A DNA stretch of 64,000 bases from an uncultured Bacteroidales bacterium. Its GTDB lineage: Bacteria > Bacteroidota > Bacteroidia > Bacteroidales > Muribaculaceae. Below the pieces are notes generated by a model. It saw only the letters and a list, made by a program, of their open reading frames with translations, was not told the origin of the DNA and searched no databases. The stretch lies in NCBI GenBank assembly GCA_902793405.1, contig CADBDH010000009.1, forward strand, positions 18,780 to 82,779. Direction: 5' to 3'. The number at the start of each line of letters is the position of its first letter. Position 1 is the stretch's first letter. The position numbers and the translations under genes were made by a program. Below, piece after piece: positions 1 to 64,000 of the stretch.

Positions 1-282
1 AGGTCAAAAAAACAACAAATCTTACAAATGATTTTTACTATTATTCATAACAAAATATTTGGACATGGCTGTACTTTTGCATCGCAAAGAGCATTTCTCC
101 GAATTTATCTTTTGATTTTGGAAGAATTGATCAATAAAGAGCAAATAGAGTTGATCAAATAATATATAAAGCTAAGGAAAATCTTTTGATGGTAGTTAAT
201 GTTGATTAAATGATTATTTAAAAGCCCAACCTTAAAAAGTCTAGATCCTATTAAGAAACGCAAGCAATAAAACATGAGAATT
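1..282. other. A+T-rich non-coding left edge
   Basis: I see no convincing protein gene here; the reading frames are short and of low complexity. A box TACTTTTG at 72-79 fits the Bacteroidota -7 consensus TAnnTTTG on the + strand but has no good -33 element at the right distance. With the strong terminator at 283-318 it could bound an untranslated RNA of about 230 nt, or the stretch may be the tail of a transcript entering from outside the window. Confidence 0.3.
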
Positions 283-318
283 AACGGCGTCTGCGTGAGT
301 AGCCGCCGTTTTTTTTTG
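283..318 (+). terminator. Intrinsic terminator upstream of pfkA
   Basis: A stem AACGGCG (283-289) pairs with CGCCGTT (304-310) and is followed directly by a long T run to 318. This is a clear rho-independent terminator on the + strand, ending whatever is transcribed from the left edge. Confidence 0.75.
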
Positions 319-348
319 TGCCTCAAACCGACTGTGCCTCGCCGATAA

Positions 349-379
349 TTTGCAGATATAAAAAAAAGCCTTATCTTTG
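349..379 (+). promoter_or_regulatory. Bacteroidota-type promoter of pfkA
   Basis: TTTG at 349-352, a 19-bp spacer and TATCTTTG at 372-379 match the primary sigma consensus of this phylum exactly. It lies 33 bp before the pfkA ATG at 413 and argues against the upstream in-frame TTG at 377, which falls inside the -7 box. Confidence 0.8.
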
Positions 380-412
380 CCGATATCTTCAAAACCAAAA
401 AACAGATACATC

Positions 413-1393
413 ATGGCAGCAATCAAGACTATCGGCGTATTGACTTCGGGAGGCGACGCCCCCGGCATGAATGCGGCAATCCGCGCGGTCACCCGCACGG
501 CAATTTTCAACGGATTCAAGGTGAAAGGCATCTACCGCGGCTACAGGGGCCTGGTAGAGGATGAGATCATCGACCTGCAGACCCAGAGCGTTTCCAGCAT
601 CATGCACCACGGCGGCACCATCCTCAAGACCGCCCGTTGCAAGGAGTTCAGGACAGTGGAGGGACGCAAGCAGGCTTATGAGGTCATCAAGAAACACGAC
701 ATTGACGCGCTGGTGGTGATCGGCGGTGACGGCTCGTTGAGCGGCGCCCGCCAATTTGCCAGCGAGTTTGACTTCCCCATCGTGGGCCTTCCCGGCACCA
801 TCGACAACGACTTGGCAGGTACCGACCACACCATCGGCTATGACACGGCACTGAACACCATCATGTGGTGTGTGGACCGCATCCGCGACACCGCCAGCAG
901 TCACTCGCGCCTGTTCTTCATCGAGGTAATGGGACGCGAATCGGGATTCCTGGCCCTGAATGGTGCCATCGCCACCGGTGCCGAAGCCGCTATCATCCCC
1001 GAGATATCAGTCGAGGTTGACCAGTTGAAAGAGCTGATTGGCAGCGGTTTCCGCAAGAGCAAGAATTCGTCTATCGTCCTGGTTGCCGAGAGTCCCATCA
1101 CCGGCGGTGCCATGGGTCTGGCCGAAAGGGCGCGCAAGGAATATCCCGAACTGGACGTGCGCGTGACCATCCTGGGTCACTTGCAGCGCGGTGGTTCACC
1201 CACGGCCCAAGACCGTATCCTGGCCTCACGCATGGGCGCTGCCGCCATCGACGCACTGCTGGAAGGCCAGCGCAACGTCATGATTGGCGACGATGACGAG
1301 AAGATCGTCTATGTGCCCTTCTCCAAGGCCATCCACGACGACAAACCCATCGACCGCAATCTGCTCGACCTGCTTCGCAGACTCTCTATCTAG
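413..1393 (+). CDS. pfkA: ATP-type 6-phosphofructokinase
   Basis: This 326-residue cytosolic enzyme phosphorylates fructose 6-phosphate to fructose 1,6-bisphosphate, the committing step of glycolysis. The N-terminal nucleotide motif [14 protein letters not shown], the GGDGS motif of ATP-dependent enzymes, the catalytic GTIDND segment and the substrate-binding MGRESGF motif are all present, and the length matches bacterial PfkA. The ATG at 413 is chosen because an earlier in-frame TTG overlaps the promoter. The gene stands alone, bounded by a terminator upstream and a heptamer repeat tract downstream. In many Bacteroidales pfkA is found near acpP-fabF-rnc; here that cluster is 10 kb away. Confidence 0.97.
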
Positions 1394-1535
1394 TGGTTAG
1401 TGAATAGAGATTAGAGATTAGAGATTAGAGATTAGAGATTAGAGATTAGTGATTAGTGATTAGCGATTAGTGATTAGTGATTAGTGATTAGCGACTAGTG
1501 AGTAGTGAGTAGTGAGTAGTGAAAATAGATTAGGG
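1394..1535. repeat. Heptamer tandem repeat tract (GATTAGA/GATTAGT)
   Basis: About twenty imperfect 7-bp units of the form GATTAGA, GATTAGT, GATTAGC and GAGTAGT follow the pfkA stop codon directly. Because 7 is not a multiple of 3, TAG stops recur in every forward frame. Related short tracts occur in other gaps of the window, for example after rnz and before the 14.9-kb lipoprotein gene. Confidence 0.85.
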
Positions 1536-1586
1536 GGGCGCAGTCTGCTGTGCCTCCCTAATTCCTAATGCTTAATGCCTAAAGCC

Positions 1587-2207
1587 TTACTTGTACTTAG
1601 GCGAGGGGCCGTACTTGTTCTCGCCCCAATCGCTGTCCTTTATTGTAAAGATAAGCATGATGAGAGCCAAGAGAATGCTTCCCATGCTGCAAATCATCAT
1701 TACGGTAGCCAATCCGGGCGATTCCTGTATCGAGTTGGCCATTTCCTGAGCCATAGCCATCACGTCCTGGGGGTTGGTCGTTGCCAGTTCAGTGAAGTTG
1801 TTGCCGATCAGCGTGGCAAACGAGCCATAATAGCCGGCAATCAAGAGGGCCATCAGTGCCACCCACCAGCTGCCGCGACCCGTGTCGTGCAGACGGCGGC
1901 ACAGCACTGCCAGTTCCGGAATGAGGACAGCAAGACTAAACGCCAGGCTCACATAGCCGACGATGGGCGACAACATGCCAAAGAACGACAACACCGATGA
2001 CACGATGATCACAAACAGGACAAACCACCAGAACTCGCTGCGGCGGGCACGTCCCTTGAAGTCGAAATACTTGATGAAGCACGTCTTCACCGCCGTGACG
2101 GGATCCATCATCGGGCTGGCGGTCACGCGGGGTTGATACTGCGGCGCCGGTTGCTGAGGCTGCTGCTGCGGATTAAACACAGGGGGTTGCGGTTGATTCT
2201 GTTCCAT
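1587..2207 (-). CDS. DUF805 inner-membrane protein
   Basis: A 206-residue membrane protein of the DUF805 family, whose molecular role is not known. A Pro/Gln-rich cytosolic N-terminus (residues 1-30) precedes the family signature FKGRARRSEFWWF, several hydrophobic segments, the LCRRLHDTGRGSWW motif and the C-terminal signature WGENKYGPSPKY. It has its own phylum-type promoter at 2270-2301. A second DUF805 protein is encoded at 3192-3854, so the two flank the CPBP protease gene. Confidence 0.88.
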   Translation of the reverse strand: MEQNQPQPPVFNPQQQPQQPAPQYQPRVTASPMMDPVTAVKTCFIKYFDFKGRARRSEFWWFVLFVIIVSSVLSFFGMLSPIVGYVSLAFSLAVLIPELAVLCRRLHDTGRGSWWVALMALLIAGYYGSFATLIGNNFTELATTNPQDVMAMAQEMANSIQESPGLATVMMICSMGSILLALIMLIFTIKDSDWGENKYGPSPKYK

Positions 2208-2269
2208 CTTATCCTTGATTTTTAAGTGAATTTACCTTTGCTGACTGCAAATCAGTGTCATGCAGTCCA

Positions 2270-2301
2270 CAAAGGTAAACAAATTCTTACAATCGGCCAA
2301 A
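2270..2301 (-). promoter_or_regulatory. Promoter of the first DUF805 gene
   Basis: Read on the minus strand, TTTG (2301-2298), a 20-bp spacer and TACCTTTG (2277-2270) form a consensus promoter. The -7 box is one arm of a perfect 10-bp inverted repeat, TTTACCTTTG at 2231-2240 and CAAAGGTAAA at 2270-2279, so the transcription start lies between the arms. Confidence 0.7.
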
Positions 2302-2341
2302 TCAATGGAAAAAATGACCGCTGGTTCTAAAATTTCCCCGT

Positions 2342-3136
2342 TCAGGCAGATAATTGCCCTCCGCTATCCAACGTCTTGTGGGTTAAGTTGGCCCCAAGAT
2401 ACACCAAGCCCACTCCAGCCAACAGCAATACCAGATTGACGGGCAGCGAGAAGGAGGACAAGGCATCGGGGTCGCTAAGCGTAAGACTGAGGACAGTGGA
2501 AACGGTATTGTTCAACGCATGAACAAAGATGCAGAGCCAGATGTTGCGGGTGCGGTAGTAAACCCAGCCCAGGAACAGGCCCAGGATGAGGGCGATAATG
2601 CCCTGAGTCAAGTTCATGTGCATGAGCGCGAACAGCACTGCCGAAATCACGATGGCCCAACAGGGGTTCCAGTCCTTTTCCAGCAGTTTGCGTTCGATGG
2701 CGCCACGGCAGACGCCCTCCTCGACAACGGGTGCCAAGATGCAGATGCTAATGATACCCAGCGGATTAGTCGACATGCCCTCGATACTGCTCAAGATATC
2801 GGTATCCCAATCGAAGCGCGGCGCATAGGCCTGAACACAGGCATCGACCAGGACGCACCCGAGCCATCCCAGCGCCAACAAGAGGAGGAGTTTCTTATAG
2901 TTGACGCCCTTGATGAACGAATAATCACACCACTTCTGTTTCCAAAAGACAATCAGAGGCAGAATCTGGCTGCCAATCATGATGAACGCCATTCCCCAAA
3001 GCGAGATTTCGCCATCGGACGACAAGAAGCCTTGACTGGTGATAATCTCGATGATGAGTGCCGGAAAAAGAAACAACACGGCACCCAAGAGCATGAGTCC
3101 AAGGTAGATAAAGAAATATTTTAATGCCTGTTTCAT
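2342..3136 (-). CDS. CPBP-family intramembrane metalloprotease
   Basis: A 264-residue polytopic membrane protein of the CPBP (CAAX protease and bacteriocin-processing) family. The three family motifs are visible in order: the glutamate pair and arginine in VVEEGVCRG, the FALMHMN motif with the first histidine, and HALNN with the second histidine. These residues form the intramembrane glutamate/histidine active site in the family. Bacterial members act in peptide or bacteriocin processing and self-immunity, but no substrate is evident here. It sits between two DUF805 genes on the same strand, about 55 bp from the upstream one and 134 bp from the downstream one, so they may be functionally linked. 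Confidence 0.88.
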   Translation of the reverse strand: MKQALKYFFIYLGLMLLGAVLFLFPALIIEIITSQGFLSSDGEISLWGMAFIMIGSQILPLIVFWKQKWCDYSFIKGVNYKKLLLLLALGWLGCVLVDACVQAYAPRFDWDTDILSSIEGMSTNPLGIISICILAPVVEEGVCRGAIERKLLEKDWNPCWAIVISAVLFALMHMNLTQGIIALILGLFLGWVYYRTRNIWLCIFVHALNNTVSTVLSLTLSDPDALSSFSLPVNLVLLLAGVGLVYLGANLTHKTLDSGGQLSA

Positions 3137-3191
3137 CTTATATTATTAAGCAACTGACTATAAATCCACTTTTTAGACGGGTAACTGCCTG

Positions 3192-3854
3192 TTACTCACA
3201 CATGTACTTGGGCGATGGGCCATACTTGTTGATGCCCTTGTCGCTGTCAAACACCGAGAACACCAATAGCGTGAAAAACAACGCGTAATCCACGGCACAG
3301 GCCGTCAATAATGACGCTCCGGCAAATTTCGACACCCTGAATGCCAGTACAAACAGTTCTATCTCATTCATTTCCAGGCTTGTGGGGCCGAATATAATAA
3401 ACGGGACAATGCCAGCGACAATGCCCACAGCAAGCGACAGCACGACCCACCATCCGCTGAGTCCGACGTCATGCAGACGCCGCGTCTGTACAGACAACGT
3501 GGGTATCAGCAACACCAGAAATGCAAAAAGGCCAATCAGCGCCAAGAACATGGATAGCGTCCCAGCGGCAATCCATTGTTCGGACTCCAAGTCTATCACA
3601 GCACGCTCATCCAATATTCCCAACACACAAACCGGCAAAAGGGGAACTACCACTGCGAGCACCCCGAACAAGCCAAAGAACCAGAACTCGCTGCGCCGAG
3701 CCCGCCCCTTGAATGTCGCATACCGGCTAACGCAACGGCCGACAGCCTGATGGAACCGCAACCTGGGTATGAAGCCGTTCTTAAAGATGTGTGACACCGA
3801 CTTGTAATGCGGCTCATGGTTTGCATCATGATTCAGTTCTTGAACAGGTTCCAT
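3192..3854 (-). CDS. DUF805 inner-membrane protein, second copy
   Basis: A 220-residue relative of the protein at 1587-2207. It has the same signatures FKGRARRSEFWFF, VQTRRLHDVGLSGWW and the C-terminal KGINKYGPSPKY, with hydrophobic segments between them, and a different, longer hydrophilic N-terminus of about 45 residues. Function is unknown. It is transcribed from a consensus promoter at 3895-3926 and may be followed by read-through into the CPBP protease gene. Confidence 0.86.
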   Translation of the reverse strand: MEPVQELNHDANHEPHYKSVSHIFKNGFIPRLRFHQAVGRCVSRYATFKGRARRSEFWFFGLFGVLAVVVPLLPVCVLGILDERAVIDLESEQWIAAGTLSMFLALIGLFAFLVLLIPTLSVQTRRLHDVGLSGWWVVLSLAVGIVAGIVPFIIFGPTSLEMNEIELFVLAFRVSKFAGASLLTACAVDYALFFTLLVFSVFDSDKGINKYGPSPKYMCE

Positions 3855-3894
3855 AACTAACTCTCCATTTAGTTTATCAATCTGCTTTGTTGTG

Positions 3895-3926
3895 CAAAAA
3901 TAAACCTTATTGGATGATGCATCAAA
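3895..3926 (-). promoter_or_regulatory. Promoter of the second DUF805 gene
   Basis: On the minus strand, TTTG (3926-3923), 20 bp and TATTTTTG (3902-3895) match the phylum consensus. It lies 40 bp before the start codon at 3854. Confidence 0.75.
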
Positions 3927-4073
3927 CTATTAAAGCCGAAAAAATGCGTCTATTTGAATATTTGGTCATATTTTGTCTAAAAATTTTACACTTTATCGCC
4001 ATTGCCTCCCCTGCTTGCCACCCGACAGAGACTAAAAAGCGCGGTTTTTAACCTACGCAAGGTAATCTTTTTG

Positions 4074-4081
4074 TAATTTTG
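4074..4081 (+). promoter_or_regulatory. -7 box before menA
   Basis: TAATTTTG fits TAnnTTTG and lies 24 bp before the menA ATG. The -33 region is only a T run (near 4045-4049), so the promoter call rests mainly on the -7 box. Confidence 0.5.
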
Positions 4082-4105
4082 CATCCTCAAACAACTATAT
4101 AGCGC

Positions 4106-5011
4106 ATGAAACGACAAATCAAAATATGGCTGGAGTGTTTCAGGCTCAGGACGTTACCCGTGTCGATGAGCGGCGTTATCATCGCCATCGGCCTGGCCAA
4201 GTGGCACCACGAGTTCAAGTGGGTGCCCGCCCTGTTGTGCCTGGCCTTCGCCCTGCTGGCACAGATCGTGTCCAACATGGCCAACGAGTACTTTGACTAC
4301 CTGAAGGGTACCGACAAACCCGGCCGCGTGGGTCCGCGCCGCGGCGTTACCGAGGGCGACATCACTCCCACGACGCTGCGCAATGCCACCCTGGGCATGC
4401 TGGCTGCTGCCGGCGTGGTGGGATGCTGCCTTATCCCCTACGGCGGCTGGTGGCTGCTGCCTGTTGGCATCCTGATCGCCCTGGGCGCCTTTGCCTACAG
4501 TGCCGGTCCCTACCCGCTCTCGTACCACGGCATGGGCGAACTGATGGTGTTCATCTTCTTTGGCGTTGTGCCTGTCAACCTCACCTACTATGTGATGGCC
4601 TTGCACTGGCACCCGCTGGTGCTCCTATTCTCCATCACCATCGGACTGATGGGCGTTAATGTGCTGCTGGTCAACAACTACCGTGACATGGAAGATGACC
4701 GCGCCGCCGGCAAGAAGACCCAGACCGTCATCTGGGGCCGTCCCGCAACCGCCTTTGCCTACTTCCTGAACGGCTACACCAGCATCGCCGTGCTCACGGC
4801 ATTCTGGCTCATGATTTTCCTGAACCGGGGCAAAATGCTCCCCCTGTGGACCTTTGCCATTCCCCTGCTGTACCTGGTGATGCACACCGCCACCTGGTAC
4901 AAGCTCAAGCACCGCGATGGCGCTGCCCTCAACCCGCTGCTGGGTGCTACCGCACGCAACATGCTCATCTTCACATTATTATTTACCATCGTCTTCATTA
5001 TCTATTCGTAA
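4106..5011 (+). CDS. menA: 1,4-dihydroxy-2-naphthoate polyprenyltransferase
   Basis: This 301-residue UbiA-family membrane enzyme attaches the polyprenyl tail to 1,4-dihydroxy-2-naphthoate, making demethylmenaquinone. The first Asp-rich site appears as NEYFDYLKGTD (about residues 58-68) and the second as NNYRDMEDDRAAGKKT (about 190-205); both bind the diphosphate through Mg2+. Eight or so hydrophobic segments cover the rest, and the length fits MenA. queA follows after a 4-bp gap, so the two are probably cotranscribed and perhaps translationally coupled. A polyprenyl diphosphate synthase that could supply the side chain or its precursor is encoded at 34190-35155. Confidence 0.93.
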   Translation: MKRQIKIWLECFRLRTLPVSMSGVIIAIGLAKWHHEFKWVPALLCLAFALLAQIVSNMANEYFDYLKGTDKPGRVGPRRGVTEGDITPTTLRNATLGMLAAAGVVGCCLIPYGGWWLLPVGILIALGAFAYSAGPYPLSYHGMGELMVFIFFGVVPVNLTYYVMALHWHPLVLLFSITIGLMGVNVLLVNNYRDMEDDRAAGKKTQTVIWGRPATAFAYFLNGYTSIAVLTAFWLMIFLNRGKMLPLWTFAIPLLYLVMHTATWYKLKHRDGAALNPLLGATARNMLIFTLLFTIVFIIYS

Positions 5012-5015
5012 TATC

Positions 5016-6272
5016 ATGGCCCTGATCGACGACATCCGCGCCCTGCGCATCGCTGACTACGACTACCCCCTGCCCGACGAACGCATCGCCAAGCACCCCC
5101 TCGCCGAGCGCGAGCAGTGCAAACTGTTGTACTACAATAACGGTGATATCGAGGAAAGGAAATTCTGGGAAGTACCCGCGCTGCTGCCCGAGCGCTCGAC
5201 ACTCATCTATAATAATACGCGCGTGATTAACGCCCGACTCAGGTTCCGCAAGGAGACTGGCTCTACCATCGAAATCTTCTGCCTGGAGCCGGTGCTACCG
5301 CGCGACTATGAGCAGATTTTCCAGACCACGGGCCACTGCGTGTGGCAGTGCCTGGTGGGCAACAGCAAGCGCTGGAAACAAGGCGCATTGACTCAGACGG
5401 TCACCATCGAGGGCCGTGAGGTCACCCTGGCCGCCACACGTGGCGAGCAACGCGGCAACGCCTGGGAAATCGCCTTTGACTGGGACGGCGGCGGTAGTGA
5501 GCGCGAGGATAGCATCACCTTTGCCGACGTGCTCGAGGCCATCGGCGAGATACCAATCCCGCCCTATCTGAACCGCGGCACCGAGGAGAGCGATTCGACC
5601 GACTACCAGACCGTCTATAGCCACATCGACGGCAGCGTGGCCGCCCCGACGGCGGGCCTGCACTTCACCGACGAGGTGCTGGCCGAGTGTGACTCCCGCG
5701 GCATCCTGCGCCGCGAAATCACCCTGCACGTGGGAGCCGGCACATTCCAGCCCGTCAAGAGCGAGCACATCGGCGACCACCCGATGCACTATGAGTTCAT
5801 CAGCGTGCCGCGAGATGTCATCCTGGACATCATCAATGCTCCCGGACCGGTCATCGCCGTGGGCACCACCAGCGTGCGCACCCTCGAGAGCCTGTACTAC
5901 ATCGGCCAGATACTCGAGCAGAACCCCGATGCCGACGAAGAGGCACTCACCGTCACCCAGTGGATGCCCTACACTACCCCGTGCGAGATTTCAACAAAAA
6001 AGGCGCTGCAGAACATCGTCGACTATCTGGACCGGCACCATGCCGACACCTACATGGGCAGCACCCAGCTGATGATTGCCCCGGGCTTTGAGTACCGCAT
6101 CGTGAGCGGCATGATCACCAACTTCCACCAGCCGCAGTCCACGCTGCTGCTGTTGGTGGCCGCCTTCGTGGGTCAGGACAAGTGGCGCGGCATGTATGAC
6201 TATGCCATGGACCACGGCTTTCGCTTCCTGAGCTACGGCGACGCGCAGCTGCTCTTGAAAGCAGCCGACTAA
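5016..6272 (+). CDS. queA: S-adenosylmethionine:tRNA ribosyltransferase-isomerase
   Basis: QueA transfers and isomerises the ribosyl part of SAM onto 7-aminomethyl-7-deazaguanine in tRNA, giving epoxyqueuosine. Family motifs are YNNTRVINARLRF, DGSVAAPTAGLHFTDE, HVGAGTFQPV, VGTTSVRTLES and NFHQPQSTLLLLVAAF. The frame is open upstream into menA, but the ATG at 5016 gives the usual start (MALIDDIRALRI) and lies 4 bp after the menA stop. At 418 residues it is longer than E. coli QueA (about 356), as often seen in Bacteroidota. The intact set of motifs suggests an active enzyme. Confidence 0.94.
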   Translation: MALIDDIRALRIADYDYPLPDERIAKHPLAEREQCKLLYYNNGDIEERKFWEVPALLPERSTLIYNNTRVINARLRFRKETGSTIEIFCLEPVLPRDYEQIFQTTGHCVWQCLVGNSKRWKQGALTQTVTIEGREVTLAATRGEQRGNAWEIAFDWDGGGSEREDSITFADVLEAIGEIPIPPYLNRGTEESDSTDYQTVYSHIDGSVAAPTAGLHFTDEVLAECDSRGILRREITLHVGAGTFQPVKSEHIGDHPMHYEFISVPRDVILDIINAPGPVIAVGTTSVRTLESLYYIGQILEQNPDADEEALTVTQWMPYTTPCEISTKKALQNIVDYLDRHHADTYMGSTQLMIAPGFEYRIVSGMITNFHQPQSTLLLLVAAFVGQDKWRGMYDYAMDHGFRFLSYGDAQLLLKAAD

Positions 6273-6544
6273 TTTGATTTTCCTGTAGGCTGACGCCATC
6301 TTTTTTATAGCGGATAAGCCCTGTGTTTGCACCTTCAAAGGTCAAGCATAGGGCTCACTGTTGGGATTATCGTCGTTTTCTTGCGGGGGATTCATCTATG
6401 AAATTGGGCGGTTTGTCGCATGATTATGCCCAATAGGGAGATTGAGCGGGTTTGTGGCATATAAATGCATTAAACTTTGCATACATTTTGCCATCTAAAA
6501 GACAGAAAGAAATCAACTTGTTGTACATTTAATACGTTACAATT

Positions 6545-8005
6545 ATGAAAACTTCTGTTACACGAATCATGATGAGCTTCGCTCTCATGGGATGCCTGAT
6601 CTTCAGCGCATCAGACGCCATGGCCCAGGGCCGTAGTCGTTCACAAGGAGGCAGCAGCGCCAGCAGAAGCCAGTCGGCAGCTGTCTCACGTTCACACAAC
6701 TCAGGGGCACCGACGGTGAGCAGCAATGCAGGCAGCTCGATGAGCCGCCGCAGCGAAGCCACCCCGCAGGTCAACCGCAGCACTTCGAGCTCAAGTCGCA
6801 GCACGACGACTCCTCAGGTCAACCGCAGCACGACGAGCTCAAGTCGCAGCACGACGACTCCGCAGGTCAACCGCAGCACGACGAGTGCAAGCCGCAGCAC
6901 GACGACCCCGCAGGTGACCCGCAGCAACTCAGGTAACACCCGCAGCGGTGGCGCAGGCAGCCACGTTGGAGGTTCCACCACCCGCAGCGGTGACGCAGGC
7001 AGCCACGTTGGAGGTTCCACCACCCGTGGCAACGGTGACAAGGGCACGGTAACCGTTCCCTCCACTACCCGCCGCAGCGACAGCAGTGCCGGCAAGGTGG
7101 ACAAAGTCACCAAGAGCGATCGCACCAGCACCGTGGGCAACCGCACTACCGATGCCCGTCCCAGCGTAACCCCTCCCGCCGGCAACATCAAGCCCGGTAA
7201 CAATGACAAGGGTGGCAATGGCAAGCCCGGTGGTATCGACAAGGGCGGCAGCGGCAAGCCCGACAACGGCCGAGGTGACAACGGCCGTGGTGATAACGGC
7301 AGGCACGGTGGCAATGGCAAGCCCGGCGGTATCGACAAGGGCGGCAACGGCAAGCCCGGTGGCATCGACAAAGGCGGTCACGATAAGGGCCGTCATGGTG
7401 ACAGGGGCCGCAACGTCAACGGTTACAATCCCAAGAACCGCTACGACTACAGTGGCCACCACTACCGCGACGAGTTCAGCAGGCACCACACGAACCACTC
7501 CTGGAGCTGGCATCGTCCCCTGCCCCCTCCCGTACGCTACTATCGCCCTGTGCTTAGAGAATGGTATCGCCCTGTGATTCCTTACGGATGGCACTACTAC
7601 ACCGGTGCTCCCGTCATCGACAGGATCCTGGGTATCAGCTTCGGCTCGCTCTTTAACACTACGATTGACTACCTCTACTACAACGGTTATGAGATTGACG
7701 GCTTTGCCGACCATGTCATCTACCTGAGAGATGTAGCACTGATCAACCACCTGTGGGAAGACGTAATGCTCTGCTTCGATAATGCCGACATGCTGGTCAA
7801 TGCACAGTTCATTTACCACAGCGCATACAACGACACTTACCGCTACGACAGAATCTACAACAGTCTGTGCAGAGTATACGGTCCCCCCATCACCGGCGAC
7901 AGCCGCGGCGTCAGCTGGTTCGGTGGCAGCGGCAACGGATGGGTTACCCTGTCAACATTCCAGAACCTGGGCCACTACTACATGACACTGTCGATCGGAT
8001 ACTGA
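6545..8005 (+). CDS. Secreted Ser/Arg/Thr-rich repeat protein
   Basis: I do not recognise a named family. A signal peptide (residues 1-27, ending AMAQ) is followed by a low-complexity region rich in Ser, Arg and Thr. Near residues 75-130 it holds three tandem copies of the unit TTTPQVNRSTTSSSR, then Gly-rich THVGG-like repeats, then a basic Gly/Lys region with repeated GKPGGIDKGG units (about 215-285). The last 190 residues are different: Tyr/Trp-rich and apparently folded, with RPVLREWYRPVIPYGWHYY and a globular tail. The order suggests an exported, strongly cationic stalk that carries a small C-terminal domain at the cell surface or in the periplasm; this is inference. 486 residues, transcribed alone. 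Confidence 0.75.
   Translation: MKTSVTRIMMSFALMGCLIFSASDAMAQGRSRSQGGSSASRSQSAAVSRSHNSGAPTVSSNAGSSMSRRSEATPQVNRSTSSSSRSTTTPQVNRSTTSSSRSTTTPQVNRSTTSASRSTTTPQVTRSNSGNTRSGGAGSHVGGSTTRSGDAGSHVGGSTTRGNGDKGTVTVPSTTRRSDSSAGKVDKVTKSDRTSTVGNRTTDARPSVTPPAGNIKPGNNDKGGNGKPGGIDKGGSGKPDNGRGDNGRGDNGRHGGNGKPGGIDKGGNGKPGGIDKGGHDKGRHGDRGRNVNGYNPKNRYDYSGHHYRDEFSRHHTNHSWSWHRPLPPPVRYYRPVLREWYRPVIPYGWHYYTGAPVIDRILGISFGSLFNTTIDYLYYNGYEIDGFADHVIYLRDVALINHLWEDVMLCFDNADMLVNAQFIYHSAYNDTYRYDRIYNSLCRVYGPPITGDSRGVSWFGGSGNGWVTLSTFQNLGHYYMTLSIGY
6774..6930 (+). repeat. In-gene direct repeats encoding TTTPQVNRS units
   Basis: Three to four nearly identical 48-bp copies lie in frame within the secreted repeat protein gene. 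Near-identity at the DNA level suggests recent expansion, and copy number probably varies between strains. Confidence 0.75.
7201..7380 (+). repeat. In-gene Gly/Lys/Asp repeats (GKPGGIDKGG)
   Basis: Imperfect direct repeats of about 30 bp encode GKPGGIDKGG and GDNGRGDNGR units inside the secreted repeat protein gene. Confidence 0.7.
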
Positions 8006-8039
8006 TACAGTCACAACACAACACACGATAATTCTACCT

Positions 8040-8076
8040 TCAAGGGGCAGGCGCCAACAGGGCACCTGTCCCTTGA
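8040..8076 (+). other. Hairpin after the secreted repeat protein gene
   Basis: A 12-bp stem (8040-8051 with 8065-8076, one G-U pair) lies 34 bp after the stop codon. No T run follows, so it may protect the mRNA end or be a weak terminator. Confidence 0.45.
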
Positions 8077-8184
8077 CTTGTGGTCCATATTTCCACATAA
8101 ATGTTCCAAAAATCTGCTACCAAAAATCATAGGGCGCAATTTAACAATTTTTCATTCATATTTTACAAATATTAGTTAGTTTTG

Positions 8185-8217
8185 TTTGCTTCAAATCCGC
8201 AAGAATATGTATCTTTG
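8185..8217 (+). promoter_or_regulatory. Promoter of a candidate small RNA
   Basis: TTTG at 8185-8188 (a second TTTG at 8181-8184), a 21-bp spacer and TATCTTTG at 8210-8217 form a full consensus promoter. Only about 40 bp downstream is a strong terminator, and no start codon of a sensible gene lies between. Confidence 0.65.
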
Positions 8218-8223
8218 CGACAA

Positions 8224-8293
8224 GTTTTTTCATAGGATTAGATTTTTAAGGTTTAAAGTGTGCGAGTTGTTGGGAAACAAGCGCACATTTTTT
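8224..8293 (+). ncRNA. Candidate short RNA or leader ending in an intrinsic terminator
   Basis: The expected transcript starts about 7 nt after the -7 box at 8217. It ends in a hairpin made of TGTGCG (8259-8264) with CGCACA (8282-8287) and an inner stem TTGTT (8267-8271) with AACAA (8276-8280), closed by a GGGA loop and followed by six T (8288-8293). The product would be about 70 nt. It could be an independent small RNA or a terminated leader of the TPR gene at 8357, which has a second -7 box of its own. Confidence 0.5.
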
Positions 8294-8325
8294 GTTCAAT
8301 ACCCCCGACAACCGGTTTTTGTTCG

Positions 8326-8333
8326 TATATTTG
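8326..8333 (+). promoter_or_regulatory. -7 box before the TPR gene
   Basis: TATATTTG matches TAnnTTTG and lies 24-33 bp before the possible start codons. No good -33 element is visible. Because it lies downstream of the terminator at 8259-8293, it would allow expression independent of the short RNA promoter. Confidence 0.5.
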
Positions 8334-8356
8334 CAAGGTAAAACTCAAGACAACTG

Positions 8357-10045
8357 ATGAATATGATGAAAAAAGTATTGTGGATGATGGTTGGCCTGTG
8401 CATCGGCATGAGTGCCATGGCACAGCAATCGGGAATCGTGAGGACACTGGAACGCCCGAGCAAGCCCAGCGAGTACCTCGCTGGCGTCAGCATCGATGTA
8501 CTGGAATACCCCAACGTTATCGTGAGCAAGAAGGGCGGCAAGTTTTCCTTCTCCATTCCCGGCAAGCGCCAAGGAGAATCTTTCACTGTGACCCGAGTAC
8601 AGAAGAAAGGCTACTCGCTGGTGGACAAGCAGCTGAAAGGCCGCCGGTTTGCCTACTCGTCATCGGTTCCCCTGGAAATCGTCATGGTCTCGGACACCCA
8701 ACTCGAGAACGACAAGAGACGCATCGAGGACAAGGCCTATGACAAAGCCAAGAAAAACTATGACCAAAAAGTGGTTGCCCTCGAGAAGCAGTTGAAGCAA
8801 AAGACCATCAGTGAGCAGGAGTACCGCGCGAAATATGAGGAGCTGAGCTCCAACTACAATAACTATATCCAGCTCATCGACCAGATGGCCGAGCGCTATG
8901 CCACGACCGATTACAGCGGCATGGACGAAATGAGCCAGGAGATACAGGCCTGCATCGAGAACGCCGACCTGGAACAGGCCGACGAACTCATCAACCGCAA
9001 GGGCAGTTTTGACAAGCGCGAGCAGGAATTGCTCAATAAAATGCAGCTCAAAGAAAAATCAGAGCAGCTTTCCCAACAACTGGAAGAAGACATTGACAAG
9101 GAGCTCGAAGACCTTGTCCGTGACTACTATAACAAGTACGCCATCCATGTTTCCAAATATGAGAATGACACAGCAGCCTACTATCTGGATCGCATCGTGC
9201 GACTCGACACCACCAATGTGGATATGCTAGAGTTTGCCGCCTTGTTCATCGACCACTACCTCATGGACTATCCACGGGCATTGAGTTATCATCAACGGGC
9301 ACTGCTACACGCTCAGGAGCAATATGGAGTGGACAGCAAGGAAGCTGGAGTCATCAGCGAGTTCATCGGACTGACCTACGACCATATGGGAGACATGGAC
9401 AAGTCATTGGAATGGCACCACAAGGCGCTGGACATCTATGAACAAACCGAAGGACTTGACAATCCTGATGCAGCACTGGTCTATACACACATCGGCAGGA
9501 TTTACACGTCCAAAGACAGTCTAGAAAAAGCATTGGAATACACCTTGAAGGGACTCGACATCAGGAATCGCACCATCCAGGACAAAGATCATCAGGATTT
9601 CTCACAGTCCTACAACAATCTGGGCGTCATTTATGCCCAAATGGGCGACTACGAGAAAGCGATGGAATACCACATGAAGGCACTCGAGCTACGCGAGCGA
9701 GTGTTTGGCCCAAAACACGATGCCACAGCTCTTTCCTATATCAACATCGCTACGCTTTATTGCAAGCTTGAGGATTTGGACAATGCGCTCATCTATTTCC
9801 AAAAAGCCCATGATGCCTATCAAGACGTCTTTGGGCCAGCGCATCCCTACGTCATCAACACCTGGACCTACATGGCGGGAGTTTATCTTGAGCAGCAGGA
9901 ATCAGGAAAAGCGCTGGAATGCTACCGACAAGCATTGGCGGCTTGTGAACAATACTATGGTGCAGACCATTCCACTACCCAACAATATAGAAAAGCCGTC
10001 ACTGCGGTAGAAGAGATGCTGAAGCAGCAACAGTCAAATGACTAG
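8357..10045 (+). CDS. Exported tetratricopeptide-repeat protein
   Basis: A 562-residue protein with a signal peptide (cleavage likely after AMAQ, about residue 22) and a short beta-rich segment resembling a carboxypeptidase-regulatory-like domain (about 25-110). A charged helical, probably coiled-coil region (about 115-240) and at least six TPR units of the DYEKAMEYHMKALELRE type (about 275-550) follow. TPR arrays mediate protein contacts; similar Bacteroidota proteins are often sensory or scaffold components, but no partner is evident here. Three ATG codons (8357, 8363, 8366) could start it. Its end overlaps the rnz start by 8 bp, so the genes are probably cotranscribed. Confidence 0.82.
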   Translation: MNMMKKVLWMMVGLCIGMSAMAQQSGIVRTLERPSKPSEYLAGVSIDVLEYPNVIVSKKGGKFSFSIPGKRQGESFTVTRVQKKGYSLVDKQLKGRRFAYSSSVPLEIVMVSDTQLENDKRRIEDKAYDKAKKNYDQKVVALEKQLKQKTISEQEYRAKYEELSSNYNNYIQLIDQMAERYATTDYSGMDEMSQEIQACIENADLEQADELINRKGSFDKREQELLNKMQLKEKSEQLSQQLEEDIDKELEDLVRDYYNKYAIHVSKYENDTAAYYLDRIVRLDTTNVDMLEFAALFIDHYLMDYPRALSYHQRALLHAQEQYGVDSKEAGVISEFIGLTYDHMGDMDKSLEWHHKALDIYEQTEGLDNPDAALVYTHIGRIYTSKDSLEKALEYTLKGLDIRNRTIQDKDHQDFSQSYNNLGVIYAQMGDYEKAMEYHMKALELRERVFGPKHDATALSYINIATLYCKLEDLDNALIYFQKAHDAYQDVFGPAHPYVINTWTYMAGVYLEQQESGKALECYRQALAACEQYYGADHSTTQQYRKAVTAVEEMLKQQQSND

Positions 10046-10958
10046 GCTTGAACTGAACATACTGGGCTGCGGGAGCGCGACGATGACGCCGCGCCACCAG
10101 CCGTCGTGCCAGGTGCTCAACGTGCGCGACAACCTGATGATGATCGATTGCGGTGAGGGTGCCCAACTGGCCGTGCGCAGCATGAATCTCAAGCTGATGC
10201 GCCTGAACCACATCTTCATCAGCCATCTGCACGGCGACCACTGCTTCGGGCTGCCGGGACTGGTCTCGACGATGGCACTGTTGAACCGCACGGGCTCGCT
10301 GACGATCCACACCTTTAAGGACGGAGCCGAGCTGTTCGGGCAGATGCTGGACTACTTTTGCCGCGAGCGGCCGTTTGATGTGCGCTTCAATATCATCGAC
10401 ACCCACAAGAGCGTCATCTGGGAGGACGATGCCATGACGGTAACGACATTCCCGCTCGTTCACCGCGTGCCGGCCGTGGGCTTCCTGTTCAGGGAGAAGC
10501 CCAAGCTGCGCCATATCATCGGCGAGAAAGTGAAAGAACTGGGCGTGCCCCACTACGCCATGAACGCCCTGCGCCAGGGCGAGGATTGGGTCAGCCCCGA
10601 CGGCATTGTCGTCCCCAACGACCAGCTGACCACCCCTGCCGACGCCGCCATCAGCTACGCCTACTGCAGCGACACCAAGTTCTCCAAGCGCGTCATCAAG
10701 AACGTGGAGAGCGTGGACTGGCTCTACCACGAGGCCACCTACGACGACAGCCTGCGCGTCAAGGCCCACAAGCGCTACCACAGCACCGCCCTCGAGGCCG
10801 CCACCGTTGCCCGTGAGGCCGGGGTGAAGCACCTCATCCTGGGACACTTCTCCAAGCGCTACCTCGACGAGACGCCGCTGCTGCAAGAGGCTCAAAGCAT
10901 CTTCCCCGCCACCCGCCTGGCCAACGAGGGGCTCACGATTGACCTGAACGAGCTGTGA
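10038..10958 (+). CDS. rnz: Ribonuclease Z (tRNA 3' endonuclease)
   Basis: This 306-residue cytosolic metallo-beta-lactamase-fold enzyme removes 3' trailers from tRNA precursors. The zinc-binding HxHxDH motif appears as SHLHGDHCFGLPGL (about residues 63-76), with later ligands in the VHRVPAVGF and GHFSKRY segments typical of RNase Z. Length agrees with the short bacterial form. The ATG overlaps the end of the TPR gene by 8 bp, so translation is probably coupled. Confidence 0.94.
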   Translation: MTRLELNILGCGSATMTPRHQPSCQVLNVRDNLMMIDCGEGAQLAVRSMNLKLMRLNHIFISHLHGDHCFGLPGLVSTMALLNRTGSLTIHTFKDGAELFGQMLDYFCRERPFDVRFNIIDTHKSVIWEDDAMTVTTFPLVHRVPAVGFLFREKPKLRHIIGEKVKELGVPHYAMNALRQGEDWVSPDGIVVPNDQLTTPADAAISYAYCSDTKFSKRVIKNVESVDWLYHEATYDDSLRVKAHKRYHSTALEAATVAREAGVKHLILGHFSKRYLDETPLLQEAQSIFPATRLANEGLTIDLNEL

Positions 10959-11013
10959 GTTGGGAGTTAGAAGTTAGAAGTTAGAAGTTGGGAGTTAGGA
11001 GTTGGGAGTTCCT
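10957..11013. repeat. Heptamer repeat tract (AGTTAGA/AGTTGGG)
   Basis: Several 7-bp units of the form GTTAGAA and GTTGGGA follow the rnz stop codon. This belongs to the same class as the tract after pfkA. Confidence 0.7.
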
Positions 11014-11425
11014 CAGCTTGGGTAGTTTGGTGTGTTGATAAAAAAATTTCAAAGGGATTAAACCTTGGTGAACTGCTGCAGTCCAACCGATGATTTTGGT
11101 GCAGGGATGCCCCTGTGAGGACAGGGGACGAGGGTCCAAAACGACAATTATTACACTTTTTAACAGTGCTGCAAAGTAAAAACTTTGAAAATATACTTAA
11201 AAACACTGTGCCTCAACCCACTAAAGTCTAAAAATAACCCAACGGGGCGCAAATTAAGTAAATTTTTCTTTATTATTTGAAGAATTTGTATTTCCTTTGC
11301 AGTCTCAAAACTAGGGGCATAATCGAAGCATCATCAGGTAAGTGCCTGATTGAGTTGAGATAGCGCCTGGTAGCGTATAAAAAACGTGAATATAAATTTT
11401 TATCAAACTTTTAATAATTACGACT
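11014..11425. other. Non-coding region upstream of acpP
   Basis: No gene is apparent. The stretch becomes A+T-rich towards acpP. A partial -7-like box TTCCTTTG at 11292-11299 is the best promoter candidate, about 125 bp before the acpP start, which would leave a long leader. Confidence 0.35.
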
Positions 11426-11668
11426 ATGTCTGAAATTGAAGAAAGAGTAAAACAAATTATCGTTGACAAATTAGGTGTTAGCGAGTCTGAGGTAACTCCC
11501 GAGGCAACCTTTAGCCAGGACCTGGGTGCTGATAGTCTTGATACCGTCGAGCTGATCATGGAATTTGAGAAGCAGTTCGACATCAAGATCCCCGATGACA
11601 AATCTGAGACCATCCAAAACGTAGGCGACGCCATCAAGTTCATCGAAGAAGCTAAGGCTGCCGAATAA
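11426..11668 (+). CDS. acpP: Acyl carrier protein
   Basis: This 80-residue acidic protein carries growing fatty acyl chains on a 4'-phosphopantetheine arm. The attachment serine lies in the invariant [10 protein letters not shown] motif (about residues 35-44). Length and charge match AcpP. It is followed by fabF after an intrinsic terminator, which would allow much higher acpP than fabF expression. Confidence 0.97.
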
Positions 11669-11679
11669 GAAGAACTTTC

Positions 11680-11736
11680 AGGTGGATTCCATGAATAATC
11701 CCCTACCCCGGGGTGCGTCATGGCATCCACCTTTTT
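11680..11736 (+). terminator. Terminator between acpP and fabF
   Basis: AGGTGGATTCCATGA (11680-11694) pairs with TCATGGCATCCACCT (11718-11732), one mismatch, followed by a T run to 11736. A smaller CCCC/GGGG stem lies in the loop. It ends only 20 bp before the fabF start, so fabF must rely on read-through or on a promoter that I do not see. Confidence 0.75.
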
Positions 11737-11755
11737 ATAAACTTCCTACTACCAC

Positions 11756-13039
11756 ATGGAATTAAAGAGAGTTGTGGTAACAGGTCTGGGTGCCATCACT
11801 CCCATTGGCATGGACGTTGAGACGACGTGGAACAACGCCCTGAAGGGAATGAGCGGAGCTGGACCCATTACCCATTTTGACACGACACTGTTCAAGACCA
11901 AGTTCGCTTGCGAAATCAAGGGATTTGATCCGCTGAACTACGTGAGCGACCCCAACGACCGCCGCGAGGTGAAAGACTTCAAGCGCAATGACCTGTACAC
12001 GCAGTATGCGCTGGCATGCGCCAAGCAAGCCGTTGAGGACGCCAACCTGCTGGCCGACGGTATCGACCGCGACGAGGTGGGCGTGATTTTCGCATCAGGT
12101 ATCGGTGGATTGCACACCTTTGAGGACCAGGCCGGCGACTACGCCCGTCATGAGGACCGTGGCCCGATGTACAGCCCGTTCTTCATCCCGACGATGATTG
12201 CCGATATCGCTGCCGGACAGATTTCCATCAAGTACGGTTTCCGCGGTCCCAACTTTGGTGTTGTTTCGGCTTGTGCCACCTCGACCAACGCCCTGATCGA
12301 CGCGTTCAACTACGTGCGTCTGGGCAAGGCCAAGGCGATTGTCACCGGCGGTAGCGAGGCCCCGTTGTTCCCCGCTGGCGTAGGTGGCTTCAATGCCATG
12401 AAGGCCATCTCGTTGCGCAACGACGACCCCGAGGGAGCTTCGCGCCCCTTCAGCGGCTCGCGCGACGGTTTCGTCATGGGCGAGGGCGGTGTGTGCCTCG
12501 TGTTCGAGGAACTCGAGCATGCCCTGGCACGCGGTGCCAAGATTTATGGTGAGGTCATCGGTGGCGGCATGAGTGCCGACGCCTATCACATCACCGCCAG
12601 CCATCCCGAGGGCCTGGGCGCCAAGCTCGTGATGCAGCGTGCCATCGAGGACGCCGGCATCAAGCCCGAGGATGTTGACTATGTCAACGCCCATGGCACG
12701 TCCACCCCTGTGGGCGACCTGAGCGAGGCACAGGCAGTGAAGGATGTATTCGGTGAGCATGCCTACAAACTCAACGTGAGCAGCACCAAGTCGATGACGG
12801 GCCACATGCTGGGCGCCACGGGTGCCATGGAGGCCGTCTTCTGTCTGCTGGCTTGCCGCGACGACATCGTTCCTCCCACCATCAACCATGCCGATGGCGA
12901 CGAGGACGAGAACATCGACTACAAGATGAACTTCACCTTCAACAAGGCACAGAAGCGAACAGTAAACATTGCACTTTCCAACACGTTTGGCTTCGGCGGA
13001 CACAATGCCAGCATCATCGTCAAGAAATACCAGAAATAA
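11756..13039 (+). CDS. fabF: 3-oxoacyl-[acyl-carrier-protein] synthase II
   Basis: This 427-residue thiolase-fold condensing enzyme extends acyl-ACP with malonyl-ACP in fatty acid synthesis. The catalytic cysteine is in VSACATS (about residue 172), and the two histidines are in NAHGTSTPVGD and KSMTGHMLGATG, with the usual Gly-rich end FGFGGHNASI. All catalytic residues are present. It follows acpP and precedes rnc by 25 bp, the arrangement common in bacteria. Confidence 0.96.
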   Translation: MELKRVVVTGLGAITPIGMDVETTWNNALKGMSGAGPITHFDTTLFKTKFACEIKGFDPLNYVSDPNDRREVKDFKRNDLYTQYALACAKQAVEDANLLADGIDRDEVGVIFASGIGGLHTFEDQAGDYARHEDRGPMYSPFFIPTMIADIAAGQISIKYGFRGPNFGVVSACATSTNALIDAFNYVRLGKAKAIVTGGSEAPLFPAGVGGFNAMKAISLRNDDPEGASRPFSGSRDGFVMGEGGVCLVFEELEHALARGAKIYGEVIGGGMSADAYHITASHPEGLGAKLVMQRAIEDAGIKPEDVDYVNAHGTSTPVGDLSEAQAVKDVFGEHAYKLNVSSTKSMTGHMLGATGAMEAVFCLLACRDDIVPPTINHADGDEDENIDYKMNFTFNKAQKRTVNIALSNTFGFGGHNASIIVKKYQK

Positions 13040-13064
13040 ACGGCTGAAATAAAAGCCAGGGACG

Positions 13065-13838
13065 ATGCCGCTCAGCAACGCCATATCACTCATAAAGCTC
13101 CTTTTCGTCAAGGATAAGGAGCTTTATGTTTTTATTCACCGCATCACCGGCTACTATCCGCGCGACATCAGGCTCTACCAGCTGGCGATGATTCACCGTT
13201 CCAAGCCCACCAAGATGCCCGACGGACGCTGGGCCAACAACGAGCGCTTGGAATTTCTGGGCGACGCCGTGCTCGACAACGTAGTCGCCGACTTCCTGTT
13301 CAAGACCTACCCCACCAAGCATGAGGGATTCCTGACCTCGACGCGCGCCAAGATTGTACAGCGCGAGAGCCTGAACCGCATCGGCAACAGCCTGCACCTC
13401 GACAGCCATGTCCAGGCCACGATGCACACCTCGTCACACAACAGCTACATCTGCGGCAATGCCCTTGAGGCGCTCGTGGGCGCCATCTATCTGGACCAGG
13501 GCTACAAGCGCTGCCGCAAGTTTATCGTCGAGCGCCTGATCAAAAAGCACTTCGACCTCAACGACCTGGTCAAGACCGAGCAAAATTTCAAGTCGCGCCT
13601 CATCGAGTGGACACAAAAGTATCACGTTACCATCGAATTTGAACTGGTGGACAGCTATTCCGACGCCGACAAGAACCCCGTGTTCCGCACCGCCGTTATC
13701 CTGGGCGGCATCTATGCCAGCGACGCCGTGGGCTACAGCAAGAAAGAGTCCCACCAGAGTGCCTCCAAGAAGGCTCTGGAACGCCTGCAGCACGACCAGC
13801 AGTTCTGCGAGCAGGTACTCACCACAGCACTTAGTTAA
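13065..13838 (+). CDS. rnc: Ribonuclease III
   Basis: This 257-residue enzyme cuts double-stranded RNA in rRNA and mRNA maturation. The RNase III signature NERLEFLGDAVLD carries the catalytic acidic residues (about residues 61-73), and a second acidic cluster is in NALEALVGAIYLDQG. A C-terminal double-stranded RNA-binding domain ends at about residue 245 with the SKKESHQSASKKAL helix. It lies 25 bp after fabF, probably in the same transcript. Confidence 0.95.
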   Translation: MPLSNAISLIKLLFVKDKELYVFIHRITGYYPRDIRLYQLAMIHRSKPTKMPDGRWANNERLEFLGDAVLDNVVADFLFKTYPTKHEGFLTSTRAKIVQRESLNRIGNSLHLDSHVQATMHTSSHNSYICGNALEALVGAIYLDQGYKRCRKFIVERLIKKHFDLNDLVKTEQNFKSRLIEWTQKYHVTIEFELVDSYSDADKNPVFRTAVILGGIYASDAVGYSKKESHQSASKKALERLQHDQQFCEQVLTTALS

Positions 13839-14010
13839 TGCGAGCTGCGCTCGCGGTCTAGGGTCTAGAGTTTAGGGTTTAGGGAGCATCCGCTTTCGGT
13901 TCTTTCGGTTTAGGGTTTAGGGAGCATCCGCTTCCTTTTCTTTTGGCCAGGGCTTAGGGTGGATCCGCTTTCGGTTCTTTTGGTTCGGGTCTAGGGGTTG
14001 ATCTATAGGA
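13839..14010. repeat. Intergenic repeat cluster with TTTAGGG units and GCATCCGC words
   Basis: The gap between rnc and the next gene holds tandem TCTAGGG/TTTAGGG units and three copies of a longer unit. That unit contains GCATCCGC (13886-13893 and 13924-13931; a variant GGATCCGC at 13961-13968) followed by a TTTCGGTTCTTT-like stretch. The same GCATCCGC word recurs near 24.36 and 24.45 kb, so this is a dispersed intergenic family. Confidence 0.75.
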
Positions 14011-14159
14011 TTTTAGCTATTTATTTTGTGTGGTGGTATAGTCGCTAACAAACGTGAATTAGTGTAAAATTTGGTTTCATTCTGCGGGCAGTTCGGCAAT
14101 AATTTGTAAATTCGCAAATCTTTGCGGTCACCTGAGCCGCCTTTTAACGATTGATTTCT

Positions 14160-14810
14160 ATGAGACCGATAACCAATATATTGCTTGTACTGGCGCTCAT
14201 TAGCTACGTTTTCCTGCCTTTCTACGACGTCTCGTTGCTGGGCACGGTCACGGGTTTGGGCTTCACGGCAGGCACCATATCCCAATCCCTGTCACTGAAT
14301 AACGTGCTGCTGGCATTGTTGCCGTTTATCGCCTGTTTTGGCGCCATCGCGCTGAATTGCCTCAAAAAGCGCTGGTGGGTGCTCGGCACTATTGCCCTCA
14401 TCGTATTGTGGCTGTGGTTCTTCATGCACACCAACAGCCTGCATGACATCAGGCTGCAACACGCTCCCGAAATCACGCCCGACAATGACCTGGGCGAAGG
14501 CTTCTCCATCATCGGCTTGGGAATTGGGCACAAGTTATCGTTTGTCCTGACGGGCCTGTCATTGCTGTCGGCCCTGATCTCGCTGCTGCCGTTCAAGTTC
14601 AACGAGACCATCGAGAAGGCCGTTGACGACACCTTTGAGGACGGCCGCCGCCACGTACGCGAGGAAATCAAGCGCCTGGAAAACGCCGCCCACAAGTCAC
14701 ACAAGCACAAACAACATTCGTCCCCCACTGTACCACCAGTAGAGGACGATCATATCGTTGAGCCTGTCGAGGACAAGGAAGACCCGACGCGCTTCATGCC
14801 TAAAGAGTGA
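14160..14810 (+). CDS. Hypothetical four-helix membrane protein
   Basis: I do not recognise this 216-residue protein. It has four hydrophobic segments (about residues 6-22, 45-65, 70-90 and 122-142) and a soluble loop between the third and fourth. The charged C-terminal tail is His/Lys/Glu-rich (about 150-216), with helix-forming sequence and a His-Lys cluster. The ATG at 14160 is preferred over an in-frame TTG 9 bp upstream. Neighbours give no functional clue. Confidence 0.7.
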   Translation: MRPITNILLVLALISYVFLPFYDVSLLGTVTGLGFTAGTISQSLSLNNVLLALLPFIACFGAIALNCLKKRWWVLGTIALIVLWLWFFMHTNSLHDIRLQHAPEITPDNDLGEGFSIIGLGIGHKLSFVLTGLSLLSALISLLPFKFNETIEKAVDDTFEDGRRHVREEIKRLENAAHKSHKHKQHSSPTVPPVEDDHIVEPVEDKEDPTRFMPKE

Positions 14811-14828
14811 GGCAAGTTTCAAAGAAAC

Positions 14829-14872
14829 TTGAGGTCTAGGGTCTAGAGTCTAGGGTCTAGGGTTTAGAGTTA
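14829..14872. repeat. TCTAGGG heptamer tract
   Basis: Five to six imperfect TCTAGGG/TCTAGAG units lie between two convergent genes and reach the stop codon of the lipoprotein gene on the minus strand. Confidence 0.65.
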
Positions 14873-15391
14873 TTCTTCGGCTGCGGGATGGTGCATGTCG
14901 ATGCGCCTGAAGGTGAGCGGAGTGGTCACGCGCAACGTGTTTTTGCTGGCTCCGTAGAACAGGACGCGGCCTCCCAACACGTCATAGTTTTTCAACACAC
15001 CATGCACATTCTCGAATACCATGTTGCCCATGTAGATATAATCCTGGTCCAGGTCCACACTGTGCAGCAATACCCACATTCCTGAGAAGGAACCCTGCCA
15101 CAACAGGCTCCAATCGGGATTCTCTCTTGACCCCATGTTGATCAGCTCGTTATAGTAGCCCGTGAAGGTACTGTCCTGGGTGCTGAAGGTGTAGGACATC
15201 TCGATGAAATGGACAGTGTCATCGTACTGATACACCCATTTCCCGTCCATGTATTTGTTGTAATGCTTCTGCAGCTCGACGGTCTCGAGCGTGGTCCAGT
15301 CGGTCTCGATGACCTCATGGTCGCCCTCACACGATGCCAACGCCATGATCAGCACAACAGGCAATAATATCCATTTGAAAATCTTTCCCAT
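14870..15391 (-). CDS. Hypothetical lipoprotein
   Basis: A 173-residue predicted lipoprotein of unknown function. The lipobox LASC places the modified cysteine at about residue 20 after a short hydrophobic leader. The rest is soluble, acidic and rich in Tyr/Trp/Asp, consistent with a small beta-rich domain. An ATG four codons further upstream (15403) is also possible. It lies downstream of the two beta-barrel genes on the same strand but is separated from them by a hairpin. Confidence 0.7.
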   Translation of the reverse strand: MGKIFKWILLPVVLIMALASCEGDHEVIETDWTTLETVELQKHYNKYMDGKWVYQYDDTVHFIEMSYTFSTQDSTFTGYYNELINMGSRENPDWSLLWQGSFSGMWVLLHSVDLDQDYIYMGNMVFENVHGVLKNYDVLGGRVLFYGASKNTLRVTTPLTFRRIDMHHPAAEE

Positions 15392-15481
15392 ATCTCTTGA
15401 CAATACAACGGTTTAGGGCACAAAATTAGCAAAAACATGGCAAAAGTGCCACACAATTAGGAATAATTAGACCCGGTAGCA

Positions 15482-15513
15482 GAAGAATCGTGCCCATGGA
15501 GGCACGATTCTTC
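15482..15513 (-). terminator. Hairpin after the outer-membrane beta-barrel gene
   Basis: A perfect 13-bp stem, GAAGAATCGTGCC (15482-15494) with GGCACGATTCTTC (15501-15513), lies 28 bp beyond the stop codon of the minus-strand gene at 15542. The T run is weak, so it may be a partial terminator. Confidence 0.55.
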
Positions 15514-15541
15514 GATATCGCGGGATGTATTGTGACGGGAT

Positions 15542-18097
15542 TTAGTTGCCGCCGCCCATGCCACCCACGGGCGTGTTGCCGGTGGTGTTGCCCGACTGCT
15601 TGCCGCTGCCGATGAGGTCGTCGTTCTCGATTGACTTCTCGGCCTTCTTGACGCGTGTCGTGAGAGAGCCGAAGCGGTAACTGATGTTGATGCCGAAACG
15701 GCGTGCCTGCTGCTCGTAGCGGGTCCAACCCGTCACGTCGCCCTGGGTCACATAGTTCTTCATCGTCATGTACTTGCCGCCGAAGGGCACGATGGCCTGC
15801 AACTGGACGGTCAGACGGTCCTCCTTGAGGAAGGAGCGCTGCAGACTGAAGCCGTGGAAGAATACCGTTCCCATGCGGCCATACAGGTCGTTGATGCCGC
15901 CGCCCCACATGCCGGCGAAGCCCGACAGCTGCAGTTTCCAGGGCAGGAACTGGGTGACGTTGGCAAAGAAGTTGCCGCTCACGCGGTCATTCTTCAGACC
16001 GAGTTCTTTGCTCTTGTAGTAGTTGTAGCCGATGGAGCCGTTGAGCATGAAATTGGTCTTCTGGGTCATCATCCACTGGACGAAAGCCGAGACGGTCGTC
16101 GAGTAAGTCTTGAGCGTGTTGTCATAGGTCGATACCTGCACCAGTCCGTCGGCCCACTTCACGGCACCGATGCCGTTGTTGCTGAACTGGAACTGCGGGG
16201 TAACGTTGAAAGTCAGCTTGGGACCCACGCGCATATAAGTCAGGCTCACCGAGTGGTAGTGCACGCTGCCCAGGTCGGTATTGCCGAATGAACGGGTCGT
16301 CGGCGTCTCGATCACGGCCGGATTCAGGTAGCTGATACCCGGGCGGTTGATGCTGGCGGCATAGGACAGCTTTAGGCTGTTGGCAAAGTTGAACTGGTAA
16401 CGCAGGCTGGCACTGGGCACAAAGTCGTTGAGGTGGGCCTCGTAGGGATCCTGCTGGCCATCGGGATAGGTGGCGCGCAAGAAGCTGTGCTCGTAGCGCA
16501 GGCCGGCACGGGCATCCCACGGCCCGCTGTGGAAGGTGTAGCTCACATAGGCGGCACCCACCTGGGTCACGTGCTTATAGCGCATGTCGGTGATATTGTC
16601 GACGCCCAGATAGTCGAGCACGTTGTGGCTGCGGTTCAGGCGGTAGATGTACTTGGCACCGGTCTCCAGGGTGTGCTTCTCGGTCAAGGGACGTTTCCAG
16701 TCGAGCTGCACGGTGTGCTCGTTGAAGTTCTCTTTTCCGTCCTGGTCGATGCCGTAGTAGTCAACGGGCATGTTAACGAGGTCGGTATAGCGGGATTTGT
16801 CATTGTTCTTGTTGCGGAAGGCCGAGAGCATATAGCTCAGCGTGATGGCCTCGCCCTTGCGGCGGGTGCTGTGCTGGTAGTCCAGACGGGTGTCGAAGTT
16901 GTAGCTGTCGGCCTTGGTGTGGTTGCCCATGCCGTAGCTGTAGATGGGTTGTCCGGTGGCGCTCTGCATCAGGTTGTTGTTCACGCCGTTGCCGGCATAA
17001 TTGTAGGCAAAGCCGCTCAGCGACCACGAGAACAGGTTCAGCGAGTCGGGCTCCCAGCTGGCGCTCACGTCACCAAAGTGAACGGTGACCTTGTCGGTAT
17101 CAAATTTGGTATCGCCCAGCAACTGCGCCCCGCTTTGCTTATACTCACTCATGCTCGACGAGCGATAGCCCTGCCCGTTGTTGCCATCGTGATGGATGCC
17201 ATAGTCCACCGACAGCACCACCTTATCGAGCTGGGTCGTCATGTTCAACGATCCGCCAATGGCGCCCTTGTGGTCGGCCCTGGCCGACGCCATGCCCGAA
17301 ACGCCCTTGATGGTCGAATTGTCGGCCATGACGATGTTCAGAATCATCGTCGTGCCCTCGGCGTCATATTTCGCGCCCGGCTCGGTAATCACCTCGATGC
17401 GCTTCACGGCGCTTGCAGGCATCGCCTTGAGGATGTCCTTGGCATTGCGCGAGAGCGACGGGTCGGGATGGCCGTTGCGGAAGATTTTGAAATTCTGCTG
17501 GCCGTTCACGCGGATTTCGTCGCTGGCATCGACGCTCACCATGGGCACCTTGCGTAGCATCGTCAACACGTTGTTGGTCTTGCTGTCGGCATCATCGGCC
17601 ACACTGTAGCCGATACGGTCCACCTCCTGCTTGATGAGTTGGCGTTGGGCGGTAACCGTCACATCCTTCAACTGGATGTTGTCAAACACGCTCAGCAGCG
17701 AGTCGTTGACCCAATCGTCATCATCGGTGGCAGCCACAGGGACCTCACGCGTAAGCTTCAGCGAGGTCGAATAGCCCATCTGGCTGTAAGTGCCGTCAAG
17801 GGTATTGCCGTCGATGGTCGCCTTGTAGCTGGCGCCAATCTCGGGAATGTCGACGTTGAGTTTGCCGTCCTTGATTGATGCCTTGGCCTTGATGTCATAG
17901 GCCTTCTGCTCGGGCGAATCGAGCGTAGCGGTAATCTCATCGCCCTGCTGTTGCAGGTTCAGCACAACGGGGATGGTGTAAGGACCTGCCGTGATACTTC
18001 CTTTCCAAGCGCCGTTCAGGTCCTGTGCCACTGCGGCGAGGCACGTCATGACGACCACGGCGATAATCAAAAATCTGTTCAAAAATTGACGTTTCAT
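15542..18097 (-). CDS. Outer-membrane beta-barrel (TonB-receptor-like) protein with extra N-terminal domain
   Basis: This 851-residue outer-membrane protein starts with a signal peptide (about 1-24). An additional beta domain (about 27-118; ends near STSLKLTRE) follows, resembling the one found at the N-terminus of secreted Bacteroidota alpha/beta-hydrolases. Next come a plug-like domain (DVTVTAQRQLIKQEVDRIGY to GAKYDAEGTTMILNIVM, about 145-260) and a long beta-barrel of the OMP_b-brl_3 type. No TonB box is obvious. It is strongly similar to the next gene upstream (18253-20601), which lacks the extra domain. Substrate unknown. Confidence 0.83.
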   Translation of the reverse strand: MKRQFLNRFLIIAVVVMTCLAAVAQDLNGAWKGSITAGPYTIPVVLNLQQQGDEITATLDSPEQKAYDIKAKASIKDGKLNVDIPEIGASYKATIDGNTLDGTYSQMGYSTSLKLTREVPVAATDDDDWVNDSLLSVFDNIQLKDVTVTAQRQLIKQEVDRIGYSVADDADSKTNNVLTMLRKVPMVSVDASDEIRVNGQQNFKIFRNGHPDPSLSRNAKDILKAMPASAVKRIEVITEPGAKYDAEGTTMILNIVMADNSTIKGVSGMASARADHKGAIGGSLNMTTQLDKVVLSVDYGIHHDGNNGQGYRSSSMSEYKQSGAQLLGDTKFDTDKVTVHFGDVSASWEPDSLNLFSWSLSGFAYNYAGNGVNNNLMQSATGQPIYSYGMGNHTKADSYNFDTRLDYQHSTRRKGEAITLSYMLSAFRNKNNDKSRYTDLVNMPVDYYGIDQDGKENFNEHTVQLDWKRPLTEKHTLETGAKYIYRLNRSHNVLDYLGVDNITDMRYKHVTQVGAAYVSYTFHSGPWDARAGLRYEHSFLRATYPDGQQDPYEAHLNDFVPSASLRYQFNFANSLKLSYAASINRPGISYLNPAVIETPTTRSFGNTDLGSVHYHSVSLTYMRVGPKLTFNVTPQFQFSNNGIGAVKWADGLVQVSTYDNTLKTYSTTVSAFVQWMMTQKTNFMLNGSIGYNYYKSKELGLKNDRVSGNFFANVTQFLPWKLQLSGFAGMWGGGINDLYGRMGTVFFHGFSLQRSFLKEDRLTVQLQAIVPFGGKYMTMKNYVTQGDVTGWTRYEQQARRFGINISYRFGSLTTRVKKAEKSIENDDLIGSGKQSGNTTGNTPVGGMGGGN

Positions 18098-18252
18098 ATC
18101 CTTTTTCTGGGTTTAATTATTTTCGTTTCTATCTCTTAGACGCACAGCACCCTCAAAAAGCTTCAAAAAAAACAATATTTTTTTCATCCGTGCTCCCACA
18201 ACAGGAACGCGGACGCCGCTCTAAACTCTAAACAGTGAGCACAGCGAACGCA

Positions 18253-20601
18253 TTATTGACCACCCTTGCCGCCACCGCTTGATGAGCCACCGCCGGAGTT
18301 GCCGCCACCCACGAGGTCGTCGTTCTGAATGGAGTTATTGGCTCTCTTCACCGATGCCTTGAGCGAGCCGAAGCGGAAACTGACCGAGATGTCGAAGCTG
18401 CGCTGTAGATATCTGCCGCTCGACCAGCCGGTCACATCACCCTGGTCGATGCTTTGCGAGTACTTGCTGTACTTTTTGAATGGGTTACTTGCCGAGAGCT
18501 GAACCGTTAGGCGTTCTTCGCTCAGGAACGAACGCTGCAAGCCAAAGCCATGGGAGAACGACGTGCTCGAGCGGTGCCCATACACGTCATAAGTGCCTCC
18601 GCCCCACATGCCTGCATAGCCTGTGAATTCCAGGCTCCACGGCAAATACTGGGTCACGTTAACATAAAGGCTACGGCTGAAACCATCATTCTTCAGATTC
18701 AACTCTTTGCTCTTGAAGTAGTTGTAGCCAACCGAGCCATTGAACATGATATTGGTCTTCTCGTGCGCCATCCACTGCACATAGGCCGACAAATAGCCTG
18801 AACGCCTCTTCAGTGTGTTGGCAAAGGTGGAAACCTGAACCAGACCATCGGCCCACTTGACTGAGCCGATTCCGTTATTGCTGAAAGAAAACTGCGGTGT
18901 GACATTGAAAGTAAATTTCGATCCCACATGCATAAAGGTCATGCTCATCGAGTGATGATGCACGCTCCCCAGGTCGGTATTGCCAAAGGAACGGCTCGTC
19001 GGGCTCTCGACCACGGCGGGATTCAAGTAACTGATACCCGGGCGGTTGATGCTGGCAGCATAGGAGAACTTGAGACTATTTGCATCATCGATCTTATAAC
19101 GCACGTTGGCACTGGGCACAACGTCATCGAATTGCGCATCAAAGGCCTCCTGTGTACCGTCGGGATAGGAGGCACGCATGTAACTGTGCTCATAACGCAG
19201 ACCGGCACGCACCGACCACGGGCCACTGGCAAAGGTATATCTCACATAGGCTGCACCCACCTGGGTCACGTGCTTGAAACGCATGTCCATGTCATCCTCG
19301 ATGCCCAGATAGTCAATCATGCTGTGGCTGCGGCTCATGCGATAGATGTATTTGACTCCGGTTTCGATGGTATGCTTCTTCTGGGCAAAAGGACGCGTCC
19401 AGTCGAGCTGGACAGTGTGCTCGTCAAAGTCCTGCTTGTCGTTCAGATCCACACCATTATAAGGCACTGGCATATTGAAAGGCTCGGTATACAACGATTT
19501 GTCCTTGCTCTTGCTGTGCTGAGCGCTGAGCATGTAACTCAGCGTGATGGTCTCGCCCTTGAGACGCGTGCTGCGCTGATAGTCCAAGCGGGTGCTCATG
19601 CTATAGCCCTCATAGCGGTCATGATTGTCAATGCCATAGCTATAGATGGTCTGCCCAGCGGCGTCACGCATCAAATTAGTGGAGAAGGCTTTATCGCCAA
19701 AGTCATAGAGATGACCGCCCAACGACATGGACACGAGGTTCAGTGTGTCGGGCTCCCAGCTAGCGTTCAGGTAGCCGTATTGAGACGTCATCTTGTCCGT
19801 CTTATCGGTGCCATCACTCACCAGCTCAGCACCACTCTCCTTGTAATGGTTCAAGGACGAGCTGGTGCTCTCATCGTCATGCCCAATGCCGTGATAAATG
19901 CCATAATCCACCGACATCACCACCTTGTCGAGCTGCGTAGTCAGGTCAATCGAACCTCCCAGATAACCCAGATTGTCTGCATTGGCACTTGCCATGCCCG
20001 AGACACCCTTCAGGGTCGAGTTGTCGGCCATGACAATATTCAAGATGACGGTCGTTCCCTCGGCATCATACTTGGCACCCGGCTCGGTGATGACCTCGAT
20101 GCGCTTCACACTGCTGGCAGGCATCGCCTTGAGAATATCCTTGGGATTGTTGGTGAGCGACGGGTCAGGATGGCCGTTGCGGAAAATCTTGAAACTGGTC
20201 TGGCCGTTAACCCGTATCTCGTCGTTGGCATCGACGGTCACCAGGGGCACCTTGCGCAGCATTTTCATGACGGTATTGGTCTTGCTGTCGGGGTCGGCCT
20301 CGATATTGTAGCCGATGCGGTCCACCTCCTGTTTGATGAGCTGCTTCTGAGCCGTAACCTCCACATCCTTGAGCTGGATGTTGTCAAACACCTTCAGCAG
20401 CGAGTCATTGACCCAATCGTCGTCATCGCCACTGGCGGGAGCGGCCTGACGCGACACCGAGGTCGTGTCACTCTTCTGCTTAGTTGAGCAACTCAACGTA
20501 TCGCCTTGGATGGCTGTGCTATTGTTCTGTGCAACAGCCGCCATGCCACACATCAACGCGGCGATGGCACATAATAGCTTTGATATCAAATAAGGTTTCA
20601 T
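18253..20601 (-). CDS. Outer-membrane beta-barrel (TonB-receptor-like) protein, paralogue
   Basis: This 782-residue paralogue of the neighbouring gene has a signal peptide ending near VAQNN and a short linker. The same plug-like domain (VEVTAQKQLIKQEVDRIGY to AEGTTVILNIVMADN) and barrel follow, and it ends in a Gly/Ser-rich tail. Whole stretches of barrel sequence are identical to the first copy, showing tandem duplication. The ATG at 20601 gives a normal signal peptide; an in-frame ATG at 20622 would add seven polar residues. Three small membrane-protein genes lie directly upstream on the same strand. Confidence 0.83.
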   Translation of the reverse strand: MKPYLISKLLCAIAALMCGMAAVAQNNSTAIQGDTLSCSTKQKSDTTSVSRQAAPASGDDDDWVNDSLLKVFDNIQLKDVEVTAQKQLIKQEVDRIGYNIEADPDSKTNTVMKMLRKVPLVTVDANDEIRVNGQTSFKIFRNGHPDPSLTNNPKDILKAMPASSVKRIEVITEPGAKYDAEGTTVILNIVMADNSTLKGVSGMASANADNLGYLGGSIDLTTQLDKVVMSVDYGIYHGIGHDDESTSSSLNHYKESGAELVSDGTDKTDKMTSQYGYLNASWEPDTLNLVSMSLGGHLYDFGDKAFSTNLMRDAAGQTIYSYGIDNHDRYEGYSMSTRLDYQRSTRLKGETITLSYMLSAQHSKSKDKSLYTEPFNMPVPYNGVDLNDKQDFDEHTVQLDWTRPFAQKKHTIETGVKYIYRMSRSHSMIDYLGIEDDMDMRFKHVTQVGAAYVRYTFASGPWSVRAGLRYEHSYMRASYPDGTQEAFDAQFDDVVPSANVRYKIDDANSLKFSYAASINRPGISYLNPAVVESPTSRSFGNTDLGSVHHHSMSMTFMHVGSKFTFNVTPQFSFSNNGIGSVKWADGLVQVSTFANTLKRRSGYLSAYVQWMAHEKTNIMFNGSVGYNYFKSKELNLKNDGFSRSLYVNVTQYLPWSLEFTGYAGMWGGGTYDVYGHRSSTSFSHGFGLQRSFLSEERLTVQLSASNPFKKYSKYSQSIDQGDVTGWSSGRYLQRSFDISVSFRFGSLKASVKRANNSIQNDDLVGGGNSGGGSSSGGGKGGQ

Positions 20602-20646
20602 GATAGTTGTCGGGTTACGCAAAAGGCTTCGTTATCTCTTCTTGAT

Positions 20647-21201
20647 TTATTGTTCTCTTTTTGTCAGTTGGCGAACATCATCCTCGAGAGCTGCCGCTCG
20701 CTGGTAGACTGACGTTTTATCATATGTTACCCAGTATACAAACACAAAGACCGCGAAGATTATGGCAGCAAACAATATCCTCAAAATGCCGCTTGCACCA
20801 AAAATAATATCCACTAAAATATAGAGGAAAAAGAAAAGAAACGACACTATGCTGGCAAAGCGCCCACGTTTCCTGTGGCGCAAAACCCCTTCGAGCTGTT
20901 CCTGTCGGGTCGCATTCTTGAACTTACCTACCCAGAGCAGGTCGATTGCCGATATAAACATTTGCACAAGTGCAATGACCGCAAAAAGAATCATCTTGCA
21001 GCCCAGCTGAACGCCAATGGGGCGATTACAAAGTGACATCCACAAGCAAGAAGTAATCAACGCAAGAGCCATTACCACACTCCATCTTGAAGTTTTCACA
21101 ATCTTGGCAAGTGCCTGGTCAATACGCTCGTTCAACTCTTGCCTGGTATCGATAGATTCCTGATCATCACTGATTTCAATATTCATTTTCTCCTGTTCCA
21201 T
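20647..21201 (-). CDS. Small membrane protein, paralogue 3 of 3
   Basis: A 184-residue protein of unknown function. An acidic, Glu/Gln-rich N-terminus of about 40 residues is followed by two pairs of hydrophobic segments (about 42-90 and 118-160) around a charged loop, and a short charged C-terminus. The start MEQEKMNIEISDD closely resembles that of the next gene upstream (MEQEQMNIDRSGT). It probably belongs to one transcript with the other two copies and perhaps the beta-barrel genes. Confidence 0.72.
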   Translation of the reverse strand: MEQEKMNIEISDDQESIDTRQELNERIDQALAKIVKTSRWSVVMALALITSCLWMSLCNRPIGVQLGCKMILFAVIALVQMFISAIDLLWVGKFKNATRQEQLEGVLRHRKRGRFASIVSFLFFFLYILVDIIFGASGILRILFAAIIFAVFVFVYWVTYDKTSVYQRAAALEDDVRQLTKREQ

Positions 21202-21255
21202 AACCTCTGAGATTAATCGTCTTTACTACTTTAAACGTGCCGGGGCATCAATTTA

Positions 21256-21798
21256 CTATACGCCAGCCCCACTTTTTTTATCTTCCTGCTTGACGAGCTT
21301 CCGCAACCGATTGATTTCTTTATTACCGAACCCGCCAAACATCCAGCCGACCAAGGAAACGATGGCTATAGCAGCGGCGGCTTTTCCAATCAGCAGGTAA
21401 TTGTGTTCCAAGCCTAAACGGATGGCCTGAATGACCGCGAAAATAAGAATAGCGGTCAAACTCGAGTATGTTGCCTTATCATATTGGCGCAATAATTCCT
21501 TGGCATCGTCAATCGACTCAACTGATCTTATATAAATATAATTGATGATAATGATCACCGTTAACAACAGCATCACTAATATCGTGGTGAGATCCTCAAT
21601 GACTGTGCCATTAATCAGCTTCCAAACCAGCTCCACAACGAACATCCCCAAAGCAAAGCCGCAAATCCATCGGCTTAAGTCTAACCTTGAGTGACAATCA
21701 TCCTTGATGCGCTTCACCAACTCCTGCCGCCCGTCCTCTATGACAGCCTGATTATCGGCTGTACCGCTCCTGTCGATATTCATTTGTTCTTGCTCCAT
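21256..21798 (-). CDS. Small membrane protein, paralogue 2 of 3
   Basis: A 180-residue protein with the same plan as its neighbours: a hydrophilic N-terminus (about 1-40), two close hydrophobic segments (about 44-90), a charged loop (IRSVESIDDAKELLRQYDK), two more hydrophobic segments and a basic end. Function unknown. The gap to the gene downstream is 54 bp and to the gene upstream 64 bp, all on the minus strand. Confidence 0.72.
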   Translation of the reverse strand: MEQEQMNIDRSGTADNQAVIEDGRQELVKRIKDDCHSRLDLSRWICGFALGMFVVELVWKLINGTVIEDLTTILVMLLLTVIIIINYIYIRSVESIDDAKELLRQYDKATYSSLTAILIFAVIQAIRLGLEHNYLLIGKAAAAIAIVSLVGWMFGGFGNKEINRLRKLVKQEDKKSGAGV

Positions 21799-21862
21799 AT
21801 TTCACATGATTGAATTGTTATTTGACTGTTTTATACCTCAGACACACATCGGCGTTGGGAAA

Positions 21863-22423
21863 CTACATGATGGAATGTCTTTCTTGCTCTATGAGCTCAC
21901 GCATTCGCTCGATTTTTTCGTTCTTGGGAATTCCTCTTCCCGTCAAACAACTGACAATAGAAAAGAGCATCAATGCCAATCCAATAACACCAAAAATTGC
22001 TCCAATCCAATCCTCATCCGACCTGAAGACAATCAAAATGGCCACAAACAACAGGATAACACCCATCACACCCACAAGGCCCATATCCATCTTACGGCAC
22101 TTATCATAATAAGCGCACAGTTCTTGGGCACTCTCGCAATTGGTTATTGAGAGCCAATGCTTTTCATACCGTTTGCCCAAAATGCGGAGAATAGGCATAC
22201 ACAACGCTATGGTCAAAATAAAGATAGACTTGAAACACCATCCTTGCAGACTGTAAGCGTCGTAGAATACCATAAGCAAGAAAATAAGGATAGTGAGATC
22301 AAATAATATATCAAACCTCTTGAATTTTTTGGGCACGAATCGACTCTGTTCGATTTCTTCCTTGAAACTCGACATCAGTTCGTCCAGTTCGTTATTTACT
22401 GTTTCAGTTTCCATAACACGCAC
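21863..22423 (-). CDS. Small membrane protein, paralogue 1 of 3
   Basis: A 186-residue protein with four hydrophobic segments in two pairs and a charged central loop that contains NCESAQELCAYYDKCRK. That loop matches the SIDDAKELLRQYDK loop of its neighbour in position and pattern. Function unknown. It is the first gene after a good minus-strand promoter at 22473-22504, so it probably heads the cluster. Start could be 22423 or 22414. Confidence 0.72.
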   Translation of the reverse strand: MRVMETETVNNELDELMSSFKEEIEQSRFVPKKFKRFDILFDLTILIFLLMVFYDAYSLQGWCFKSIFILTIALCMPILRILGKRYEKHWLSITNCESAQELCAYYDKCRKMDMGLVGVMGVILLFVAILIVFRSDEDWIGAIFGVIGLALMLFSIVSCLTGRGIPKNEKIERMRELIEQERHSIM

Positions 22424-22472
22424 TATAGTTTTATACCTTATTGTTTAATTAACCCTTTATTAAGTGACTCTG

Positions 22473-22504
22473 CAAATATAAAGCCATATCCACCCACCGA
22501 CAAC
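22473..22504 (-). promoter_or_regulatory. Promoter of the small membrane-protein cluster
   Basis: On the minus strand, GTTG (22504-22501), 20 bp and TATATTTG (22480-22473) match the phylum consensus with one mismatch in the -33 element. It lies 50 bp before the first gene at 22423. Confidence 0.65.
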
Positions 22505-22783
22505 CGATTTCCGGCACAAAAATGCAGATTAGACGTTTTTTTTGCCCACGTCTGTCAAATATTTTTACACTTCGGGTCCTGCTCGTTTTGCTCAATGTTC
22601 AACACGGGCAGGATGGAGTAACTCTGCACCTGGATATTTGTCATTCTTTTGTTCATTAGACGCACCACTGAACAATCAAAAAGTTACAGAAAACTTCAAC
22701 TTTTTTCAATTTACAATCGCCATTTTATGGCAGAATTCTTTATTGGCGGATTTAAACTGTTGATTCTTATTAAATTACGTTAT
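22505..22783. other. Non-coding gap between divergent-looking clusters
   Basis: Apart from the promoter at 22473-22504, I see no gene or clear structure in the stretch between the small membrane-protein cluster and the HTH gene. Confidence 0.4.
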
Positions 22784-22999
22784 TCAATCTTCGCGATATT
22801 CCAGGATATCGCCGGGCTGGCAACCCAGCTCACGGCAGATACTCTCGAGCGTTGTGAAGCGGATGGCTTTGGCCTTGCCAGTCTTTAGGATGGAGAGGTT
22901 GGCAGGCGTTAGTCCCACGCGCTCGGCGAGTTCGCCCAGACCAATCTTGCGCTTGGCCATTTCCACATCAAGATTTACTATGATTTTACCCATGTTCAA
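22784..22999 (-). CDS. Small Cro/CI-type helix-turn-helix regulator
   Basis: A 71-residue single-domain DNA-binding protein of the YozG type. The helix-turn-helix covers about residues 18-45 (GELAERVGLTPANLSILKTGK), and the end CRELGCQPGDILEYRED is typical of the family. Such proteins are usually encoded next to a DUF2975 membrane protein, as here, where the partner's stop codon lies only 5 bp upstream. The pair probably shares one transcript. The inverted repeats around the promoter at 23702-23788 are candidate operators for this protein, which would make it autoregulatory. Confidence 0.88.
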   Translation of the reverse strand: MNMGKIIVNLDVEMAKRKIGLGELAERVGLTPANLSILKTGKAKAIRFTTLESICRELGCQPGDILEYRED

Positions 23000-23004
23000 A
23001 TTTT

Positions 23005-23655
23005 TTAAATGGTTAGGTCAAGTTCTTCTTTCTGCTTCAGCCCTATAGCGAAAATCTCGGCCATGATAAGAATCAGGCATGCGCTAAACAAACCGGTGCC
23101 TGATGTAGCATAATACAGGCTTGAATGACCGACAGTGTAATTTGCCACGGATAGTAATTCAGATTGATGATAATCATTTATCAAGTTAGCGGCAATAGAA
23201 TAAACCGAAAGTATTAACATGCACACTGCAACATAATTCAGCAATTTCACATTTTTCCAATCAAAAATGATTCCCTTGTTCACATTAATAATCACCTTTA
23301 TGAATTTAACAAAGGAAACGATGATCAGGTAAAACAGACAAATATCCATTGCCCAAATCAATATAAACTTAAGGAAACCAGGAAATTGCGAAAACGGCCC
23401 TTTAACAATTTGCGGTTGCCTTACTCGTTGTGACAATTTAACCCGCACTTCAGTAGGCCAGATTTTCACATCTTTTCCCCATCGGTCCTTCATTATCACG
23501 CAGCTCTCGTCACTTATCTCATTAGGAGACAGGCGGACAATTGAGGTGTAAGCATACTTAGAGATATTGTCAGGGACTGTAGCGAATGCGCTAATAAACT
23601 GAATAATCTCCAATGAGATAATTATTACACATAATATGTTAAGTTTAGTTTTCAT
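23005..23655 (-). CDS. DUF2975 membrane protein
   Basis: A 216-residue protein with four hydrophobic segments (about residues 5-25, 95-120, 140-165 and 180-205) and an extracytoplasmic domain between the first two. The family motif is seen in NVNKGIIFDWKNVKLLNYVAV. DUF2975 proteins are thought to work with a small HTH partner, perhaps sensing or antagonising it; the mechanism is unknown. It is the first gene of a two-gene unit with the HTH gene and lies about 65 bp from the promoter flanked by inverted repeats. Confidence 0.82.
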   Translation of the reverse strand: MKTKLNILCVIIISLEIIQFISAFATVPDNISKYAYTSIVRLSPNEISDESCVIMKDRWGKDVKIWPTEVRVKLSQRVRQPQIVKGPFSQFPGFLKFILIWAMDICLFYLIIVSFVKFIKVIINVNKGIIFDWKNVKLLNYVAVCMLILSVYSIAANLINDYHQSELLSVANYTVGHSSLYYATSGTGLFSACLILIMAEIFAIGLKQKEELDLTI

Positions 23656-23701
23656 AATTATTATTGATTAAGAGATTAATATTTTTCGTTTAATTTTAAT
23701 T

Positions 23702-23788
23702 ATTTATCGTTTTTCGATATACAAAAGTAAAAACGGTTTTGGTACCGTGCAAGAAATTTCGATAAAATTTTATCGAAAAACGATAAAT
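23702..23788 (-). promoter_or_regulatory. Operator cluster and promoter of the DUF2975-HTH operon
   Basis: Two 18-bp arms form a perfect inverted repeat: 23702-23719 (core TTTATCGTTTTTCGATA) and 23771-23788 (core TATCGAAAAACGATAAA). A further perfect 22-bp palindrome occupies 23757-23778 (half TTTCGATAAAA). Between the arms is a minus-strand promoter, CTTG (23753-23750), 20 bp, TACTTTTG (23729-23722). The word TTATCG or its complement occurs five times. The layout, with one arm over the start site and the others at and above the -33 element, is that of a repressor-controlled promoter. Confidence 0.75.
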
Positions 23789-23855
23789 TTAACCTTTGTT
23801 TGCATTTCAAGAGAATAATCACCTGGTTTCTCATTATATAAAAAACCCACGACTA

Positions 23856-23893
23856 CCAGAGAGAATATCCTCTGGTTGTTGGCATTATTTTTG
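23856..23893 (+). promoter_or_regulatory. Promoter region of ybjQ with short inverted repeat
   Basis: TATTTTTG at 23886-23893 fits the -7 consensus, 46 bp before the start codon. No TTTG is found at the right distance; instead a 7-bp inverted repeat, ACCAGAG and CTCTGGT (23855-23876), covers the -33 region and may be a regulator site. Confidence 0.45.
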
Positions 23894-23938
23894 CAGTGAC
23901 TATGATATGTGTTTTACTATTTAAATTGATTTAAGGAT

Positions 23939-24256
23939 ATGATACTGACGACAACCCCTCAAGTAGAGGGTTACACAATTAGAGAGTACAAGGGCGTAGT
24001 GACTGGCGAGACGATTATCGGCGCCAACTTCATGAAGGATATCTTTGCCGGCATCCGCGACATCGTGGGCGGCCGTTCGTCCAGCTACGAGAAAGTGCTG
24101 CGCCAGGCCAAGGACACGTCGATGCAAGAAATGATGGAGCGAGCACACGCTATGGGCGCCAACGCCATCGTGGGCATCGACATCGACTACGAAACCATCG
24201 GCGAAAGCAACTCCATGCTCATGGTCGCCACCAGCGGCACCGCCGTGGTCATCTAA
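23939..24256 (+). CDS. YbjQ/UPF0145 family protein
   Basis: A 105-residue soluble protein of the YbjQ (UPF0145) family. Family features are the N-terminal [20 protein letters not shown], the central [15 protein letters not shown] and the [14 protein letters not shown] strand before the final SGTAVVI. Members form ring-like oligomers and have been linked to heavy metal binding, but the function is not established. Single gene followed by a strong terminator. Confidence 0.92.
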
Positions 24257-24483
24257 AACTAGAAACTACGAATTTCGCGAATTAAACTAAGGGCAACCGC
24301 GCTCTTGGCGTCACGCCAAGGCGCGGTTTAGTTTCTAGTCCCTAGTTTCTAGTTGGCATCCGCATCCTTGGGCCTTACGCGAAGACGCTAAGTTATTTAA
24401 AGGTCGGCGAACTTCAGGTCGGCGGATTAAACGGATTAAACGAAGGGCATCCGCATTCCATTTTGTTTTGGAGTGCGGATGCC
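24257..24483. repeat. Composite intergenic repeat with nested inverted repeats
   Basis: Perfect 12-bp arms AACTAGAAACTA (24257-24268) and TAGTTTCTAGTT (24343-24354) enclose the ybjQ terminator. Further on, GCATCCGC occurs at 24356-24363. A 15-bp hairpin (24446-24460 with 24469-24483) carries the same word in both arms and probably ends the GH31 transcript on the minus strand. The GCATCCGC word also occurs in the rnc gap at 13.9 kb. Confidence 0.7.
24295..24328 (+). terminator. Terminator of ybjQ
   Basis: AACCGCGC-T-CTTGGCG (24295-24310) pairs with CGCCAAG-GCGCGGTT (24314-24328), one bulged T and a 3-nt loop, followed by TTAGTTTCT. Confidence 0.65.
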
Positions 24484-24514
24484 ACATATGAGGATAATGC
24501 GAGTAATTCGTAGT

Positions 24515-26893
24515 TTACTTAGTGATTTCGATGATGGTTGTGGCGGTGACGTCGGGGATGGTGACGGGGATGGTCAATGTACCACTTTTCTTGTCATAGC
24601 TCATGCCCTTGGCCTTCTTGCCGTTGATTTTCACCTTGCTGGGCTTGAAGGTGGCGGGGATGACCAGGCGATAGGCCTTGTTGGGAGTGTCACCGTCGAT
24701 GTTGCCTATACCTTGGATGGTGATGTAATTGGTTCGACCTTGGGGCGTGGCGGTGAACTGAATCAGGCGGTGCTTGTCTCTGGCCAGAGTGCCCGTCGAG
24801 TGCAGGTCGTCGTCAAAGAGGATGTAGGTCGAGGGATTGTCACTAGAATAGTAAACTATATCCAATCTGTCAGGATCATAGTCTCCCACGTTCTGCATCT
24901 CGTAGTTGGCCTGCGGGATAAAGGCACCTGCACGGGCGAACAGCGGCAGCACCTCGATGGGGGCATCGTAGTTGATGGTCGTGTGGCCCTGATAGGACTT
25001 CTCGGGATGGTTAATGTCCACCCAGGTGCCCTCGGGGAAGGTGATCTCGCGGCTGACAGCTCCCTGCTGCATCACGGGTGCCACCATCACGTCACGGCCC
25101 CACAGGTACTGGTCGTTGATGTGATCATAGCGGGCGAAGTTCATGTCGTCCTCATACATGCCCAAGGGGCGCACCATGGGCAGGCCATTCCAGGCGTTGT
25201 CATAGGCCAGCGTGTAGTTATAGGGCAACCACCTGTAGCGGTCCTTGATGATGCGTAGCGTGAGGTCGCCAAATTCCTTGTAATTATAGGGCTCGGCCTG
25301 GTAGGTCGAGTGGGTGCGCAGCATGGGTGAGAACAGGCCCAGCTGCAGCCATCGGATGTAGAGCTCGCCATCACGCTTATTAGCGGGATCGACGGCAAAG
25401 CCGCCCACGTCGTGAGACATGTAACCCAGTCCGCTCAAGCCCGTGTTGAGCATGATGTTGACCTGGGGCTGCATGCCGCCCCACGAGCGGGACACGTCGG
25501 TGGACCAGGGGAAGACCGAATAGCGCTGCAGGCCAGCCGTGCCGGCGCGCATCATGACCATCGGGCGACGGTCGGGGTACTCCTCCTTGAACATGTCATA
25601 GATGATGCGGCTCCACTCGTTGCCGTAGTAGTTGTGGTACTGCTCGGCAGTGAGGCCGTTGAAGTGGCGTATTTCTAGCGGATGCTTCTCGGGCTCGCCC
25701 AGGTCACCCCACCAGCCTGTCACGCCCTCGTCGGTGAGCTGTTTGTAGCGGTTGCGCAGCCACAGGCGCGTGGCAGGATTTGACACGTCGAACATGCCGC
25801 CCTGCCCCACCCAGATGGTTACCGTTTGGGTGGTGTCGGTGCCGTCGGTCTTACAGAACAAGCCCTGGGGGTCCAGCAGGCGGTAGTTGTCGATGGCGCG
25901 GCCGTTGGTGAGCACATAGGGCTGTGAGATGGTCACCACGTTGACGCCCTTCTCCTTGAAGTCGCGCAGCATCTTGCGATGGTCGGGCCATTGCTGCTTG
26001 TCCCACTCCAGACGTCCCATATCCTCCTCCTTGCCATACCAGTACAGGTCAAAGACGATGCCGTCGAGCGGATAGCCTTCGCGCTTGAGGGTATCGACCA
26101 CGCCCTCGCTCTCGCGCTGGTCGTGGTAGCCATATTTGGAGGTGATATAACCCAGCGTCCACAGCGGCGGCAGTTCCTGACGGCCCGTGAGCCAGGTAAA
26201 ATTCTTGACCACGTTCTCGACCCTGCCGTTACCGTCGATGATGTAATACGAGATGGGTTGCGGAGAGGTAGAAGAATAACTCAGCTCCTGGTCTCCCACG
26301 ATGAGCGACGACTTGCAGAAGTCGTCAAACAGCACACCGTAGCCCTTGGACGAAATCACAAACGGCATGGTGATACCCATGAGCTTGGTGCGCTTCTCGC
26401 CCATCTGGTAGCCATAGTTCTGGGTATTGTAGTTGACCAGCGTGTCACCAGCGAGGTTAAACGAGTAACCGCGCTCTCCTGCACCATAGAATGACTCGCC
26501 TGGTTCATGTGCCAGCACAACCTTTGTCGAATCGCGTCCAGGGATTCTGTCAAGCAGATAAGGAGTGTCACCGTGACTTACAATTATCAGGTTCATCATT
26601 TTTTTCACACTCAAACCGTTCTCGGTGACTATTGCGCTTGAATGGTCGTCTTCCAGAATCTTCACTTTGGGAATACGACCATTCAAAGCCTTATCACAGG
26701 CCACGGTCTGCAACCGGGTACCGTTCCACCCCTCAGGCACCACATCCACCCGCACGATATCGTCGGTCACGGCTGTGAAAGTGATGGCATAGTGAAGTCT
26801 CTCGTCATTAATGGTCAAAGTCGCCTGTTGGGCAATGGCTGTCATTGCCAGCATCGCCACGGCAAACGCAGTTATCGTCCTGTAAAGTTTCAT
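24515..26893 (-). CDS. Secreted GH31 family glycosidase
   Basis: A 792-residue glycoside hydrolase of family 31, which holds alpha-glucosidases, alpha-xylosidases and related enzymes. A signal peptide (ends TAIAQQ, about residue 22) is followed by an N-terminal beta-sandwich, the catalytic barrel and C-terminal beta domains. The catalytic nucleophile aspartate is in WWGDLGEPEKH (about residue 394), and the acid/base aspartate is in FPWSTDVSRSWGG (about 465), followed by YMSHDVGGF. Exact substrate cannot be read from sequence. It lies alone, with no SusCD pair beside it, so it is not in an obvious polysaccharide utilisation locus. A -7 box TACCTTTG lies at 26933-26926. Confidence 0.9.
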   Translation of the reverse strand: MKLYRTITAFAVAMLAMTAIAQQATLTINDERLHYAITFTAVTDDIVRVDVVPEGWNGTRLQTVACDKALNGRIPKVKILEDDHSSAIVTENGLSVKKMMNLIIVSHGDTPYLLDRIPGRDSTKVVLAHEPGESFYGAGERGYSFNLAGDTLVNYNTQNYGYQMGEKRTKLMGITMPFVISSKGYGVLFDDFCKSSLIVGDQELSYSSTSPQPISYYIIDGNGRVENVVKNFTWLTGRQELPPLWTLGYITSKYGYHDQRESEGVVDTLKREGYPLDGIVFDLYWYGKEEDMGRLEWDKQQWPDHRKMLRDFKEKGVNVVTISQPYVLTNGRAIDNYRLLDPQGLFCKTDGTDTTQTVTIWVGQGGMFDVSNPATRLWLRNRYKQLTDEGVTGWWGDLGEPEKHPLEIRHFNGLTAEQYHNYYGNEWSRIIYDMFKEEYPDRRPMVMMRAGTAGLQRYSVFPWSTDVSRSWGGMQPQVNIMLNTGLSGLGYMSHDVGGFAVDPANKRDGELYIRWLQLGLFSPMLRTHSTYQAEPYNYKEFGDLTLRIIKDRYRWLPYNYTLAYDNAWNGLPMVRPLGMYEDDMNFARYDHINDQYLWGRDVMVAPVMQQGAVSREITFPEGTWVDINHPEKSYQGHTTINYDAPIEVLPLFARAGAFIPQANYEMQNVGDYDPDRLDIVYYSSDNPSTYILFDDDLHSTGTLARDKHRLIQFTATPQGRTNYITIQGIGNIDGDTPNKAYRLVIPATFKPSKVKINGKKAKGMSYDKKSGTLTIPVTIPDVTATTIIEITK

Positions 26894-26925
26894 CTTTCTA
26901 GCATTTTAATTGTGAATCATTGAGG

Positions 26926-26933
26926 CAAAGGTA
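26926..26933 (-). promoter_or_regulatory. -7 box before the GH31 gene
   Basis: On the minus strand TACCTTTG (26933-26926) fits TAnnTTTG and lies 33 bp before the start codon. The -33 element is poor. Confidence 0.45.
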
Positions 26934-26999
26934 AGAGAAATCTTGAACAAAACGATGATAATCGGTGCAAAAAAACAGAGATGGCGACCAGTTGTTGCC

Positions 27000-27045
27000 C
27001 AAAACGAAAAACGAAGGGCCCGCCAAGGTCGTATTGGCAAGCCCT
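27000..27045 (-). terminator. Terminator of the VWA/A1S_2505 gene
   Basis: AGGGC (27015-27019) with GCCCT (27041-27045) and GCCAA (27022-27026) with TTGGC (27034-27038) form a two-part hairpin. On the minus strand it is followed by a T-rich tail (complement of 27000-27014). Confidence 0.6.
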
Positions 27046-27143
27046 CCAAGCAGGGGGATAAACATGAGATGTGTGTTGATCGGTCGTGCGGGGTAAATCA
27101 GTTATTCAATACTATTTGTAACCTTGAGGGCGTCCTTCCCGAC

Positions 27144-28271
27144 TCACTTTTTATACAACTTGAGACCCAAAATCTCCCAGAAGTCCTCGGGAAGGGAAAT
27201 GTTCTCGAGTCTGATGGCCCTGATGAACAACCGTGCCACCTCCCGCACGCTGTAGCCGGCATTGCCGCAACCCACGCGGGTGACCAGGAAACGCTTGTGG
27301 GGGCGCAGGGCAGCATACTCGATGAAGCGCTGTACCGCCTCGTTAAATAGATCGAAATCGCCAGTGGTGGGGATGGCGTAACTCTTGCCCTGTATGCCCT
27401 CGCCCTGGCCGACGATGGCGCCGAAGTGCTTCACGGCATAGGCCGCGGCACCGCCCGTATGGGTTCCCTCGGGATTGCTGCCAAAGACGAAGACCTCGTC
27501 GTCGGCCAGCTGGTCGATCCAGTCGGGCGTGATGCGGTCGGCATAATAGGCACGGGCATTGGCGCGGTGCATGGCCATTTTCATCTCACGGCTCTCGTTA
27601 GCGTTAAAGTCACGGTTCATGCGCTCATAGTAGGCGCGCTTGGACGAACTGTCACGGTGCCAGCTGTTGGACGCACCCAGATCATCGTGGTCAAACGCCA
27701 TGACATGATCGATGGACAGCTTCATGGTCACCTCTACCACATCGTGGCAAGAACCCATGTAGGAGAACGTCCAGCCCTCCTCCTTAAGCTGCTCGATGAG
27801 TTTGCGCAGGGCCTCGCCTGACCACTTGCGGGAGGCATTCTCCAATCCGTCGGTGATGACGGTCACCACTCCGGTAGCGTTCTCGTCGTCCTTGATGCGC
27901 TCGTGCAGGGCGGTCAGCGACTCGACCATCGCGTCGAACAAAGGGGTGCAGCCAGTGGGACAGTAATCATGGAAATCACTCACGCTGCCGATAGGCATAG
28001 CATCGATGTGGGTGCGGATGGGAGGCACATTGCCTTGACGTTCATCAAAGCAGACCAGGGTGAGGAAATGCTGCTGCTTGTCGGCAAAGTCCTCCTGCGC
28101 TTTCCTGATGGTGCCGATGGTCTCGTTGATACCACCGACGGTAACGCCTACCAGTCCACCCATCGAACCGCTCTCGTCCACGATGATGAGGTTATAAATG
28201 TGTGCTTTGTTGGGGTCAACGGCCTGGCCGCTCTCTTTCTTGATGTTTTTAAATGGATTGTTCATACTCAT
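27144..28271 (-). CDS. VWA-domain protein fused to an A1S_2505-like domain
   Basis: A 375-residue cytosolic protein with two parts. Residues about 25-235 are a von Willebrand factor A domain: the metal site DESGSM (DxSxS), the later Thr in GCTPLFD and the Asp in VITDGLEN are all present. Residues about 265-375 begin DEVFVFGSNPEGTHTGGAAA and continue through GIQGKSYAIPT and TRVGCGNAGY. These match what I recall of the A1S_2505 family of phage-type proteins, whose Gly-rich loop looks macro-domain-like. Ligand and role are unknown; nucleotide or ADP-ribose binding is an inference. Two 15-bp palindromes upstream are shared with the NrtR-like gene next door. Confidence 0.8.
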   Translation of the reverse strand: MSMNNPFKNIKKESGQAVDPNKAHIYNLIIVDESGSMGGLVGVTVGGINETIGTIRKAQEDFADKQQHFLTLVCFDERQGNVPPIRTHIDAMPIGSVSDFHDYCPTGCTPLFDAMVESLTALHERIKDDENATGVVTVITDGLENASRKWSGEALRKLIEQLKEEGWTFSYMGSCHDVVEVTMKLSIDHVMAFDHDDLGASNSWHRDSSSKRAYYERMNRDFNANESREMKMAMHRANARAYYADRITPDWIDQLADDEVFVFGSNPEGTHTGGAAAYAVKHFGAIVGQGEGIQGKSYAIPTTGDFDLFNEAVQRFIEYAALRPHKRFLVTRVGCGNAGYSVREVARLFIRAIRLENISLPEDFWEILGLKLYKK

Positions 28272-28317
28272 TGCTGTTTTAAACTGTTAATACTCGACTA
28301 TCTAATACTATATGAAA

Positions 28318-28332
28318 ATGTATTTTTTACAC
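28318..28332. promoter_or_regulatory. NrtR-type palindrome, site A (VWA gene, proximal)
   Basis: ATGTA-TTTTT-TACAC fits GTGTA-N5-TACAC with one mismatch and keeps the GT-N7-AC core. It lies 46 bp before the VWA gene, just downstream of a weak -7 box (complement of 28336-28343). Confidence 0.65.
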
Positions 28333-28370
28333 ATTGAAAAATTGACTATCAGCTACCGGTGCAAATTAAT

Positions 28371-28385
28371 GCGTGATTTTTACAC
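28371..28385. promoter_or_regulatory. NrtR-type palindrome, site B (VWA gene, distal)
   Basis: GCGTG-ATTTT-TACAC keeps the GT-N7-AC core with two mismatches to GTGTA-N5-TACAC. It lies just upstream of a TTTG -33 element (minus strand, 28365-28362), mirroring site D at the NrtR-like gene. Centre-to-centre distance to site A is 53 bp. Confidence 0.6.
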
Positions 28386-28465
28386 ATTGACATTTGCCGT
28401 CTATGTTCTACCCCTCCCTCTGTCACCAGGAAGGAAAGGGACTGATTCAGTCACTTGCCGTCAGA

Positions 28466-29203
28466 TCAGAATTCCAGGCGCATGCCTATCTTCTTGGCCT
28501 TCTGGTAAGCGTCCTCGTCAAAGGTGTATAACTTGGGGGAACGATAGCGATTTCCTGTCATCTTTTTGCCCGTTTCCTTGACATACCCGAGTTTCAACAT
28601 CTTCTTGGGGAAATTACGTCTGTCACTCAATTTGGTATCATCGTCGGGAGGGTCAAGAATAGCTTTATATATATTGTGCAGCTGTGGCATTGTGAACTCC
28701 TTGTCGAGCAAGTGGAAACCGATGGGCTCGAAATGGATGCGCTGGCGTAATCGCTCCAGGGCCGTCTCGATTATGGTCTTGTGGTCAAAGGCCAGCGCCG
28801 GCAATTCCTTGACCGGAAACCACTTGGCTTCCTGAGCATCGTCACCGCCCCTGACATGGTATTTGCTCTTGACCACCAGGGCAAAGAAGGCTATTGTAAT
28901 CACACGCTCGCGCGGATCGCGGTCATGGTTAGAGAAGACTCCCAACTCGTCCATGTAGATATCATCGACATCGGCCTCCTCGCGCAATTCGCGATAAGCG
29001 CAATCGTGAGCGCTCTTGTCTTCGGGACGCATAAAACCGCCCGGCAAGGCCCACATATTCTTGTAAGGCTCCAAACCGCGCCTGATGAGCAGCACGTTCA
29101 ATTCCTTACCATCAAAGCCCAAGACCACCGAATCGGTTGTCACGGCCGGATGCCAGTAGGGCGATTCCCATAGCTTGGTTTTCTTGTTATATTTCATCGT
29201 CAA
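28466..29203 (-). CDS. NrtR/AraR-like Nudix transcriptional regulator
   Basis: A 245-residue protein with an N-terminal Nudix domain (about residues 15-150) and a C-terminal winged helix (about 155-235). This is the architecture of NrtR, a repressor of NAD metabolism that senses ADP-ribose, and of related Bacteroidota sugar regulators. The Nudix box is aberrant: GGFMRPE is followed by nine residues instead of seven before REL, so it may bind ligand without hydrolysing it. The gene has a consensus promoter between two palindromes (sites C and D), as expected for autorepression. The start may be 29203 or 29197. Confidence 0.85.
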   Translation of the reverse strand: MTMKYNKKTKLWESPYWHPAVTTDSVVLGFDGKELNVLLIRRGLEPYKNMWALPGGFMRPEDKSAHDCAYRELREEADVDDIYMDELGVFSNHDRDPRERVITIAFFALVVKSKYHVRGGDDAQEAKWFPVKELPALAFDHKTIIETALERLRQRIHFEPIGFHLLDKEFTMPQLHNIYKAILDPPDDDTKLSDRRNFPKKMLKLGYVKETGKKMTGNRYRSPKLYTFDEDAYQKAKKIGMRLEF

Positions 29204-29212
29204 GAAGTCTTT

Positions 29213-29227
29213 GTGTATTTTTTACAC
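29213..29227. promoter_or_regulatory. NrtR-type palindrome, site C (regulator gene, proximal)
   Basis: GTGTA-TTTTT-TACAC is a perfect inverted repeat with the GT-N7-AC core. It lies 3 bp downstream of the -7 box of the NrtR-like gene, over the expected start site, 10 bp before the start codon. Confidence 0.75.
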
Positions 29228-29229
29228 TG

Positions 29230-29261
29230 CAAAAATAATGCCATCTTTTTAAACGGCCAAA
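29230..29261 (-). promoter_or_regulatory. Promoter of the NrtR-like gene
   Basis: On the minus strand TTTG (29261-29258), 20 bp and TATTTTTG (29237-29230) match the consensus. Palindromes C and D flank it on both sides. Confidence 0.78.
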
Positions 29262-29268
29262 TTTATTT

Positions 29269-29283
29269 GCGTAAATTTTACAC
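29269..29283. promoter_or_regulatory. NrtR-type palindrome, site D (regulator gene, distal)
   Basis: GCGTA-AATTT-TACAC fits GTGTA-N5-TACAC with one mismatch and lies 8 bp upstream of the -33 element. Centre-to-centre distance to site C is 56 bp. Confidence 0.68.
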
Positions 29284-29430
29284 TTTTGCTAAAATATGAC
29301 TGAAAAGCATAGTTTTCGGGCCATTTAAGGCATCCTGCCCATCATGCAACAGCAGACACTGTCAACATCATGTCAATAGTTTGTAGATAATGGTCAGGGA
29401 ACAGGTATAGCTTATTCCAAGCATTTATTG

Positions 29431-29438
29431 TAATTTTG
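29431..29438 (+). promoter_or_regulatory. -7 box before dnaB
   Basis: TAATTTTG fits TAnnTTTG, 166 bp before the dnaB ATG. No convincing -33 element is seen. If used, the dnaB mRNA has a long leader containing the inverted repeat at 29447-29541. Confidence 0.45.
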
Positions 29439-29446
29439 CCCTCACG

Positions 29447-29541
29447 ATTTTCAAACAACCCCGACAACGATGAAAACCAACTAACGACACAATATAATAG
29501 TTGCGGTCATGGTTTAACCGTTGCTGATGTCGTTTGAAAAT
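29447..29541 (+). other. Long imperfect inverted repeat in the dnaB leader
   Basis: Arms of about 32 nt (29447-29479 and 29510-29541) share roughly three quarters of their positions when one is reverse-complemented, including perfect ends ATTTTCAAAC and GTTTGAAAAT. It would fold into a large hairpin in the leader, or may be a decayed mobile-element remnant. Confidence 0.45.
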
Positions 29542-29603
29542 ACTTAGTGTCTTAGCGACCTCGCGTGAGACACACCGGACAGACAACAAATAATACTGAT
29601 ATA

Positions 29604-31184
29604 ATGGAAGAATTTGAAGTAGGCAAACAGGCGCGCCGTCGCACGCGCCCAACCCATGAGCCCGAAATCATAGGCGAATTCGGCAAGCTGCCGCCCCAGG
29701 ACACCTCGCTCGAGGATGCCGTGCTGGGCGCGATTATGCTTGAGAAAGACGCCTATAACAACGTGTGCGAAATCCTCAAGCCCGAGGCATTCTATAACCC
29801 TGCGAACCAAAAGATTTACGAGGCCATCCAGACGCTGTCGGCTAACGGCAAGCCCATCGATATGCTTACCGTGACCGACCAGTTGCGCACCAACAAGGTG
29901 CTCGACGAGGTGGGCGGAGCCATCCGCATCAGTGAATTGACAGGCATGGTGTCGAGCGCCGCCAACGTCGAGTTCCACGCCCGCATCGTAGCGCAGAAGT
30001 ATCTGGCCCGCGAACTCATCAGCTACAGCAGCCAGGTGCAGCAGCTCGCCTTTGACGAGTCGATCGACGTGTATGACCTGATGCAGGAAGCCGAGGGCAA
30101 ACTGTTTGAGATTTCCAAGAACACCCTCAAGCGCGACGTTATCCCCATCGAGAATGCCGTACAGGACGCCATCAAGAAAATCGAGTGGGCCGCCAACCGT
30201 CCCGAGGGCCTCAGCGGCCTGGAGTCGGGCTACCACAAACTTGACCGTCTGACCAGCGGCTGGCAGAACAGCGACCTGATCATCATCGCCGCCCGTCCCG
30301 CCATGGGTAAAACGGCGTTTGTCCTGTCGATGGCCAAGAACATGGCTGTTGACTACAACCATCCCGTTGCCGTGTTCTCGCTCGAGATGTCGAGCCTGCA
30401 GCTCGTGAACCGCCTCATCAGCAACGTGTGCTCGCTTGAGGGTGAGAAAATCAAGAGCGGCCAGCTCACCCAGCCCGAGTGGGAAAACCTGATGACGCGC
30501 ACACGCAGCCTGAGCACCGCTCCCCTTTATATCGACGACACGCCCTCGCTGTCCATCTTTGAGCTCCGTACCAAGGCCCGCCGCCTGGTGCGCGAACATG
30601 GCGTGAAAATCATCATCATCGACTACCTGCAGCTGATGAACGCCACCGGCATGAAGTTCGGCAGCCGCGAGCAGGAGGTGAGCACCATCTCGCGTAACCT
30701 CAAGCAGCTGGCCAAGGAGCTCGACATCCCCATCATCGCCCTGTCGCAGCTCAACCGTAGCGTCGAGACCCGTGCCGCCGACGACAAGCTGGGCAAGCGC
30801 CCGCAGCTGAGCGACCTGCGCGAGTCGGGCGCCATCGAGCAGGATGCCGACATCGTGTGCTTCATTCACCGCCCCGAGTACTACACCCACTCCAGCGAGG
30901 ATGCCCAGGGCAACGACATCCGCGGCCTGGCCGAGTTCATCGTTGCCAAGCACCGCAGCGGTGCCACCGATACCATCAACCTGCACTTCGTGAGCAAGTA
31001 TGCCCGCTTCGAGAACCAGGGCGAGCAGGACCTCGTGAGCAGTGAGAACACCTACGAATCCAAGATGAATCAGGGACCCGCCTCGCCTGCCGGCGACACC
31101 GGCCCCATGGGCAACGGCTTCACTCCCCCACCCCCCAATGTCGACTTCCTGCAAGATTCCGGAGACAGCAACACACCCTTCTAA
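29604..31184 (+). CDS. dnaB: Replicative DNA helicase
   Basis: This 526-residue hexameric helicase unwinds DNA at the replication fork. An N-terminal primase-interaction domain (about residues 28-130: LPPQDTSLEDAVLGAIMLEKDAY) is joined to a RecA-like motor with Walker A ARPAMGKTAF (about 233) and Walker B KIIIIDYLQLM (about 335). The SQLNRSVETR and DLRESGAIEQDADIV motifs follow. The ATG at 29604 is preferred over an upstream in-frame GTG that would add 13 unusual residues. No intein or truncation is seen. Confidence 0.96.
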   Translation: MEEFEVGKQARRRTRPTHEPEIIGEFGKLPPQDTSLEDAVLGAIMLEKDAYNNVCEILKPEAFYNPANQKIYEAIQTLSANGKPIDMLTVTDQLRTNKVLDEVGGAIRISELTGMVSSAANVEFHARIVAQKYLARELISYSSQVQQLAFDESIDVYDLMQEAEGKLFEISKNTLKRDVIPIENAVQDAIKKIEWAANRPEGLSGLESGYHKLDRLTSGWQNSDLIIIAARPAMGKTAFVLSMAKNMAVDYNHPVAVFSLEMSSLQLVNRLISNVCSLEGEKIKSGQLTQPEWENLMTRTRSLSTAPLYIDDTPSLSIFELRTKARRLVREHGVKIIIIDYLQLMNATGMKFGSREQEVSTISRNLKQLAKELDIPIIALSQLNRSVETRAADDKLGKRPQLSDLRESGAIEQDADIVCFIHRPEYYTHSSEDAQGNDIRGLAEFIVAKHRSGATDTINLHFVSKYARFENQGEQDLVSSENTYESKMNQGPASPAGDTGPMGNGFTPPPPNVDFLQDSGDSNTPF

Positions 31185-31315
31185 TCCGCTGAAATCTCTA
31201 GAGAAACGAGAATATCCATAGCATCTAGAGGGCGTTATCAAGAGTTTTTACTATTTTTGCGGGTTGGAATCTAATTGGCTAAACCGATTAACCTAGATAA
31301 TATTTATTAGTAACA

Positions 31316-33340
31316 ATGAAGAAAATGTTATTAGCTATGGCCATAATGATGGCTGCTGTGCCTGGTGTGCAGGCACAAGTGACGCACGGCGTGAACCGTG
31401 CCGACATGGACCTGAGCGTGAAGCCGGGTGAAGATTTCTATGAGTATGCCGGTGGTGGCTGGATGAAGGCCAACCCGCTGAGCAAGCATCCCGAGTATGC
31501 CAGCTATGGCGTGTTTAACGTGCTGGCCGAGGAGAACGAGAACCGCCTGCGCGACATGTTCCTGGAACTGGGCAAGACCGATCACAAGTTCGGTACCGTT
31601 GACCAGAAAGTTGCCGACCTCTACAAGATGGCCATGGACAGTGACCGTCTGAACCGTGAGGGTGTAAAGCCCCTGCTGGCCGACCTGGCCAAGATCAAGG
31701 CTTTCAAGAAGAAAGACCTGACCAGCTTCATCGCCGATCAGCACCTGACGCTGAGCAACCCGTTCTTTGGCGTTGGTGTGGAGACCGACCTCAAGAACAG
31801 TGACATGAACGTGATGTGGCTGAGCGCCGGCACCAGCGGTCTGCCCGACAGAGACTATTACCTGAACACCGATGCCGACAGCAAGAAAATCCAGCAGGCC
31901 TATAAGGACTACCTGGTGAAGATGTTTATGCTCGCCGGTTACAGCAAGAAGGAAGCCAACCGCGCCTGCAAGACCATCTATGACATCGAGTACAAGTTTG
32001 CCCAGGCCAAGATGGACCGTGCCGAGGCCCGTGACTACAACAAGCTGTACAACATCCGCACGTTGGAGCAGCTGCAGAAGGACTATCCCGCCATCGACTG
32101 GAAGGAGTACTTCAAGCTGATGGGCACTCCCACCGTGGAATGGGTCATCCTGACCGAACCCAAGGTGATGGCCGTTGCCAACGAACTGATGACCAAGCTC
32201 AACGAGCAGCAGATGCGTGACTACATGGCCGGTCTGCTCATCAAGGGTTCGGCCAACTACCTGAGCGATGACTTCGGCGAGACCTCGTTTGACTTCTACG
32301 GCCGCATGCTGAGCGGACAGAAGGAGCGCAAGCCCCGCTGGAAACGCGCCCTGGGCTTCCCCAACTCGCTGCTGGGCGAGGCCGTTGGCGAGGTTTACGT
32401 GAACAAGTACTTTGCACACGGCAGCAAGGAGAAGATGCTCAAACTCATCGGTGAACTGCGCAAATCGCTGGCCGCCCACATCGCCGGCCTGACCTGGATG
32501 AGCGAGCAGACCAAGATCAACGCCCTGGTGAAGCTCAACGCCTTTACCGTAAAAATCGGTTACCCCGACAAGTGGCGCGACTACAGTGGCTTGCAGGTTG
32601 ACCCCAGCAAGAGCCTGTATGACAACATCAAGGCCGCCAGCCTGTATGAGACCCGCCGCAACCTGGACAAGATGGGCAAGCCCGTTGACCGTGACGAATG
32701 GGGCATGACACCGCAGACGGTGAACGCCTACTACAACCCCACGACCAACGAGATCTGCTTCCCCGCCGCCATCCTGCAACCTCCCTTCTTTGATGTGGAG
32801 GCCGATGACGCCACCAACTTTGGTGCCATCGGCGTGGTTATTGGCCACGAGATGACCCACGGCTTTGACGACCAGGGCCGCATGTTCGACCAGTATGGCA
32901 ACATGGTTGACTGGTGGACCGACGAAGACAGCGAGAAGTTCCAGGCTGCTGCCGAGAAGCTGGCTGCCCAGTTCGACGAGATCGTGGTTGTTAAGGACCA
33001 GCATGCCAACGGTCACCTGACCCTGGGCGAGAACATCGCCGACCAGGGTGGCCTGCGCATCGCCTACGACGCCTTCAAGACCACACAGCAGTTCCGCGAC
33101 GGCAAGAAGATTGACGGCTTCACCCCCGCCCAGCGCTTCTACCTGAGCTATGGCCGCATTTGGGCCGACAACATGACCGAGGAAGCCATCTTCCAGCAGA
33201 CCAAGAGCGACCCCCACAGCATCGGCCGCTACCGCGTGAACGCCACGCTGAGGAACATCGACACCTTCTTTGACGCCTTCGGCATCAAGGCCGGTGAAAA
33301 GATGTGGCTCGATCCCGCCGACCGCGCTATTATCTGGTAA
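31316..33340 (+). CDS. Exported M13-family (neprilysin-like) metallopeptidase
   Basis: A 674-residue zinc endopeptidase of family M13 with a signal peptide (ends GVQAQ, about residue 21). The zinc motif HExxH is VIGHEMTHGFDD (about residue 510), and the third ligand and catalytic partner are in ENIADQGGLRIAY. The substrate-backbone motif NAYYNP and the C-terminal signature RYRVNATLRNID are also present. Length matches PepO-type enzymes. Probably periplasmic peptide degradation. A -7 box TATTTTTG lies at 31252-31259. It ends at a bidirectional terminator shared with the convergent tatD operon. Confidence 0.94.
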   Translation: MKKMLLAMAIMMAAVPGVQAQVTHGVNRADMDLSVKPGEDFYEYAGGGWMKANPLSKHPEYASYGVFNVLAEENENRLRDMFLELGKTDHKFGTVDQKVADLYKMAMDSDRLNREGVKPLLADLAKIKAFKKKDLTSFIADQHLTLSNPFFGVGVETDLKNSDMNVMWLSAGTSGLPDRDYYLNTDADSKKIQQAYKDYLVKMFMLAGYSKKEANRACKTIYDIEYKFAQAKMDRAEARDYNKLYNIRTLEQLQKDYPAIDWKEYFKLMGTPTVEWVILTEPKVMAVANELMTKLNEQQMRDYMAGLLIKGSANYLSDDFGETSFDFYGRMLSGQKERKPRWKRALGFPNSLLGEAVGEVYVNKYFAHGSKEKMLKLIGELRKSLAAHIAGLTWMSEQTKINALVKLNAFTVKIGYPDKWRDYSGLQVDPSKSLYDNIKAASLYETRRNLDKMGKPVDRDEWGMTPQTVNAYYNPTTNEICFPAAILQPPFFDVEADDATNFGAIGVVIGHEMTHGFDDQGRMFDQYGNMVDWWTDEDSEKFQAAAEKLAAQFDEIVVVKDQHANGHLTLGENIADQGGLRIAYDAFKTTQQFRDGKKIDGFTPAQRFYLSYGRIWADNMTEEAIFQQTKSDPHSIGRYRVNATLRNIDTFFDAFGIKAGEKMWLDPADRAIIW

Positions 33341-33358
33341 TCCAACAATTACACCAAT

Positions 33359-33398
33359 AACAATAAAGAGTCCACAAACATGTGGGCTCTTTATTGTT
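33359..33398. terminator. Bidirectional terminator
   Basis: AACAATAAAGAGTCCACA (33359-33376) pairs with 33381-33398 over 18 bp (one G-U), with a 4-nt loop and A/T-rich ends. It lies between the convergent M13 peptidase and tatD genes and can serve both. Confidence 0.75.
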
Positions 33399-33416
33399 AT
33401 ACTATAGCAGTAGCGG

Positions 33417-34187
33417 TTACAGTTTCAGGCCAAACAGTGCGGCGGCATTGCGGTCGGTGGCCGTGCTGACGGCCTCGGGGGTAACGCCTAATGATTTGGC
33501 GATAAAGTCGTTGATATGGGGGATGTAGGCGCTCTCGTTGCGCTTGCCACGGTGCGGCACTGGCGTCAGATAGGGGGCATCGGTTTCCAGCAGCAGGCGG
33601 TCCAGACCGATGACGGGCAGCAACTGGGGTACGGTACTCTTCTTGAACGTGACCACTCCGTTCACGCCGAAGTAAAAATCGCCCCGACGGCGAACGCGCT
33701 CAACGTCGGCCGGCGTCTCGGCAAAGCAATGGAAGACGCCTTGCGGTACGGGACAATCCAGATGGTCGATGACGTCGAGGATGTCGTCAAGGGCCTCGCG
33801 GCAATGCATGATGAACGGAATGCCCAACTCATGGCACCAGTGCAACTGGATGTCGAGAGCATGTTTTTGCTGCTCACGCCAGGTCTTGTCCCAATACAGG
33901 TCGATGCCGATTTCGCCAACCGCCACAACGGGATAGCGGTCGAGCGAGGGGCGCATGCGCTCCAGCACGTCGAGATAATCATCGTGCACGTCCTCGGGAT
34001 GCAGGCCCAAAGCCATCGAAACGTAATCAAGGTACTGTTCATGCAATGCCGCAACGCGAGAAATACTCTCAAGGTTCTCGTTGGGCAGGATGATGTGCCT
34101 CACACCCGCCTCGCGAGCCCTGGCAACAACCTCGTCACGGTCGTCGTCAAACGCATCACAATAAATATGTGAATGACTATCAATCAT
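33417..34187 (-). CDS. TatD-family metal-dependent hydrolase
   Basis: A 256-residue TIM-barrel hydrolase of the TatD family (YcfH/TatD DNase type). Metal ligands are seen in MIDSHSHIY (HxH), the glutamate in GEIGIDLYWD, the histidines in FIMHCREA and GVFHCFAE, and the aspartate in LLETDAPYLTPVPHRGKRNE. Members have 3'-5' DNase or related activity and may act in DNA repair or peptide release. It is the last gene of a minus-strand operon and begins 2 bp after the polyprenyl synthase stop codon. Confidence 0.92.
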   Translation of the reverse strand: MIDSHSHIYCDAFDDDRDEVVARAREAGVRHIILPNENLESISRVAALHEQYLDYVSMALGLHPEDVHDDYLDVLERMRPSLDRYPVVAVGEIGIDLYWDKTWREQQKHALDIQLHWCHELGIPFIMHCREALDDILDVIDHLDCPVPQGVFHCFAETPADVERVRRRGDFYFGVNGVVTFKKSTVPQLLPVIGLDRLLLETDAPYLTPVPHRGKRNESAYIPHINDFIAKSLGVTPEAVSTATDRNAAALFGLKL

Positions 34188-34189
34188 AG

Positions 34190-35155
34190 TTAGAACTGGC
34201 GTCCTGCGAGCCTGTTAGCGAGCTGGACAAAGGCCTGTTTGTCTTCGTCGGACATGTTCACTTGGTTGAAGGCAGCGATGGCCAGGTCGTTGTAATGAGC
34301 AATGGCCTCCTCAATCATCTCGCGAACGCCCAGGCGCTCATACAGGGCAGTCACGCCGGCCACCTTGTTGTCGCGGGAGGCATAGGGGTCGTTGAGCCAG
34401 TGGCGCAGTTCGTCGGCATCGTCACCCTGGGCAAGCCGTATGGCATTGATGAGCAGATAGGTCTTCTTGTTGTTCATGATGTCGCCGCCAATTTCCTTGC
34501 CGAAGGTCTCAGGATTGCCCCACACGTCGAGCATGTCGTCCCTGAGCTGGAAGGCCAAGCCCATGTTCACACCGGCCTCGTAGAGTTTGTCGGCATCTTC
34601 GGTGCTGGCACCGGCAATGAGCGCTCCCATCTTGAGGGCACAGCCCAGCAGTACCGATGTCTTGAGGCGTATCATGTTGATATACTCATCAACCGACACA
34701 TCGATGCGGTGCTCATAGTCCATGTCCCACTGCTGGCCCTCGTAAATCTCGATGGCTGTTTTGTTGAACAGGTCCATCACCTGCCAGTTGGCGGTGCGGG
34801 CAATATACTGTGTGGCGATGGTCAACATCGTGTCACCGCTCAAGATGGCGGTGTTGTCGTTCCACTGGAAGTGCACGGTGGGCTTGCCACGGCGCACGTC
34901 GGCATTGTCCATCACATCGTCATGCAAGAGGGTGAAGTTGTGAAACAACTCCAGGCCCAATGCAGCATCGAGGGCGCGCTCCATGTTGCCGCCCATGGCT
35001 TCACAGGCCATGAGTGCGAGCACGGGGCGAACGCGCTTGCCGCCCAGCGCCATGTGATAGGCAATGGGTTCATAAAGCTGACGGGGTTCCTTGGGATAAG
35101 GAATGGAGGCGATTGCCTCGTTGACGGAATCGAGATATTCTTTGAAAGTTTTCAT
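34190..35155 (-). CDS. Polyprenyl diphosphate synthase (farnesyl/geranylgeranyl type)
   Basis: A 321-residue trans-isoprenyl diphosphate synthase. It joins isopentenyl diphosphate to allylic diphosphates for quinone side chains and undecaprenyl precursors. The two Asp-rich motifs are LLHDDVMDNADVRRG (about residue 80) and FQLRDDMLDVWG (about 205); the GGKRVRP motif lies near residue 42. Residues just before the first DDxxD suggest a short-chain product, but this is not certain. The ATG at 35155 gives the usual start MKTFKEYLD; the frame runs open upstream through the neighbouring gene. Operon: two lipoproteins, this gene, tatD. Confidence 0.92.
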   Translation of the reverse strand: MKTFKEYLDSVNEAIASIPYPKEPRQLYEPIAYHMALGGKRVRPVLALMACEAMGGNMERALDAALGLELFHNFTLLHDDVMDNADVRRGKPTVHFQWNDNTAILSGDTMLTIATQYIARTANWQVMDLFNKTAIEIYEGQQWDMDYEHRIDVSVDEYINMIRLKTSVLLGCALKMGALIAGASTEDADKLYEAGVNMGLAFQLRDDMLDVWGNPETFGKEIGGDIMNNKKTYLLINAIRLAQGDDADELRHWLNDPYASRDNKVAGVTALYERLGVREMIEEAIAHYNDLAIAAFNQVNMSDEDKQAFVQLANRLAGRQF

Positions 35156-35183
35156 TATATTATCTGTTTGGATTGGCGGTTTT

Positions 35184-35843
35184 TCAGTTTTTGGGTTTGA
35201 GTGCGGCGTTGTAGGCCGTCTCAAAGGTATTGAAGTCACCGGGAGAATACATGCTGCGGAGCCAGTCGATGCGTTCGTTGATTTCGGCCATGTCGGCTCC
35301 AGGTTGATTGGCATCGTTGGCCAAAGCGGCACCCAGGGCTCCGGGTCTTGAAGCCTGGACATAGACACACATCTGCTCATAGATTGAGAAGCCGTCGACT
35401 ATCGCCTGCATCGTGCTGTCAAAGACCTCCACGTGCCTGTCATAGCCCACCGTGTAGCAAAGCCAATGGATGAGGGACAGGTAATCGGCAGCCGAGTCGG
35501 TGTCAAATTCGCGTTTCATCAGCAAATCCACCATGGGCGGCACCTTGAGTTGGGCCAGTTCCCGGGGCGACAATACAATCACATGGGCCGCCTGAAGCAG
35601 CGAGTCGCGACCGTCGGCCAACAAGGGAGCGGCAAAGGCCCGATTGGCCGCCTTGACCTCCCAGGGCCAGCGCAGGCTGTCGTCACGCAGGGCATTGAAA
35701 TGCCGCACCGCCTGATGCATCGCCGCCGTGTCGCCCCAAGCCGCCAGGAACTCCCTCGCAGCGGCCTCGCCTCGACGGCTGGCATCACCGCACGCGGTCA
35801 ACAGCAGCATCAGTCCGATGAATAAGAGTGGCAAACGTTTCAT
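35184..35843 (-). CDS. Hypothetical lipoprotein (219 residues)
   Basis: A predicted lipoprotein with the lipobox LTAC (cysteine at about residue 18), then a helical, Ala-rich soluble domain. Function unknown. Its start overlaps the stop of the upstream lipoprotein gene by 4 bp (ATGA), a sign of translational coupling, and the polyprenyl synthase gene follows after 28 bp. Confidence 0.75.
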   Translation of the reverse strand: MKRLPLLFIGLMLLLTACGDASRRGEAAAREFLAAWGDTAAMHQAVRHFNALRDDSLRWPWEVKAANRAFAAPLLADGRDSLLQAAHVIVLSPRELAQLKVPPMVDLLMKREFDTDSAADYLSLIHWLCYTVGYDRHVEVFDSTMQAIVDGFSIYEQMCVYVQASRPGALGAALANDANQPGADMAEINERIDWLRSMYSPGDFNTFETAYNAALKPKN

Positions 35844-36151
35844 TTCTTCTTGTCTTCCGGGAATATGGAGTTATACAATGGGCGGTCCTTCTCCTTGAGA
35901 TAGGAGCGGAAGGCCTCGTCAAACGCACGCACTGCCGCCGAATCACGCTTCAAGGCATACACGCTCTGCTTGGCTTTGGCGTCCATCACGGCACGTTCCA
36001 TCGACATGGTGTCGGTGTGGTCCACGGCCACCAGGGCAGCCGCAGCCCTCATGCCGCTGTCGCGCGCCTCGGCATCCAGCGGGGATTTTTTCTCGGCACA
36101 TCCGGCCAACAGCAGTGCCAGTACCGCCACAATATGTATCAGGCATTTCAT
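35840..36151 (-). CDS. Small hypothetical lipoprotein (103 residues)
   Basis: A short predicted lipoprotein with lipobox LAGC (cysteine at about 18) and a charged helical domain. It shares general composition with the larger lipoprotein downstream, with which it overlaps by 4 bp. It is the first gene of the operon. On the minus strand a -7-like box TAAGTTTG (36178-36171) lies 20 bp before its start. Confidence 0.72.
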   Translation of the reverse strand: MKCLIHIVAVLALLLAGCAEKKSPLDAEARDSGMRAAAALVAVDHTDTMSMERAVMDAKAKQSVYALKRDSAAVRAFDEAFRSYLKEKDRPLYNSIFPEDKKK

Positions 36152-36231
36152 GTCACACTCAATTTTTCGGCAAACTTACAAAAAAACTCGAAATCAAGTC
36201 ACTGTTGCAACCAAGAAATTCCATTTAGCCG

Positions 36232-36798
36232 CTATCGGGCCGATGTGGGATGCTCGGCGAAATAGCGCCACAGGGGTGCCGCCATCAAGGCCTGCAACTG
36301 GCGGTTCTCGCGTAGCATGGCCTCGACCTCGTCGCGCGAGAGCAATAGCACGGCGATGTCCTCGCTGGCATCCAGCTGCTGGTCCGACACGCGCTCTACC
36401 CCCTCGGCCAGGAAACAGTGGGTGATATTATCGCAGATGCTGGGATTCTGTCCCACGGTCATGATTTCGCGCCACTGACCGCCGCCATAGCCCGTCTCCT
36501 CGAGCAGTTCGCGACGGGCGGCCTCGATGGGCTCCTCGCCCTGCTCGACCACACCAGCGCACAGTTCATCGAGCACCACGTCCATGGCGTGACGGTACTG
36601 GCGCACCATGACAAACTCGCCCTCGCGGGTGATGGTGATGACATTAACCCACTCGGGATACTCCAGCACATAGTGCTCGGGATTGATGCGGCCGTCGGGC
36701 AGCTGCACCTTGTCCACGCGTGCCGTGAGCCACGGCCGCTGAATGATGTAGCGGCTCTCGAGCGTTGTCCATTTCTTGATTTCCTTGGCCATATTCAT
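36232..36798 (-). CDS. Nudix hydrolase, ADP-ribose pyrophosphatase-like
   Basis: A 188-residue Nudix enzyme. The Nudix box is complete: GVVEQGEEPIEAARRELLEE followed by TGY, with the exact spacing G-x5-E-x7-REL-x-EE-x-G. The preceding EYPEWVNVITITREGEFVMVRQYRH segment and overall plan resemble ADP-ribose and related sugar-nucleotide pyrophosphatases. Substrate is inferred only. Start may be 36798 or 36792. Encoded opposite to the upxY cassette. Confidence 0.88.
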   Translation of the reverse strand: MNMAKEIKKWTTLESRYIIQRPWLTARVDKVQLPDGRINPEHYVLEYPEWVNVITITREGEFVMVRQYRHAMDVVLDELCAGVVEQGEEPIEAARRELLEETGYGGGQWREIMTVGQNPSICDNITHCFLAEGVERVSDQQLDASEDIAVLLLSRDEVEAMLRENRQLQALMAAPLWRYFAEHPTSAR

Positions 36799-36946
36799 TT
36801 AACAGGTTAAAGGTCGGTGAATCGTTGACATCACGTTTCACCAACTGCTAGACTATATTTATATAACGTGGAAAACAGGTAAATGGTACAGTTTTGCGAA
36901 AATTTCTGTTCCGCTCGACTTCGCCTTGAGTTCGGCGGTGCCTCGA

Positions 36947-36982
36947 GAGTGCCAAACAAAATGAGGTTTTTGTTTGGCACTC
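36947..36982. promoter_or_regulatory. Perfect 15-bp inverted repeat over the upxY -33 element
   Basis: GAGTGCCAAACAAAA (36947-36961) and TTTTGTTTGGCACTC (36968-36982) form a perfect palindrome with a 6-bp centre. The second arm contains both TTTG words that can act as the -33 element of upxY. There is no T run after it, so it looks more like an operator than a terminator. Confidence 0.65.
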
Positions 36983-37004
36983 CGCTCGGCTTGCAGTACC
37001 TTTG
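36973..37004 (+). promoter_or_regulatory. Promoter of the upxY-gmd-fcl operon
   Basis: TTTG (36973-36976), 20 bp and TACCTTTG (36997-37004) match the consensus. The expected start of transcription is around 37010-37012, at the GTG start codon of upxY. Confidence 0.75.
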
Positions 37005-37009
37005 CACAC

Positions 37010-37594
37010 GTGGAAGTAAGGACAGTCATCAAAAAAGGACGGGAGAAGGAGGTATGGTTTGCCATTCGCGTGACCTACCACCGCGAGCTCAAGGTCAAGG
37101 AAGACCTGGAGTCGCGCGGCATCACCTGTTTTGTGCCCATGCAGTACCGGCGAGAGGAGCGCAACGGCGTGATGCTCAAGCGGCTCGTGCCCAGTGTGCA
37201 CAACCTTATCTTCGTCTATATCAAGCCCAGCGACATGGCCGAGTACAAGAAGACCAGCGACATGCCCATCCGCTACATCATGAACCGCGAGACCCACAAG
37301 CCCATCACGGTACCCACCCGCGAGATGGAGAACTTTATCAAGGTAGCGGGCACATTTGAGGAGAAACTCATCTACCTCAATCCCGACTTGGGCGACTTTG
37401 CCAAGGGCGAACGCGTGCGCATCATCGGCGGCATGTTTGCTGGAGCTGAGGGCGTGTTTGTCCGTGTGAAGGGCGACCGCCGCGTGGTCGTCAACGTCGA
37501 GGGCCTGGTCGCCGTGGCCACCACCTTTGTCCACCCGTCGATGATCGAGAAAATCACCGACCCCGAACCGAATCAACTAGACAACGCATTATAA
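37010..37594 (+). CDS. UpxY-family transcription antiterminator (NusG-like)
   Basis: A 194-residue NusG-like protein of the UpxY family, which in Bacteroidales lets RNA polymerase transcribe long surface-polysaccharide operons. The NGN domain covers about residues 13-120 ([33 protein letters not shown]), and the KOW motif ([23 protein letters not shown]) about 138-160. No in-frame ATG is available before the conserved VWFAIRVTY; the GTG at 37010 is the best start, 5 bp after the -7 box, so translation may be leaderless. gmd follows after 5 bp. Confidence 0.88.
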
Positions 37595-37599
37595 TAACA

Positions 37600-38682
37600 A
37601 TGAACGAGAACAACCAGAAAGTCGCCCTTATCACGGGCATTACGGGCCAGGACGGTTCCTATCTGGCAGAATTCCTGCTGGACAAGGGCTACGAGGTGCA
37701 TGGCATCCTGCGCCGCAGCAGCAGTTTCAATACTGGCCGCATCGAGCACCTGTACCTTGACGAGTGGGTGCGCGACATGAAGCAGCGCCGCCTCATCAAC
37801 CTGCACTATGGCGACATGACCGACAGCAGCTCGCTCATCCGCATCATTGAGAAAATCAAGCCCGACGAGATTTACAACCTGGCGGCACAAAGCCATGTGA
37901 AGGTATCGTTCGACGTGCCCGAATATACCGCCGAGACCGATGCCGTGGGCACCCTGCGCCTCATCGAGGCGGTGCGCATTGCTGGCCGCGAGAAGTTGAC
38001 GCGCATCTACCAGGCCAGCACCAGTGAGCTTTATGGCAAGGTGCAGGAGGTGCCGCAGCGCGAGACTACGCCCTTCTATCCCCGCAGCCCATACGGTTGC
38101 GCCAAGCTGTACTCGTTCTGGATCATGAAGAACTACCGCGAGAGCTACGGCATGTTCTGCGCCAACGGCATCCTGTTCAACCATGAGAGCGAGCGCCGAG
38201 GCGAAACCTTCGTGACGCGCAAAATCACATTTGCCGCCGCCCGCATCGCCCACGGCCTGCAGGACAAGCTCTATCTGGGCAACCTGAATGCCCTGCGCGA
38301 CTGGGGCTATGCCCGCGACTATGTGGAGTGCATGTGGCTCATCCTGCAGCAGCCCGGGCCCGACGACTTCGTCATTGCCACGGGCGAGTGCCACTCGGTG
38401 AGGGAGTTCTGCACCCTGGCCTTCCACCATGCCGGCATCGAGCTGCAATGGCAGGGAGAGGGCATTAACGAGAAAGGCATCGACAAGGCGACCGGCAAAG
38501 TGATTGTCGAGGTGGATCCCAAGTACTTCCGCCCCGCCGAGGTGGACCAGCTGCTGGGCGACCCCACCAAGGCGAAACAACAACTCGGCTGGAACCCGCA
38601 GAAGACCTCGTTCGAGGACCTGGTGCGCATCATGGTCGAACATGACATGCAGCACATCAAAAAAATCTATCACCTGAAATGA
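37600..38682 (+). CDS. gmd: GDP-mannose 4,6-dehydratase
   Basis: This 360-residue short-chain dehydrogenase converts GDP-mannose to GDP-4-keto-6-deoxymannose, the first step of GDP-L-fucose synthesis. The NADP-binding [10 protein letters not shown] lies near the N-terminus, followed by [15 protein letters not shown] and [12 protein letters not shown]. The catalytic YxxxK is in [10 protein letters not shown], and the C-terminus has [20 protein letters not shown]. Full length. It overlaps fcl by 4 bp, so the two pathway enzymes are coupled. Confidence 0.97.
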
Positions 38683-39749
38683 ATAAAGACGCAAAGATAT
38701 ACGTAGCGGGACACCGCGGACTCGTGGGCAGCGCTATCTGGAACAGCCTGCAACGCAAGGGTTATACCAACCTCATCGGCCGCACCCACCAGGAACTGGA
38801 CCTGATGGATGCAGTGGCAGTCAGGCAGTTCTTTGACGAAGAACAGCCCGAATACGTCGTGCTTGCCGCAGCCCATGTGGGCGGCATCATGGCGAACCTG
38901 AAATACCGCGCCGACTTCATTTACCAGAACCTCGCCATTCAGCAGAACGTCATCGGCGAGAGCTGGCGTCACGGCGTGAAAAAGCTGCTTTTCCTGGGCA
39001 GCACCTGCATCTACCCGCGTGAGGCGCCCCAGCCCATCGGCGAACAGACCCTGCTGACGTCACCGCTGGAGTACACTAACGAGCCCTATGCCATCGCCAA
39101 AATTGCCGGATTGAAGATGTGCGAGTCGTTCAACCTGCAGTACGGCACCAACTTCATCGCCGTCATGCCCACCAACCTGTACGGCCCACGCGACAACTTC
39201 GACCTGGAGACGAGCCACGTCATGCCCGCCATGATCAGGAAGATGCATCTGGCCAAGATGCTCAACGAGGACAACTTCGACGGCATCCGCGCCGACCTGG
39301 ACCGCCGACCCGTCGAACACGTCGACGGCAAAGCCACCGAGGAGCAGATTGTCACCACGCTCGAGAAATATGGCATCCTCAAGGATCGACTGCGCCTGTG
39401 GGGCACTGGTGCGCCGATAAGAGAGTTCCTGTGGAGCGAGGATATGGCTGACGCCAGTGTATATTGCCTGGAGCACATCGACTTTGACGACGTGCGCGGC
39501 ACGAGCGACGAGGTGCGCAACTGCCACATCAACATCGGCAGCGGCAAGGAAGTCACCATCAGGGAACTCGCCGAACTCGTCAAGGCCACCGTAGACTACC
39601 GCGGCGCCATCGAATGGGATGCCACCAAACCCGACGGCACCCTGCGCAAACTCACCGACGTGAGCCGCCTGCACTCCCTAGGTTGGCACCACACCATGGA
39701 ACTCGACGACGGCGTCCCCGCCCTCTACCGCTGGTACCTGACGAATTGA
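38679..39749 (+). CDS. fcl: GDP-L-fucose synthase
   Basis: This 356-residue enzyme epimerises and reduces GDP-4-keto-6-deoxymannose to GDP-L-fucose. The N-terminal GHRGLVGSA binds NADP, and the catalytic Tyr and Lys are in [26 protein letters not shown] and [11 protein letters not shown] are family motifs. It completes the pathway begun by gmd. No glycosyltransferase or flippase follows; a terminator comes directly after. Confidence 0.96.
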
Positions 39750-39767
39750 ACATGATCATTATCTTCA

Positions 39768-39808
39768 ACAAATCCACCGCCCAGAATTTGAGCGGTGGAT
39801 TTGTTTTT
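39768..39808 (+). terminator. Terminator of the upxY-gmd-fcl operon
   Basis: ACAAATCCACCGC (39768-39780) pairs perfectly with GCGGTGGATTTGT (39792-39804) and is followed by five T. It ends the cassette 19 bp after the fcl stop. Confidence 0.88.
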
Positions 39809-39933
39809 CTCTATACCATTGAATACATTAACACACAATATGGCATTACTGCAATCACGGTTTATAAGAAAGAGGTTGCATTTAGTATTCTACTATATCT
39901 ACCTTAATAGACAGACAAAAGAAGTAGAAAAAC

Positions 39934-39964
39934 TTTGACACCAGCCAAAAACACCTTACCTTTG
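39934..39964 (+). promoter_or_regulatory. Promoter of the small membrane protein gene at 39992
   Basis: TTTG (39934-39937), 19 bp and TACCTTTG (39957-39964) are a perfect match to the consensus and fix the start at the ATG at 39992 rather than an upstream TTG. Confidence 0.78.
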
Positions 39965-39991
39965 CAAATAAAACCAAATAGTATTTGCTTT

Positions 39992-40420
39992 ATGAACAAC
40001 AAATCATGCTTAGGCACTATCGCCATGTGCGCGACCATCATATCATGCATTATTGCTCTTTTATTGTATTTTCATATACAACCACCATTTTTATTTCAGA
40101 ATGATGAGGACATTGCAAGAGAAGTTAATATGAATTTATTGGGTGGTATTGGTGAGGCTCAATGTAAAGAGTTTATAATGGACGGATCAACTGGGCACTA
40201 CACTTTTAAAGGGGCCGACAATGTGCAACGAACTCTAAAACTAAATCACTACAATAAAAAAACGGGTAAATGTATAATTGAAGCATATCTGCGAGATAAA
40301 TATATCGGGAGATTTGATGGATTATACGAGAATAGTTCAAGTCCTCACAAGATTTATAAAGGCAAATTCATTAGTGTGAAACCTGGAGTTTCATTAGACT
40401 TTTATCTATATGAAAATTAG
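39992..40420 (+). CDS. Hypothetical protein with one membrane anchor
   Basis: A 142-residue protein of unknown function. One N-terminal hydrophobic segment (about residues 6-28) is followed by a hydrophilic extracytoplasmic domain with several Lys, Asp and Tyr residues. Base composition is distinctly A+T-richer than the genes to the left, marking the start of the accessory region. It has its own promoter and a strong terminator, so it is a single transcription unit. Confidence 0.68.
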   Translation: MNNKSCLGTIAMCATIISCIIALLLYFHIQPPFLFQNDEDIAREVNMNLLGGIGEAQCKEFIMDGSTGHYTFKGADNVQRTLKLNHYNKKTGKCIIEAYLRDKYIGRFDGLYENSSSPHKIYKGKFISVKPGVSLDFYLYEN

Positions 40421-40440
40421 TTGCCAAGTATTGTATAAAC

Positions 40441-40484
40441 AAATTAATGCCTTTGATTCTGTTCTGAATCAAAGGCATTAATTT
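40441..40484. terminator. Strong hairpin terminator
   Basis: AAATTAATGCCTTTGATTC (40441-40459) pairs perfectly over 19 bp with 40466-40484, with a 6-nt loop and A/T-rich ends. It follows the gene at 39992-40420 and can act in both directions. Confidence 0.75.
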
Positions 40485-40564
40485 ACTGTAATCTTTTGCA
40501 AATCAGTTAGTACGTCATTAACTCACCAAACTCGAGTTACAGATTTCCCTCATAATGCTGATAA

Positions 40565-40798
40565 GAAACCAAATCAATCCCACACCTGTTTGGCAAACCA
40601 TATCGCATCCATTTTACACATAATGGCAAGAAGCGCTCATTCCTTCTCTCCCCTCCCGATACAGAGATAGGGGTTGCCATAGATGGTTATTATGATTTGG
40701 GGTGGTATATAGATGAAGGTGTTATTCATAACTCAATAACAGGAGAAGAAAAGGAACGTAACTTCATAACCTTTAAGGTTGATAAAGAGATTGATTAA
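40565..40798 (+). pseudogene. Remnant of an unknown gene (3' part, no start codon)
   Basis: One frame is open for 77 codons and encodes protein-like sequence, including LFGKPYRIHFTHNGKKRSF and GVAIDGYYDLGWYIDEG, ending in KVDKEID and a stop at 40796-40798. Two stop codons lie just upstream in the same frame (40559-40564), and no ATG, GTG or TTG starts it sensibly. It looks like the end of a gene whose 5' part was lost. Family not recognised. Confidence 0.5.
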
Positions 40799-40909
40799 TC
40801 GTAGCCTATTGATTGACAGCATCATAGCCATGTTTTGGCCATGGTCGGTTGCTGAGGCTGCATTGGCGTCAGCTTGTTGACATCGGCTTTTTTCATATTT
40901 TTCTTTTTT

Positions 40910-40946
40910 CTGTGCAGATAGACTGCACAGTTTCATTATATATTTG
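40910..40946 (+). promoter_or_regulatory. Island operator S1 and promoter of the ASCH gene
   Basis: CTGTGCAG-ATAGA-CTGCACAG (40910-40930) is a perfect inverted repeat. Eight bp downstream is the -7 box TATATTTG (40939-40946). There is no TTTG at -33; the operator occupies that position. This is the best copy of the five-copy family S1-S5. Confidence 0.82.
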
Positions 40947-40987
40947 CGGTGCATAATCAAAATATTAACCGAATAAAAGCTATAACT

Positions 40988-41767
40988 ATGAAAGTATTAT
41001 CAGTACAGCAGCCGTGGGCTTCACTCATCGTGGCAGGAATCAAAGACGTGGAGAACCGCACCTGGAAACCTAAGGAAATGCCTGGACGTATACTCGTCCA
41101 CGCCAGTAAAAAGTGCTCCATACTCACTATGGGCAAAGAGCCTGTTGAGTGGGTGCAGGAGATCTTGAACGAAATCACCTTTGGCAATCTACCCGATTTC
41201 CCCGAAATGCCTGATGGCGCTATCATCGGCTACGTGACCGTCGATAGTGTAGACAAGGACAATGCAAGCAGTATTTGGGCGGCTGGTGAGAGTAATGACG
41301 AACGCCTCTACTACTGGCACCTCAAGGATGCTTTCATCTTTGACGAGCCCATCACTGGCGTGAAGGGCAAACTCCACCTCTGGGACTATGATTTAGACGA
41401 GAATAACCTGCCGGCAACCCATCAAGTAAAGTTGGTAGGCGTTGAGGTCGAAGATGACCATGTGTTCATTCCTGTCATCAAGGACATTTGGGACAAGCTT
41501 CAACCTAACGGATCGTTTGCTATTGAACTAGGTAGCCCTGCCGTGGAGCTGTGTTTGCCTGATGTCTATGACTTGAAGCCATTAAAGACCATTACCTTCA
41601 TCCACGATGGTCAGCAGCGCTCCTTCGCTCTCAGACCTGAGACCGAATGGAAATACTACACAGACGGCAGTGAGGACCAGAATCCCGCCATGTACTTGTC
41701 CTTGCTCAATCCCGAAGATGCCGCGCGCAATATTGCCTATTTCATTTGGGGAGAGGAACTCAAATAA
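40988..41767 (+). CDS. ASCH-domain protein
   Basis: A 259-residue protein whose first 130 or so residues form an ASCH domain (PUA-like fold). It starts with the typical VLSVQQPWASLIVAGIKDVE and NRTW segment, and later has GRILVHASKK, IIGYVTVDSV and the WHLKDA strand. ASCH domains bind RNA or modified nucleosides, and some are amidohydrolases of N4-acetylcytidine; which applies here is unknown. The C-terminal half (about 140-259) is not recognised. The ATG at 40988 gives the usual ASCH start. It is the first gene of the defence island and is controlled by operator S1. Confidence 0.83.
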   Translation: MKVLSVQQPWASLIVAGIKDVENRTWKPKEMPGRILVHASKKCSILTMGKEPVEWVQEILNEITFGNLPDFPEMPDGAIIGYVTVDSVDKDNASSIWAAGESNDERLYYWHLKDAFIFDEPITGVKGKLHLWDYDLDENNLPATHQVKLVGVEVEDDHVFIPVIKDIWDKLQPNGSFAIELGSPAVELCLPDVYDLKPLKTITFIHDGQQRSFALRPETEWKYYTDGSEDQNPAMYLSLLNPEDAARNIAYFIWGEELK

Positions 41768-41838
41768 AAACTTGCCACACCACATCGATAGATAAAGGCC
41801 AACCTTTATCACTATTTCTTCTTAATTTCACAGTGATT

Positions 41839-41870
41839 GTTGGCATTTTCGAAAATTATTAGTATTTTTG
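41839..41870 (+). promoter_or_regulatory. Promoter of the WYL regulator gene
   Basis: GTTG (41839-41842), 20 bp and TATTTTTG (41863-41870) fit the consensus with one mismatch. Unlike promoters S1-S5 it has a -33 element and lacks the 21-bp operator, so the regulator gene does not seem to control itself through it. Confidence 0.6.
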
Positions 41871-41908
41871 TGAGTCAGAATAAACCTTGATATAAACTCA
41901 GTCATCCG

Positions 41909-42946
41909 ATGCCAGTTAACAAGAATGCCTACATACGTTACCGCGCGCTTGACCGCTGTTTTCGCAACAGGCAGCGACGCTTCTTTATGGACGATCTGAT
42001 TGATGCCTGTACCGAAGCCTTGGTTGCAGCCAACTTTGACGGTGGCGTAGGCCGTCGTCAGATATTCAATGACATCCTCTTTATGGAGAGCGTTGATGGA
42101 TTCGACGTTGAGATAGAACGCTTGCGCGAAGGCAAGAAAGTATATTACCGTTATAAGGATCCCGACACAAGCATCAACCAGCAGCCCATCTCCAAGGCTG
42201 AGGCTCAACAGTTGCAGCAAGCCATTAGCACGCTGACCCGCTTCCGTGGCCTTCCGCAGTATGAATGGATTGAGGAAGTCATCACCAACCTTGAACACCG
42301 CTTTGACCTCGAGGGCAAGAGCGTGGGCGTTGTATGCTTTGAGCAGAACCGCGAGCTAAAAGGGTTGGAATATCTGGGTCCGCTTATCGACGCAGCCACC
42401 GAGCACAAGGTTCTCAAAATCAACTACCATAACTACAAGCGTGGTGGGCGTGATATGGAGTTCATTTTTCACCCCTATCACCTCAAGCAATACAATAACC
42501 GATGGTTCGCTTTCGGGCGCAATGATGCTACAGGTCAGATTCTGAACCTGGCTCTCGACCGGATAGAAGGTACTGAGCCCTGTGACGAAATTGAGTTCAT
42601 CGTTAACACCGAGATTGATTTTGATCATCACTTCGATAACGTTATCGGCGTTACTATCCCCAACGACCCGGAGGTTAAGCGTGTCGTGTTCCGCACCACG
42701 CCAGAGCGTTACCCCTACATCTGGTCCAAGCCGCTCCATCCCTCACAACGCATTGTGGACCGCAAGCAGTGCATGTTGAGTATTGATGTCGCCCCCAACC
42801 CCGAACTGGAGCAAAAATTGTTGTCCTTCGGGCCCGACATCGAGGTGCTGGAGCCAGAGCATTTACGGGAGCAGATCAAGAAAAAAGTTGAAGATTCTTA
42901 CAATAAATATTTTTCTGTGCACAAAGGTCGCACAGATGGGGAGTAA
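41909..42946 (+). CDS. WYL-domain transcriptional regulator
   Basis: A 345-residue regulator. Residues about 1-70 form a winged helix-turn-helix of the type common in Bacteroidota WYL proteins (MPVNKNAYIRYRALDRCFRN). The WYL domain spans about 155-235, with LKQYNNRWFAFGRND carrying the W-F/Y motif and NLALDRIEG carrying the conserved Arg, and a C-terminal extension follows (about 240-335). WYL regulators such as BrxR and CapW control phage-defence loci and bind inverted repeats. The five S1-S5 operators around it are its likely targets. Operator S2 lies inside the last codons of this gene. Confidence 0.88.
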   Translation: MPVNKNAYIRYRALDRCFRNRQRRFFMDDLIDACTEALVAANFDGGVGRRQIFNDILFMESVDGFDVEIERLREGKKVYYRYKDPDTSINQQPISKAEAQQLQQAISTLTRFRGLPQYEWIEEVITNLEHRFDLEGKSVGVVCFEQNRELKGLEYLGPLIDAATEHKVLKINYHNYKRGGRDMEFIFHPYHLKQYNNRWFAFGRNDATGQILNLALDRIEGTEPCDEIEFIVNTEIDFDHHFDNVIGVTIPNDPEVKRVVFRTTPERYPYIWSKPLHPSQRIVDRKQCMLSIDVAPNPELEQKLLSFGPDIEVLEPEHLREQIKKKVEDSYNKYFSVHKGRTDGE

Positions 42947-42951
42947 ATTTG
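42915..42951 (+). promoter_or_regulatory. Island operator S2 and promoter of hsdM
   Basis: CTGTGCAC-AAAGG-TCGCACAG (42915-42935) has perfect 6-bp outer arms. The -7 box TAAATTTG (42944-42951) follows after 8 bp. It lies within the 3' end of the WYL gene and drives the hsdMSR operon. Confidence 0.75.
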
Positions 42952-42986
42952 CAAGAGAACAATAACAAAGTAACTATAATTAGATT

Positions 42987-45041
42987 ATGCCAAACAATCA
43001 GAACACCCAACGCGAGCAAGAACTTGCCAACATCATCTGGGACATCAAGGAGATTATCCGCAACCTCTATGATGACGCCGAGGTCGAGGACGTTATTCTG
43101 CCCTTTACCCTCCTGCGCCGTTTGGACTGCGTACTCGACTCACATCGCGAGGCTATCATGGCCGCTATCCAGGATGTGCCTGATGTGCAGAAGAAGTACA
43201 AACTTAAAGCCGAGATGAGAAAGCACAACCTCACGTTCTTCAACACTTCTGGGCTTTCGCTGGAGCGGCTGCTTGGTGCTCCAGAGCAGATCGGTCAGTC
43301 CTTTGAGACCTATCTCAATGGATTTACCGACAACGTGAAGGATATTCTCGCCAACTTCGTTCACAGCGATACCGATAGCGAGATTGTTGACTTGACACCC
43401 ATCTACTCTCGTCTGGAGCGCGGTAACAAGCTGTTCTCGGTCATCCAGTTGTTTGTACAGCGTGCCGACCTGCACCCCGATGTGGTGACTAACGCCATGA
43501 TGGGAACGGTGTTTGAGATTGTCATCCGTCGTTCTAAGGAAGCCAGCAACACCAAGGCTGGTCAGTTCTATACCCCTCGCGAGATTGTTCGCTTGCTCAC
43601 TTCACTCACCCTGTGTGGCCAGGAGAGCAAGCTCTATGAATACGGCAAGCATTTTACCGTCTATGATCCTTGTTGTGGAACTGGAGGAATGCTCACAGTA
43701 TGCAAAGAATACCTGCAAGAACTTTCTGGTCGTCCTGACATGAAAGTCTATCTTTATGGCCAGGAACTCAACGAGAAGACCTATGCCATCTGCAAGAGCG
43801 ACTTGCTGATGAAGGGTGATGACCAGAACCTTGACGAGCAGTTATACCAAGGTGACACTCTTGGCAACGACCGCCTGATTGGCAAAACCTTTGACTTCAT
43901 GCTTGCCAATCCCCCCTTCGGTGTGGATTGGGGAAAGGACGAGAATGTAAAGAAGCGTGTTCAGGACGACAATTGCCCCGGAGGTCGTTTTGAGGCTGGT
44001 CTGCCCAGTACCAACGACGGCTCATTGCTCTTCCTCCAGCATATGATTAGCAAGATGGATGCTGGCGGGTCACGCATCGGCATCGTCCTTAACGGTTCAC
44101 CGTTGTTTAACGGTGATGCGGGCAGTGGTTGGAGTAACATCCGTAAGATGCTGCTCGACCGCAACCTGCTTGACTGCATTGTTGCTTTGCCCAAAAGCCT
44201 GTTTTACGGAGCCGACATTCTTACGTACTTATGGATATTAGACAATAAACGTCCTGATGAGCGTCGAAACAAAGTACTCTTTATTGATGCAGCTCACAAA
44301 GAGTATCTCAATCTACTTCAAAAGAACCTGGGTAGAAAACGCTACGAGGTGAGCGAAGAAGGCTCTGCTGACATCCTTGAAATCTATCGGGACTATCAAT
44401 CTTGCTCACGTGACATCCGCAACGAAAAAACAGGCGAGGTCGAGCATCTTGAAATCGCCAAGTTGCTTGACTACGACGACTTCCGATATACTACTGTTGC
44501 CACTCGTCGCCCCCTGCGTGTCAAGGCTCAGGTTACCAACTACCGTATAGCCACTTGCATCAACGATAAGAAGTACAAGGACTGCCAGGATTGGTTGTCT
44601 CGCTTGTTTGAGGAAACCGATGGCAAGGAATACACCAATTTCAATGCTTTTATTGAGGATGCAAAAGCAGCATCCAAAAAACATGGCTACAAGTGGAGTA
44701 AAACCTACTATGACGCGCTGTTGAAATATTTTACCGAAGTTTGTCCCGAAGCCGACATCGTGCGTGATGGCAAGGGAAACCCTGTGGCAGATAGTGCCCT
44801 TAACGATACCGAAAAGATTCCCGCCAAGCAGGACATTGACGAGTACTTCGAGCGCGAGGTGCTGCCTTATGCCCCCGATGCCTGGATGGACCGTTCCAAG
44901 GACAAGTTGGGCGTGGAGTTCCCCTTCACCCGCCTATTCTATGTCTATCGTCCCCTTCGTAGCAGTGAGGACATTCTCAAGGAACTCGCTGCACTCGATG
45001 CCCAGATGGACAAGGAAATTGCAGAACTCTCAATCGACTAA
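42987..45041 (+). CDS. hsdM: Type I restriction-modification, DNA methyltransferase subunit
   Basis: This 684-residue subunit methylates adenine in the recognition site and, with HsdS, forms the methylase core. It has the helical HsdM N-domain (about residues 12-130), AGQFYTPREIVRLL (about 191), the SAM motif YDPCCGTGGML (about 225) and the catalytic NPPFG (about 307). The C-terminal part (about 470-684) is long. All catalytic motifs are intact. First gene of hsdM-hsdS-hsdR, with a 3-bp gap to hsdS, under operator S2. Confidence 0.95.
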   Translation: MPNNQNTQREQELANIIWDIKEIIRNLYDDAEVEDVILPFTLLRRLDCVLDSHREAIMAAIQDVPDVQKKYKLKAEMRKHNLTFFNTSGLSLERLLGAPEQIGQSFETYLNGFTDNVKDILANFVHSDTDSEIVDLTPIYSRLERGNKLFSVIQLFVQRADLHPDVVTNAMMGTVFEIVIRRSKEASNTKAGQFYTPREIVRLLTSLTLCGQESKLYEYGKHFTVYDPCCGTGGMLTVCKEYLQELSGRPDMKVYLYGQELNEKTYAICKSDLLMKGDDQNLDEQLYQGDTLGNDRLIGKTFDFMLANPPFGVDWGKDENVKKRVQDDNCPGGRFEAGLPSTNDGSLLFLQHMISKMDAGGSRIGIVLNGSPLFNGDAGSGWSNIRKMLLDRNLLDCIVALPKSLFYGADILTYLWILDNKRPDERRNKVLFIDAAHKEYLNLLQKNLGRKRYEVSEEGSADILEIYRDYQSCSRDIRNEKTGEVEHLEIAKLLDYDDFRYTTVATRRPLRVKAQVTNYRIATCINDKKYKDCQDWLSRLFEETDGKEYTNFNAFIEDAKAASKKHGYKWSKTYYDALLKYFTEVCPEADIVRDGKGNPVADSALNDTEKIPAKQDIDEYFEREVLPYAPDAWMDRSKDKLGVEFPFTRLFYVYRPLRSSEDILKELAALDAQMDKEIAELSID

Positions 45042-45044
45042 GCA

Positions 45045-46397
45045 ATGAAACGATACGATTCATATAAGGACAGTGGCGTTAAGTGGATAGGTGAAATACC
45101 AAGTCACTGGAAAGAGTATAGATTGAAGTATCTGCTTTCTCGTTCAGCTGCAGGTGTCTGGGGCGATGATGAAAAAGAAGACGAAAACGACATTGTTTGT
45201 TTTCGTATTGCCGATTTTGATTATGGCCATGGCTTTCTTAAATTTGATAATATAACGTATCGCAATATACAAAAGGGTCAACTTGAAGGACGCCTGCTTT
45301 CAATGGGAGATTTGCTCATTGAGAAATCAGGTGGAGGCGATACAAGTCCAGTTGGTAGAGTAGTCCGCTTCAATTATGATGGTATAGCGACTTGCTCTAA
45401 CTTTATTCATTCTATATCTGTTAAGGAAACGTCGTCAAGTAATTTCCTGTATTATTTTTTCTACTCATTATATGCGAATAAAGAAAACTTGCTATATTTT
45501 AATCAAACTACTGGTATTCAAAACTTAAAAGTTGGAGAATATCTTTCTCAATCAATCTTTTTGCCTGAGTTAGGAGAACAGAAGGCGATTGCAGAGTGGC
45601 TTGATGTGAAATGTGGGGAGATTGACAAATTGATAGCGACGCAGCAGCGGCGCATTGAGTTGTTGCAGGAGCTGAGGCAAAGCATCATCACACGTGCTGT
45701 CACCCGAGGCATTAATCCCGATGCCCCCCTACGTGACTCAGGCATCGACTGGATTGGCCAAATTCCTTCTCATTGGGAAATATCAAAAATGAATTATGTG
45801 TGTGATGTAATTACTGACTATGTTGCAAGTGGTAGTTTCGCCGATTTAAAAGTAAATGTGACATATTTAGATGAGCCAGATTATGCGATGCTTGTAAGAA
45901 CAGCAGATTTATCTCAAAAGAATAAAGATGTAGCAAAGGTATATGTCTCAAAACAATCATATGACTTTTTATCAAATTCAAATTTATTTGGAGGTGAGAT
46001 TATATTGCCCAATATCGGTGCGTCAATAGGTGACGTTTACATGGTTCCAATTGACCTCTATGACAAAATGACTTTGGCACCAAACTCAATTATGGTTAAA
46101 ACAAAATGGTGCGATCTGTTTTATTTCTATTATTTTAAAAGTGTTTGTGGTAGAAAGTCATTAGAGCTTATTGGTCAAGCTGCTGCACAAGGGAAGTTCA
46201 ATAAGACTGAACTAAGGCAGCTAAGACTTCCTCTTCCTCCTCTTTCTGAGCAGCGAGAAATCGTTGCCTATATTGAGAAAGAGACAACTAAGGTGGATCA
46301 TGCGCTACAGCAAGCTGAGCGTCAGATTGAACTGCTGCAAGAGTTGCGTCAAAGTGTCATTACCGAAGTGGTGACAGGAAAGCGCAAAGTATGTTGA
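45045..46397 (+). CDS. hsdS: Type I restriction-modification, specificity subunit
   Basis: This 450-residue subunit reads the DNA target through two target recognition domains (about residues 10-185 and 230-410). They are separated by two coiled-coil conserved regions with the same sequence plan, RRIELLQELRQSIIT and RQIELLQELRQSVIT. Each half opens with a similar motif, GVKWIGEIPSHWK and GIDWIGQIPSHWE. The recognition domains are A+T-richer than hsdM and hsdR, as expected for exchanged modules. No inverted hsdS fragment or recombinase is seen in the window. Confidence 0.93.
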   Translation: MKRYDSYKDSGVKWIGEIPSHWKEYRLKYLLSRSAAGVWGDDEKEDENDIVCFRIADFDYGHGFLKFDNITYRNIQKGQLEGRLLSMGDLLIEKSGGGDTSPVGRVVRFNYDGIATCSNFIHSISVKETSSSNFLYYFFYSLYANKENLLYFNQTTGIQNLKVGEYLSQSIFLPELGEQKAIAEWLDVKCGEIDKLIATQQRRIELLQELRQSIITRAVTRGINPDAPLRDSGIDWIGQIPSHWEISKMNYVCDVITDYVASGSFADLKVNVTYLDEPDYAMLVRTADLSQKNKDVAKVYVSKQSYDFLSNSNLFGGEIILPNIGASIGDVYMVPIDLYDKMTLAPNSIMVKTKWCDLFYFYYFKSVCGRKSLELIGQAAAQGKFNKTELRQLRLPLPPLSEQREIVAYIEKETTKVDHALQQAERQIELLQELRQSVITEVVTGKRKVC

Positions 46398-46420
46398 ATA
46401 ATAACTAACACCCGATAGCT

Positions 46421-49400
46421 ATGAATAATCCATTGAACGAGAAGAGATTTGAGGAACACATTGCCGAGTGCTTGGCACAAGGTGATCTGTATAATCAGCG
46501 CACTAGTGCACAGTTTAACATAGAGAAACTGTGCGACGTGGAGATGCTGGAACGCTTCTTGCGGGCCCAGAACAAAACGTGGATACAACTCGCGCACGCC
46601 TTCCCGGGTAAGGAGGTAGAAACCGTCATCAACGAGTATAACAAGAAGCTCAATCGTGGCGATAGCATCCTCACCATGCTCCTAAAGGGACTTACTATCA
46701 AGGGAATCAAGGTGAAACTCGTGCAGTTCAAGCCCGTACTTGATGGTCCCGAGAGTGATCCATACAAGCTTTATCGCAAGAATTGCTTCAGCGTCGTGCG
46801 GCAGATGCATTACAGCACAGCTGCAACTACTTATGGCAGCAAACAAGAAAACCTTGCCGAACTTGACTTGTGCATCCTTATCAACGGCATTCCCTTGCTC
46901 ACATGCGAACTCAAGAACGAGGGCACAGGCCAGAACTACGGCCACGGAATCTATCAGTACCGTTATGAGCGCAATCCAGAGAACCGAATGCTCAGGAACT
47001 GCCTCGTTCATTTCGTGATGGATAACAACTTTGTGTTCATGACAACGAAACTCGATGGCGAGAACACGCGTTTCCTGCCCTTTAACCGCGAGAGCGTGAA
47101 CCCGCCCATCGATGGCGAATATGCCACGGCCTACATGTGGCGTCCTGTTGAGGGAGAGCCCGAGAGCAATATCCTGGGTGCCGACTCGCTGCTTGACATC
47201 ATCGAGAACTTCTTCAAGCGCGCGAATGACGAGAAAAATAAACCGGTGGTGTACTTCCCCCGTTTCCATCAGCTGCGAGCTGTTCGTAAACTGCGCCGTA
47301 TGGTGCGTGAGGATGGTCCCGGGCACAACTACCTGATCCAGCACAGTGCGGGTTCGGGCAAAACCAAGTCAATGGCATGGCTGGCACATCAGCTGGCCAA
47401 CATGACCAATGCCGACAAGACACCCATCTTTGACAGCATCATCATGGTCACCGATCGCATTGTGCTCAACCGCAACATGGCAGACGATGTGGTGAACTTC
47501 CAGACCGTGGCAGGAACGGTCAAGGACATTCGCCGTGGCTCAAAGAACCTGGCCACTGCCTTGAACGAGGGACACCGCATCATCATCTCGACGGTGCAGA
47601 AGTTTGCTTTTGCCCTCAAGGACTTGAAGCGTGAACAGCATCGCAAGTATGCCATCATCGTTGACGAGGCGCATACCGCCATCGGTAACGAGAGCGCTAA
47701 GGATCTGGTCAACGCCCTCTCGACCGACGATGACCTGAAAGCAATTGAAGGCTTCAATCCCGAAGATTATGATAGTGACATGGATGCTCTCATGGCCTAT
47801 ATGCAGGTCATGCGGCGCATGATGAAACATATAAGCTACTTTGCATTTACCGCAACGCCAAAGGACAAGACCTACGCTCTATTTGGCAACAACGAAGGTA
47901 AAGCTCATGACCTGTACTCGATGAAGCAGGCCATTGACGAGAAATTCATCCTCGATGTGCTGCAGAACATCAAGAGCTATGTCACGATGTTTGAGTATAT
48001 CGAGAAGAACGAAGGAGCGGACAAGGACAAGTTGTTCGAGGAGAAAAAATCTCTTCGTGTCATCTATGACGAACTGAATAAGAACATGTACATCAAGTTG
48101 CGCAAGGCAACGATGATGCTTGACCACTTCATGCACCACAGCATCAACAAGATCGGTAAGAAGGCCAAGGCCATGGTCGTGACCGACTCACGCCAGGCAG
48201 CTGCTGACTACAAGCAACTGCTCGACCGCCTGATAGCTGACCAGTATGATGGACAGATCAAGACGCTGGTGGCCTTCTCGGGTGAGGTAGAGGACAGCCA
48301 TGGGCGCCGTTGCAGCGAGTCGAGCTTGAACGATGACCACGTCAAGGACGATGACATCCGCATCAAGTTCATGGAGGATGACTATAAGATTCTTGTGGTT
48401 GCCGAGAAATTCCAGACGGGCTTCGACCAGCCGCTGCTGCACACGATGTATGTCGACCGCTCATTGGGCGGCATCCAGTGTATCCAGACGCTGTCTCGCT
48501 TGAACCGCTGCTACCCGGGCAAGGAAGATACAATGGTGATTGACTTCCGCAACGATGTGGATAAAATCCAGAAGTCGTTCCAGCAGTATTATACAGAAAC
48601 CACGCTGGTGGGCGAGGTGGATACTCAGCGCCTCTACTCGCTTAAGGGTGACGTTGAAGTTTTCAACCTCTTTAACGATGATGAGGTTAACGCTGTTGCC
48701 GAAGGTATGGTCAACCCTGACAAGGTGCAGAATGTGCCAGCCATCTTAAAGCACATCGTTGAAGAACGTGTAAATCCCCTAGAGGATGATGTCAAGGACA
48801 GGTACCGTAAGCTAGTCAACCGCTATATTCGTCAATATGGCTTCATGGCCCAGCTGATGGACTTCACCGATCCTGACCTTGAGAAGTTCTATGTGTTCTG
48901 CAAGATCTTTTACAAGTATCTGCCTTATACCAAGGAGACCCTGCCCATGGAAATCCTGGAGCTCATCGACTTGAATAAGCTCCGCATTCAGATGAGCTAT
49001 GAGGGGCAGCTCGAACTCGAAGACGAGGAACAATTGCTCAAGAGCAGCCGTATCGGCGATGTTGGCCAGAAACAAGAAGAAGACAAACTCAGTATTAAGG
49101 AGATTCTCGACATTGTGAACAGCCCATGGGAGCAGTTCCTTGACGAGAACGACAAGATATTGAAGCAGATTTGGGAAGAGCTGCTCGTTGATCCTGAAAT
49201 CAACGATGCCTTTAATGCCAACAATACGTTTGACGTGATGATCAACCTAGTCAAGGAGAAGTTTGACGAGAAGATTGCCACCCAAATCGAGAAATACTAC
49301 AACTTCGCCGAAGTACTGGAGCGCGAACAAAGCCTCTCGCTCACCCTTATCGCCAAATTTGTTGAGGCCCTGTCTAGCCGTACTGCCAGGACAGCTCACA

Positions 49401-50047
49401 TTGAGTATGACGAGGGAGCACTGAAGGAAATCATTGTCGACAAGCAGCGCGACAACCTTGTTGAACTGTGCAGCCACTCCAGAAGCATCGAGGATATCGT
49501 GGATGTGATGTTTGACATCCTCAGTCAACCTAGTGTCCCCTCACTTGACGGTGTTGACGAGATGGTTAAAGACGACTTGAATAACATCTATCGTAATCCT
49601 GAGAACCGCATGGTGGACAAGGTGCGCTATTTCAACTCGCTTATATCTAAATATGAGGTATACCTTAAGAAAATGTATTATTTGATTCACAACGAGGAAG
49701 TAGAGAATTATGATGGAAGTAAACCGACTCTTGTGAATGCCATTTACGCCATTTATCCCTTAAGACAACTTAGAAATGCTTATAACTATAATAACTATAT
49801 TAATGATGAGCAACGCAAATACGCCCAGTTCCTCCGTATGGTAATTGATTGGCGCAATGACCGTGCTCATACAGCACCCTTGTCATCCGAGCAAGAGATC
49901 AATGCTGCAATCAGTGTCGTTGTTGCGATGTACTTGTATGCTACAGGCATCTTGATTTCCGACCTAGAGATAGCCGGATCCACTCGAGAACCGTCAACAT
50001 ACTACAACGAATTCTCCGACGACTATTCAGTGGCAGCAGAAGATTAA
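46421..50047 (+). CDS. hsdR: Type I restriction endonuclease, motor and nuclease subunit
   Basis: This 1208-residue subunit cuts unmethylated DNA after ATP-driven translocation. An N-terminal PD-(D/E)xK nuclease is visible (ELDLCIL, then LLTCELKNEGTGQ, about residues 145-170). Superfamily 2 helicase motifs follow: Walker A QHSAGSGKTKSM (about 307), the DEAH box IIVDEAHTAIG (about 413) and FTATPKD (about 476), with later FQTGFDQPLL and SRLNRCYPGK. A helical C-terminal domain binds the methylase core. The frame is intact throughout, so the system is probably active. Confidence 0.94.
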   Translation: MNNPLNEKRFEEHIAECLAQGDLYNQRTSAQFNIEKLCDVEMLERFLRAQNKTWIQLAHAFPGKEVETVINEYNKKLNRGDSILTMLLKGLTIKGIKVKLVQFKPVLDGPESDPYKLYRKNCFSVVRQMHYSTAATTYGSKQENLAELDLCILINGIPLLTCELKNEGTGQNYGHGIYQYRYERNPENRMLRNCLVHFVMDNNFVFMTTKLDGENTRFLPFNRESVNPPIDGEYATAYMWRPVEGEPESNILGADSLLDIIENFFKRANDEKNKPVVYFPRFHQLRAVRKLRRMVREDGPGHNYLIQHSAGSGKTKSMAWLAHQLANMTNADKTPIFDSIIMVTDRIVLNRNMADDVVNFQTVAGTVKDIRRGSKNLATALNEGHRIIISTVQKFAFALKDLKREQHRKYAIIVDEAHTAIGNESAKDLVNALSTDDDLKAIEGFNPEDYDSDMDALMAYMQVMRRMMKHISYFAFTATPKDKTYALFGNNEGKAHDLYSMKQAIDEKFILDVLQNIKSYVTMFEYIEKNEGADKDKLFEEKKSLRVIYDELNKNMYIKLRKATMMLDHFMHHSINKIGKKAKAMVVTDSRQAAADYKQLLDRLIADQYDGQIKTLVAFSGEVEDSHGRRCSESSLNDDHVKDDDIRIKFMEDDYKILVVAEKFQTGFDQPLLHTMYVDRSLGGIQCIQTLSRLNRCYPGKEDTMVIDFRNDVDKIQKSFQQYYTETTLVGEVDTQRLYSLKGDVEVFNLFNDDEVNAVAEGMVNPDKVQNVPAILKHIVEERVNPLEDDVKDRYRKLVNRYIRQYGFMAQLMDFTDPDLEKFYVFCKIFYKYLPYTKETLPMEILELIDLNKLRIQMSYEGQLELEDEEQLLKSSRIGDVGQKQEEDKLSIKEILDIVNSPWEQFLDENDKILKQIWEELLVDPEINDAFNANNTFDVMINLVKEKFDEKIATQIEKYYNFAEVLEREQSLSLTLIAKFVEALSSRTARTAHIEYDEGALKEIIVDKQRDNLVELCSHSRSIEDIVDVMFDILSQPSVPSLDGVDEMVKDDLNNIYRNPENRMVDKVRYFNSLISKYEVYLKKMYYLIHNEEVENYDGSKPTLVNAIYAIYPLRQLRNAYNYNNYINDEQRKYAQFLRMVIDWRNDRAHTAPLSSEQEINAAISVVVAMYLYATGILISDLEIAGSTREPSTYYNEFSDDYSVAAED

Positions 50048-50148
50048 TCCGCAATTAAAAGGAATGGGCTATCACAGTTTTTATATTGATGATAGTATTT
50101 CCTATTGGTTCAGAAGAAAACTGGCTATAAATAGATAGACAGTAAAAG

Positions 50149-50181
50149 TTTCGTAGACTTATAGGGTACCACTTAATTTTG
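50149..50181 (+). promoter_or_regulatory. Promoter of the Druantia-like pair
   Basis: TTTC (50149-50152), 21 bp and TAATTTTG (50174-50181) fit the consensus with one mismatch, 33 bp before the ATG at 50214. No S-type operator is present, so this pair seems to be expressed independently of S1-S5. Confidence 0.55.
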
Positions 50182-50213
50182 ATAATTAATTGACAAATAT
50201 AATTACATGAATT

Positions 50214-53200
50214 ATGACTGAATTAGAGCAAATATTAAAGAGACGTGGGCTTGATGAATGCCCGCTTCCTCTGTGGCAGCTAAAGCTCTCACAAGAAGAG
50301 TATGAGAGTCTTAAAGAAACGCTTAGGGCTCATCCCTGTGATTTGTACAACTATGGCATGGAGGCCGCTTTGTGTTATGCTGAATGGTGGAGAAGGGACT
50401 TTAGAGGCAATGTGCCTTCTAAAGAGGACGTGGCATACGGTATTGGATTAGACCGATATTATGCAGAAGACCTTTTTAAGGCCGCAAAATCAGCCCTAAT
50501 TAGGCGTCACTGCAGGTTTATCCGCACGTTCCATGGCACCCAGTATTTCCGCACACTTCTAAATCAAGGAGGATTGCCTATCAATTACATCAAGAACAAT
50601 GATAGCAACCTTGGCAGCTACCCTCGATTCCTGAAAGGTCTTGTTAGAGAGTTGTCCACAATCAATTACGATTGGAGCAACGAGGACAATTCAATTATTC
50701 AGCAACTGAATTGTGTTTCGTATCTGGCAAAGTCATTCAAGAACGAAAACATCTACGATGTCTCCATGCAGATTGCACATGCAATCATTGCTAATGATAC
50801 CGATCTCCTGCCTTATGATGACACCGACGCGTCTCTTGTCGAACTAACCGAATCATTACAGCAGGAGTATGATCGCGCTAAACATGAACGCAGGTTTAGG
50901 CCACTGTCATTGCACTGGAAGCTGTCAACCACCGATGACGGACGAGGTGTTCTGTCCGTCAACATGGATGTGGTAAAGGATATTTCCTCTGATTCTATTC
51001 CCGGCATAAATACAACCACTTGCTACTCGTTTGACATCTTTGTTGCGGGAACCTTGGTCGGTAAATATGTCCGCAAAATAATCAAAAGTGACGATGAGGG
51101 CAACATCATCAACACCGTTTATTATACGAGGGTTTCAGTGGGCATGAACAAAGATATCCTGTGGAAGGGAGAGCCTGTTGTCGAGGTCAAAGTGAGATGT
51201 GACAACGATGAGCGCATCTTCTTAACGATTGCAGGTTGTTATCCACCTAACTTTGAGTTTCCTCAGGTTTTCCAAATGCTTGATGAACACCTCTATAGCA
51301 GGACAGAAACAGCAAACTCAGAGAACAATATTGCTATATTCTCGGACGTTTGGCAGATTGACGGAGCAAAAAGCATCAATATTGCTGGCCATGCTCTCAG
51401 CTGCATTGAGTTCTCAAAGGATATAGAGCTTGTAAATGGTGAAACTAATGAAACTATCCGTATAGACAACGAGTTCACTCCCTATATAGCCGAGTTCTCT
51501 GGAAACTATATTCCATGGGTCGAGGAATCAAACTACAAGTTGTTGAATCGAATACCTATCATTAAGGTCTATGATAAAGAAAAGAATCTGGTAGCCAAAT
51601 GCAAAACAAAATACAAAGTGCGGGGCACCGACTCTTGGTACAGACTCAATTCATCATGTGTCTTGCGCCCTGGTCTAGTAGACATCAAGGTAGAATTTCC
51701 AGACGGCAAATCCATCATTGAGACATTCTATTCCATCGGAGAGTTATCTTTCGGCTCATGTAATGAAGAAGCCTTCACAACCGAGATCACATGCTCAAGC
51801 CCTGGTGAGATGCGTCCTGAAATAGAAAAGCTTGAGACAGCTGATATTGAAAATCTAGAGAACGGACATTGGCGCATCAGCAGGAGGCCTGATTCAAATG
51901 TATGCCCGTCAACCTGTACATTCCGATTGTATAATCAAGGCAATCCTGTCCTAAGAATTTCAGTCGCTATTCCGTTTGATGGTATCTTAATTACTGACGT
52001 TGATGGTAACATCGTTCCAGATGGCAAGATTATCTCCTTTGCCAACCTTACTCACTTTTTTGTGACGAATCACGGGAGAAACAGAACTATCGACGTAACC
52101 TATTACCAATCCAATCAAGAAGATGAGCCAGATTTCAAGAGACTAAGTAGCAGAGTCATTGATGGTCTTGTCTCACTTGCAGATTACAGTGACCTTATCA
52201 TGCGCATGTTCAACCTATATGGTGTGAACAGTTTTGATCGTAGCAGCTCGGTAGTCATTTCAATATCAGGCCAACAGGTATTCATTCGTAAGTTTGTTCT
52301 TGAATCAACAATATCTGACGGGTCCATTGTTGTTAATGACTATACCGAAGATGACACTGTGGACTTCAAGTATGACGGGTCTTTGTATGCTTTCCCTGTT
52401 GGAGAAACCTTGCCTTCAGAAGAATTCTTCCCTATCAAGCTTGAGAGAGACCCGGATAAAGAAAACACATTCAACTTCCCCGAGGATTTCGAGCATAAGG
52501 AAGTGGTAGTGTTCTCAAGTGAAGAAGACCGCCGTAGGGTTATTCCCAAGTATTTCCATCGAGACCAATATGATTTTGATAAGAGAACTCGTTCAGGTCG
52601 AACCGCCAATCTGATTGATAGATGGTATGATATATTATCCGACGAGCCAATTTATAATGGCAAACATTGGCTTGACTTGTGCATCGCTTACGATATATGC
52701 AGCCAACACAATCTGCCATTCACAACCTATGATGGATTAAAGGCAGTATCTAAAGAGCCGAAATTATTAGCCAATTTTATTATCGCCATGTGGCTCAATG
52801 AGTATAAGGATGTGCTGGCTCAAGATATCAACCGATTTGAACAGGAAATGGTCATTGCCTTACACTGGATTCCCGCTAAGACTTGGAACGAAGCCATCAA
52901 CCATCTTATGGATAACATTCCTACTCAATTACAGGCTTTCTTTTTAGAGAGAATGCCAGACCTGATGGAACTGCTTCAAGACATTTTTAATTCTACTGTT
53001 TCCACAGAAATAGCAGAAGATTTCAAGAATTATATAACTGGAGGAGTCAAGCTTGAAGATAGCCGTCGTTTCTCTCATTCTGATCTCAATAACTTCAGGA
53101 TGAGGGTTCATGGATTAAATGACATCAATCAAGATCTACCGACCATTGATATTCATGTTAACCGAGCAAAATATTATGCAAAGCAAGAAATGCCACCGTA

Positions 53201-53381
53201 TTGCAAGGTTATGATTGAGTCAGCAATGTGTGCAGCAGAAAACACTTGTAACGTAGACAACCATATCGATCTATTCAAGTCGAGAGATCACGCAAGCATA
53301 GTCAATTTCTATAGAAAGTATTTCAAAGAGACATATAGCGAAATATTCTTTAGGACAATTAAAATCATCAACACCAAATAG
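50214..53381 (+). CDS. Large protein of a Druantia type III-like module (DruH candidate)
   Basis: A 1055-residue protein with no domain that I can name. The N-terminal 230 residues look helical (KRRGLDECPLPLWQLKLSQ, YNYGMEAALCYAEWWRRDF). The middle (about 240-800) is rich in beta strands with repeated short motifs and few catalytic-type residues, and the end is helical again. It resembles the STY4851/ECs_5259 (YjiT-like) group that lies next to DUF1998 helicases. In Druantia type III the only two genes are druH, of this size class, and druE. The stop lies 10 bp before the helicase gene, so they form one operon. DruH identity is inferred from position and size. Confidence 0.6.
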   Translation: MTELEQILKRRGLDECPLPLWQLKLSQEEYESLKETLRAHPCDLYNYGMEAALCYAEWWRRDFRGNVPSKEDVAYGIGLDRYYAEDLFKAAKSALIRRHCRFIRTFHGTQYFRTLLNQGGLPINYIKNNDSNLGSYPRFLKGLVRELSTINYDWSNEDNSIIQQLNCVSYLAKSFKNENIYDVSMQIAHAIIANDTDLLPYDDTDASLVELTESLQQEYDRAKHERRFRPLSLHWKLSTTDDGRGVLSVNMDVVKDISSDSIPGINTTTCYSFDIFVAGTLVGKYVRKIIKSDDEGNIINTVYYTRVSVGMNKDILWKGEPVVEVKVRCDNDERIFLTIAGCYPPNFEFPQVFQMLDEHLYSRTETANSENNIAIFSDVWQIDGAKSINIAGHALSCIEFSKDIELVNGETNETIRIDNEFTPYIAEFSGNYIPWVEESNYKLLNRIPIIKVYDKEKNLVAKCKTKYKVRGTDSWYRLNSSCVLRPGLVDIKVEFPDGKSIIETFYSIGELSFGSCNEEAFTTEITCSSPGEMRPEIEKLETADIENLENGHWRISRRPDSNVCPSTCTFRLYNQGNPVLRISVAIPFDGILITDVDGNIVPDGKIISFANLTHFFVTNHGRNRTIDVTYYQSNQEDEPDFKRLSSRVIDGLVSLADYSDLIMRMFNLYGVNSFDRSSSVVISISGQQVFIRKFVLESTISDGSIVVNDYTEDDTVDFKYDGSLYAFPVGETLPSEEFFPIKLERDPDKENTFNFPEDFEHKEVVVFSSEEDRRRVIPKYFHRDQYDFDKRTRSGRTANLIDRWYDILSDEPIYNGKHWLDLCIAYDICSQHNLPFTTYDGLKAVSKEPKLLANFIIAMWLNEYKDVLAQDINRFEQEMVIALHWIPAKTWNEAINHLMDNIPTQLQAFFLERMPDLMELLQDIFNSTVSTEIAEDFKNYITGGVKLEDSRRFSHSDLNNFRMRVHGLNDINQDLPTIDIHVNRAKYYAKQEMPPYCKVMIESAMCAAENTCNVDNHIDLFKSRDHASIVNFYRKYFKETYSEIFFRTIKIINTK

Positions 53382-53391
53382 CATTAAGTAT

Positions 53392-56300
53392 ATGAATTAC
53401 AAAGATTTCTATACGACGGCCCAAAAGAGGCTTGTTGACTCGATGGTTTCCATGTGGTTCAAGGGAAAGCCAAAAGAGCAAGAGTACTTGCGCTACCTTT
53501 TAACCGAAGAGGAACCATTGATAGCAGAACCCGTATTCCAATCGATCTTTCCATGGGAAGAAAGCAGAGAAACCTTTGGCGAGCATTCGTCTAAGTTGGG
53601 AATCTTAAAACCAGAATTTGTTGAAGCCCTCAGTAGCGACCGAGTTGAAAAGGAATATAGATTCCCAATAGATCGCCATCCTTACAAGCACCAGACAAAG
53701 AGCTGGAAAACGATGCTTTCAGATAAGGGGAAAACCATTGTTGTTACTTCGGGCACTGGTTCAGGTAAAACTGAATGTTTCATGATTCCTGTTTTACAAG
53801 ATATTGCACAACGTAACGAAAAGAACTGCGTTCAGGCAATTTTCCTTTACCCGTTGAACGCACTGATGAAAAGCCAGCAAAAGCGTATTCATGCTTGGTG
53901 CAATGCTCTCCCTGAAAAGGTGACCTATGCCATATACAACGGTAACACAGAGAAATCATCAAAGCCACAGACATATACCCAACCGAAATATCCCCAACTG
54001 GTAACACGTCCTCAAATTCGTCAAACTCCACCACAAATTTTGTTTACGAATCCAACGATGCTCAACTATATGTTGGTGAGATCTGAAGACCGTGCAATTC
54101 TCGAGCAATCTAAAGGAAAGCTGAAATGGATTCTGCTTGATGAAGCTCACACCTACACAGGTTCATCAGCTGCAGAATTAGCACTTCAACTGAGACGAGT
54201 GCTTGACGCCTTCGGCGTGACCATCGACCAGGTGAATTTTGCTGTAACCTCAGCAACTATTGGTGATGAGAAAGATCCTGCCACTGAGTTGAAGCTCAAG
54301 ACATTCGTTTCACAATTAACCGGCAAAGCAGCTGACAGCATTGTCGTTATCGGTGGTAAACGCATCGTGCCTGAGATGGATGAGAGCCTAGCTAAAGAGG
54401 CTATTTCAAGAGTCAATGACCGCTTTGGCACCAAGATTACCCTCCCCGACATCGAACGTTTAAGAAAAAAACTCAATTCAAGTCCGGTTTTGTCAACAAA
54501 AGACATTGTTAAGTCTATAAACAGCGCTATTAGCAATGATACTGTCAAATCACTTGAAGTCATTGATGCCCTGGCCGATAAAGTCGAGGGTCTGAATAGA
54601 GCTGATGGAAAACCCGCAGCTCTGCTTCCTTGCAGGGCCCATTTCTTTATCCGATCAATTAGTGGTGTGTATGCTTGTGTCAATCCAGAATGCTCTAGAC
54701 ACAAAGAATCCCGAATCAGTATCGGTAATTTGACCACTTACCAAAACACCGACTGCCCTGTTTGCAAGTCACGAATGCTTGAGTTAGCTACATGCCCGTC
54801 ATGCGGTGGAGCCATTGTTGTTGGAGAGAGCAGCACAATAAGTGGGTTTAGGATGAAGGTTAATACCGTTGATCTTGATAAAAGTTTGTTCTATGAGACT
54901 ACTGATGAAGAATTAATTGACACAGAAGAAGAAACCGGAGGAAACGCGTCTATTCGCGAGGATGAGGGCTTTACTCCTTTTTATTATGCAAAGCCCGAAA
55001 AACGTTGTTTGCGTCATCACACGTCCGAAACAGGTCACGTCTTTAACCATGAGAATTGCAAAATTGAACAAGCTTCTGATGATACCGATAGCATAAATGT
55101 TTTCAAGTCATTGAGACATAGCGACACCAATGCGGATTTATGTCCTCACTGCGGCAATAGGATTACCAATATTAATTACTTGAGAGCAAGTGCAACTCAA
55201 ATGGGCCGCGTACTTTCTACTCTGATTCTTGATCACGCAGAAGGTGTAGATACAAATGATGCAGAAGTACTCTATGACGGTAAGAAATACATCACTTTTA
55301 CTGATAACCGTCAAGGTTCTGCACGCTCGGCTATGGGTATGAACCAAGACGTGGAACGAGCATGGATTCGTGCATCCGTGTTCCATAAACTTGCTGACCT
55401 TCGTCTTGATAACATGCCAACCGTGGGACTAAATGAAGCAGAAGAACAACTTTACAGTTACCTTAAACTACAGCCAATAACCTCAATGCCACCTATGGTG
55501 AAAAAGCAATTAGAGGAGTTGGAGGCAAAGAAAAACGGGACAGCAACAGTGCCACCTCCTGGTGAGATCGAATGGAATGCCATTAGTCAGAAATTGGAAA
55601 ACAATTCCGACTTCAGAAAACTGTTCAGACACTTGAGCAATGCCCGGGACGGCATTAGATTTGAAAATGCCAATACTTATCTTAAAGCCCTAATTGTGGA
55701 TCAGTTTGGTTGGATTCCGAAACGCGCCAATTCATTAGAGAACATGGGTATTGTGCGTCTTGTATATCCAGCATTAAGAGCAGCGATATGCCCGCAGTTG
55801 CTGAGGAGTAATGGGTGCGATAATAAAGACTGGCAAGATTTCTTGAAAATCTGCTTGGACTACTTTATTCGTGGTGGTCGCCATTATATGATTTCTGGTG
55901 ATTACCAGGATTATCTCACACAGAACACATATACATCTGAGATATACCCAAGCGATTCGACACTTCGTAAAAACAATAAACCAGTGAGTCGTTGGCCGTC
56001 AGTGAAACGCACACCCAATTCTGTCCAAGAGGAGCAATCCAGATTGGTCCTCTTGCTATGCGCGGTTTTGGGCTATGACGACGTCGATAGTTTTGACGAA
56101 GAGAAGATCGCCAACGTCAACGACCTTTTAAGAAATGCTTGGAATTTCATCACATCAAACATTCTTGACCCAGTTGATACAGAACATAAAGGCTATAAGC
56201 TTGACCTTTTAGGAAATAAGGTAAAGCTGCAGCTCATTGAGAAGGGTTATCTGTGTCCCGTCGACAATGTAATTACAGATGTTACATTCCGAGGCTACAG

Positions 56301-59300
56301 CCCCCGCATGAACGGCTATTTAGGAAAAGCTAATTTTGACAGGTTCAAGATAACCAAAGAATTTGACTATCCATTATATCCCTTCAGGTCTGACGAGCCA
56401 TCTGAGAAAAAGATTATGGATTGGATTGACCAAAACATGTCTGAACAAAGGAATGCAGGCGTGTTCTCTGACATCAATGAGCGAATCTACATTCAGAAAC
56501 CTATATTCATTTCCGCCGAACATTCAGCTCAACAATCTAGAGAGGATCTTGAGAAATATGAAAAAGAGTTCAATGATGGCCAGCTAAATGTTCTCTCGTG
56601 CTCTACTACGATGGAAATGGGTGTTGACATCGGTGGCATTAGTGAAGTCGTCATGAATAATGTGCCGCCTAAATCTTCCAACTACTTGCAAAGGGCTGGC
56701 CGCGCTGGTCGCCGTAACGAATCTAAAGCAATGGCACTTACATTCTGTGCCCCAAATCCTATCGGATCTTACACCTGGAAGCATCCAGATTATCCTATAA
56801 CCCATCTTACAGAGACTCCTTTACTCAAGCTTGAAAGCCGACAACTCATACAACGTCATGTCAATGCGCTCATCTTTGCTGATTTTGTTTCTTTACAAGG
56901 AGGGAATATACGTGTTACAGCACAGTTGAATGACTTCTTCATTGCTCATGACACATTATCATATTATGACCAATTTTTGAATCATATTGACCTTATCATC
57001 AGCGGGAAAAGACAGGTTTTGGAAAAAACATACCAGAAGCTAGTTAACGGAACAGGCATGGGTGTCTTTTCTTTGAGAGATGCAGCCATGGCAACCAAGA
57101 AAGATATATCAACTGTGTATAACGGCTTCATGATCAATGTTGAGAACTTTGACAAAGCAAAAAGGACAGCTGATAACCAAGATGGTGGTGGCTCTGCTGC
57201 AAGGGCAATAGAAATTCAGAAAACGGCTTTCTTAGAAAAATCTCTACTGAGCTACTTGGCTGAGCAATCATTCTTACCAAGTGCAGGCATTCCTACTGGG
57301 CTAGTTGAATGTATGCTCAAGTCAGATGACCGTAATTATAAAGAATATCCAACGATGCATTTAAGCCAAGCAATTTCGTCTTATGCACCAGGTAGTCAGG
57401 TCGTAAAGAATGAATGGATTTACGAGCCTGAAGGAATCCGCCTTAAAACCCGATATGAAGAGAGCACATCCAGGTATATCATTCAGAATTGTTCTAATTG
57501 CGGCTACACTACAATTAGCTATGGCTCAGCCAAAAATGATTGCCCAAAGTGTAATGGACAGAGTACAATGCATGGTATTTACAATATTAGCAGCAATAGC
57601 GATGGACGTTTTACCGAGGTTGTTGAGCCTGCTGCTTTTACTGTAGCATGGGGAGCAAAACCTACTCGAAAAATGAAGGGTAGCGGTGCATTGGATTTCA
57701 TTCAGCCGGTATTACTCGAAATGGAGCCATGGGGAGAGAAAACATCGTCTGCAAAGATTACAGTTCGTTGTTCTACGCCTCAGTCTGAGATTCTATTCTA
57801 CAATCGTGGACGAAGTGGATTCGGGTTTGCATTCTGCCCAATTTGTGGCAGAATGGAATCTGAGAGATCCATTACCGACAATGAAAATGTCTTGTCCAAT
57901 CACAAGCATTTGACAAACGGCACTCAGTGTACAGGCGTGAACAATATTAGAAGGCATGTGCTTTTAGTTGGCCGATACCAAACAGACTTTGTTGAGATCA
58001 AGTTTTATAATAAAGACGATTTACTAATTACTAATCAAGAAACACTGTATTCGCTTGGTGTGATTCTCAGTCGGAAATTGACTGAATTATTAGGCGTCAA
58101 TGATGGAGAAATTGACTTTGGTTATAATAGTACGAGCCACTCGATCTTTATCTATGATACTGCACTGGGGGGAGCAGGATATTCAACTCTTTTCAGGGAG
58201 TATAAAGATAAGGTAATTGAATTGGCTTATAAGACTCTCAATGGTTGTGATTGCGAACGAGCTTGTACCAAATGCTTAATAGATCGTCGGTCACAATGGT
58301 ATCTTAATTATCTGAATAGGAAGAAAGCCCTTGAGTGGATTGAATTGGAAATGAAGTCACGCATCGCTCCAAAATCAATTACTACTGCTGTGCCAAATGC
58401 TACAGCAGTAACATCCGATTTCTCGACTGAGTTTTTCCAACTCTCCCGCAATCGCGATATCAAGGCTGTCAAATTGTTCATTGATAGCGACTTCTCATCA
58501 TGGAGTATCGATGATTTCCCCTTTATCAGGCAGATTGAAGAGATGAAACTGGCTGGCGTTAATGTGTCATTTGTCATAGACGATAACATCAACATGAAAG
58601 ACTGTCCGCCTTCAATAAAGACGATTGTTGTGTCTGCTATCCTAAAGCATAAATTTGAATATTGCACCAGCAAACTTCGTGGTTCACTGACTCCATTGCT
58701 ACATGTGGCATACGTTAACGACAGTGTCCGAACATACTTTGGAGAGAATATTAATCGGTCATTGGCAAACACATGGGGCAATGGCGACATCTATTCGACA
58801 GGAAACGATATGAATTTGTTATTCAATTCAATCGATTCTGTCCAACTACTGCAAAGTCTTGCCGAAGGTGAGTCCTCTTTCACATTTGATACTCGAATAA
58901 AAGAAGATTGTAACCTCAGTAACATATGCACTGCATTATTTAGGAACCATGACGAGCAATGGAGCAAAATCAAGGAAGCATTCAATGGTAAACAAGTGTC
59001 GGTTAGATATTCTGACAGGTTCCTTGTAACTCCACTTGGATGTCTACTTCTTGCACATATGATTTCGAAGATTAAAACAGAACTCAACATCAATGTCGCG
59101 TCACTTAATATATACGCAAAAAGGCCATCAACAGAAAGCTCATCAAATTTTGCATTATATCTTGACGAGAATTATCGAAATACTTTAGATCGTAACGATT
59201 TCTTGCAATCATGCATGAGAGAATTGGTTGGGTTTAATCCGAGTATTACTGACTCTGGCTATTTTGAACACGAACGGTGTCTTACTATTAAGTCTGGTGA

Positions 59301-59484
59301 TGAAGAACTATCTATCAGACCAGATGGTGGTATTGCTTATGGTTGGAAACCATTCAGACGAGAAGCGTCAGAGTTAACTCAAGAGGATTTCGAATACAAC
59401 TGGGATTTAGACATAAGATTGTACAACCAAAAGAAAGACTACTCTGGCATACTATATACGATCTCTTTCAACAAGAACGAATAG
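53392..59484 (+). CDS. DUF1998 DEAD/DEAH-box helicase, DruE-like
   Basis: This 2030-residue helicase matches the architecture of DruE, the shared component of Druantia anti-phage systems. The superfamily 2 motor has Walker A VTSGTGSGKTECF (about residue 120), the DEAH box LLDEAHTYTGSS (about 248), TSATIGD (about 285), EMGVDIGG and QRAGRAGRR (about 1100). Cys pairs inserted in the motor (CVNPEC, CPVC, CPSCGG at about 425-471; CPHCGN at 583) and later (CSNCGY, CPKCNG at about 1367-1390) suggest zinc ribbons. The DUF1998 region carries LGGAGYS and the cluster CDCERACTKCL (about 1618-1628). The last 380 residues are not recognised. Frame intact. Confidence 0.82.
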   Translation: MNYKDFYTTAQKRLVDSMVSMWFKGKPKEQEYLRYLLTEEEPLIAEPVFQSIFPWEESRETFGEHSSKLGILKPEFVEALSSDRVEKEYRFPIDRHPYKHQTKSWKTMLSDKGKTIVVTSGTGSGKTECFMIPVLQDIAQRNEKNCVQAIFLYPLNALMKSQQKRIHAWCNALPEKVTYAIYNGNTEKSSKPQTYTQPKYPQLVTRPQIRQTPPQILFTNPTMLNYMLVRSEDRAILEQSKGKLKWILLDEAHTYTGSSAAELALQLRRVLDAFGVTIDQVNFAVTSATIGDEKDPATELKLKTFVSQLTGKAADSIVVIGGKRIVPEMDESLAKEAISRVNDRFGTKITLPDIERLRKKLNSSPVLSTKDIVKSINSAISNDTVKSLEVIDALADKVEGLNRADGKPAALLPCRAHFFIRSISGVYACVNPECSRHKESRISIGNLTTYQNTDCPVCKSRMLELATCPSCGGAIVVGESSTISGFRMKVNTVDLDKSLFYETTDEELIDTEEETGGNASIREDEGFTPFYYAKPEKRCLRHHTSETGHVFNHENCKIEQASDDTDSINVFKSLRHSDTNADLCPHCGNRITNINYLRASATQMGRVLSTLILDHAEGVDTNDAEVLYDGKKYITFTDNRQGSARSAMGMNQDVERAWIRASVFHKLADLRLDNMPTVGLNEAEEQLYSYLKLQPITSMPPMVKKQLEELEAKKNGTATVPPPGEIEWNAISQKLENNSDFRKLFRHLSNARDGIRFENANTYLKALIVDQFGWIPKRANSLENMGIVRLVYPALRAAICPQLLRSNGCDNKDWQDFLKICLDYFIRGGRHYMISGDYQDYLTQNTYTSEIYPSDSTLRKNNKPVSRWPSVKRTPNSVQEEQSRLVLLLCAVLGYDDVDSFDEEKIANVNDLLRNAWNFITSNILDPVDTEHKGYKLDLLGNKVKLQLIEKGYLCPVDNVITDVTFRGYSPRMNGYLGKANFDRFKITKEFDYPLYPFRSDEPSEKKIMDWIDQNMSEQRNAGVFSDINERIYIQKPIFISAEHSAQQSREDLEKYEKEFNDGQLNVLSCSTTMEMGVDIGGISEVVMNNVPPKSSNYLQRAGRAGRRNESKAMALTFCAPNPIGSYTWKHPDYPITHLTETPLLKLESRQLIQRHVNALIFADFVSLQGGNIRVTAQLNDFFIAHDTLSYYDQFLNHIDLIISGKRQVLEKTYQKLVNGTGMGVFSLRDAAMATKKDISTVYNGFMINVENFDKAKRTADNQDGGGSAARAIEIQKTAFLEKSLLSYLAEQSFLPSAGIPTGLVECMLKSDDRNYKEYPTMHLSQAISSYAPGSQVVKNEWIYEPEGIRLKTRYEESTSRYIIQNCSNCGYTTISYGSAKNDCPKCNGQSTMHGIYNISSNSDGRFTEVVEPAAFTVAWGAKPTRKMKGSGALDFIQPVLLEMEPWGEKTSSAKITVRCSTPQSEILFYNRGRSGFGFAFCPICGRMESERSITDNENVLSNHKHLTNGTQCTGVNNIRRHVLLVGRYQTDFVEIKFYNKDDLLITNQETLYSLGVILSRKLTELLGVNDGEIDFGYNSTSHSIFIYDTALGGAGYSTLFREYKDKVIELAYKTLNGCDCERACTKCLIDRRSQWYLNYLNRKKALEWIELEMKSRIAPKSITTAVPNATAVTSDFSTEFFQLSRNRDIKAVKLFIDSDFSSWSIDDFPFIRQIEEMKLAGVNVSFVIDDNINMKDCPPSIKTIVVSAILKHKFEYCTSKLRGSLTPLLHVAYVNDSVRTYFGENINRSLANTWGNGDIYSTGNDMNLLFNSIDSVQLLQSLAEGESSFTFDTRIKEDCNLSNICTALFRNHDEQWSKIKEAFNGKQVSVRYSDRFLVTPLGCLLLAHMISKIKTELNINVASLNIYAKRPSTESSSNFALYLDENYRNTLDRNDFLQSCMRELVGFNPSITDSGYFEHERCLTIKSGDEELSIRPDGGIAYGWKPFRREASELTQEDFEYNWDLDIRLYNQKKDYSGILYTISFNKNE

Positions 59485-59554
59485 CATTCCATTTTTGGCA
59501 ATTATTTTGAGGCAAGGTTGATGAGTATGCAATCTTGCCTCATTGTTTTGTTTT

Positions 59555-59591
59555 CTGTGCAGATCCCGTGCATACTTGAGTTTTAACTTTG
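59555..59591 (+). promoter_or_regulatory. Island operator S3 and promoter
   Basis: CTGTGCAG-ATCCC-GTGCATAC (59555-59575) keeps the left half exactly, while the right half is degraded. The -7 box TAACTTTG (59584-59591) follows after 8 bp. It precedes the broken gene at 59648. Confidence 0.65.
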
Positions 59592-59647
59592 CGCCGTCGT
59601 TAGTTGAGAACGGCAATAGCATTGATAAACCAATAATCAGACTAACT

Positions 59648-60219
59648 ATGCCTAGAACAAAGCCAAATATCTCATCGGAGAGTATCTTCACTTTGACCTT
59701 GCTGCCCTCGCATATTCAGCGCTTGAGGGACAGAGAGGTTTCTCATTCGAGGGGCAGGAGGCTATCGACTTCCATGCGAAAACTCGTGGTGAGCCAGATT
59801 ATGATGAGAATGGAAATGTGCAGCCAATCCACTTCAACATGGAGGGTTATGTGGCATTCTTGACCCATAACGAGGACCACCACGATGATGTTGAGTTCCA
59901 GTCGCCGTTCAGCAATGTTACCAAGATCAGCACAGTAGGAGTAGACCCATATCGCTGTGAGATGCTGTTCAAGCACGATCCAGACCGCAATATGTCATTG
60001 TACTTTAGACATGAGCTGCTGCCCGAACCCACTGAGGGTATGCCAGTGATGGGCGTATGTGGATGCAGGGCCGCATCAATGAGTTCCAAGAATAAACACA
60101 TTTGTGGAAATAATTTCTCCAACTGTGCAGATAGACTTCACAGTTGTGTATTTACTTTGCATCATCAACGTGAGGGAACGTGTCTTCACTTGATGAAGTT
60201 GTGTAATACGAATCATTAA
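59648..60219 (+). pseudogene. Frameshifted unknown gene behind operator S3
   Basis: An ATG at 59648 (MPRTKP) is 56 bp after the S3 promoter, but its frame soon becomes nonsense. Another frame, open from 59656, gives protein-like sequence (GEYLHFDLAALAYSALEGQ, HFNMEGYVAFLTHNEDHHDD, YRCEMLFKHDPDRNMSLYF) without a usable start before 59818. A one-base shift just after the ATG would join them. The end of the open frame runs into operator S4, so the true C-terminus is probably lost or lies before about 60120. Family not recognised. Confidence 0.5.
60123..60159 (+). promoter_or_regulatory. Island operator S4 and promoter of the DUF2130 gene
   Basis: CTGTGCAG-ATAGA-CTTCACAG (60123-60143) differs from S1 at a single base, even sharing the spacer. 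The -7 box is TTACTTTG (60152-60159), again 8 bp away. The start codon follows at 60232. Confidence 0.75.
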
Positions 60220-60231
60220 AACAGATTAATT

Positions 60232-61554
60232 ATGAAGGAGTTAAAGTGTCCCAATTGTGGAAGTGTATTTAGTGTAGATGAGGCCGACTATGCAGCAATC
60301 GTCAGTCAAGTGAAAAGCACCGAGTTCCAGCAAGAACTTGAACGCCGCGTCGCCGAACTGCACGAGAAGCATCAAGCCGAGCTAGAGAACAACGAACTGA
60401 AGGCAAAGCAGGACTATGAACGCCGGTTGGGAGCAAAGGATGCTGAGATTGTTCGCCTGACTGGACAAGTAAGCAGCGCCGTACAAGCCGAACAACTGAA
60501 GTACAACAAGGAATTGGCCCAGCGTGATACCGTCATTGAACAACTCAAGGCTCAGGCTGAGCAGCAGGAGCAAAAGGTGCAGGTAGCAATCCTCCAAGAG
60601 CAGAACAAGGCTAAGGATGCGATTCAGACTAAGGACGCCCAAATTGCCGAGCTCAAGAACAAGATTGAGACAGAAAAGAATGCTGCTATCCAACGCGAGC
60701 AGAGCCAAAAGGAGCGCTATGAACTGGAGTTGAAACAAAAACAGGATCAGGTCGATTACTACAAGGACCTGAAGACTCGTCTGTCAACCAAGATGGTGGG
60801 TGAGACCCTTGAAGCTCACTGTAGCACCGAGTTTAACCGTTTGAGACCGATGTTCCCCAACGCTTATTTCGAAAAGGACAACGACGCCTCGGGCGGAAGT
60901 AAAGGTGACTTCATCTTCCGTGACTCTGAAGACGGCTTTGAGTATGTGTCCATTATGTTCGAAATGAAAAACGAAATGGATACCACCGCGACCAAGCACA
61001 AAAACGAAGACTTCTTGGCTAAACTCGATAAGGACCGTAACGAGAAGAACTGCGAGTATGCCGTGCTGGTTACCCTCTTGGAACCGGACAATGAGCTCTA
61101 TAACGGCGGTATCGTGGATGTGTCATACAAATATCCCAAAATGTACGTTATCCGTCCGCAGTTTTTCATTCCGCTGATTACAATCCTTGTGCAGACGTCC
61201 CAAAAGAGCGTTGATTTGAAACGTCAGCTCGCTATAGCCCAAAACCAGTCCGTGGATGTGACCAACTTCGAAAACAAGCTCCTCGAATTTAAGGACAAGT
61301 TCGGAGCTCACTACGCAAGAGCATCTAAGAAGTTCGAGGATGCAATCAAGCAGATTGACGACACCATAACTAAACTGCAAAAGGTAAGAGAGAATCTTGT
61401 CGGCTCAGAGAATTATCTTCGTCTAGCCAACCAAGACACCGACAACCTCACCATCAAGAGACTCACTCGTGGTAATCCCACAATGAAGAAGAAGTTTGAA
61501 GAAGCCCGCGAGGCATCGGCAAACCGTGAGACAAGCCCAGAGAATAACGACTAA
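60232..61554 (+). CDS. DUF2130 protein with nuclease-like core
   Basis: A 440-residue protein of the DUF2130 family. It starts with a half zinc-ribbon (LKCPNCGSVFSVDEADYAAI), followed by a long coiled coil rich in Gln, Glu and Lys (about residues 25-185). The conserved core (about 190-330) contains GDFIFRDSEDGFEYVSIMFE and MKNE; the Asp and the E-x-K in FEMKNE look like a PD-(D/E)xK site. A second helical segment closes the protein (about 345-430). Biochemical function is unknown; nuclease activity is inferred. Controlled by operator S4, it is part of the island regulon. Confidence 0.82.
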   Translation: MKELKCPNCGSVFSVDEADYAAIVSQVKSTEFQQELERRVAELHEKHQAELENNELKAKQDYERRLGAKDAEIVRLTGQVSSAVQAEQLKYNKELAQRDTVIEQLKAQAEQQEQKVQVAILQEQNKAKDAIQTKDAQIAELKNKIETEKNAAIQREQSQKERYELELKQKQDQVDYYKDLKTRLSTKMVGETLEAHCSTEFNRLRPMFPNAYFEKDNDASGGSKGDFIFRDSEDGFEYVSIMFEMKNEMDTTATKHKNEDFLAKLDKDRNEKNCEYAVLVTLLEPDNELYNGGIVDVSYKYPKMYVIRPQFFIPLITILVQTSQKSVDLKRQLAIAQNQSVDVTNFENKLLEFKDKFGAHYARASKKFEDAIKQIDDTITKLQKVRENLVGSENYLRLANQDTDNLTIKRLTRGNPTMKKKFEEAREASANRETSPENND

Positions 61555-61588
61555 ACCTTGACTTGATGTAGGGTTGAGCATGGATAGA

Positions 61589-61676
61589 AATGTGGGTGTA
61601 TGGTCGCAGACCGGAAGCGAGCAGTAACCGTTAGCAAGGCGCTGAGGTCGAAGGCTCAAATCCTTCCACCCACATT
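61589..61676 (+). ncRNA. Candidate structured RNA with tRNA-like T-arm
   Basis: AATGTGGGTG (61589-61598) pairs perfectly with CACCCACATT (61667-61676). Next to the 3' arm is a 5-bp hairpin GAAGG (61650-61654) with CCTTC (61662-61666), enclosing the 7-nt loop CTCAAAT, close to a tRNA T-loop. The interior also pairs: GACC with GGTC (61609-61612, 61646-61649) and AGCG with CGCT (61616-61619, 61640-61643). No normal D-arm or anticodon arm can be drawn, so it is not a standard tRNA. Confidence 0.4.
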
Positions 61677-61708
61677 CCACAATGTAACTATCAATGAAAG
61701 AATGTGAA

Positions 61709-61968
61709 ATGGAAGAAAGAAAAGTATGAGTCGCTATTGTTCTCATCTATGATGGGCTGTAAAACCAGGCGGTTTTATCGTTGAAAATAACTGGTGCATA
61801 TGGCACAAATTCTTATACGCTAGTCAACGAGTTAGACAAGAAATGGTGGTCCCAATCCCAATCCTTTCTCCTAGCTTAAAGGGCAAGATTCGTGAACCTG
61901 TTTGGATTCCAATGAATGAGTCTACCAAGTTACAGATAGTAGATGAAGATAGTATTATATCCGTGTGA
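61709..61968 (+). pseudogene. Broken copy of the small gene at 62924
   Basis: Read with one internal stop and one frameshift, this stretch matches the 84-residue protein encoded at 62924-63178. The frame opens ATG and encodes MEERKV, then TGA where the intact copy has an Arg codon, then VAIVLIYD, a frame change near 61756, and WAVKPGGFIVENNWCIWHKF through YASQRVRQEM to KLQIVDEDSIISV and a stop at 61966. The intact copy reads KVRVAICLIY, YKAVTPGLFIVDMSW, YASQRVRQEM and KLQIINENDIIRL at the same places. Confidence 0.7.
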
Positions 61969-62000
61969 AAGAGCATGGTTTTATTTACTTATTTCTTTTA

Positions 62001-62037
62001 GTGTGCAGAAAGGGTTCATAATTGGGGGCTTTCTTTG
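62001..62037 (+). promoter_or_regulatory. Island operator S5 and promoter
   Basis: GTGTGCAG-AAAGG-GTTCATAA (62001-62021) keeps TGTGCAG but has a poor right half. The -7 box TTTCTTTG (62030-62037) is at the same 8-bp distance as in S1-S4. It precedes the gene at 62076. Confidence 0.55.
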
Positions 62038-62075
62038 CAATGAATAAACAATTATTAACTATAAAATCGAGAATT

Positions 62076-62393
62076 ATGTGTTGTGTACCTTGGGGACCTA
62101 GAAGAAGGTCATCTAGCAGAGAGTCAATCATCCCTGTTGAAAAGATCAAGAAGGCAGATGTTGAGTATATCATCTGTACTTATGATTATGAATGCCTGTT
62201 CAAGAGAGCCATCGATGCCGAGTATCGCCAATACGAGGGCTGCAGCGCTAACCTGATAGCCGTCCTGCAACAGGGCAATACCAAGGTCAAGGTCGCCGGC
62301 TCACAGACCCCAGGCTACAAAGCCGGTTACCGTACCATCGTCATGACAGCCCCGTTTGTCAATGCAACAATATTGCTGAGAACCAAGCAATGA
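62076..62393 (+). CDS. Hypothetical small basic protein of the island regulon
   Basis: A 105-residue protein that I do not recognise. It begins MCCVPWGPRRRSSSRESIIP, continues with a helical segment (EYIICTYDYECLFKRAIDAEYRQYEG) and ends with a short beta-rich region. An ATG at 62040 is in frame but lies only 2 bp after the -7 box, before the expected transcription start, so 62076 is preferred. It is preceded by operator S5 and followed by a hairpin. Confidence 0.6.
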   Translation: MCCVPWGPRRRSSSRESIIPVEKIKKADVEYIICTYDYECLFKRAIDAEYRQYEGCSANLIAVLQQGNTKVKVAGSQTPGYKAGYRTIVMTAPFVNATILLRTKQ

Positions 62394-62405
62394 ATGATGA
62401 GCAAA

Positions 62406-62430
62406 GGGCGATAAGTTCATTTTATCGCCC
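62406..62430. terminator. Hairpin after the gene at 62076
   Basis: GGGCGATAA (62406-62414) pairs perfectly with TTATCGCCC (62422-62430) around a 7-nt loop, 13 bp beyond the stop codon. No T run follows, so termination may be partial. Confidence 0.45.
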
Positions 62431-62435
62431 ACAGA

Positions 62436-62469
62436 CTTGTCTAATACACCGTGATTATTGCTACCTTTG
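62436..62469 (+). promoter_or_regulatory. Promoter of the gene at 62511
   Basis: CTTG (62436-62439), 22 bp and TACCTTTG (62462-62469) approximate the consensus; the -7 box is a perfect match, 42 bp before the ATG. No S-type operator is present. Confidence 0.5.
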
Positions 62470-62510
62470 TGGGTAATCAACAAACGTATTAACCTTTAGA
62501 ATTATTAGTT

Positions 62511-62918
62511 ATGAAGAGGATTATTTCATTATTGTTTGCTGTTGTACTTGTCGTGAGCTGTTTCGCTCAGTCTTCATCGAGTAAGCCACCAAAGTACAGC
62601 GAAAATCCGAGCGCTAAGTTTCAACTGTATCCAACGCAGAATATGTGGAACTTCATCAAGCTAAACACCCAGACTGGAGAAATGTGGCAAGTACAGTATG
62701 CCATCAATGACAACAACAATCGTTTGGGGGTAGTTCTTAATGATATTGTTCTTGTCGGCGCCGGTGACGAAGAGGTTAACGGCCGCTTCACACTGTATCC
62801 CACAGAGAACATGTACACTTTTATTCTACTTGATACTATCGATGGCCGTTGCTGGCAAGTCCAATGGTCCAACCAATCAAGCAATCGTGGCATCGTTGAC
62901 CGCATCTATGACTTCTGA
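62511..62918 (+). CDS. Exported protein with two WQVQ-type repeats
   Basis: A 135-residue protein with an N-terminal signal sequence (about 1-20, VVSCFAQSS), which could be a lipoprotein signal with Cys at about 17. Two similar units of about 35 residues follow: FQLYPTQNMWNFIKLNTQTG then EMWQVQYAIND, and FTLYPTENMYTFILLDTIDG then RCWQVQWSNQS. The repeats suggest a small two-bladed beta fold. Function unknown. The next gene starts 5 bp after its stop, so the two form a pair. Confidence 0.68.
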   Translation: MKRIISLLFAVVLVVSCFAQSSSSKPPKYSENPSAKFQLYPTQNMWNFIKLNTQTGEMWQVQYAINDNNNRLGVVLNDIVLVGAGDEEVNGRFTLYPTENMYTFILLDTIDGRCWQVQWSNQSSNRGIVDRIYDF

Positions 62919-62923
62919 AGCAG

Positions 62924-63178
62924 ATGAATGATACCAAAGTGAGGGTGGCCATTTGCCTAATTTATTACAAAGCAGTAACCCCAGGCTTATTCATCGTGGA
63001 TATGAGTTGGGATGTTTGGCGTAAGTTTCTATACGCTAGCCAACGGGTACGTCAAGAAATGATTGTCCCCAAAGTGGCACCAAGTGTCGAGGGCTCAGTT
63101 AAGGAACTTGTTTGGATACCACTGGACAATCAACACAAGTTGCAAATCATCAACGAGAACGATATAATTAGATTATAA
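62924..63178 (+). CDS. Hypothetical 84-residue protein, intact copy
   Basis: A small protein of unknown function. A hydrophobic N-terminal part (VRVAICLIYYKAVTPGLFIV) is followed by a conserved core WRKFLYASQRVRQEM, then ELVWIP and KLQIINENDIIRL. The same pattern, broken by a stop codon and a frameshift, occurs at 61709-61968, which shows it is a real conserved gene rather than a chance frame. It lies 5 bp after the exported repeat protein gene. Confidence 0.6.
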   Translation: MNDTKVRVAICLIYYKAVTPGLFIVDMSWDVWRKFLYASQRVRQEMIVPKVAPSVEGSVKELVWIPLDNQHKLQIINENDIIRL

Positions 63179-63185
63179 ATAACCA

Positions 63186-63587
63186 TTAAATGATTCTTTG
63201 AATTATCCTGAATTTGACTATCGACGCGATATGGTAGCATAATATAAATGGGAGGGAAAGGATGCTCTCCCGTTTATCTATATATCCTTTTCTCATCCAA
63301 CTATGCCACACTTTTACGTTATATTGACTTTCAATACGTTTGCACTCTTTGATAAATGCAATACCGTGTTTTTTGCCTTTTTCTTCATTACCAACGATTC
63401 TCTTGCTTACCTTAATGGATAGATTTTTAACTCGACGATTATTGTCTATTTCAAATTCGAATATGCCAACAATAGTTTTAAAGCTTGTGCTAAGAAAGCC
63501 CATCTTGGCACGCTTCAGTTTCCCGTCAAAATACAATTGGTTGTATTCGTCGAAACGTACCTTCAAGTCTTCTTTCGTTATCTTCAT
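63186..63587 (-). CDS. Truncated SprT-like protein lacking the HExxH motif
   Basis: A 133-residue protein whose start (MKITKEDLKVRFDEYNQLYF, then DGKL) closely follows the SprT-like protein encoded directly upstream (EEKFEEYNKLYFGGRL). Its later part, HGIAFIKECKRIESQYNVKV, matches HGPRFLKAAAEMNEKYGLNI there. The zinc-binding stretch HEMLHY and its surroundings, which lie between these parts in the neighbour, are missing. It is therefore predicted to have no protease activity. The start at 63587 is 4 bp after the neighbour's stop codon. Confidence 0.6.
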   Translation of the reverse strand: MKITKEDLKVRFDEYNQLYFDGKLKRAKMGFLSTSFKTIVGIFEFEIDNNRRVKNLSIKVSKRIVGNEEKGKKHGIAFIKECKRIESQYNVKVWHSWMRKGYIDKRESILSLPFILCYHIASIVKFRIIQRII

Positions 63588-63591
63588 AGGG

Positions 63592-64000
63592 TTAACTTGC
63601 TGGTGCCCAGAAAAATCGGGCCAATGAACGCTTGGGGGCTTCTGCACTGACCTTCAGTCCACGCAAATTCGGATGAACCTGGATGTTCAAGCCATATTTC
63701 TCGTTCATCTCGGCAGCCGCTTTGAGGAATCGAGGCCCGTGCATTTTCTTCTCGACATTATTGGAACGCTCCAGTTTATAGTGCAACATCTCGTGGACGA
63801 GAACATCGCGCAGGTATTCCTCGGTCCAGTCATAGTACATCGATATTCCGATTCTGACATTGCGCAGTCTGCTGCCCGGTGAATGCCGGTCGCAGCTGAA
63901 ACGGCCAAAACACCTGAATGACTTGATTAGGTAGAACTCATAGGGCCACAGCAGACGGCCGCCGAAGTACAACTTGTTATACTCTTCGAACTTCTCCTCA
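63592..64000 (-). CDS. SprT-like zinc metallopeptidase (partial, cut by window end)
   Basis: The frame is open to the right edge of the window, so the N-terminus is missing; the visible part begins EEKFEEYNKLYFGGRL. The SprT-like core carries the zinc site VHEMLHYKLE (HExxH), followed by HGPRFLKAAAEMNEKYGL, which usually supplies the third ligand. SprT/SPRTN-like proteins cleave DNA-bound or misfolded proteins in eukaryotes; bacterial roles are little known. A related gene without the active site follows after 4 bp. Confidence 0.78.
   Translation of the reverse strand, partial: EEKFEEYNKLYFGGRLLWPYEFYLIKSFRCFGRFSCDRHSPGSRLRNVRIGISMYYDWTEEYLRDVLVHEMLHYKLERSNNVEKKMHGPRFLKAAAEMNEKYGLNIQVHPNLRGLKVSAEAPKRSLARFFWAPAS

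Follow-up and report, generated by a model that had tools for sequence, protein, structure and literature searches.

A 21-bp operator in place of the -33 element, at a preferred distance from the -7 box, suggests activation of a Bacteroidales defence island by its WYL protein

The window, that is, the whole 64,000-nucleotide stretch of DNA analysed here, comes from an uncultured Bacteroidales bacterium and contains a defence island, whose features in this and the following paragraph all lie on the forward strand. An ASCH-domain gene (40988..41767; Pfam PF04266) is followed by the gene for a transcription factor with an N-terminal winged HTH (41909..42946). We assign this protein to the wHTH-WYL-WCX regulators, with Pfam WYL and WCX domains above the cut-off and an HTH recognized in the alignment, the predicted model, and full-length fold matches. 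Between the two genes lie a hairpin with an 8-bp stem and a 4-nt loop (41791..41810; -9 kcal/mol, z -1.67, with 11 of 200 shuffles folding equally well), possibly a weak terminator, and an operator-free promoter-like site of the WYL gene (41840..41870; TTG-N20-TATTTTTG). Downstream, a 16.5-kb run comprises hsdM (42987..45041), hsdS (45045..46397), and hsdR (46421..50047), which encode the methyltransferase, specificity, and restriction subunits of a type I restriction-modification system, and the two genes of a Druantia type III system, druH (50214..53381; PADLOC DruH3, 1195 bits) and the helicase gene druE (53392..59484; PADLOC DruE3, 2747 bits). The 166-bp gap ahead of druH could accommodate a separate promoter. 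Next come a broken gene (59649..60093), preserved only as open fragments with an ATG frame interrupted by stops, a DUF2130 gene (60232..61554; Pfam PF09903), and a small gene (62076..62393). The open piece of the broken gene at 59818-60093 has no match in PADLOC or Pfam, and the small gene has no family match in PADLOC, Pfam, or NCBIfam. ARAGORN found no tRNA; the single Rfam match, which is weak and sub-threshold, lies elsewhere, behind a tRNA-like fold.

Five 21-bp inverted repeats had been reported ahead of these genes in an earlier note made from the letters alone, and our reading of the window bears out their positions, the genes assigned to them, the TGTGCA left half shared unchanged by all five, and the 8 bp that separate each from a TAnnTTTG-like -7 box. 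S1 (40910..40930) is a perfect CTGTGCAG-N5-CTGCACAG and precedes the ASCH gene, with a box that fits the TAnnTTTG consensus (TATATTTG, 40939..40946). S2 (42915..42935) precedes hsdM; as we can add, it sits inside the WYL gene, at the 3' end, and the box that follows it (TAAATTTG, 42944..42951) overlaps the WYL stop codon. S3 (59555..59575; box TAACTTTG, 59584..59591) stands before the broken gene, S4 (60123..60143; box TTACTTTG, 60152..60159) before the DUF2130 gene, and S5 (62001..62021; box TTTCTTTG, 62030..62037) before the small gene. The right half of the repeat is intact in S1, carries one mismatch in S4, and is weaker in S2, S3, and S5, being degenerate in S3 and likewise in S5, the weakest site, where TGTGCAG is intact. 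Because the flanks of the sites are dissimilar (9-26 identical positions per 60), the five are unlike copies of one duplicated segment, and segmental duplication was rejected as the source of their equal spacing. The 8-bp spacers share between 1 and 6 of their 8 positions in pairwise comparison.

Could the five sites be chance or hitch-hiking copies without a function? The bare inverted repeat, taken with up to three mismatches, is only mildly enriched within the window, which has 9 matches where shuffles average 4.06 (6 of 100 shuffles reached 9), and this, together with the degeneracy of S3 and S5, speaks for such a view. The enrichment signal is that of a repeat half and a box at a fixed distance, rather than of the bare repeat. 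TGTGCA-N22-TNNNTTTG has six matches in the 3.19-Mb genome, five of them inside this 21 kb (binomial, 7.5e-11), and the sixth (C1) has a different repeat. The composite motif is thus not common in the genome; frequent occurrence in unrelated promoters was an outcome that the earlier note had regarded as fatal to its proposal. These counts and the differing flanks speak against functionless copies, as do the recurrence of the layout across the order and the spacing scans described below, which contradict them at the level of the family, the order, and a separate operator class; we give this explanation hardly any credence, and the scans rule out a chance origin of the spacing.

The bare repeat is a poor detector of these sites: genome-wide, with up to three mismatches, it occurs in 21 places, four of which are S1-S4. 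One further place, on contig C17 of the same genome, is likely another site (CTGTGCAGATAGGGCGCACAG-N8-CAATTTTG). It lies about 18 kb from a paralogue of the WYL protein (63% identity) in a second island that also encodes an HsdM (81%), an HsdS (42%), a RhuM-family protein, and an HsdR (88%). The gene that follows the small gene behind S5 (62511-62918) has an 89% identical copy as the second gene behind the C17 site. Another site of operator class A (see below) lies 171 bp ahead of the gene for the C17 WYL paralogue.

The layout recurs in relatives, in the neighbourhood of WYL genes. A scan of the family (297 genomes) sought TGCAG-N5-CTGCA with a TAnnTTTG behind it at any of 17 allowed distances; 10 of 16 matches had the 8-bp distance, and each of the ten has a homologue of the island WYL protein no more than 3.6 kb away. 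Across the order (393 genomes), 12 of 26 matches were at 8 bp, the window's own included. We fetched the DNA around the 11 other order-level 8-bp matches and around 19 controls with other distances (13 from the order, 6 from the family; G610, which has another spacing and shares its locus with an 8-bp match, was left out), taking up to 8 kb on each side and less where contig ends intervened. A WYL homologue was present within 8 kb at 6 of these 11 sites. In five cases it is no more than about 60 bp away, with one of these a partial match; the remaining homologue is weak and 6.6 kb away. For family and order together, a WYL homologue stands within 8 kb at 16 of 21 8-bp sites versus none of 19 other-distance sites (Fisher, 3.4e-7). 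Because WYL genes are common, with some WYL gene in 294 of the 297 family genomes, it is nearness and not presence that counts. A scan of contigs with the WYL protein yielded a single relative. In some relatives, as for the C17 paralogue, the operator is found ahead of the WYL gene itself.

At the remaining 5 of the 11 order-level sites, no WYL homologue was found in the fetched DNA of up to 8 kb on each side. One of the genomes concerned has a WYL fragment on another contig (133 residues matched), one has its sole homologue beside its other site, and one has distant WYL-domain matches only, elsewhere; the other two genomes have no detectable WYL homologue. These sites therefore count against a strict one-to-one link between operator and WYL protein. 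The earlier note had named the presence of the motif in relatives without the WYL gene as a refutation, and on that test the five sites tell against its proposal. The same two genomes, and the five sites as a whole, would fit a different factor, encoded elsewhere, that binds the repeats beside a WYL gene that is just a neighbour. Against this stand the 16 of 21 sites versus 0 of 19 controls and an operator class that tracks the WYL tree with four changes, as detailed below, and we consider such a factor very improbable.

Does the 8-bp distance emerge when the motif is not specified? A test blind to the motif considered all 21-bp inverted repeats, whatever their sequence, in which 7 or more of the 8 arm positions pair, and recorded how far each lies from all T[AT]nnTTTG boxes. 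It covered 62 stretches, of which 61 contain a WYL gene and one is a continuation of contig C17. Thirty repeats fell at 8 bp, whereas the other 24 distances had 2.4 each on average. Control DNA of 298 kb (the 19 control stretches and window positions 1-38000) gave none at 8 bp, and one with the looser box nAnnTTTG; with the box reversed, no peak was seen. The repeats group into classes by their arm sequences, four of which we named (TGCA, TGAAG, GTTCA, and CGCA). A genome scan for class D (CGCAnA..TnGCGnAG) over 15 distances gave 43 matches, 31 with the 8-bp distance and 4 with one of 7 bp; a WYL gene is near at least 20 of the 31 and at least 3 of the 4. The 8-bp distance is thus strongly preferred, but not absolute. 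The motif spacing of actinobacterial RecA-NDp is also 8 bp, a likeness that we did not count as evidence.

On the WYL tree, the operator class changes 4 times, versus at least 15 times in 300 shuffles, in a comparison that covers the 42 of 65 WYL rows with a class label, 4 of the 42 being hand-labelled class A and fetched with the class A pattern. Site detection for the promoter set below is biased to class A and to strong palindromes. Residues of the HTH mostly shift with the class, for example from RQ in classes A and B (L066 excepted) to RTxQ in class D; the presumed recognition helix mostly varies with the operator class. Because the operator classes follow the WYL tree, the island WYL protein is very probably the binder of S1-S5, as the earlier note had proposed; proximity and co-variation support this, and a local regulon is supported as well. 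The regulon supported by the sites consists of the ASCH gene, the type I restriction and Druantia III genes, the broken gene, the DUF2130 gene, and the small gene. Of the earlier idea that the protein coordinates restriction-modification with unlinked small transcripts, the local regulon stands; "unlinked" is doubtful because the small genes lie within the same island and the gene behind S3 is broken.

The promoters behind the operators have an unusual anatomy. The Bacteroidota promoter consensus consists of TAnnTTTG at -7 and TTTG at -33 (as cited in PMC7366714). In the family loci, none of 54 operator promoters carries a TTG at 18-21 bp ahead of the box, versus 58 of 187 other promoters, an absence that is partly implied, since the operator spans bases 9-29 before the -7 box and its own sequence occupies the -33 position. 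The 54 promoters are those of 69 sites that passed an arm-pattern filter and had sufficient upstream DNA; 15 were dropped. S5 falls outside this set and was read by eye, and the observation that operator promoters have no -33 element holds for it as well. Among the TAnnTTTG promoters of these loci that have no operator, a -33 peak stands out 20 bp ahead of the box, and the promoter-like site of the WYL gene itself has the -33 TTG at a spacing typical of other local promoters.

Sequence and structure comparisons rank the activators DriD and PafBC as the closest relatives of the island protein, ahead of BrxR and CapW. Although a phmmer search with the single WYL protein gave no match among solved structures, the family profile, made from the alignment, matched DriD (7tzv, 9.6e-9) and PafBC (6sj9, 2.3e-8), and more weakly BrxR (7qfz, 2.1e-4; 7t8k, 0.31) and CapW (about 0.1). 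Foldseek, run with a predicted model of moderate quality (mean pLDDT 81.1, pTM 0.53), likewise placed DriD (3.4e-13) and PafBC (2.7e-12) above BrxR (1.8e-7) and CapW (9.7e-7), with TM-scores below 0.5 for the full-length fold matches.

Because the operator promoters have no -33 element, an activator role appears most likely, and the near-exact distance combined with the missing element fits an activator that has to position RNA polymerase rigidly. In the reading that we consider probable as a whole, a WYL dimer on the operator replaces the -33 element and activates the five defence promoters. The protein would bind the 21-bp inverted repeat as a dimer at the -33 place of promoters served by the primary sigma factor, with 8 bp between it and the -7 box. 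Probably once its WYL domain has sensed a nucleic acid arising during infection or DNA damage, it would, in the manner of DriD and PafBC, let RNA polymerase dock on a promoter that is weak by itself. The five promoters would thereby form one switch for the ASCH gene, the hsdMSR-druHE run, presumably a single transcript, the broken gene, the DUF2130 gene, and the small gene. Since an operator at 8 bp from the -7 box takes the position of the -33 element, the neighbouring sensor protein probably must switch these genes on.

The same protein on the same sites might instead act as a repressor that blocks RNA polymerase until a phage-made ligand frees it, as BrxR or CapW would. The anti-phage WYL regulators CapW, BrxR, and sll7009 are described as repressors, and the sites ahead of the WYL gene in some relatives and of the C17 paralogue would also suit autorepression. 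The site of Acinetobacter BrxR, a proposed repressor, is a repeat with 5-nt spacing that overlaps the -35 element (PMC9122589), and the Escherichia fergusonii BrxR has a second, poorer site upstream of the promoter that it represses (PMC9122601); the position of the operator alone is therefore no proof of activation. However, the Acinetobacter promoter has canonical -35 and -10 boxes (PMC9122589), and the main E. fergusonii site, R-BOX1, lies downstream of the -10 (PMC9122601). For a repressor, the distance to the -7 box need not be exact, but 8 bp prevails in the different operator classes; its removal would be expected to leave a complete promoter, yet the promoters here have no -33 element; and sequence and structure both rank activators first. 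Repression thus seems rather improbable to us. The earlier note had built on BrxR and CapW and had named last that an absent -33 element would also suit an activator. Given the preferred spacing, the missing -33 element, and the apparent kinship to DriD and PafBC in the structural ranking, we favour the latter, and the analogy to BrxR/CapW-type repressors is unsupported as it was put.

Among known systems, Caulobacter DriD offers the nearest parallel. It is the top Foldseek match of the island protein (about 16% identity) and a homodimeric activator whose pseudo-palindrome covers the -35 at one constant distance from the -10; the site is given as 20 bp, and the printed consensus ATACGAC-N7-GTCGTAT spans 21 (PMC12340889). 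The two have in common the wHTH-WYL-WCX architecture, a palindromic operator of about 20-21 bp over the -35 or -33 position at a constant distance from the -10 or -7 box (apart from the few class D sites at 7 bp), and a poor or absent -35 or -33 element. That DriD acts on a divergently transcribed neighbour (PMC12340889) was counted as a further likeness. In activators of the DriD type, ssDNA bound to the WYL domain switches activity. DriD differs in serving DNA-damage genes with the Caulobacter housekeeping sigma factor, whereas the candidate targets here are restriction and Druantia genes behind a Bacteroidota TAnnTTTG promoter. Among the actinobacterial WYL activators, SiwR, also a homodimer, binds an imperfect palindrome of 19 bp that lies between the -10 and -35 regions; it additionally requires the -26 region, and a related mechanism is plausible in the view of its authors (PMC10693628). 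PafBC contacts a -26 motif and inserts between the promoter and the sigma domain that usually contacts the -35, domain 4 (PMC11804915), but it is a heterodimer, and its motif is not palindromic (PMC6789036). Both SiwR and PafBC differ in their targets, which are stress and DNA-damage genes.

BrxR (BREX) and CapW (CBASS) resemble the island protein as WYL regulators within defence loci, where the present gene also lies, and a 5-bp spacer is common to the BrxR repeats and the operators described here. They differ in being repressors and weaker matches, with BrxR sites on or downstream of promoters that have a recognizable -35 and -10. RptR is likewise a small local regulator of a type I restriction island with repeated operator sites; it differs in its direct repeats with the palindrome TAGCTA and in acting as a repressor, and its abstract does not call it a WYL protein (PMC12255303). 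In the literature as far as we consulted it, anti-phage WYL regulators are repressors, and WYL activators serve DNA damage or stress. Among the open-access papers listed, taken by title and the opening lines of the abstract, none describes a WYL protein that activates restriction or Druantia, or a promoter layout of operator, 8 bp, and TAnnTTTG. We rate the protein family and the activation geometry as known, and the promoter type and the role as new.

If the proposed activation is correct, restriction and Druantia would be under positive control by a WYL protein, and the signal that turns on restriction systems in gut bacteria becomes a directly testable question. The promoter grammar of operator, 8 bp, and TAnnTTTG would be legible directly from genome sequence, and defence genes of an unknown kind could be sought by their operator. 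The DUF2130 gene is one candidate: its relatives in loci L067 and L090 likewise stand behind such an operator, which brings the separate loci with this arrangement to three.

In the loci with class D operators, the class defined by the arm sequence CGCAnA..TnGCGnAG, rtcB adjoins the WYL genes of a sister clade, for example in the related-genome stretches L103, L108, L119, L123, and L128. An rtcB-like gene is present in 13 of the 17 class D loci, in 11 cases in divergent orientation, and operators such as CTACGCAAAnnnnTTGCGCAG lie 8 bp upstream of a -7 box that ends in TTTG. These rtcB loci make it likely that RNA repair is under the control of a WYL switch in this bacterial family (Muribaculaceae).

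In two further stretches, L056 and L057, the interval from the WYL gene to a gene for an AAA_15 ATPase holds a tandem pair of operator-plus-box units spaced about 100 bp apart (8717-8850 in L056 and 6480-6616 in L057; the Pfam test behind the ATPase assignment covered L056 only). In both, a third unit lies directly upstream of hsdM, its box in L057 being TAACTGTG.

We also noted that the site TAATGCAGATACACTGCACTG-N8-TAnCTTTG is conserved among three places (L159, L160, and L161) in two genomes of one genus. A WYL gene is located 6.6 kb from the site at one of these places and none is found near it at the other two; perhaps it belongs to another regulator.

Behind the DUF2130 gene of the window, positions 61585-61690 form a stable tRNA-like fold (-34.8 kcal/mol; none of 200 shuffles equally good). 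ARAGORN and Rfam returned no match to this fold, which includes a T-loop-like stretch. Just outside the island, at the window's end, the minus strand encodes an SprT-like protein (63595-63969).
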